Shown: positions 1 through 26,422 of the stretch, in pieces
How positions within the stretch are numbered: the first letter of the stretch is position 1
Layout: each line of letters begins with the position of its first letter
IMG/VR virus record: IMGVR_UViG_3300044491_004231
Span: 1 to 26,422 of that record
Length of the DNA: 26,422 nucleotides
Direction: 5' to 3' (one strand)
Source of the DNA: a virus
The notes under the pieces: generated by a model
Seen by the model: the letters and a program-made list of their open reading frames with translations, nothing else
Databases searched by the model: none
Told to the model about the DNA's origin: nothing
Made by a program: the position numbers and the translations under genes

Positions 1-1
1 A

Positions 2-172
2 CGGTCACAAGGTGCGATGGCAGGTAGTGCTATTGCCGCCGGTGTTGTGGTTCCTGCAGTCTCTAGTATTCCTTATGTAGGTTGGTTGGCGGGTGGATGG
101 GCATTGCTCTTAGGACAGAAGGCAGGTTCGTCACTTGGTTCGCAAGTCGGCAGTGTATTTAATGACTGTTAA
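2..172 (+). CDS. C-terminal fragment of small Gly/Ala-rich membrane-type protein
   Basis: The reading frame is open from the window edge for 56 codons and ends at a TAA; the start lies outside the window. The visible part is very rich in Gly, Ala, Ser and Val. It has a hydrophobic stretch around a VGWLAGGWALLLG segment, followed by a GQKAGSSLGSQVGSVF tail with regularly spaced small residues, as in glycine-zipper membrane proteins. This suggests a small membrane or virion-associated protein. No family can be named. It is followed by about 110 bp without a gene before gnd. Confidence 0.55.
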   Translation, partial: RSQGAMAGSAIAAGVVVPAVSSIPYVGWLAGGWALLLGQKAGSSLGSQVGSVFNDC

Positions 173-231
173 AAAAAAATTAGTTGATTGCCGCAAGAGC
201 TTAGAGTAAATATACTCAATGCATAACATGG

Positions 232-260
232 TTCCCAAATAGACAAAAACTAGTTAAAAT
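232..260 (+). promoter_or_regulatory. Possible sigma70-like promoter for gnd
   Basis: TTCCCA (4 of 6 to consensus) is followed after 17 bp by TAAAAT (5 of 6). The end of the -10 box lies 21 nt before the gnd ATG, nearly the same distance as at three other plus-strand genes here. The -35 is weak, so the call rests mainly on the -10 box and the repeated spacing. Confidence 0.35.
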
Positions 261-281
261 ACTAATAGCACACAAAACCAA

Positions 282-1331
282 ATGAAAGTAGGAATTATTG
301 GGTTGGGTCGTATGGGCGAGGGAATGTCTCGCCGCATGATAAAGGCCGGTATTGAAACCTGGGGTTACAGAAACAATGTAGCAAAAGCAGAAGAGCAATA
401 CGAAGCTGGGTATATTAGCGGCTTTACTACTTCGTTAAAGTACCTTGTACAAGCAGTTAAAAGTGATGCTGCCTCACACACTAGCGCCGGAAAAATCCCA
501 GGCATTTTTCAGCTAGTCATTCCTGCAGAACTCGTTGAGGAAACAATTAATGATCTTATACAAGCTGGTTGCAATGAAGGCGATATTATCATTGATCATG
601 GTAATAGCAATTTTAAAGATTCCCGTGAAAGGGCGGAACGACTTGAAAAGCTTGGTATTCAGTATATTGACTGTGGCACTTCTGGTGGAGTTTATGGTCT
701 GGAGCGCGGGTATTGCCTCATGGTCGGCGGTTCAACTCATGCGGTTTCCGTCTGTTCCCCAATTTTTCGAGCACTTGCCCCAGGTCTTGGAGCTGCCACT
801 CGCACAGATCCTTTAGGCCGAGAGACATCTGCAGAAAACGGATGGTTGCACTGTGGTCCCGCAGGAGCCGGCCACTTTGTAAAAATGGTTCATAACGGCA
901 TTGAGTACGGAATTATGCAGGCATACGCCGAAGGTTTTAACATTTTAAATGAAGCAAACGCAGGATCAGAATACGTTAAAAAAGGAGACGCTGAGGTTGC
1001 ACCTATGGCGGATCCTGAGTCCTATTGCTATGATGTTGACGTTAGTGAGGTGGCTGAGCTTTGGCGTCGTGGTAGCGTTGTTGGGAGCTGGTTACTCGAT
1101 CTTACAGCTGCTGCACTCCGGGAGGATAAAAAACTTGATAGATTTGATGGGGGTGTTAGTGATAGCGGCGAGGGACGCTGGACTGTTCATGCTGCTGTGG
1201 ATCTTGGGGTTCCTGCTCCTGTCCTTAGTGCCGCATTATTTGAGCGGTTCAACTCTAGAAGATTAGGAACATTTGCTAATAAAGTTCTTAACGGGATGCG
1301 ATACATGTTTGGAGGCCACAACGTAAGATGA
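282..1331 (+). CDS. gnd: 6-phosphogluconate dehydrogenase, short form (cyanophage auxiliary metabolic gene)
   Basis: Oxidatively decarboxylates 6-phosphogluconate to ribulose 5-phosphate, making NADPH in the oxidative pentose phosphate pathway of the host cytoplasm. The N-terminus has the Rossmann motif GLGRMG (residues 7-12). Family signatures follow: DHGNSNFKDS (105-114), SGGVYGLERG (134-143), and GAGHFVKMVHNGIEYG (195-210), with the expected catalytic Lys201 and Glu208. The C-terminal SGEGRW segment (295-300) is also typical. At 349 aa it belongs to the short class, not the roughly 470-aa form of cyanobacteria, and residues about 60-75 look like an insertion. There is no clear Shine-Dalgarno. 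It overlaps the next ORF by ATGA. Phage gnd is thought to help supply NADPH and pentoses for nucleotide synthesis during infection. Confidence 0.95.
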   Translation: MKVGIIGLGRMGEGMSRRMIKAGIETWGYRNNVAKAEEQYEAGYISGFTTSLKYLVQAVKSDAASHTSAGKIPGIFQLVIPAELVEETINDLIQAGCNEGDIIIDHGNSNFKDSRERAERLEKLGIQYIDCGTSGGVYGLERGYCLMVGGSTHAVSVCSPIFRALAPGLGAATRTDPLGRETSAENGWLHCGPAGAGHFVKMVHNGIEYGIMQAYAEGFNILNEANAGSEYVKKGDAEVAPMADPESYCYDVDVSEVAELWRRGSVVGSWLLDLTAAALREDKKLDRFDGGVSDSGEGRWTVHAAVDLGVPAPVLSAALFERFNSRRLGTFANKVLNGMRYMFGGHNVR

Positions 1332-1516
1332 CAGATCTTTTTAGGATCAGCAGCGTAGAAGCACCCACTGAAAGTGAAGTAGATAAGTGGGGGTTTACAA
1401 TTAAACCTTCTATCACAGACAACGAATTAATCCTTAGGTGCCTAAACAATGCTCCTTGCGGATGCGATAAAAAACAAGTAACAAGGTTGATTAAGAGCTA
1501 CGAGGAAAAAAACTGA
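1328..1516 (+). CDS. Small hypothetical protein (62 aa) downstream of gnd
   Basis: Starts in the ATGA that ends gnd and stops in the TGATG that starts the next tiny ORF, so it is probably translationally coupled on both sides. The product is soluble and charged, with a CGC motif near residues 44-46 and a Lys/Glu-rich end. No family is recognised. The tight packing and matching codon style make it a likely real gene. Confidence 0.6.
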   Translation: MTDLFRISSVEAPTESEVDKWGFTIKPSITDNELILRCLNNAPCGCDKKQVTRLIKSYEEKN

Positions 1517-1647
1517 TGACTTTAGCCAATGTCTTACTTTGGGGAACATTACCCTTTCTATGTGCCACCGCATATTTCGGGTACAGAAAGGGTGAAAATG
1601 TCTATTACGAATCCGACAAGTACAAGGGAAATGGAACAGCGCATTAA
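1516..1647 (+). CDS. Tiny single-pass membrane protein (43 aa)
   Basis: The ATG shares its A with the preceding TGA, and a GAGG element lies about 12 nt upstream. The 43-residue product has an N-terminal hydrophobic span (about residues 3-21, Leu/Ala/Phe/Trp-rich), then a polar, Tyr/Lys-rich tail. It reads as a one-pass membrane peptide. It overlaps the 1598-1828 frame almost to its end, so one of the two might not be expressed. The membrane-like composition and coupled start favour it being real. Confidence 0.45.
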   Translation: MTLANVLLWGTLPFLCATAYFGYRKGENVYYESDKYKGNGTAH

Positions 1648-1828
1648 AATGAGGTACGCTTTTGCAATGTCTTCTTTTGGAAGGATGTTTTTACCGAATA
1701 AAATATCTCCTGACATGAAAGCATTGTGCAAAGAATGGGCCGAGAACGTGGAGCTTCAACCTCCTACAAGAGACTTATATGCGGTCGATCGCTATTTCTT
1801 AGAACTATGGAAACGCAGATTACAATAA
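1598..1828 (+). CDS. Small hypothetical protein (76 aa; 99 aa if started at 1529)
   Basis: The frame is open from 1529. I prefer the ATG at 1598 because an AGAAAGGGTG element lies just upstream, while 1529 has no ribosome site. Other in-frame ATGs are at 1631 and 1649, the latter just after the stop of the overlapping 43-aa ORF. The C-terminal half is aromatic and charged (KEWAENVEL, then DRYFLELWKRR) and looks like a small folded helical protein. Function is unknown. The end overlaps the next tiny ORF. Confidence 0.5.
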   Translation: MSITNPTSTREMEQRIKMRYAFAMSSFGRMFLPNKISPDMKALCKEWAENVELQPPTRDLYAVDRYFLELWKRRLQ

Positions 1829-1887
1829 TCATTGTTTTTTTATTATTTGGCATTTTTTTATTTATACTATCTGTATTCTCTGACTGA
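1807..1887 (+). CDS. Micro-ORF, predicted 26-aa transmembrane peptide
   Basis: This 26-codon ORF starts inside the end of the preceding gene and stops in an ATGA shared with the next micro-ORF. After METQ it is almost entirely Ile, Leu, Phe and Val, then a short SD tail, which is one transmembrane helix. Length and form resemble the very small subunits of photosynthetic membrane complexes or a small holin-like peptide, but no family assignment is possible. The overlapping chain of similar ORFs is the main support. Confidence 0.4.
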   Translation: METQITIIIVFLLFGIFLFILSVFSD

Positions 1888-1973
1888 TGAAACTATACAT
1901 TACTTCTCTACTACTAGCTTCCTCCATATTAGTATTTGTGGTGTGGGGCCTTAAAAATGCTTATCCCAGTTAG
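1887..1973 (+). CDS. Micro-ORF, predicted 28-aa transmembrane peptide
   Basis: Starts in the ATGA that ends the previous micro-ORF. The 28 residues form one hydrophobic helix ending in FVVWGLKNAYPS. The VVWG ending recalls the C-terminus of PetN, the 29-residue cytochrome b6f subunit, but the match is only a few residues and may be chance. It lies in the cassette of membrane micro-ORFs behind gnd. Confidence 0.4.
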   Translation: MKLYITSLLLASSILVFVVWGLKNAYPS

Positions 1974-1981
1974 GTATAAAA

Positions 1982-2110
1982 ATGGGATTATCTAACGTTT
2001 CCGATCCGGTATGGAGTGTGAATATAATGGTGGCTTTATGCGTACTAGGTGCAAGCTACGTGATTTACTATATTTTAAAGCTAGCATCAGACGAGCTTAA
2101 AGACAGTTGA
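1982..2110 (+). CDS. Tiny single-pass membrane protein (42 aa)
   Basis: The 42-codon ORF starts 8 nt after the previous stop, with an AGGT element about 7 nt ahead of the ATG. It has a polar N-terminus, a hydrophobic span (about residues 14-34) and a charged C-terminus (KLASDELKDS). It is the fourth membrane-type micro-ORF in a row. Its stop codon overlaps the TTGACA of the next promoter, which places it at the end of its transcription unit. Confidence 0.45.
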   Translation: MGLSNVSDPVWSVNIMVALCVLGASYVIYYILKLASDELKDS

Positions 2111-2135
2111 CATATACCTTTTTCTAGTCTAAGAT
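2107..2135 (+). promoter_or_regulatory. Sigma70-like promoter for the 2159 gene
   Basis: A perfect TTGACA (2107-2112), overlapping the stop codon of the preceding micro-ORF, is followed after 17 bp by TAAGAT (4 of 6). The -10 ends 23 nt before the ATG at 2159, predicting a leader of roughly 17 nt without a Shine-Dalgarno. A second AT-rich run (TATATAG) follows but is badly spaced. Confidence 0.5.
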
Positions 2136-2158
2136 TATATAGTATAAGCTAAAGTGCT

Positions 2159-2674
2159 ATGAATGTATTCGTACTGGATAAAGATCCGGTTAAGGCAGCA
2201 CAGTATCACTGCGACAAGCACGTCAATAAGATGATTGTTGAACATCTTCAAATGATGAGCATCGTGGCGGTTGTTAATGACCTTGATCCTGCAAAACGAA
2301 CCAACGGAGAATTTTACAAGACAAAGATGTTTAGGAAGCATCCTTGTACACTTTGGATGGGTAAGTCGTTTGGAAACTGGGCTTTTGCCTACCATTTGAC
2401 AGAGGCATTGTGCTCTGAGTTTGAGAAACGATTTGGACATCCGCACGGAGGCAAAGATAGTCTTAAGTCTTTACTCAAGACCCGCATTGCTCTGTCTAAA
2501 AAGCTCCCCCACGATATGACGGAATTCGCTCAAGCTATGCCAGATGAGTGTAAAATAGAAGGCGATGCTGTAGCGGCTTACCGTAAGTATTATTGTATGC
2601 ATAAACATGAATTTGCCACTTGGAAAACTGAAACCCCACATTGGTGGTCACCTATTATTACCGCAGAGGGATAA
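2159..2674 (+). CDS. Conserved phage protein of unknown function (DKHVNKMIVE family)
   Basis: This 171-aa protein resembles a family seen often in marine phages. Recognisable blocks are MNVFVLDKDP, CDKHVNKMIVEHLQMMS (about residues 18-34), the HPCTLWMG block (about 61-68), QAMPDECK, YRKYYCMHK and a terminal WKTETPHWW. The spaced His, Asp and Trp residues look like an enzyme or nucleic-acid-binding fold, but I know no demonstrated function. It sits just behind a promoter and before the polymerase, suggesting an early or DNA-metabolism role. Its end overlaps the next gene by 68 nt. Confidence 0.75.
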   Translation: MNVFVLDKDPVKAAQYHCDKHVNKMIVEHLQMMSIVAVVNDLDPAKRTNGEFYKTKMFRKHPCTLWMGKSFGNWAFAYHLTEALCSEFEKRFGHPHGGKDSLKSLLKTRIALSKKLPHDMTEFAQAMPDECKIEGDAVAAYRKYYCMHKHEFATWKTETPHWWSPIITAEG

Positions 2675-3308
2675 GTACTGCGTTATTGGAGATTTACATG
2701 GAAGAATCGACACTCTAGAAAAAATTGTAAATAAGTCTCCTGAGTATCACTACATACTAATAGGAGACGTAATTCATCACAAACCTTTCTTTAAGAAGAC
2801 AAAGAAAACTTCTCCTGTAAGAATGCTTCAGTACGTTATAAATAAGAGCATGCAGGGAAAAATAACTTTGTTGCTAGGAAACAACGAGAATTATATTTTA
2901 GAGAATTTAGTTACTCCAGAAGAAAAAATTATTAAAAAAGAAACAAAATATACCTTAAGGTCCCTTAAAGATTTAAATTTTAACGATAGACTAGACATCA
3001 TTTCTTGGCTAGCAAGATGCCCTCTTACGGCAACAGTACAAGCAAACAACAAAAAATATAGGCTGGGCCACGCGCTATACTCAGAAGAGATTACAAAATT
3101 AAATAGAAACAGTATTCTTTCAGGCCCAGGCTTTCCTTGGTGGAAAGATAATCTTGAAAACTATTGTACGCACAAGGATGATATCTATATATTCGGGCAC
3201 TACGGCTATCCGTACATACGCAAGAACTTGCGAATAATCGACGCCACTAACTTCGAGGGAGTAGGGATGTACTATATTGACCGTGAAGAGTTTTTAATTC
3301 AGTATTGA
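2607..3308 (+). CDS. Calcineurin-like metallophosphatase (diverged)
   Basis: Family motifs are visible in order: GDLHGR (residues 28-33), IGDVIHH (52-58), LLGNNENY (89-96), GHALYS (154-159) and FGHYGYP (196-202). These supply the expected Asp29, His31, Asp54, Asn92, His155 and His198 for a two-metal phosphoesterase centre. The family normally reads GNHE; here the His (likely proton donor) is Asn93, so activity may be altered. The ATG at 2607 lies 68 nt inside the previous gene, but GDLHGR is at residue 28 and no later ATG precedes it. A TTG at 2613 is an alternative. Targets are unknown; lambda PP and other phage phosphatases are the nearest functional comparison. Confidence 0.8.
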   Translation: MNLPLGKLKPHIGGHLLLPQRDKYCVIGDLHGRIDTLEKIVNKSPEYHYILIGDVIHHKPFFKKTKKTSPVRMLQYVINKSMQGKITLLLGNNENYILENLVTPEEKIIKKETKYTLRSLKDLNFNDRLDIISWLARCPLTATVQANNKKYRLGHALYSEEITKLNRNSILSGPGFPWWKDNLENYCTHKDDIYIFGHYGYPYIRKNLRIIDATNFEGVGMYYIDREEFLIQY

Positions 3309-3333
3309 CAAAAAGCTTTGTATGGTCTATAAT
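3305..3333 (+). promoter_or_regulatory. Perfect consensus sigma70 promoter for DNA polymerase
   Basis: TTGACA (3305-3310) is followed after exactly 17 bp by TATAAT (3328-3333). The likely transcription start is near 3340, about 16 nt before the ATG at 3356. The -35 overlaps the stop codon of the phosphatase gene. A consensus promoter implies strong, early recognition by the host housekeeping RNA polymerase. It also argues against the upstream TTG at 3305 as polymerase start, because that codon lies within the -35 box. Confidence 0.85.
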
Positions 3334-3355
3334 AGTAAAAACTACTCAGCAACCT

Positions 3356-6040
3356 ATGTCTAAGCTTAATGCTCTGGGATACGCAGTTCTCTCAGACAAA
3401 ATGAACAGGCAGGTTTTTGGTAATGTAGACACGACGCCAGTAAGACAAGATACCGTCAAAAGCATCAAGTCTTCTATGGAGAACTTCGGTGTAACTTTTC
3501 CCATCGAAAACCCAAAAGAGTTTTTCATGGAAGATTTCAAACTTCCGGGGTTAAAAGGAGATAATATTAAAGAGCACTTTGAAAATATCTCTAAAGCTCT
3601 TGTATCGGACCAAATCAAAATCATGAAAGATTTTGCTTACTCTGAGCTACCTAAAAAGCCTGATACAGAATATATCGTTAACACGCCGGGATGGACCAAG
3701 TATACCCCGACTAAAACTGGATTTAAAACTACTCATCCAGAAGAAATCGAAGAAGCCATTGCTGTCTTTGACTGCGAGACCTTTGTTAAAGGATCTGACT
3801 TCTCTCATCCCATCCTTGCCACTGCAGTCACCGATACTGCTTACTATATCTGGATGCACGAGTGCTACGTAGATCCTTCTATCGAGTATTACACCACTCT
3901 TGTCCCTGTAGGTAAGGATAAGATCTTCATCGCTCATAACGTTGCTTATGACCGAGCTCGTTGTGAAGAATCTTACGATATCACCAAGAAGAATTATTGG
4001 TTTGATACCATGTCTGCTCATATTAACGTGAGTGGACTGGCTTCTGGGCAGAGATGGTGGTACGTACAAAAAGCAACTAAAAAATCTAGTTATAAAGCTG
4101 ATCCTATCTGGGCGGATAAAGGATCACTTAATAGTCTTGTTGATTGCTATAACTTTCATTGTCGGCCGATGAAGCGTTTGGAGCCGGCAGATAAAAAGAT
4201 TAGAGACGTGTTTGTAGTTAGCGAAACCATGGAGCAAATTTGTGAGCTCCATGAAGATTTGACTCAATACGCTCTTAAAGACGCAGAGATTACTCAAGAG
4301 CTCTTCTCTATTGTCATTCTTAAATACCTTCAGAACAATCCGTCTCTAACTACTCTACTTGGGCACTTTGGAATCTCTTCGGCTTTCCTTCCTGTTGTAG
4401 ATGACTGGGCTGAGTGGTTTGAAGGCTGCGAGAAAATTTGGAGAGACTCCATCTCTAGACAGGAAGAGATTCTAGGAGAGATGGCTCAAGAGATCTATAA
4501 CGCCTGGAACCAAGGAGAGATTGATGCAGATTCGGATCCTTGGCTATCTCAGATGGATTGGGAGTGTAACTTCAAACTCACAAAAGCTGGGAAGCCCTCT
4601 TCTAAGTGGTACGGAATCCCCAAGTGGCTGAGAAGCGTTTCAGAGATCCAAAAAACCGAAGAAGGTAATAAACTTGTTATCGGTGGTATCTCTACTAAGA
4701 ATCGTCTATCTCACTTCTTACTTCGTCTTAAGTGGGATGATAAGCCTATGACCTATTTCTCTGATAGAGGCTGGTGCTTCTTTAGCAAAGATATAGGAGA
4801 GTACGTTAGGCTCCCCCACCCTAAAGGAGAAGGCGAGAATGTCGGAGGAGTATTGTCAAAGGACTACAACGACGATTTTGAGTCCGGGATGCTTAGCTCT
4901 GATCTCCCTCAAGCTAAAGAACTAATTAAGCTTGCAATTAACGTATCCTATTGGACATCGGTTAGAAGCCGAGTTCGTGAACAAAATGTCGCTAAAGTCA
5001 AAAATCCTCTCGGTAAAGAATTCAATCTTATTGTTCCAGCATCAGTCCCTCACAATACTTCTACTAATCGTGCTGGAGAAAATCTCTGGCTCACCGTTCC
5101 TGATCCAAAGTATGATAAAATTGGATCCGAGATCAAAACCCGAGTACAAGCTCCTGATGGTTGGGTTTTTGTTGAATCAGATTTTGATGCCCAAGAAGCT
5201 GTTGTTGCTTCCATCTTTGCTGATTCCTATTACAAAGTGGCTGGGTCAACTCAGTACTCGCATGCCATTCTTGCAGGGTCAAAAGACAACGGAACTGACA
5301 TGCACTCGATGACCGCCAGGGCGATTGGGATCTCCAGAGCAGTTGCTAAAGGATGTAACTACGGAATGCTTTATGGATGCGGAGCTAAGACCTTGGCTAA
5401 CACTATCCGTAAAGGAAACAAATCCATCTCTATGAAACAAGCCGTAGACATGGGTAAGAAACTCATCGAGATTAAGAAAGGCCGGAAAGCTTATCGAGGA
5501 ATGAGAGAACTAATCGGTGGATCTGACTCTTATGCCTACAATGAAATGGCTAAGATCGCCTGTGAAAAGACGCCTATTAATCCTCTAAGTGGCACAAAAA
5601 TGTCAACTGCCTTCCGTCCATCATCAGTTGGCGACGACTTCTGGACAATGAGAAATAACTGGTGTATTCAATCCACGGGTAGTGCAATGCTTCATGCATT
5701 CATGGCAGCTATGGAATGGCTTATCAAAGACCACAAACTCAATGCTAAGTTCAATATGTCAGTACATGACAGTATTCTGTATATGTGTCCAAAGGAAGAA
5801 GCAGAAAGACTTGCAGCTTTATTCCAAGTTGCCCATGCCTGGTGTTGGGCTTGGATGCGGTATAATTATGAGATCTATGAGCTTCCTGTAGCAAACGCAT
5901 GGCTCTCATCTATCGAAATCGATCACATTTTCCGCAAAGCTGCCGACTCTAGCACTAATACTGTATCTCAACAAAAGAAAGAAAATGATGGACACTCAGT
6001 TACAATTAAAGACCTCATCCCCGTCTTTGAAGACCTTTGA
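3356..6040 (+). CDS. Family A DNA polymerase, mitochondrial pol gamma-like, with 3'-5' exonuclease
   Basis: Replicative polymerase of 894 aa with a DEDDy proofreading domain: ExoI D139-C-E141, ExoII N195/D199, ExoIII Y305/D309. The polymerase domain follows. Motif A is D609 in SDFDAQE. Motif B is GISRAVAKGCNYGMLYG, with R661, K665, Y669 and Y673. Motif C is SVHDS with H804 and D805. GTDMHS, GISR, NNWCIQST, SVHD and the late LPVANAWLSSIEID segment line up with human POLG as I remember it, more closely than with Pol I or T7 polymerase. The usual Glu after motif C HD is Ser806 here. Tyr669 in the O-helix predicts ddNTP sensitivity. The start was chosen at ATG 3356 because the consensus promoter lies just ahead. 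The last 56 nt overlap the next ORF. Confidence 0.95.
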   Translation: MSKLNALGYAVLSDKMNRQVFGNVDTTPVRQDTVKSIKSSMENFGVTFPIENPKEFFMEDFKLPGLKGDNIKEHFENISKALVSDQIKIMKDFAYSELPKKPDTEYIVNTPGWTKYTPTKTGFKTTHPEEIEEAIAVFDCETFVKGSDFSHPILATAVTDTAYYIWMHECYVDPSIEYYTTLVPVGKDKIFIAHNVAYDRARCEESYDITKKNYWFDTMSAHINVSGLASGQRWWYVQKATKKSSYKADPIWADKGSLNSLVDCYNFHCRPMKRLEPADKKIRDVFVVSETMEQICELHEDLTQYALKDAEITQELFSIVILKYLQNNPSLTTLLGHFGISSAFLPVVDDWAEWFEGCEKIWRDSISRQEEILGEMAQEIYNAWNQGEIDADSDPWLSQMDWECNFKLTKAGKPSSKWYGIPKWLRSVSEIQKTEEGNKLVIGGISTKNRLSHFLLRLKWDDKPMTYFSDRGWCFFSKDIGEYVRLPHPKGEGENVGGVLSKDYNDDFESGMLSSDLPQAKELIKLAINVSYWTSVRSRVREQNVAKVKNPLGKEFNLIVPASVPHNTSTNRAGENLWLTVPDPKYDKIGSEIKTRVQAPDGWVFVESDFDAQEAVVASIFADSYYKVAGSTQYSHAILAGSKDNGTDMHSMTARAIGISRAVAKGCNYGMLYGCGAKTLANTIRKGNKSISMKQAVDMGKKLIEIKKGRKAYRGMRELIGGSDSYAYNEMAKIACEKTPINPLSGTKMSTAFRPSSVGDDFWTMRNNWCIQSTGSAMLHAFMAAMEWLIKDHKLNAKFNMSVHDSILYMCPKEEAERLAALFQVAHAWCWAWMRYNYEIYELPVANAWLSSIEIDHIFRKAADSSTNTVSQQKKENDGHSVTIKDLIPVFEDL

Positions 6041-6302
6041 CGAAATAAACAAATATTTTAAGCTCAAGTACGGGCTTTCTCTTTTTATGCAAGAGGAGCC
6101 TTATTTAATGAGCGGCAAAAAACCTCAATACTGGGTGGGGATAAATAGCACAGAGATTGCTCTATTAAAAGCTAATGGTGACTTTACAACAAAGTACCCT
6201 AAAAAAGCAAACATGACAAAAAACGCAGGGCACCGATGCATTACACTCAATACTCTGCGTAATAATATTCAGAAAGATAAGATGTTATTTATGAGAACTT
6301 AG
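5985..6302 (+). CDS. Small hypothetical protein (105 aa) after DNA polymerase
   Basis: Overlaps the end of the polymerase gene by 56 nt (ATG at 5985 or 5988, with GAAAGAAA just upstream) and the end of the convergent 6299 gene by 4 nt. The product is basic, with a hydrophobic-charged pattern (FDEINKYFKLKYGLSLF) and a Lys-rich second half. No family is recognised. It is probably cotranscribed with the polymerase; the convergent overlap suggests transcripts from both sides run into each other, as I see no terminator. Confidence 0.6.
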   Translation: MMDTQLQLKTSSPSLKTFDEINKYFKLKYGLSLFMQEEPYLMSGKKPQYWVGINSTEIALLKANGDFTTKYPKKANMTKNAGHRCITLNTLRNNIQKDKMLFMRT

Positions 6303-7240
6303 TCAGGTCGAAAATATTCTGTGTCTGGATTAAATTTTGTTTTTTGAACTGCAGATGTTAAAGGATCTTGATTTGCAATAGTTCCTGCTTCATTTCTCCA
6401 CAGCCCGAAGTCTACATCTAGCTTAAACCACGGTGGTAAATCTGTTTTTCTATCTTTATCGCATTTCCAAACGTTAGATAAAGGTCCAGAAGCAGTTAAA
6501 GAATCTTTTACGGTAGCGACTCCTTGGGAATCGTAAGTAATCGCTTTTTCTGGAATGAACTTATAAGTTGCAGTACCATCTAAATCGCTTCCGCAAGTTA
6601 GCTCCAATCTATCTCCTAAGTATCTCTTGCAAGTTCGAGAGTCCTCTACAATAAAGCTTTCGGTGCTCTCAGGACCTGTTATTCTAGTCCAAACTGCGAG
6701 CCCTGTATTTTCTCCAGAAGGAGTGAGTAAGCATTTTCTTTTCGGCAAGAAATCCTCAATGGATATGGGATCAAATGCAGCACAAGGCTGGCTATAAAAT
6801 CTACCGTCTGATATAGTAACAGTTACTGAATAGCTCTGTTCGTATATAAATTGAGAAGCATCTGTTACTTGTACAAACCTTTCCCCTTCTAATTCAAATC
6901 CGGTAGCGAACTCTAACCCAGGAACTTCAGGCACCCACCCTGTAACTGCGTCAGCAATAAGATCTAACAAAGGTAGTGAAAAGCTATGCCCTTCTCTTTG
7001 AGTTTGCTTTTGAACTAGTGTGACGGTGTAGGTCATTTTCCTAGAACGAATTGTAGGAATGTACGCTCCGCCACCCATCTCATTTGCTGTGTTTGCAGAA
7101 ACAAAGCTAACAATTATCATGGCTTGCTCTGCAACCCTTCCCGATTGATCTAATTCTTCAGCTAAGCGAAGTACAACAGCGCTTTGCCCCAAGGTAGAAT
7201 GAACTCTACGATGGAGTTGATTTTCAATTTCTAAAAGCAT
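6299..7240 (-). CDS. Mu gp37-like tail terminator/neck protein with C-terminal extension
   Basis: The N-terminal about 150 residues open with an IENQLHRRV helix, then LAEELDQSGRV, a VSFVSANT strand, RKMTYTVTLVQK and a LPLLDLIADAV helix. This layout resembles Mu gp37-type tail terminator/neck proteins, and the gene lies directly after a gp36-like gene, as gp37 follows gp36 in Mu. Residues about 165-313 are an extension with several Cys (such as KRKCLLT, SRTCKRYL, VWKCDKD), unlike the usual family length, perhaps an added surface or fibre domain. The start overlaps the preceding stop (TGATG), so translation is coupled. It is the last gene of the leftward block. Confidence 0.5.
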   Translation of the reverse strand: MLLEIENQLHRRVHSTLGQSAVVLRLAEELDQSGRVAEQAMIIVSFVSANTANEMGGGAYIPTIRSRKMTYTVTLVQKQTQREGHSFSLPLLDLIADAVTGWVPEVPGLEFATGFELEGERFVQVTDASQFIYEQSYSVTVTISDGRFYSQPCAAFDPISIEDFLPKRKCLLTPSGENTGLAVWTRITGPESTESFIVEDSRTCKRYLGDRLELTCGSDLDGTATYKFIPEKAITYDSQGVATVKDSLTASGPLSNVWKCDKDRKTDLPPWFKLDVDFGLWRNEAGTIANQDPLTSAVQKTKFNPDTEYFRPD

Positions 7241-7566
7241 CAGAACTCACCGCCAGATAGAAAATCTGTAAGCACCCATTTTCCTTTAGTGTTATCATAC
7301 ACCAAAAAATCACCTTTTTTAACATCTCTAGAAAACTCCACGTTTACAAGATCCTGTAATTTTCTTGTAGATTCAAGCTCTATAATATATTGACGAAGAG
7401 CATCAGCGTCTTCTTTGTATTTTGTGCCATCAGGAAAAACAGCACTTTTAAGGCCGGTTCTATACCCGTAGCAGTTTCCGGCGTCGTTATTTGTTAGATA
7501 AAATGCTCCGCCTCCAGCATTTGTTGGATAAAATGGATTGTATCCTTTATATGAGTTAGTGGCCAT
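7240..7566 (-). CDS. Small virion-type protein (108 aa) between gp36-like and gp37-like genes
   Basis: Its ATG overlaps the previous stop in TAATG and its stop overlaps the next start in TGATG, so it is coupled within a three-gene cassette. The N-terminus is rich in Asn, Gly, Tyr and aromatic residues. The C-terminus, KKGDFLVYDNTKGKWVLTDF, matches the GDxLxYDxxxGKW pattern common in phage fibre and other virion proteins. A structural, surface or adaptor role is likely from context; the exact function is unknown. Confidence 0.65.
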   Translation of the reverse strand: MATNSYKGYNPFYPTNAGGGAFYLTNNDAGNCYGYRTGLKSAVFPDGTKYKEDADALRQYIIELESTRKLQDLVNVEFSRDVKKGDFLVYDNTKGKWVLTDFLSGGEF

Positions 7567-8363
7567 TAGAACGTATCGTTAGTAGTTAATCCGCCATAGT
7601 TATCGAACTCACCGTCGGCGGAAGCGGTGTCATTATTTGCAACTAAGCCATCTCCTTCTGCAGGACTTGTGGCTTGGTCTGTATTTGTAAAACTAGAAAG
7701 ACCTCTTGTAGACTCAAGAGCATCTACGAGCTCATTCATTTCATATGCGCTGTCTGGAATAACTTCTTTAACCCCTTGGGTTTCTAAAGCAAGGCCTTTA
7801 TCTGAGTTTCTGTTGAGTACAACAGCTTCTCTGTTTGCAAACGGGAATCCACGGTCGTTACTTCCTTCGCGAAGTACCCACTTATTAAGAGAAGGATCGG
7901 TGAAGCTTCTTCCTCTCTGATAGGAGCTCTTTGTCATCGAGCAACCAGATCTCCAGTAAGCATAAGCTTCTTGCCATTTAAACCCAGTACTTGGGCTGCC
8001 TTTAGCGGCCCACATCTCTAGTTGCTGGAGGGCTTTTTCTGACGCCTCTTGGACTTGAGTACGTGGTCTTAATACATCTAGATAGTACCTAGCAATTGTT
8101 GCTTGAGTTCTTCTATAAGAACCGGCAATTAAGACTTTTCCTTGCGGTGGGGCGCTATCTATATAGTTGTTAATTAGCTGACCTGCGTCATTTAAGGCTA
8201 ATTGAATCTTAGTAACATCAATATTATTTCCAGTTGGATCTTCAATGTTAGATAGCTCTATAGCTTCTTGAAAACCAAACACAGAAATAAAATAATCCAC
8301 TGTGGCGGGCGAGCAATTATTCGCGGCTCCGTGTATATCTCTAGGTGGTTGAGGACCTGACAT
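7566..8363 (-). CDS. Mu gp36-like head-tail connector (DUF1320-like), extended
   Basis: The N-terminal part follows the DUF1320/Mu gp36 pattern: an FGFQEAIELSNIED segment, then IDVTKIQLALNDAGQLINNYID (about residues 49-70), RRTQATIARYYLDVLRP, and an EASEKALQQLEMWAAKG helix. These correspond to the family's helices for the ring-shaped connector at the portal. The family is usually about 140-150 aa; here 265 aa, with an acidic, Asn/Thr-rich C-terminal extension. The first gene after the capsid terminator, it has its own GTTTAAAG element 23 nt before the ATG. It is followed by two overlapping genes. Confidence 0.65.
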   Translation of the reverse strand: MSGPQPPRDIHGAANNCSPATVDYFISVFGFQEAIELSNIEDPTGNNIDVTKIQLALNDAGQLINNYIDSAPPQGKVLIAGSYRRTQATIARYYLDVLRPRTQVQEASEKALQQLEMWAAKGSPSTGFKWQEAYAYWRSGCSMTKSSYQRGRSFTDPSLNKWVLREGSNDRGFPFANREAVVLNRNSDKGLALETQGVKEVIPDSAYEMNELVDALESTRGLSSFTNTDQATSPAEGDGLVANNDTASADGEFDNYGGLTTNDTF

Positions 8364-8386
8364 AGATCATATTTTCTTCTGTTTTA

Positions 8387-8394
8387 CTTTAAAC
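8387..8394 (-). promoter_or_regulatory. GTTTAAAG element (candidate late promoter) before gp36-like gene
   Basis: Reads GTTTAAAG on the minus strand, 23 nt before the ATG at 8363. It directly follows the U-tract of the capsid terminator, so termination and restart are fused. One of eight oriented copies near start codons in this window. Confidence 0.55.
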
Positions 8395-8420
8395 AAAAAG
8401 GGCCGACCCGAAGGCCAGCC
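8394..8420 (-). terminator. Rho-independent terminator after major capsid gene
   Basis: On the minus strand, arms GGCTGGCC and GGTCGGCC form an 8-bp stem (two G-U pairs) closed by a C-TTCG-G loop, an extra-stable tetraloop. CTTTTTG follows immediately. It lies 25 nt after the capsid stop codon, in the expected place to limit read-through into the connector genes. Confidence 0.85.
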
Positions 8421-8445
8421 GCTTGTTAGGTTTTTTGATTATATA

Positions 8446-9429
8446 TCAAGCAACAACGTTGGTGAAGATAGCGCCAGCGCCAACTTTACCACTTTCGCCC
8501 ATGCCGACTAGCTCGAAGGAACGCTCGACAAGGATGTCACCGGTGAATACACGGCGCTCGATGTTGAAACGCTCAGGAGTAGCAATAGGATAACCAGCAA
8601 GAGTGTAGGTGTATCCGAAAGCAGGGTTACCGTAGTTTGCATCCAGAGCAGGAGCGAAACCGTCGGTAGCACCAGAAGGCTGGTAGAAGAGAATGGCTAC
8701 GTTGTTGTAGATGTTCTCAAGAGCACCAGTGGACTGGTTAAGCTTGAGACGACGTGCAACACGAATCTCGTCAAGACCAAAGATGTTAGCGAGGGAAGCC
8801 TCGTTAACAAGGATACCGCGCTGCATGAAGTCACGGATTCTCTTGTTGCGCTTCAGGGCGTTGAAAGCGTCAGGTGAGATAACCATCTTATTAGGATAGG
8901 TACCGATCTGAGCGCGAACAGCTTCTTTAGCGTTGTCGATTAGAACTTCGACGTCAGAAGTGGCCTGGTTGAACTGGTCAGCACCAGAGTTGAGAGTTGC
9001 GAGGTCGAATGCGCAAGAAGTTTCATACGAAGCAGAGGCCGTAACGGCGTCAGCAACGGTGATCTCCCAGGACTGCATAAGACGATTTGCAGCGTCCTTA
9101 GCAGCGTACTGACGAAGGTCAAGCTGAGCAGCGCCATTCTTGGCTTCTGCTGCGATTTCCTCAGCAATCTCCCAGCTGATCGCTTCTTGACGGAGCGAGA
9201 AGCTTCTGGTTCCGAACTCGTTTTGGATCTTCTGGATGTTAGATCCTGGAGCACGGAGGAAGTTCTGAGCGGCAAAGGCTTCCTTGCCAAATACCAACGT
9301 ACGGCCGGCGCGAGTATTCATAGATACCGCGGGACCGAAGAATGTAGCTACGCCTTCGGCATTTTTATAGCCTTGGGCGAGTTGCGTAAGAATAGGGTCA
9401 ATTACGCGTACCTGATCTAGGTTCATCAT
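8446..9429 (-). CDS. Major capsid protein (HK97-fold type)
   Basis: 327 aa, in the canonical position after protease/scaffold and decoration genes. The N-terminus (VIDPILTQLAQGYKNAEGVA) and the ISWEIAEEIAAEAKNG helix resemble the long spine helix of HK97-fold capsid proteins. PNKMVISPDAFNALKRNKRIRDFMQRG and YPIATPERFNIERRVFTGDILVERSFELV match the P-domain/A-domain style of this group. It has the strongest ribosome site seen here (AAAGGAG) and is followed by a strong terminator, both fitting very high expression. No N-terminal propeptide is obvious. The specific capsid subfamily cannot be named without a profile search. Confidence 0.85.
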   Translation of the reverse strand: MMNLDQVRVIDPILTQLAQGYKNAEGVATFFGPAVSMNTRAGRTLVFGKEAFAAQNFLRAPGSNIQKIQNEFGTRSFSLRQEAISWEIAEEIAAEAKNGAAQLDLRQYAAKDAANRLMQSWEITVADAVTASASYETSCAFDLATLNSGADQFNQATSDVEVLIDNAKEAVRAQIGTYPNKMVISPDAFNALKRNKRIRDFMQRGILVNEASLANIFGLDEIRVARRLKLNQSTGALENIYNNVAILFYQPSGATDGFAPALDANYGNPAFGYTYTLAGYPIATPERFNIERRVFTGDILVERSFELVGMGESGKVGAGAIFTNVVA

Positions 9430-9439
9430 GATTAGTTTT

Positions 9440-9446
9440 CTCCTTT
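9440..9446 (-). promoter_or_regulatory. Strong Shine-Dalgarno of major capsid gene
   Basis: AAAGGAG on the minus strand, 10 nt before the first of two adjacent ATG codons. It is near-perfect, in contrast with most genes here, which lack one. Confidence 0.8.
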
Positions 9447-9454
9447 AGTATCTA

Positions 9455-9952
9455 TCAAGCTGCGCCAGCTTGCTGAAGCTTAACGCGAATGTATCTTCCA
9501 GTAACGCCATTGGCTGCAACATCAAGTGCGCGGCCAAGAATCAAGTTACCAGAGGCAGCTTTGTAAGCTTTGCCATCTGTACCTGAAGCAGCAACGGCGT
9601 CATCAAGGGCGATGTCACCAGTAGCTCCGTCAAGAACCTCAACAATGACGATACCCTCAGTAACAATGGAGAGAAGACCCTGATAAGGGAATACTCCAGG
9701 CTTAGCTGGGGTCGTAGAAGGATTAAGTTGTCCTTCATATACGGCGTTAGTGCCGTCTTCAACTTGATAGCCCTTGGCGGTGAGTTCACCTTGTCCAGGA
9801 GCATCATAAACAGAAACACCGGCGGCGTAAGCGCCTACACCGGCATAAGCACCAGAGCGAGTTACGAATCGGTGAGCTTCAATAGAAGCACTAGTGGATA
9901 CGGTCTCGACATACTGGTGGTCAAAAGACATATAGCGTGGGTCAGTTGCCAT
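9455..9952 (-). CDS. Capsid decoration/cement protein (DUF2190-like)
   Basis: 165 aa, rich in Ala, Gly, Val and Thr with a beta-strand pattern. Segments such as VTRSGAYAGVGAYAAGVSVYDAPGQG, LLSIVTEGIVIVEV, and NLILGRALDVAANGVTGRYIRVKL match the style of DUF2190 phage cement proteins (initial Gly/Ala turn, GxALD, and a closing VRL strand). Its position between protease/scaffold and major capsid genes is the usual place for a decoration protein. A GAGG lies about 10 nt before the ATG. Its role would be to bind and stabilise the expanded capsid surface. Confidence 0.7.
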   Translation of the reverse strand: MATDPRYMSFDHQYVETVSTSASIEAHRFVTRSGAYAGVGAYAAGVSVYDAPGQGELTAKGYQVEDGTNAVYEGQLNPSTTPAKPGVFPYQGLLSIVTEGIVIVEVLDGATGDIALDDAVAASGTDGKAYKAASGNLILGRALDVAANGVTGRYIRVKLQQAGAA

Positions 9953-9963
9953 TAGTAATTACC

Positions 9964-11307
9964 TCAGTTATTGTTTTCAATGACAAACTTAACAGCAGTT
10001 AAGTAGTCGCATTCGTTCTCTTCTGCATAAGATAATGCATCGGCGTGAACGTTAGCCGTGTTTGGATCGTAAGCGTATCCAGAAGCATTAGGCTCAACCG
10101 ACTTCGACTTTTTAGGAGCCGATGCTGGTGTTGCAAATTCTTCAAATGAAACCATAGAAGGTAGGGAATCAAGAACTCCACGCATGAAGTCAAATTGAGA
10201 TGCCTTACCGGTTTCAGAGAAATTCACAGAGTTCTTATGATTAAGAGTCTCCATGAAACGAACAAGGTCACCCTTAGGTACAACTTGTTCCGTAAGCTTG
10301 CCAGACTCATAGAGTCCTTCAGCAAACGAAGAAATTTCTTTCTCGCGAGCTAGCTTTTTTTGCTTATTAAGCTCTTCCTCGAGTTCGGCTACACGAGCGT
10401 TGAGGTTGTCAACACTCTGATCTCCAATGGCGGATTCGCCATGGTCTAGAGATTCGGTAGCCACAGGTGCAGCTTCTTCAGCGTGGTCGGCTGACTCTTC
10501 TTTCTTTACTTCTTTAACCTTTTCGGACATGTCAGTTTTCTTTTCTTCGTCTTCGTCCTCTTCTTTCTCATCCTCGGCCATATCAGCCTTGGCCTTAGTC
10601 TCTTCTTCTTTCTCTTTCTTTTCCTCTTCTTTTTCAGAAGTTTCTTCAGCATTATCAACTACCTCTTCGGCGTTGTCACTGACTTCTTCTTTCTTCTCTT
10701 CGTCGTCTCCTTCCTCTTTACCCTCTTTCTCTTCCATGTGCTTTTTAAGGCCTTCGGGCATTTCGCCGTAGGACATATCTTTCTCCATCATGGAGGTTGC
10801 TTGTTTCTTGAGAGCCAATGCTTGGAAGAGCTCGTCTTCGTCGTATTCGGCAGCTAGAGAGGCAATTTTCTTATCGTCATTTTCCATCTCGCCAGAAATA
10901 TCTTCCGCGCCGTCCTCTTTAGCAGGCTCTTCGCCTTCTCCCTCGGAATCCATCTCTTCTTCACCGCCTTCTTCAGCAGGTGCTTCTCCCTCTTCTTCAG
11001 GAGCCTCAGGTGCCTCTTCACCACCCTCGTCCTCTAGACCCATGTCGTCGCCTTCACCTTCACCTTCAAGGGCTTCAGCATCGGCTTCAGGGGCCATTTC
11101 TTCATCTGTTTCTTCGTCAGCGGCGTACTCCATCTTGTAGTCGGCTGGAGCGCCTGTTTCATCGACCTGGTTACCAGAGTCGTCATATACAGAAGGCTTA
11201 CCGCCTCCTATGTTGATATTGACGGTCATTCCACCCTCAGCATGATCAACACTCTGATCTACTGAGACCTCCTGAACCTCGTCAGCAGTTTTTCTTTTTC
11301 TAGTCAT
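9964..11307 (-). CDS. Nested scaffold protein from internal start (447 aa)
   Basis: An in-frame ATG (Met185 of the protease/scaffold protein) begins with MTRKRKTADE, just after the protease domain. The GTTTAAAG element at 11334-11341, minus strand, is 26 nt upstream, within the distance range seen at true gene starts. The product would be the acidic tract, coiled coil and C-terminus only, which is what a scaffold needs: filling the prohead, then being degraded. There is no Shine-Dalgarno, but several other genes here also lack one. Overlapping in-frame protease/scaffold genes are known from lambda (C/Nu3) and Mu (I/Z). Confidence 0.5.
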   Translation of the reverse strand: MTRKRKTADEVQEVSVDQSVDHAEGGMTVNINIGGGKPSVYDDSGNQVDETGAPADYKMEYAADEETDEEMAPEADAEALEGEGEGDDMGLEDEGGEEAPEAPEEEGEAPAEEGGEEEMDSEGEGEEPAKEDGAEDISGEMENDDKKIASLAAEYDEDELFQALALKKQATSMMEKDMSYGEMPEGLKKHMEEKEGKEEGDDEEKKEEVSDNAEEVVDNAEETSEKEEEKKEKEEETKAKADMAEDEKEEDEDEEKKTDMSEKVKEVKKEESADHAEEAAPVATESLDHGESAIGDQSVDNLNARVAELEEELNKQKKLAREKEISSFAEGLYESGKLTEQVVPKGDLVRFMETLNHKNSVNFSETGKASQFDFMRGVLDSLPSMVSFEEFATPASAPKKSKSVEPNASGYAYDPNTANVHADALSYAEENECDYLTAVKFVIENNN

Positions 11308-11859
11308 AGTAGAGTTGTTTGTTTCTAAGGCTTCTTTAAACGAAATAACGGTTTCTCCCTCTTCAGGAGCTAAATTGATAATTTTTTCGTCGTTAAATTC
11401 ACCTTCGGAAAAAGCAGTGAGTCCCTTTACGGCGGGAATCGAAACTAATCCAAGATGGCGGAGCGCCAATTTTCCAGGGTGCGGATTTGTTTCCGCGTCT
11501 GGCAAGTAGAAAGAACTACTTACTTTCTTGAACACTCCATCTTTAATCAGTTTTTCAGCCTTAGGGGTAAGTTCGACGTTACCCCATAATGCTTTACCTT
11601 TTCTCCAAAGATTTTTTACCCACCCTAACGCAGGTGTAGAGTCCGTTTGATCATGCCCAATAATTAACGGAGCTTCATGTTGGCTAGGGACGTAAGTACC
11701 GACCACCTGGTCCAAATCCTCCTCAGTGAACATCATTTTTTGCCCGGCGGAACTGATCTGAGGACCAGCCCTGAACATTTCGATGTGCACGGCCTTTTTG
11801 GGCTGTTGAGAAGAAAGTGGCTCTTCAGCGTTTAAAATTTGCTCCTTATTATTAGACAT
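9964..11859 (-). CDS. Mu gpI-like prohead protease fused to acidic scaffold
   Basis: 631 aa. Residues about 20-150 resemble the Mu I-type prohead protease: HIEMFRAGP, FTEEDLDQVVGTY, EAPLIIGHD, ALGWVKNLW, ELTPKAEKLIKDGVFKKVSSSFYL, then LRHLGLVSIPAVKGL. Residues about 240-460 are an extreme Asp/Glu/Lys tract with repeated DNAEE/DHAEE units. Residues 484-512 are a predicted coiled coil. The C-terminus (DALSYAEENECDYLTAVKFV) resembles the end of phage scaffold/I proteins. In Mu and lambda the scaffold is made separately from the 3' part of the protease gene. An in-frame ATG at residue 185 with an upstream GTTTAAAG suggests the same here. It starts 9 nt after the sheath stop. Confidence 0.8.
   Translation of the reverse strand: MSNNKEQILNAEEPLSSQQPKKAVHIEMFRAGPQISSAGQKMMFTEEDLDQVVGTYVPSQHEAPLIIGHDQTDSTPALGWVKNLWRKGKALWGNVELTPKAEKLIKDGVFKKVSSSFYLPDAETNPHPGKLALRHLGLVSIPAVKGLTAFSEGEFNDEKIINLAPEEGETVISFKEALETNNSTMTRKRKTADEVQEVSVDQSVDHAEGGMTVNINIGGGKPSVYDDSGNQVDETGAPADYKMEYAADEETDEEMAPEADAEALEGEGEGDDMGLEDEGGEEAPEAPEEEGEAPAEEGGEEEMDSEGEGEEPAKEDGAEDISGEMENDDKKIASLAAEYDEDELFQALALKKQATSMMEKDMSYGEMPEGLKKHMEEKEGKEEGDDEEKKEEVSDNAEEVVDNAEETSEKEEEKKEKEEETKAKADMAEDEKEEDEDEEKKTDMSEKVKEVKKEESADHAEEAAPVATESLDHGESAIGDQSVDNLNARVAELEEELNKQKKLAREKEISSFAEGLYESGKLTEQVVPKGDLVRFMETLNHKNSVNFSETGKASQFDFMRGVLDSLPSMVSFEEFATPASAPKKSKSVEPNASGYAYDPNTANVHADALSYAEENECDYLTAVKFVIENNN
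11334..11341 (-). promoter_or_regulatory. GTTTAAAG element inside protease gene, before scaffold start
   Basis: Exact GTTTAAAG on the minus strand, 26 nt before the internal ATG at 11307. It is coding (within ISFKEA), so it could be chance, but its spacing matches the intergenic copies and the internal start fits a nested scaffold. Confidence 0.4.
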
Positions 11860-11868
11860 TTTTAATTA

Positions 11869-14800
11869 TTAGACCGTAGTTGCGTTAAGTAAGTAATCGA
11901 ATCTGTCAACATTTCTAGAGAAGGTATCTTGTACCTGAGCAACCTGACCAGCAGGTGTTCTTACAACGGTAACAACAAGACGCTCAAGAGTTGGCGAAGT
12001 AGCCACATAAGCATCGAGTCTTAACGTTCCATTTTCTAGATCACTAACAGCGTTATTAGCATCAGAACAAACAACTAAGTAAGCTTGTTCTGGTCTAGCT
12101 CCAAAGAGTGCACCTTGGCGATAGAGTTGTCCCATTACCTGAGAGGCAATAGACTTGGCCCTAGCGTAAAGTGTACCAGCAGAGTCAATTTGCTCAAAGA
12201 GAACATCATCAAAGCTTCTTGCAAGTACGTCAAGAAGTACGTTTAGAATCGCACGTGTGTTGACAAACTTAAAGAGTGCATTGGAGCTCATTGTACGAGC
12301 ACCCCAAGCAACAATTCCTCTATTAGGAAGGCTCCTAATTGGATTGAGGCCTAAAGGATAAGTAACTTCTTGTTGCTGAGCCGTGATATCAAAGCGGAGG
12401 CCAGTGGCTCCTCTTAGTGGATATCTTGCTCCTGCAGGTGCTTGCTGGAAGCCTTCGTTCACATAACGAGAACAGGCAATACCGGCAATAAAGCTACTAG
12501 GCGGTACAAAACGTCCGCTTGAGTTTTTAATATAAGGAGCGTAGAAAGCACCGTGACCAAAAGGTACGCCGGCGGTTCCTTTAACAAAGGCAAGCTCATC
12601 TTGCACTTCGCTAAGGCTGAGTTCATCAGCTCCGCAATCAATAAGAGCAATATGCTGAGTTCCAGAAATACCCTCAACTTCTCCAAGCTTACCTTCGGCA
12701 GCTCTGAGCAATGATTGGGTAACTTTTACTCTTTCTTCACGAGCTTGAGTTTTAGTCATTCCGCCTACAGTGGCTTTGAATGAACCAAACGCTTCAGGTG
12801 CAAGTAAGAATCCGGGGCGATAATCGCCTGATCCCATACCTTGCTCAATAGCGTACACAAAGTCTTGAGAGCGCGCTTTCGCCGAGAGTTTGTAGTTAAC
12901 AAAGTCAGCCGCTTCGCTCAAAGAGTTAACTCTTGAAACGTTAGAATCCTTTTTGCCGTAGCGGTCAAGACCAGCAACAACAGGGGAAGGAATACCATTT
13001 TTAGATGTAATCTTTACCTTAAGAACATAATCGTGACGATAGAAACCGTTAGCGATGGAGCTGTCAAGATAAACTACAGTAGAAGAAGTGGTAAACGTAG
13101 GAGCAACTTCGACTTCAAACTGATCATCACGAGTAACAGCAGAGTCAACTTTAAAGCGATAGCCGTTGATTACAACGTAAGATCCTTCATAAATTTCTTC
13201 CGTGAACTTAGTAGATACTGTGCTAAAAGCAGATCCAGAAGCCGTATCTTCAGCAGGGTTACGAACGACGGCGTTGGTGTCAGAAGTGACTCCTACAACC
13301 TCGTAAGTTTTAGCTCCGATAAGAACTCTGTATCCAGCGGCAAGAACACTATTAAAGTTAGTACCGGATCCAATTAAGGAACCATTAGCCTCAAGATTTA
13401 AAGTTCCCGTCTGTGAAGATGTCGCGCCTTGGATAGTTGTAGAACCAGAGGTAACTGCAACGGTTCCTGTAAGTGCTTTTCCGTCGTTTGAAGGACGAAG
13501 CGCCGGAGCACCTGTTACACTTAAGCTAGCACCAATTGCTTCTCCGTTATTAGGAGCGTATCCACCTATTCCAAGAGATGTCTCGTAGTCTTCTACAACT
13601 GACTCAACATTATAATAAGCTTCTAGCTCTTTCTCTTCAAGAATTTCTCTAATAGAAGAGGAAACGCTATCCGTAAGCTCGGCAGGAGTAGCACCGTTAG
13701 CGATGATTACTCTGTTTTCTCCAGCAATGTTAACGTAGAAAGATTGAATAGTGTCAGGGACATATCCGAGTCTGTTTACGTTGCCACCAACAGAAGTAAT
13801 TGTTCCCTGTGGGATTTTAGTAAGACCTGTTCCATCAGCACCAGGAGTAAAGGCAGAGCCAGAAGCATCCCACTGATAGTAAGCAGCAGCAGCATCAGCC
13901 CAACGAACATGGTCATCTTTTCCGACTCTTTCGTCAGTTGAAACAGCGACGATCTTATCGTCAGGGATCGCAGAAGCAGAAGCATATACTTCTTGGTCAA
14001 CCAGGAAGTCCTCGATTGCTTGCTGGTTATCAGCAGCAACTGAAGGGTCATAAGCAAGTCTGCGAACTGTAACTACAGATGTTAAGTCGTTGCTGGTAAA
14101 TGTAAGAGCCGCATTTGATCCATTATTAATAATAAAGGTGTCAGTGCCAACATCTACACTTAATACTGTATATACTGTGCTATAGAAGATATTTCCAGTA
14201 GGAAGTTCACCAGCTGCTCCTTCAAATGCGATCTTGTCGCCTGCAGCAAGAGCCACACCGCCGATCTTAAGATCATCGATGTCTGCAACTTTTACCGCTC
14301 CGGTAGAGGCAGTAAAGGCGGCCGAAGGATCCGTTTTAACGGTCTTAGAAGTTTCTCCTAAGAAGTTTCCGATCGCGGCACCAGATACAAAAAGGATAGG
14401 CTCTTGTGTAGATACGTCTCTAGAAACACAACGGAAGTTGAGTTCTTTAACGGGGACATAACGACTAACAACACCTGCGTCTGTAGGAGATGCATAGGCG
14501 GTATCAGAGATCTGATAGCCTTTAAAGCTTTGAATGGTTGGAATTACGCGAGAGTCTTTAGAATAAATTCTAAAAGTTGCGTTCGATGCTTCTACTTCGT
14601 CTTGCTCAATCTTATAGAACGTGTTAAAATCAGGATCAGTTTTGCCAAGGTAGCCGACGATATCAAAGGCGTTGTCGTCAGCATCAAGAGCTGTAGTTGT
14701 GATCACTTTAATAGCAACACCGTCCGAGTCGTTAACACCTAAGGACTTATCCCCAAAGTAACGATCGCCGATCTTTAAAGCAAAAAGATTCCAACCAGCG

Positions 14801-15180
14801 CCTTTATTTACAACAACCTTCGACTCGGGTGTTGGGGTTACGCGGGTATAGTAGAGGATTCCGTTCACACCCACGTTTTCAAAGAATGACTTTACGGAAT
14901 CGTAAGAGATCATTGATTGCGGGTTGGTTGAAGCAGATGGCGTACCGCCTGCTCTTTGAACAAAATCTTCTAATGAACCAATCTGTGTTGGTTGATATGG
15001 TGGGAGAGCTGAATACTCGTCAACGGGATTTGTATCATATGGGTCTACGGGAGTAGATCCAAAGATATAACCAATAGCATGAGAAGCTATGGGTTGAGGT
15101 AATCCACCAGTCGATGACTGAGTAACAAACACTCCAGGACGCTGAATAGCGCCTACATTAATGTTTACAGGATTAGCCAT
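11869..15180 (-). CDS. Contractile tail sheath protein, unusually large (1103 aa)
   Basis: The N-terminus has the typical sheath opening PGVFVTQ (residues 15-21), followed by FEN-VGVNGILYYTRVTP. The C-terminal core (about 780-1103) shows AWGARTMSSNALFKFVNTRAILNVLLDVLARSFDDVLFEQ, then SQVMGQLYRQGALFGARPEQAYLVVCSD and a final beta strand, classic for sheath domains that interlock neighbouring subunits. Sheaths are usually about 400-700 aa. The extra length is in the middle (about 250-750), with beta-rich, Ser/Thr/Gly-rich segments such as SGSTTIQGATSSQTGTLNLEANGSLIGSGTNF, suggesting inserted domains exposed on the tail. It has its own GTTTAAAG element upstream. It proves the phage has a contractile tail. 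Confidence 0.9.
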   Translation of the reverse strand: MANPVNINVGAIQRPGVFVTQSSTGGLPQPIASHAIGYIFGSTPVDPYDTNPVDEYSALPPYQPTQIGSLEDFVQRAGGTPSASTNPQSMISYDSVKSFFENVGVNGILYYTRVTPTPESKVVVNKGAGWNLFALKIGDRYFGDKSLGVNDSDGVAIKVITTTALDADDNAFDIVGYLGKTDPDFNTFYKIEQDEVEASNATFRIYSKDSRVIPTIQSFKGYQISDTAYASPTDAGVVSRYVPVKELNFRCVSRDVSTQEPILFVSGAAIGNFLGETSKTVKTDPSAAFTASTGAVKVADIDDLKIGGVALAAGDKIAFEGAAGELPTGNIFYSTVYTVLSVDVGTDTFIINNGSNAALTFTSNDLTSVVTVRRLAYDPSVAADNQQAIEDFLVDQEVYASASAIPDDKIVAVSTDERVGKDDHVRWADAAAAYYQWDASGSAFTPGADGTGLTKIPQGTITSVGGNVNRLGYVPDTIQSFYVNIAGENRVIIANGATPAELTDSVSSSIREILEEKELEAYYNVESVVEDYETSLGIGGYAPNNGEAIGASLSVTGAPALRPSNDGKALTGTVAVTSGSTTIQGATSSQTGTLNLEANGSLIGSGTNFNSVLAAGYRVLIGAKTYEVVGVTSDTNAVVRNPAEDTASGSAFSTVSTKFTEEIYEGSYVVINGYRFKVDSAVTRDDQFEVEVAPTFTTSSTVVYLDSSIANGFYRHDYVLKVKITSKNGIPSPVVAGLDRYGKKDSNVSRVNSLSEAADFVNYKLSAKARSQDFVYAIEQGMGSGDYRPGFLLAPEAFGSFKATVGGMTKTQAREERVKVTQSLLRAAEGKLGEVEGISGTQHIALIDCGADELSLSEVQDELAFVKGTAGVPFGHGAFYAPYIKNSSGRFVPPSSFIAGIACSRYVNEGFQQAPAGARYPLRGATGLRFDITAQQQEVTYPLGLNPIRSLPNRGIVAWGARTMSSNALFKFVNTRAILNVLLDVLARSFDDVLFEQIDSAGTLYARAKSIASQVMGQLYRQGALFGARPEQAYLVVCSDANNAVSDLENGTLRLDAYVATSPTLERLVVTVVRTPAGQVAQVQDTFSRNVDRFDYLLNATTV

Positions 15181-15203
15181 AAAATAATTCTTTACAAAGT
15201 AAG

Positions 15204-15221
15204 AGGCCTTTCAGAAGACCT
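15204..15221 (-). repeat. Hairpin in the sheath leader region
   Basis: On the minus strand AGGTCTT and AAGGCCT pair (7 bp, one G-U) around a 4-nt loop, overlapping the end of the GTTTAAAG element. The following CTTACTTTG is a poor U-tract, so it may be a weak terminator for upstream transcripts or a leader hairpin. Confidence 0.4.
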
Positions 15222-15227
15222 TTAAAC
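15220..15227 (-). promoter_or_regulatory. GTTTAAAG element (candidate late promoter) before tail sheath gene
   Basis: Exact GTTTAAAG on the minus strand, preceded by TTT and 39 nt before the sheath ATG. It lies in the 66-bp gap after the 80-aa gene. Confidence 0.55.
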
Positions 15228-15246
15228 AAACAGTCTTTTTTAATCT

Positions 15247-15489
15247 TTAATCTTCTGTACTATTTCTATACAGTTCAAAAAGGTTATTCATTAGCCAGTC
15301 TGGGCAGCTTTCAGACCCGCATTTTTGGATATCTAATATTTTTAAAGCTTTTCTCATTATTTTATTAAAATCTACGTCTGTTACATGGTAAGAGCAAACT
15401 AGCACGAACTCTTTTAGCCTAATTTGATCTTGCTGAGTGGCTATCGAGCAAAGAATAAGGATAAGTTTTAGGCGAAGTTCATCGGTCAT
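15247..15489 (-). CDS. Small hypothetical protein (80 aa), tail-region operon
   Basis: Third gene of a leftward three-gene unit; its ATG follows the previous stop directly (TAAATG). The product is helical and hydrophobic-charged (LRLKLILILCSIATQQDQIRLKEF) with three Cys in the C-terminal half (QKCGSESCPDW). No family is recognised. Its position just before the sheath gene suggests a role in tail assembly. Confidence 0.6.
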   Translation of the reverse strand: MTDELRLKLILILCSIATQQDQIRLKEFVLVCSYHVTDVDFNKIMRKALKILDIQKCGSESCPDWLMNNLFELYRNSTED

Positions 15490-15915
15490 TTATTTTTGGG
15501 GTTTCTTCATTTCAGCAATTGCATTTTGATGTACTTGAATCATCGCCATTACTTTTGTCATTGGTTGTGATTCAAAAAATTTCAGCGCGACAAAAGAATT
15601 ATTTTGTAGAGCGTAACAAACTTCTAACCACTTAAATTTAGGCATATAATTACAAAGTATTTCTTCTGTAACTATATCAAATACTTCCCTTATTACTCTT
15701 AACGTAAGCTTACTGATTCGTACATCAGATACGTTTACAAGCTCCAAAATACTTATAATTTCCTCTACAGATAGAGTCTTACCTTCTTGAAAAAATCTTT
15801 CTAAGTATTCTAGGTCTTCCCCCGTGATATCTCTAAATGAGAGTGACTTTTTATTTTTATCGGTTATTAAAATCGTATAATTGTGCTCTCTACTCAGAGA
15901 GTATTTATTGTTCAT
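15490..15915 (-). CDS. Hypothetical tail-region protein (141 aa)
   Basis: Second gene of the unit. I chose the ATG at 15915; GTG at 15921 is an alternative, and a TAG lies just before that. The start overlaps the end of the 114-aa gene by 11 nt, indicating coupled translation. The product is alpha-helical with acidic and aromatic residues (DITGEDLEYLERFF, LSVEEIISILELVNVSD), then a second helical half ending MAMIQVHQNAIAEMKKPQK. It may be the second partner of a tail assembly chaperone pair from its size and place, but no sequence motif proves it. Confidence 0.55.
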   Translation of the reverse strand: MNNKYSLSREHNYTILITDKNKKSLSFRDITGEDLEYLERFFQEGKTLSVEEIISILELVNVSDVRISKLTLRVIREVFDIVTEEILCNYMPKFKWLEVCYALQNNSFVALKFFESQPMTKVMAMIQVHQNAIAEMKKPQK

Positions 15916-16249
15916 CACCACCTAATAAGGTGTTCAATGCCTCACCGATCTTCTTAAGATGCCGCGCAGTTAATTTTTTTGCATCTTTTAAAGAGAGCCT
16001 TTTGCCGCCGTTTTGAGGATAATGAAGAACACAAATTGTCTGAAGAGTCGCTTCAATTTCACTAATTTTCTCGTTACTATTAATTTCAGAAATATTAATA
16101 AGGTCGTCAGCGCATGGCTCTTTTAGATAAAGATACTTCCCTTGAGATATCTCTACAGGGATTATTTCTGGTTCGCCGAAATCAAAATTTTCAAAGCTAC
16201 TTTCTTGATCCTCTTCTACTCCTGGCCGAGACATTTTGCTAGAAGGCAT
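15905..16249 (-). CDS. Hypothetical tail-region protein, possible tail assembly chaperone (114 aa)
   Basis: First gene of a leftward unit with a GTTTAAAG element 27 nt upstream. After an acidic N-terminus comes EIIPVEISQGKYLYLKEPCADDLINISEI, a beta-hairpin-plus-helix layout seen in phage tail assembly chaperones (a 'Gk-x-lyLrEP' opening). Then comes a helical half with RLSLKDAKKLTARHLKKIGEALNTLLGG. Position before the tail genes and the overlap with the next ORF fit that role, but I found no workable frameshift site. Assignment is tentative. Confidence 0.5.
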   Translation of the reverse strand: MPSSKMSRPGVEEDQESSFENFDFGEPEIIPVEISQGKYLYLKEPCADDLINISEINSNEKISEIEATLQTICVLHYPQNGGKRLSLKDAKKLTARHLKKIGEALNTLLGGDEQ

Positions 16250-16276
16250 GGTTTGTGATTATATATACGTAACTTT

Positions 16277-16284
16277 CTTTAAAC
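16277..16284 (-). promoter_or_regulatory. GTTTAAAG element, leftward, in divergent gap
   Basis: Exact GTTTAAAG on the minus strand, 27 nt before the ATG at 16249. With the plus copy at 16312 it forms a 9-bp inverted repeat (TCTTTAAAC ... GTTTAAAGA) pointing outward to two divergent genes. Confidence 0.55.
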
Positions 16285-16311
16285 CTTAATTTTGATTTTT
16301 TGTTTAAAGAC

Positions 16312-16319
16312 ATCTTAGA
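16312..16319 (+). promoter_or_regulatory. GTTTAAAG element, rightward, in divergent gap
   Basis: Exact GTTTAAAG preceded by TTTTT, 11 nt before the ATG at 16331. The leader would be very short. It is the right-hand arm of the divergent inverted repeat. Confidence 0.5.
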
Positions 16320-16330
16320 AGAGATAAGAT

Positions 16331-16732
16331 ATGGCAATAAATTCTTCAAGCTCTCCGTACGGGCACTGGACCGAATCTCGTACAAATTCAGACTATAGAG
16401 CAAGACCTACTCAAAACAATGACTATGTCAAACAAGCACTAGCTCAAGAAAGATACTTAAGAAGCTCTAACAGAGTCAATCAAGGCCCTCAGTACAACAC
16501 ACGAAGAATAATGGCACAAAACACAGGACAAAATCCTCACGTATACGGCTCAGAAGACATGTGGGGATGGCAAAACTGGACAGAAAAAGCTAAAACAAAA
16601 AATGCCTCGACTCTTGCTCCAGGACTTTACGAAGTAAGTCCAACGGGAGACGCTCCTGGTACTCAGTACCCGGGGCCTTCTAGAGTGCAAGGTTGGGCTG
16701 GGTGCTCAAGTTGCAAGAGAAGAAGAATATGA
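16331..16732 (+). CDS. Hypothetical protein (133 aa), polar, with C-terminal CSSCKRRR
   Basis: First gene of a rightward island between leftward structural genes. The product is polar and rich in Ser, Asn, Gln, Tyr and Pro, with little hydrophobic core (SPYGHWTESRTNSDYRAR, then YGSEDMWGWQNW). It ends with a CxxC followed by a basic run. This composition suggests a flexible virion-associated or DNA-binding protein. A possible GAAGAGA ribosome site lies about 6 nt ahead. Its GTTTAAAG element links it with the late-type genes. No family is recognised. Confidence 0.6.
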   Translation: MAINSSSSPYGHWTESRTNSDYRARPTQNNDYVKQALAQERYLRSSNRVNQGPQYNTRRIMAQNTGQNPHVYGSEDMWGWQNWTEKAKTKNASTLAPGLYEVSPTGDAPGTQYPGPSRVQGWAGCSSCKRRRI

Positions 16733-16989
16733 CTACTAGAAAAGCAAGGCTAAGCAAGCTGACTAAAGACGAAACTCCGTCAAAAATCCCTCAAGAAGAG
16801 CTCGAGAACTTTTTTACGGACCCCGAGCCGAGTGAGGTTGAAGAAAAACCCGCAGAGAAGAGGAGGGTTCGGCCATTTAAAACCGGTAAAGTTTTTTTAG
16901 GTGAAGAGGACATGCGACATTTTGAGGCGTATAAAAAGTACCTAAAAGAAGAACAAGGTATTAAAGATATCAAACATAAGCCTATTTAA
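16729..16989 (+). CDS. Small charged hypothetical protein (86 aa)
   Basis: The ATG at 16729 overlaps the previous TGA (ATGA) and is preceded by a purine-rich AAGAGAAGAAG element, so I prefer it to the in-frame ATG at 16693. The product is highly charged: a basic N-terminus (TTRKARLSKLTKDE), an acidic Pro/Glu middle, then RRVRPFKTGKVFLGEEDMRHFEAYKKYLKEEQG, probably helical. No family is recognised. It lies before the dCMP deaminase promoter. Confidence 0.6.
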   Translation: MTTRKARLSKLTKDETPSKIPQEELENFFTDPEPSEVEEKPAEKRRVRPFKTGKVFLGEEDMRHFEAYKKYLKEEQGIKDIKHKPI

Positions 16990-16992
16990 TGA

Positions 16993-16998
16993 TATAAT
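16993..16998 (+). promoter_or_regulatory. TATAAT -10 box before dCMP deaminase gene
   Basis: A perfect TATAAT ends 21 nt before the ATG at 17020, the same spacing as at gnd, the 2159 gene and the polymerase. No good -35 is visible at 16-18 bp, so an activator or weak promoter is possible. Confidence 0.4.
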
Positions 16999-17019
16999 AT
17001 AGTCAGATATACTAAGACT

Positions 17020-17427
17020 ATGAAACCAGAAATAAAAGAAGCATATATGAAAACAGCTGAACTTTTTGCCCAGGTTTCAAATTGTACTAAATTAAAAGTA
17101 GGAGCAATTGTGGTTAAAAACGGAAGTATCTTGGCGCATGGCTGGAACGGTACACCGTCTGGTTTTCACACCAATTGCTGCGAACTAGAAGATGGCAGTA
17201 CAAATCCCTTTGTTCTCCACGCCGAACAGAATGCTCTTATAAAAATGGCCAAGTCTTCAGAATCAATTGATAAGTCCGAGCTATTTTGCACTCACAGTCC
17301 TTGTCCAGATTGCTCTAAAATGATTGCACAAAGCGGTATTAAAACTGTATACTATAGAAATGAGTACCGTATTGGAGATGGTATAAACGTACTAAGAAAA
17401 TTAGGCGTTAACGTAGAAAAAATGTAA
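17020..17427 (+). CDS. Deoxycytidylate (dCMP) deaminase
   Basis: Zinc enzyme that converts dCMP to dUMP, the precursor for dTMP, so it would help balance pyrimidine pools during phage replication. The zinc and catalytic residues are visible: HAEQNAL with His67 and Glu69, and SPCPDCSKMI with Cys95 and Cys98. The substrate-side motif GWNGTPSGF (41-49) is typical of dCMP deaminases of phage T4 and bacteria. At 135 aa it is compact compared with the T4 enzyme (193 aa) and lacks its extra zinc insertion. The leader is short without a Shine-Dalgarno. It is coupled to the next gene by TAATG. Confidence 0.9.
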   Translation: MKPEIKEAYMKTAELFAQVSNCTKLKVGAIVVKNGSILAHGWNGTPSGFHTNCCELEDGSTNPFVLHAEQNALIKMAKSSESIDKSELFCTHSPCPDCSKMIAQSGIKTVYYRNEYRIGDGINVLRKLGVNVEKM

Positions 17428-17771
17428 TGTTTGAAAGTCCTCAAGATCGAAAAAAGATAAAATCTATTTTTGAAAATCTTTCTCGTGATGAGAAAGAGCT
17501 TACTCCTATGTTCAAAAAGATCGCTCAAGATGGAGGTCCTATTGCTTTGTATGTTGCGACTAAAGACAATAGCGATATTACTTGGATGTTCGATAAAGAT
17601 GATATTAGCGAAATGCTTGGAGGTAAAGATACTCTGGACAGCATAACAGATCAGCTCCTACCTACTGAAAAAGACAAGGAAGAAGGAATAATATTTATTA
17701 TATTTAAAAAAATAGGACCTCTATACTCCGTAAGACTAGAAAGAGCAATTCTCCAAGAAACTTTTGCCTAA
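17427..17771 (+). CDS. Hypothetical protein (114 aa) after dCMP deaminase
   Basis: Starts in the TAATG that ends the deaminase gene, so it is probably coupled to it. The product mixes helices and strands (KIKSIFENLSRDEKELTPMFKKIA, PIALYVATKDNSDITWMF, GIIFIIFKKIGPLYSVRLER) and looks like a compact alpha/beta domain. No family is recognised. It ends at a palindrome shared with the convergent 17768 gene; both proteins end in Phe-Ala. Confidence 0.6.
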   Translation: MFESPQDRKKIKSIFENLSRDEKELTPMFKKIAQDGGPIALYVATKDNSDITWMFDKDDISEMLGGKDTLDSITDQLLPTEKDKEEGIIFIIFKKIGPLYSVRLERAILQETFA

Positions 17772-17778
17772 GCAAAAG
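17761..17778. repeat. Inverted repeat centred on overlapping convergent stop codons
   Basis: CTTTTGC and GCAAAAG form a perfect 7-bp stem around CTAA. The loop holds both stops: TAG of the minus gene (17768-17770) and TAA of the plus gene (17769-17771). It may be a small two-way terminator; on the minus strand TTTCTT follows the stem, on the plus strand there is no U-tract. Confidence 0.6.
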
Positions 17779-18706
17779 CCGTGATTATTTCATTAACTTT
17801 GCTTATTAAGTCTTTAATTTGGGGTACTATTTTATTTAAGTCTGTTATATTTTCTGAAACCTGACTAACTCTTAGTCTGAGATCTTCGGCTCCTCCGTCT
17901 CCAAGGTCAGAATCTGGAATAGTAACAGTTTCTCCTTCTAAGAAGTTTGCCCCGGTGTCATCTATAGAGGTTATAGAAGCTAGGCCATTTACATCTACAG
18001 ATATTGTTAAATCTAAATTAGATCCGTTGCTTCCAGATAAATTATCTATATCGTAAGTACCAGCGGTCCTACTAGTATTAGCAGATGAAAGAACCGAGAT
18101 AGAAACAACGCTACCGAAGCTATTAAACGCTGATAGCGCAAGACTATTTACTTTTCTAACTCGCTTGTAGATATCTTCGATAGAATCAGCGTTTACTTGG
18201 TTTTTATTTGATAGAGCGGCCTGCTCAGCAATTACTTCTGTCAAACTAATCTCTACTGCGGTTAAATCGTCAATTCTAGAAAGTTTGGAGTCTACCTGGT
18301 CAGATCTAGAATCAAAGCTATTTGCGATAGTGGAAACGGAGTCTTCTAATAACTCGAAAGCGTTTTCTAAATTTGTAATAGAAGAGGAAGAAGCATCTGC
18401 CAATGCTGCTTGCGCAGAGGCAATTGCTGTAGAAAATATTTTTAAGTCTCTGATCCCAGCATAAGTCCTATTTGCGAATCTGACGTTTACCGCTCCCTGG
18501 TCCGTTGTTGGGTCAACAACTTCACATAAAGAAGTGCCAAGCATTAGCCCACTTTTTGTGCCTGACCCATCTTCTACAAATAGAGTGGAGTCAGAAAGTA
18601 GCCCATCTTGAGAAAGCACTTCTCCTGTGCTGGCCAATTCTTGCCTGGAGACATTTAACAATCCTCCGGCGTAATCTTCAATAAATCTAGATCGAAGGTC
18701 TGCCAT
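17768..18706 (-). CDS. Virion structural protein with coiled-coil segment (312 aa)
   Basis: The N-terminus (RFIEDYAGGLLNVSRQELASTGEVLSQDGLLSDSTLFVEDGSGTKSGLMLG) resembles structural proteins I recall from marine cyanophages; their exact role is not known. Next comes an Ala/Ser-rich helical stretch (about 90-200) with heptad-like spacing, probably a coiled coil (ENAFELLEDSVSTIANSF, SRIDDLTAVEISLTEVIAEQAA). The C-terminal half is beta-rich, with Ile/Val/Thr and acidic turns, and a final helix. The layout suggests a trimeric fibre or baseplate-associated protein. It overlaps the previous gene by 20 nt. Confidence 0.65.
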   Translation of the reverse strand: MADLRSRFIEDYAGGLLNVSRQELASTGEVLSQDGLLSDSTLFVEDGSGTKSGLMLGTSLCEVVDPTTDQGAVNVRFANRTYAGIRDLKIFSTAIASAQAALADASSSSITNLENAFELLEDSVSTIANSFDSRSDQVDSKLSRIDDLTAVEISLTEVIAEQAALSNKNQVNADSIEDIYKRVRKVNSLALSAFNSFGSVVSISVLSSANTSRTAGTYDIDNLSGSNGSNLDLTISVDVNGLASITSIDDTGANFLEGETVTIPDSDLGDGGAEDLRLRVSQVSENITDLNKIVPQIKDLISKVNEIITAFA

Positions 18707-19511
18707 AGTGCTGATTAATTTGCGTTTCTTTAATATTCTTAGGGAAGAATGCGTACATTTGTATCGGTATTATACTCGTAGGAGGGGGATTATCCCATAA
18801 AACAAGCCAGTTATTAGTGACTAATAATCTTATTTTAGAAGCAATCCTAGTATTCCCCCAGTTGATATCATTTCCACGTAGATCTATCATAGTGGAATAA
18901 TTCTTTCTAAAGGGTGGAACGGTTCCGGGTATAATATTTGAAGAAGATGTTAGCGTGGGCGTAAAAGAAAATAGCGCCCTCTCCATAGCTTCTTCTGTAA
19001 GTCTACAGTTCTTTAAACTTAATACTTTGATATTTTTAGAGTATCCCAAATTAATTACTTCTAAGCTTAAGCAATCATTTAAATTTAAAACTTCTAAATT
19101 TTCTAGCTCTGTCGCCACAAAAGATTTTAAATCAGAGTTTCCTTCTAAATTTAAATTTTTTAAATAGCTCCTTTTTAAGTTAAAATTAGCATAGAGCAAA
19201 GAGTTTCTTTGTAAATTCATCACCTCTATTTTGGGATCTACACTGTACGTGCTCTCTTCTTCTATCCACAAGTCATCCCAAGTTAAAATATTTTGGTTTG
19301 TAAGCTTAAATTCTTTAATTGGTTGTGGAGAATTTGTGTCTATGGATACTACCATAGAATTAGTTTTTTGTTTGTACAGATACGCTTCGTCAGAAGATAT
19401 CTCTTCTTCGTCAAAAAATTTAACGTAATTAAAAGATGATCTTTGAGATTTATTAAAAGATAAAATCTTTACGTCTTTAGAATCAATTAAAAAACTCGTA
19501 GATATTCTCAT
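18687..19511 (-). CDS. Leucine-rich-repeat protein in tail gene cluster (274 aa)
   Basis: Residues about 95-175 contain successive leucine-rich repeats: LKNLNLEGNSDLKSF, LENLEVLNLNDCLSLEVINL, and NIKVLSLKNCRLTEEA, with Asn in the ladder position; a later MIDLRGNDINWGN fits another repeat. LRR solenoids bind proteins or glycans. The N-terminal about 95 residues are beta-rich and charged; the C-terminus is unknown. It lies between two probable virion genes, overlapping one by 4 nt (ATGA) and the other by 20 nt, so a virion or receptor-binding role is likely. A GTTTAAAG at 19011-19018 lies inside a repeat and is probably chance. Confidence 0.65.
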   Translation of the reverse strand: MRISTSFLIDSKDVKILSFNKSQRSSFNYVKFFDEEEISSDEAYLYKQKTNSMVVSIDTNSPQPIKEFKLTNQNILTWDDLWIEEESTYSVDPKIEVMNLQRNSLLYANFNLKRSYLKNLNLEGNSDLKSFVATELENLEVLNLNDCLSLEVINLGYSKNIKVLSLKNCRLTEEAMERALFSFTPTLTSSSNIIPGTVPPFRKNYSTMIDLRGNDINWGNTRIASKIRLLVTNNWLVLWDNPPPTSIIPIQMYAFFPKNIKETQINQHYGRPSI

Positions 19512-22500
19512 TTGAATAGGCCTCCAGAAAGAGTTTTAGGACAGAAATTTAAAAATTTGCCACCTGGCCCTCTTTTAAATCTTTTACATTTTAGCAAGTT
19601 CATACAGGCAAGATGGGCATATGGGTCCTCTAATAAAGAGCATTTAAAGGAGTCATCTCTTTCAAAGCCTCCCTTAATGGACTCAATAAGCCCATATTCT
19701 GTGTTATAGTAAGAGGCGTATAGAGACTCGTTAGCTTCCTCTTCTTCTTCTCTTTTTAAGAAAATTACAGGGTCTGTTTTTATTTCATTTTGAATAGGTA
19801 TTCCCTTATCACTAATCTTTAGATCGTTTCCTAAAAGCTTGAAATAAGCAGGTTTATTGTTGGCGCTATAGGGGAGGAATAAAGCCTCGGGTTTCAGTTC
19901 AGCAAAAGAGCCGTAAGGCCTATCTATAATAATAGAGTTATTATTTATAGGAGAGAAAGAAGTTGTGTCTCTTTGGGAAAATATAGACTTATTAATTGCA
20001 GTACCACAAGAGTTCACGTTACTTTCTACTCTAGATTCACATTTACTTCCGCCAAATTTTTTGCACGATTCTAAAGGACTAAATTTTTCAATTAACTTTT
20101 CTGAAATTAGCCCGTCAGCCACAGAGTTTTTTATTTTTTCTTGGACTTTAGTTTCTTGAGGATACGTCGATGGAATTTTTATCTCTGCAACTCTTTCTAT
20201 AGGCCCGGCATTTTCTACACCTAAGGTACTAGTTACTTCGTTACCTGGCGTATTTGATCTTTTTTCAGAGATATTATTAATATTTCTGTACGGAGAAAGA
20301 GAAGAAGTATCTCTAAAATCTTCAGAATTAGCCTCTATGAGAGACTTATGATCTTTTGCAAATGTAACAAACTTGCTGATAACATCAGCCGCAGTAATAT
20401 CAGAACTCTCCTTATTAGCTATAAAAGAAAAATTTTCTTTAATCTGAGGAGAGAATAAATTAGCCTGCTCTGGCGTAATAGATTGTTCTCTAGGTATAGA
20501 CTCTGGAACAGGAGAATTACCTATACCCGGAGAATTGAAGATTTCTGCTAGGCCATCAACTTTGGGACTTCCTATATTAGTAAGGTCTCCGTCTACAGGA
20601 ATAAGGCCTTTGATTATTTTAAAGAACTCTTCTGGCTTTTTATTTTGAGCATTAACTATATTTTCAAAGGGGTATAACCCAATACCATTTTGGCCAAACT
20701 TATAATCTAAAGAATTAACAAAGCTCGTAGTTGTTATATCTAGAAGAGTTGATAGATTTTGAACTAAAAAGACAAGAGAACCCAGCTCAATAGGATTTTC
20801 TGGAGATATAAAGAAGTTAGGAACTTGATAAGAATTAGAGTAGTAGCTAAGTTTTTGTAAAACCCCACTTAAATATCCATAATTAATTACTTTTGTTAGT
20901 CTTCCCCCACTATACCCATCTATTAGCTGTTCATACTCGTTATGACCTCTAGCGTCTTTAGTATTTAAAATAGAAATTAGCTCTTTAGGTGTTAGACCAT
21001 TGCTTTTATCAAACAAATTCTGAATAAGATTAGTTGATGCTCCTCCTAAGTTTTTATCTATAAGCTTAGACCACTGCTTCAAGGCTAAAGGAGCATTTTC
21101 ATTAGCGGTCATATAATCTATTGATTTTGAGTCGTAACCAAAGACGGATTGCCCATAAATTAAAGATTCAGTGATGGGTTTTAAAAGGTTAATTTTATCC
21201 TTGTCTAGAAGCATATTTGTTTCTTTATTTTGCAGTAGATAAGAAATAGACTCAAATAGGTCCAAATAGTTTCCAGATAAATATTTTTTGAAGACTTGCA
21301 GTTGGTCTGGATCAATTGCAAAAGTGAGATTAATAAGCAAACCAATTAGCTTCCCATACTTGCTCTCGTTAAAGGTAACTGCTGAGCTTTTATTTTTAAC
21401 AGCAAAATTTAATATATTTACTAAGCTATTTTCGTCTTGTAAGTAGAGATAGTTAATATAGCTATCTATTGCGCTTTCCCCACCATACTCGTAGATTAGC
21501 TGAGATAGTTCATAAGCTCTGAAGAAAGAGATTTGGTCTTTAGAGTCCGTTATTGGAGCAAACTTTAATAGCAAATCTTCAAAAGATTCAGCAGATAAAA
21601 ATAAGTCAATTTCTCCTTCTTGGAAGCTCAAAGATCTCAGCTGATTAGCTAATTCGTTCTTTTCAAGAATAGAAAATTTGAAAGAAATATCAGGTACAAA
21701 ACTTCCTGGGAGGTACCCAATACCTTCTATGCCAGAGTTCAGCTGCTCTAGATTAAATTGAATTTTCCTAGCCCAAGAGGCGATCTCTGTAAGTGACTCT
21801 GAGGTTAATGGCGGGCGATATAAAACGTCTGACAGCTTTCTATAAGAGCTTAACAAGTAAGAAAGCATGCCATTGAATCCTGGCAGGACTTTAGAGCCTT
21901 GATAGTCTTCTGCAAGAACTCTTGTGGGAATAAATACGTTTCCAAGTTCTGCAATTTCAATAGATATAGGACCATAGCCTTCATATCCTGGTAACAGACC
22001 TTCTTTTGTTAAGGAGGAATTAAGGCTGTCAATAGCGTCTGCAACAAAATTTGTAAGCGATAAAAGTCTCTCTATTCCAAATAAGACAATGTCAACGTCA
22101 GCTTCATCAGAGTACGGATTGGGATTTTTGTACGTATATTTATCTTCTATGCCGTCCTTATACTTGGCGTAAATGGGATTATAACTGATAATCTTAATGC
22201 TTTCTTCACCAGGCTTATCTTCTATTAAGATACTTTCAGGAAGTTTTAATTTTTGCTTAAAAGATCTTAAAGACTTGAAATTATCTAAGAAGCTCAACCC
22301 AGCAATTTTGTTTGTTTTTTCTTCAGAAAGAAAAAGAGAGTTAAACCTTCCAAAAAGACTTACGCCTTCTTCTCCATCAAATCCCGTGTTGGCAATTCTA
22401 CCGTATAAGCTTGCATAAAATTTTTCACAAAAACTAGCAATAAAATCCACATCTCCAATGGGAGATCCTTCGTACCCTCCAAAGTAGTTTACCGTTGCTT

Positions 22501-23410
22501 TTAGTGAAAGAATATTTGTTAGCACCGCTTTTCCTTTACCAGCAAATGTAAGGCCAAGATCTTTTTCGTCGTAGGTGAGTGAGCTCTTTACCTCTTTTAT
22601 TTCAGAATCTGATATTATACCGTTAATATCTCTTGAGTTAGTAAGAACTTGGTTTACATACACCTCGGCATTGTTTTTTAATTTATCTAAAAATCTTTGT
22701 TTTTTGGATAAAAATTTTGAATTAAATTCTGCCCATTCTTCTTTATTAAAATCCCAAAACGTCGGCTGGCTTATACCTTGATTCAAAGAGTATACTCTTT
22801 TATTATATATAGTAAGTCTTTTTGTGCTAAAAGAAGCACCCTCTTTGTATTGTTCTTTTTGATATTCCCAGTAAAGGTACTCAGGAATTAAGGTATGCAA
22901 GACTCTTTCTGAAATCTCGTCTTTAAAGTACTCCTCTCTTTCTATAGTAAACGACGGGGCATATTCTTCTACTAATTGAATAAGCTGATCTGACTTTAGT
23001 CCCTTTTGAAATAATTTTTCTTGGGTAATCTGTTTTATAATTTCAGATATGTACCTTTCTATATAATTTTCTAGCTGAGCGTTTCTGCCACCACTTTGCG
23101 CTATAAATTGAAATAAAACTTCTTGACAGTACACCAGTATAGTTACAAATAGAGTAACATCAAATCCTAGCTCCACTAGCGTGAAAGCTAACTGATTATA
23201 TAAAGGAATTATAGACGTAGGTTTTTCTTCTAATATCCTATTTAGTACGTCCCCTAGTAAATCGACGTATAATTTTTTATAAGCCTTTCTCTTAGCACTT
23301 ATTTCTATTTCTCCTTGCGTTTGCTCATACGCATTAAGAGCTTGATCCACCACAAAAGAAAGATTTGAAGCGATGGCGTTCGCTTGTTGTTGAGTTAATG
23401 CAGTTAGCAT
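19508..23410 (-). CDS. Giant virion-type protein of unknown fold (1300 aa)
   Basis: First gene of a leftward three-gene unit, with a GTTTAAAG element 20 nt upstream. The first about 160 residues are helical (LTQQQANAIASNLSFVVDQALNAYEQ, KKLYVDLLGDVLNRILEEKP). Most of the rest is rich in Leu, Ile, Ser, Asn and Tyr with alternating helices and loops, and no transmembrane cluster stands out. The last about 200 residues hold most of the Cys (CKKFGGSKCES, CGTAINKS, then CSLLEDP, CMNLLKCKRF, FCPKTL), perhaps a disulphide- or metal-stabilised domain. Size, position and late-type promoter suggest a baseplate, fibre or long structural protein. No family is recognised. Confidence 0.65.
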   Translation of the reverse strand: MLTALTQQQANAIASNLSFVVDQALNAYEQTQGEIEISAKRKAYKKLYVDLLGDVLNRILEEKPTSIIPLYNQLAFTLVELGFDVTLFVTILVYCQEVLFQFIAQSGGRNAQLENYIERYISEIIKQITQEKLFQKGLKSDQLIQLVEEYAPSFTIEREEYFKDEISERVLHTLIPEYLYWEYQKEQYKEGASFSTKRLTIYNKRVYSLNQGISQPTFWDFNKEEWAEFNSKFLSKKQRFLDKLKNNAEVYVNQVLTNSRDINGIISDSEIKEVKSSLTYDEKDLGLTFAGKGKAVLTNILSLKATVNYFGGYEGSPIGDVDFIASFCEKFYASLYGRIANTGFDGEEGVSLFGRFNSLFLSEEKTNKIAGLSFLDNFKSLRSFKQKLKLPESILIEDKPGEESIKIISYNPIYAKYKDGIEDKYTYKNPNPYSDEADVDIVLFGIERLLSLTNFVADAIDSLNSSLTKEGLLPGYEGYGPISIEIAELGNVFIPTRVLAEDYQGSKVLPGFNGMLSYLLSSYRKLSDVLYRPPLTSESLTEIASWARKIQFNLEQLNSGIEGIGYLPGSFVPDISFKFSILEKNELANQLRSLSFQEGEIDLFLSAESFEDLLLKFAPITDSKDQISFFRAYELSQLIYEYGGESAIDSYINYLYLQDENSLVNILNFAVKNKSSAVTFNESKYGKLIGLLINLTFAIDPDQLQVFKKYLSGNYLDLFESISYLLQNKETNMLLDKDKINLLKPITESLIYGQSVFGYDSKSIDYMTANENAPLALKQWSKLIDKNLGGASTNLIQNLFDKSNGLTPKELISILNTKDARGHNEYEQLIDGYSGGRLTKVINYGYLSGVLQKLSYYSNSYQVPNFFISPENPIELGSLVFLVQNLSTLLDITTTSFVNSLDYKFGQNGIGLYPFENIVNAQNKKPEEFFKIIKGLIPVDGDLTNIGSPKVDGLAEIFNSPGIGNSPVPESIPREQSITPEQANLFSPQIKENFSFIANKESSDITAADVISKFVTFAKDHKSLIEANSEDFRDTSSLSPYRNINNISEKRSNTPGNEVTSTLGVENAGPIERVAEIKIPSTYPQETKVQEKIKNSVADGLISEKLIEKFSPLESCKKFGGSKCESRVESNVNSCGTAINKSIFSQRDTTSFSPINNNSIIIDRPYGSFAELKPEALFLPYSANNKPAYFKLLGNDLKISDKGIPIQNEIKTDPVIFLKREEEEEANESLYASYYNTEYGLIESIKGGFERDDSFKCSLLEDPYAHLACMNLLKCKRFKRGPGGKFLNFCPKTLSGGLFK

Positions 23411-23430
23411 ATCCGCACGCTTTTTTTAAA

Positions 23431-23438
23431 CTTTAAAC
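23431..23438 (-). promoter_or_regulatory. GTTTAAAG element, leftward, in divergent gap
   Basis: Exact GTTTAAAG on the minus strand, 20 nt before the ATG at 23410. A near-copy (GTTTAAAA) follows directly. It is the left arm of a palindrome shared with the rightward copy. Confidence 0.55.
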
Positions 23439-23443
23439 TTTAA

Positions 23444-23451
23444 GTTTAAAG
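23444..23451 (+). promoter_or_regulatory. GTTTAAAG element, rightward, in divergent gap
   Basis: Exact GTTTAAAG, 21 nt before the ATG at 23473. It is the right arm of the 21-bp palindrome. Confidence 0.55.
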
Positions 23452-23472
23452 CTTTGTAGCAAATTTGAAACT

Positions 23473-23940
23473 ATGCCTTCTAAAATCTCTGTTACTATTA
23501 TAAAAACAAAATCTGTTGACGCAGTTTCTGACCTAAATAAAATGGCTGTACACTTAGAGCAGGTTTTAACTGAAAAAGAAGGAGTTGAGGTAAAGACTAG
23601 ACAGTCAGTTACAGAGACCGTAATAAAATCTTCAGACTATATTGTTTTTATAGGTTGGGACACTCTAGGAATTTCTAATATTTTCTCTGCACTTCATACG
23701 CTTGAAAAAACAGAAGTAGAGGACGATAAAAAAATATTCTTATTTGACGAGCCAGGAAGTAATTGCTGGGATGATTTAAATAGGTTACTCACGTTCGGCA
23801 TGGATTTAGATAGAATAGACAGTAAACTTTTTACAAAAATTGAGCATTGTTGGAACTATCGTGATATAATGAGCTATATAGACCTAAAGTTAAGAAAGTC
23901 AGAAGCTAATGCAAACTCAGGAGATTCTAGCGCTGTGTAA
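23473..23940 (+). CDS. Hypothetical alpha/beta protein (155 aa), possible Rossmann-like nucleotide-binding fold
   Basis: Alternating strands and helices: KISVTIIKTKSV, VIKSSDYIVFIGWDTLG, then DKKIFLFDEPGSNCWDDLNRLL and a closing helix FTKIEHCWNYRDIMSYIDLKLR. The order SDYIVFIGW then KKIFLFDEPGS resembles Rossmann-like nucleotide-binding families (SLOG/LOG or deoxyribosyltransferase type), but no catalytic signature (such as PGGxGTxxE) is present. This is a fold guess only. First gene of the rightward unit leading to the portal; the C-terminus overlaps the next gene by 32 nt. Confidence 0.6.
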   Translation: MPSKISVTIIKTKSVDAVSDLNKMAVHLEQVLTEKEGVEVKTRQSVTETVIKSSDYIVFIGWDTLGISNIFSALHTLEKTEVEDDKKIFLFDEPGSNCWDDLNRLLTFGMDLDRIDSKLFTKIEHCWNYRDIMSYIDLKLRKSEANANSGDSSAV

Positions 23941-24874
23941 TATTGAGGAGTCTGCATTAGATAAAATTTTAGCGCATGATAAATGGAAGCTAGAACAACA
24001 ACTTATTCACGATAAGTGGGTTGTTGAGTTTAATGCACATATCAAAAGTACCTCAAGACCTAAAATAATAACCACTCAAAATCTCTCTGAAGACGACGTG
24101 CTTATTAACGAACTAACTGGGTACGGAGAACTCGACGAAACGCATATCGGAAAGCTTTCAAAAACCCCGGTGTGGCAAGCATCAGAAAACAAAGCAATAG
24201 ATATTTTTTACGAATGGAAAAAAGCTATTAAGGATATAGACGATTTGCCTAAAAAAGATCTTAGTGACTCTAGGACCAAAAAGCTTTTAACAACCTTTCT
24301 CTGGTCTAACTCTCTCGCACAACGGAGTGTTCTTTGGCCAGATGGAAAAGACATGCATTATGTAGAGGCCGCAAAAAGAGAGATTAAACAAAAACTCCAG
24401 TCTTACGCAGATATAACTATTGTTAGATGCTATGAATCTTTTAAAAAGTTTTGGAAAGAAGTTAATGACGGAGCCGAAGTCGAGTTTAATTCAACCTTCA
24501 TGGCGCAAGTTTTAGACAACGCTTACGAAGAGACTCTTAAAAAAGAAAGGATAACCAAAAAATCTGATCTTTTAAAGTCTCCTTTATTTATAAAAATATC
24601 AGAAGATCATCCTAATATAGACCTAGAAGATCTTAAAGATCAAATGATCGCTAAGAGAGGAGATTTTATAAGCGCTATTTTAGCAATAGAGCTAAAAACA
24701 TTTTCCTTGACCGTCCCAGAAAAGTATAAAGAGCTATACACCCAAGATTCTTGGGGGGAAAACTACTTCAAGTACGTACGAAAATACGACGAAGCTTGGA
24801 GAAAAACTTATAAGTCATTGTATCAATCTATCCGCAAAGAACAAGAACTATGGAAGAAGGAATTAACATTTTAA
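23909..24874 (+). CDS. Hypothetical helical protein upstream of portal (321 aa)
   Basis: Starts 32 nt inside the previous gene and overlaps the next by 25 nt. The product is strongly helical and charged, rich in Lys, Glu and Trp (DKWKLEQQLIHDKWVVEFNAHIK, WRKTYKSLYQSIRKEQELWKKEL). The N-terminus (TQEILALCNIEESALDKIL) could be a small helix-turn-helix-like domain. Position two genes before the portal suggests a packaging or head-assembly role, such as a small terminase, but no motif proves it, and no ATPase or nuclease motif of a large terminase is present. Confidence 0.6.
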   Translation: MQTQEILALCNIEESALDKILAHDKWKLEQQLIHDKWVVEFNAHIKSTSRPKIITTQNLSEDDVLINELTGYGELDETHIGKLSKTPVWQASENKAIDIFYEWKKAIKDIDDLPKKDLSDSRTKKLLTTFLWSNSLAQRSVLWPDGKDMHYVEAAKREIKQKLQSYADITIVRCYESFKKFWKEVNDGAEVEFNSTFMAQVLDNAYEETLKKERITKKSDLLKSPLFIKISEDHPNIDLEDLKDQMIAKRGDFISAILAIELKTFSLTVPEKYKELYTQDSWGENYFKYVRKYDEAWRKTYKSLYQSIRKEQELWKKELTF

Positions 24875-25044
24875 CAACTGGGCATAACGTTAAAGTCGAC
24901 GGAGCCGAGGAGCTAATTGAAGAATGGGAAAATGGAAACATTACCCGGGAAGAGCTAAGAGAAAAGCTTATGAACCTAGAAACAATTGTTATTGATCTAA
25001 CCCAGGTAGTTGAGCCTAGTAAGTTTAAAGATAGCGAAGAATGA
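24850..25044 (+). CDS. Small acidic hypothetical protein (64 aa) before portal
   Basis: The ATG lies 25 nt inside the end of the previous gene, within a GAACAAGAACTATGGAAGAAG context. The product is acidic with one clear helical pair (AEELIEEWENGNITREELREKLMNL), then a short hydrophobic strand (TIVIDLTQVV). No family is recognised. The last codons contain the GTTTAAAG element that precedes the portal. Confidence 0.55.
   Translation: MEEGINILTTGHNVKVDGAEELIEEWENGNITREELREKLMNLETIVIDLTQVVEPSKFKDSEE
25023..25030 (+). promoter_or_regulatory. GTTTAAAG element (candidate late promoter) before portal gene
   Basis: Exact GTTTAAAG, 30 nt before the portal ATG at 25061. It lies in the last codons of the 64-aa ORF, so it could boost portal expression independently of the upstream genes. 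Confidence 0.5.
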
Positions 25045-25060
25045 TGTGTAGAAGTACCCA

Positions 25061-26422
25061 ATGAGCTCTGAAAATCCTCAAAGACATATTAAATCTGGGT
25101 TTTTCGACAGGTATTTTTCCCTGGGAGTTTCTCAAGGTAACTTAGCTGGATATAAGTCGGATCCTTATTCCTACTCAGGTGCCCCGCACCTTACAAGCGG
25201 AGTAATATTACCTCGTAGAGACGACATCCTCTTAGAAGAGGGCGGTGGTGGACCTAGGGCCATCGAGAAGTACATGAGGCTGTTCAACGACAGCCAAATC
25301 CTTGCCGCTTGGGAAAAGCTCATTGGTGAGATTGTACAGAGACCCTGGGAAGTTTATCCTGCTTCTGATTCTTCAGAAGACGAAGAAGTCGCAGAGTTTG
25401 TGCGTCAAGTAATCAATCGGATGGGTAGCAATACTCGACAATCGTACGGTAAAGAATCTTTAGTTTCTGCAAACTCTGGATTTGACACGTTCATCCGTGG
25501 AATGTGTGAGTCTATAGTGCTCGGAATGTCAGTAGCTGAGATCTGCTGGATGAGGCAAGGAAAGTACATTGTACCTTCAGAAATAAAATCTAGAGACCCA
25601 CGAAGATTTCTTTTTAGGCTTAATGAAGATGGGACCGTAAGCCCTAGACTTATTACAATGTTTTCTCCAGTAGAAGGCATGGGAGTTCCTCTTAGGTCTA
25701 TGGTAATGCATAGGCACTGGGCCTATAGCAATTTTATGGATGTCCACGGCTCTGGCCTTGGTCGCCAACTCTATCCGCTTGTAGAGTTTAGAAGAACTCT
25801 GCTTAATTTTTGGTTACAGTACGCAGATAAGCATACCACTCCAACTGCCGTGGGTAAGTTCAGCCTTGGCACTCCTGAAGAAGAAGTTAATTCCTTATTT
25901 ACGGCCTTACAACGTCTTGGGCAGGAAACTGCTGTTGTTATACCGGATGAAATGGAGATTAACTGGCTAGAAAGTAATGGAAGACCCGAACTTTATAATC
26001 AGTTAATCTCGTACATTGACCAACAAATTAGTTTCGTGATTAACGGTGAAACTACCGTTGGCCAGGAGACGGGAAGTGTTGGGTCGTTTGCGCGGGATCA
26101 GATCGCTGACTCTGTTCGTATGCGTAAAGCAAAGGCTTTTTCTGAAGAGCTTGACGAAACAATTAACTCCACTTTGGTCCGATGGATAGTAGAGCTTAAC
26201 TATCCCGGTAAAAACCCTCCTAGATTAGTCCGTAACTTTGAAGATCTTAAGCAGCGCGAAGATCCTGTTCGTATGGTTCAGGTTCTTTCGCAGCTAGGGG
26301 CCATAGGCTATCAAGTAGAAGATATAGACTGGCTTAGAGACAAGCTTAACATTCCTTCTCTAACTAAGCAAGAAATGCCTGATGGTGGGATGATGGGCGG
26401 GATGATGCCACCTGTAGAAGAA
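25061..26422 (+). CDS. Portal protein, Mu gp29-like (DUF935), 3' end cut by window
   Basis: Open from ATG 25061 to the window end (454 codons), so it is incomplete. The order of blocks matches DUF935 portals: DSQILAAWEKLIGEIVQRPWEVYP (early), FDTFIRGMCESIVLGMSVAEICW, KSRDPRRFLFRL, then WLQYADKHTTPTAVGKFSLGTPEEE, ALQRLGQETAVVIPDEMEINWLES, and QISFVINGETTVGQETGS (about residues 322-339). This protein would form the dodecameric ring at the capsid vertex through which DNA is packaged and to which the connector proteins bind. The visible end is Met/Gly-rich (GGMMGGMMPP). A GTTTAAAG element lies 30 nt upstream; no clear Shine-Dalgarno. Confidence 0.9.
   Translation, partial: MSSENPQRHIKSGFFDRYFSLGVSQGNLAGYKSDPYSYSGAPHLTSGVILPRRDDILLEEGGGGPRAIEKYMRLFNDSQILAAWEKLIGEIVQRPWEVYPASDSSEDEEVAEFVRQVINRMGSNTRQSYGKESLVSANSGFDTFIRGMCESIVLGMSVAEICWMRQGKYIVPSEIKSRDPRRFLFRLNEDGTVSPRLITMFSPVEGMGVPLRSMVMHRHWAYSNFMDVHGSGLGRQLYPLVEFRRTLLNFWLQYADKHTTPTAVGKFSLGTPEEEVNSLFTALQRLGQETAVVIPDEMEINWLESNGRPELYNQLISYIDQQISFVINGETTVGQETGSVGSFARDQIADSVRMRKAKAFSEELDETINSTLVRWIVELNYPGKNPPRLVRNFEDLKQREDPVRMVQVLSQLGAIGYQVEDIDWLRDKLNIPSLTKQEMPDGGMMGGMMPPVEE

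Follow-up and report, generated by a model that had tools for sequence, protein, structure and literature searches.

TIM5-like cyanophages very probably transcribe their late genes from a promoter that consists of a single -10-type box, GTTTAAAG, to which a phage-encoded sigma factor, gp108, would direct the host RNA polymerase; start sites, lateness and recognition by gp108 are parts of this reading that we infer from sequence comparison. TIM5-like phages are viruses of ocean cyanobacteria that are widespread and little studied, and the window, by which we mean the whole 26.4-kb virus record analysed here, is a piece of such a phage (Aurunvirus). Its mitochondrial-type DNA polymerase is 91% identical to those of S-TIM5, S-TIM54, S-TIM61 and S-TIM66 and its tail sheath 67-70% identical to theirs, and its genes include a Mu-type portal and a Mu-type protease. 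No late promoter or motif of TIM5-like phages is described in the literature that we searched, though the original S-TIM5 paper (Sabehi 2012) may mention one.

Nine exact copies of GTTTAAAG are present in the window (Table 1), where the mean of dinucleotide shuffles is 2.14 and a count of nine is reached in one of 100 shuffles, which bears out the original prediction of nine copies and of an excess over chance. Eight of the nine positions were also as first given, the copy placed at 16312 in fact beginning at 16302. It had further been claimed that seven of the boxes point at genes from just upstream of their start codons, and this stands, at gaps of 20-39 nt rather than 11-39 nt: seven of the nine lie in sense orientation no more than 60 nt before a start codon, and with such positions making up 3.2% of all stranded positions of the window, the probability of at least seven of nine is 1.3e-9. 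Among 1,624 upstream 8-mers of the window GTTTAAAG ranks first. Words with one mismatch are not in excess (47 against 47.3 expected), so that the box is to be taken as a strict word, and all nine boxes, including the two within genes, are conserved in relatives.

Table 1. Candidate promoter elements and associated features of the window (start distances in nt)
Feature	Coordinates	Strand	Position and context
Late box GTTTAAAG	8387..8394	-	23 nt before ATG of the 7566-8363 virion gene
Virion gene	7566-8363	-	Mu Gp36-like; S-TIM5 gp154 ortholog
Intrinsic terminator hairpin	8401..8420	-	After capsid gene; T-run adjoins late box at 8394
Proposed nested scaffold reading frame	9964..11307	-	Acidic half of protease-scaffold gene 9964-11859; putative start at in-frame ATG
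Late box	11334..11341	-	Inside Mu-like protease gene; 26 nt before in-frame ATG (11307)
Late box	15220..15227	-	39 nt before tail sheath ATG (gene 11869-15180)
Late box	16277..16284	-	27 nt before 15905-16249 gene
Late box	16302..16309	+	21 nt before 16331-16732 virion gene; divergent to 16277 box
TGATATAAT, extended -10, host-type non-late class	16990..16998	+	21 nt before dCMP deaminase (17020-17427)
Late box	19011..19018	-	Inside 18687-19511 gene; 304 nt before downstream virion gene (17768-18706)
Late box	23431..23438	-	20 nt before 19508-23410 virion gene
Late box	23444..23451	+	21 nt before 23473-23940 gene; divergent to 23431 box
TGATATAAT, extended -10 of second promoter class	23862-23870	+	
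Late box	25023..25030	+	30 nt before Mu-type portal gene (25061-)

A scatter of copies within genes and in both orientations, named beforehand as what would speak against a promoter, was not seen in the complete genomes of S-TIM5 (172 kb) and S-TIM54, in which 25 of 36 and 27 of 38 copies, respectively, stand upstream of genes in sense orientation and GTTTAAAG is the most upstream-enriched of all 8-mers (P~1e-24 to 1e-27). Contigs from IMG/VR give comparable upstream fractions (24/34, 14/24, 20/29 and 9/11), and at IMG/VR sheath loci the word is retained in the near clade, down to a sheath identity of ~63%. As the box is an 8-mer with a TTTAAA core, a couple of chance copies are to be expected in an A+T-rich genome, and it might thus be a compositional accident; that reading can be regarded as refuted by the probabilities of 1e-9 in the window and of 1e-24 to 1e-38 in relatives, by the lack of a one-mismatch excess and by the conservation of synonymous codons at the boxes within genes. 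One record, L342 (MW495066.1, 'Microcystis phage MaAM05'), carries rpsA, rplU, rpmA, ispH and trpS; it appears to be a contig of bacterial rather than phage origin.

Two positive controls run through the same pipeline returned TATAAATA first for T4 (22/32) and ATAAATAA first for the T4-like marine Synechococcus phage Syn9, and Cr-LKS4, a phage whose sigma factor is 25% identical, has no such box (2/14 upstream). Like the late promoters of Syn9, those proposed here belong to phages of marine Synechococcus hosts and have a single-box element, but the box is a different one, and GTTTAAAG, present in only three copies in Syn9 with one of them upstream, is no element there. This comparison bears on the idea that the box is read by an alternative sigma factor of the host, for example one of group 3 (SigF-like), which would suit the dependence of the phage on host polymerase and the resemblance of the GGGTAAAA word of the distant relative S-CBWM1 to SigB/SigF-type -10 elements. 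Since, among the phage genomes compared, another phage of marine Synechococcus uses ATAAATAA, and since the box changes with the phage clade and every genome has a sigma factor of its own, we consider a host alternative sigma very unlikely.

In S-TIM5 the box does mark virion-type genes, as originally predicted: it stands directly before 18 of 46 virion genes and before two of the 39 known non-virion ones (P=2e-4), and for 42 of the 46 virion genes there is a box further upstream in the same-strand run. The non-virion exceptions are alpha-glucosyltransferase and phoH, and one further box stands 201 nt before psbA; because of these few boxes the regulon is not purely virion. Judged by the identity of the genes that they precede, the boxes would serve late transcription.

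Pooled alignments agree with the original observation that there is no common -35 element: in the two main box types, upstream positions carry ~0.2 bit or less each, the box-adjoining base excepted. Sigma-70-type promoters at the boxes were rejected, a generic scan returning 32 sites, no more than the 35.9 of shuffles. Downstream, by comparison of three lineages with three different boxes, a common signal is found in the form of an A at +14, counted from the box's first base (7 nt past its end), usually preceded by T. In the GTTGAAAG lineage the downstream pattern is GTTGAAAGC-N4-TAGA, with T at 64%, A at 75%, G at 60% and A at 60%; in the GTTTAAAG class the initiator is weaker. The distance from box to start codon has a median of 25-27 nt and a 10th-90th percentile range of 19-43 nt, with some boxes at 82-84 nt and one at 304 nt, and because it varies in this way the downstream A must be tied to the box and not to the ATG. 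A box with an A 7 nt further on is a -10-type element with its initiator, at which transcription would begin.

The closeness of the box to start codons might instead reflect a leader element that acts at the RNA level, such as a translation enhancer or a processing site. Against such an element stand the varying distance to the start, the second signal at a fixed distance from the box rather than from the ATG, and the terminator hairpin behind the capsid gene that leads directly into the box at 8387, a junction as expected where one transcription unit ends and the next begins; an RNA-level role is thus most unlikely, and we continue with the box as a promoter. The 25-nt leader CTGAAAGGCCTCTTACTTTGTAAAG between late box and sheath ATG (15181-15219, minus strand) has kept its sequence throughout the near clade. 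A hairpin that it forms in some genomes is broken in L055, L065 and L077 and is therefore not a conserved structure. A variant, GATTAAAG (15245-15252, minus strand, in the window), precedes the sheath late box by ~25 nt in most near relatives, and this word, too, is found in excess before genes (29/66 across six GTTTAAAG-type genomes).

A divergent phage sigma factor, for which the original prediction proposed a search, was indeed found: each TIM5-like genome tested has one sigma-70-family gene of the S-TIM5 gp108 family, S-CBWM1 having a second sigma. In a profile search, region 2 (PF04542) is above cut-off in seven of seven genomes, S-TIM5 gp108 lying just below it by hmmscan; gp108 matches phrog_351 (E=5e-18) and SigA in the PDB (E=4e-6), and its match to cyanobacterial SigA runs across regions 2-3. 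An AlphaFold model of gp108 (pLDDT 72.5, pTM 0.38) has sigma-like helical domains and a predicted C-terminal helical domain, and Foldseek alignments of this model to whole sigma factors span 215-262 columns, most of the sigma length, with TM-scores that are low because the placement of the domains is uncertain; at these low scores, the alignments may point to a divergent sigma-4 fold. In its size and its sigma-2/sigma-3 layout gp108 is like the group-3 sigma factors (SigF/FliA/sigma-32 class), and the annotators of S-TIM54 named it SigF, but unlike these it has no Pfam match to region 4, and the promoters linked to it have no -35. The sigma gene sits behind a thioredoxin-like gene (PF00085; S-TIM5 gp107; 11106-11420, minus strand, in L011), and one may speculate on a redox link to late transcription. 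In the other genomes examined, a CxxC-bearing gene occupies the same place before the sigma gene.

The operon formed by the thioredoxin-like gene and gp108 has TGnTAnnnT and no late box in nine of nine genomes, where 0.06-0.12 occurrences per gap are expected. In S-TIM5, promoters of the TGnTATAAT class, which takes the form TGGTATAAT before the sigma operon, are also found before topoII, nrdA, thymidylate synthase and dCMP deaminase, and this second class, represented in the window by TGATATAAT, is probably early or middle. Under the mechanism that we propose, host sigma would act first, reading the TGnTATAAT-class promoters including that of the sigma operon, and gp108 would be made; gp108 with host RNA polymerase would then read GTTTAAAG, the DNA being melted just downstream, and RNA would start ~7 nt beyond the box at the A, which is often part of a TA(G); short 5' leaders would follow from this. 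The virion genes would come last, an order that we draw from the host-type promoter of the sigma operon and its lack of a late box.

That gp108 binds the box is suggested by their co-occurrence and co-divergence. The box could also be the site of a phage-encoded activator that aids the host SigA holoenzyme, much like the T4 MotA box, with no dedicated sigma involved; phage activator sites, too, are lineage-specific and stand upstream of genes, and gp108 might then serve other promoters. In all three box types, however, the box occupies the -10 position relative to a TA initiator at fixed distance, no TAnnnT element at fixed spacing is present downstream of the pooled boxes, and the host-type promoters form a separate class, no gene having both these and a late box. 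An activator site is accordingly unlikely, and recognition by gp108 is the reading that we prefer.

Sigma and box would have changed in step to GTTGAAAGC in a sister clade, where this word stands before many of the same genes as GTTTAAAG. Four contigs of this clade have GTTGAAAG(C) upstream at 29/39, 26/40, 22/28 and 14/21, and GTTGAAAG is GTTTAAAG with one letter changed (T-to-G); in G011, where S-TIM5 box genes have 14 orthologs, it precedes nine of these and GTTTAAAG none. The more distant S-CBWM1 (L017-L019), with its two sigma factors, lacks GTTTAAAG altogether and has GGGTAAAA(T) as its own upstream word (21/34). A further candidate switch, GTTTAAGG at the clade B sheath gene, proved to be local, the genomes concerned using GTTTAAAG overall. 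The change of box in the sister clade is probably due to a change in the phage's own sigma factor. Residues by which the sigma factors of the two box types can be told apart include a group (V70L, C/N73S, Q/N75T, H77Q and M78L) that aligns with SigA regions 2.3-2.4; L136 combines N at position 73 with a GTTTAAAG context, which speaks against residue 73 as the sole determinant. Few independent events may lie behind the pairing of clade and box, namely one T-to-G switch plus S-CBWM1.

The two boxes inside genes fared differently with respect to the original prediction. The relation of the 11334 box to an internal ATG was confirmed, the ATG being in frame. At this box the codons TCG-TTT-AAA are shared by each of the 26 distinct sequences of GTTTAAAG type, TCG accounting for 7% of serine codons in S-TIM5; the equivalent site in the sister clade mostly reads TCA-TTY-CAR and contains no box, and an internal GTTGAAAG sought in the protease gene of clade C is not present. 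Nested protease-scaffold genes are known from phages Mu (I/Z) and lambda (C/Nu3), and because the nested frame fits this arrangement, the 11334 box is probably the promoter of a nested scaffold protein with a putative start at the internal ATG. As in those phages, there is a protease (here Mu-like, PF10123) whose C-terminal half is acidic and whose gene has an internal start in frame; unlike there, the nested start has a late box of its own before it. The 19011 box had been thought to lack an obvious role, which does not agree with its conservation at the nucleotide level: the codons AGT-TTA-AAG are invariant in all near relatives while neighbouring codons drift, and TGTAG is found at the initiator position. 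A nested start here was rejected, as the downstream ATG is not conserved, and for this reason we prefer to see the box as probably an internal promoter for the next virion gene.

The T4 late promoter, TATAAATA, is an 8-bp single box at -10 with no -35 and an A+T-rich downstream segment, and depends on the phage sigma-family protein gp55 (PMC2988020). The promoters described here resemble it in having one strict 8-bp box of -10 type in sense orientation, no -35, A+T-rich DNA on the downstream side, late genes on either strand and a phage sigma-family factor. They differ in the top word, and whereas gp55 is sigma-70-like in domain 2 only, gp108 is so across regions 2-3 and carries the predicted C-terminal helical domain. 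No gp45 sliding clamp (PF09116, PF02916) was found in six genomes, with PF09116 detecting its T4 control at E=4e-53, and a gp108 profile finds no match in the T4 genome at E<=10. The analogy with T4 is therefore architectural only, so that the original comparison with T4 was apt for the architecture and not for a homologous system.

It seems likely to us that TIM5-like phages have clamp-free single-box late systems in which sigma and the whole promoter set moved jointly to a specificity that differs in one base (GTTTAAAG to GTTGAAAGC; S-CBWM1 has the further GGGTAAAA form). With a strict box of this kind, late transcription units can be assigned in metagenomic fragments from sequence alone, internal promoters such as that of the nested scaffold come to light, and a probable regulator can be named. 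With a one-base switch between clades and a short list of parallel sigma residues, the co-change of sigma and promoter is directly testable and, if true, would provide a natural series for how sigma region 2 selects the -10 sequence.
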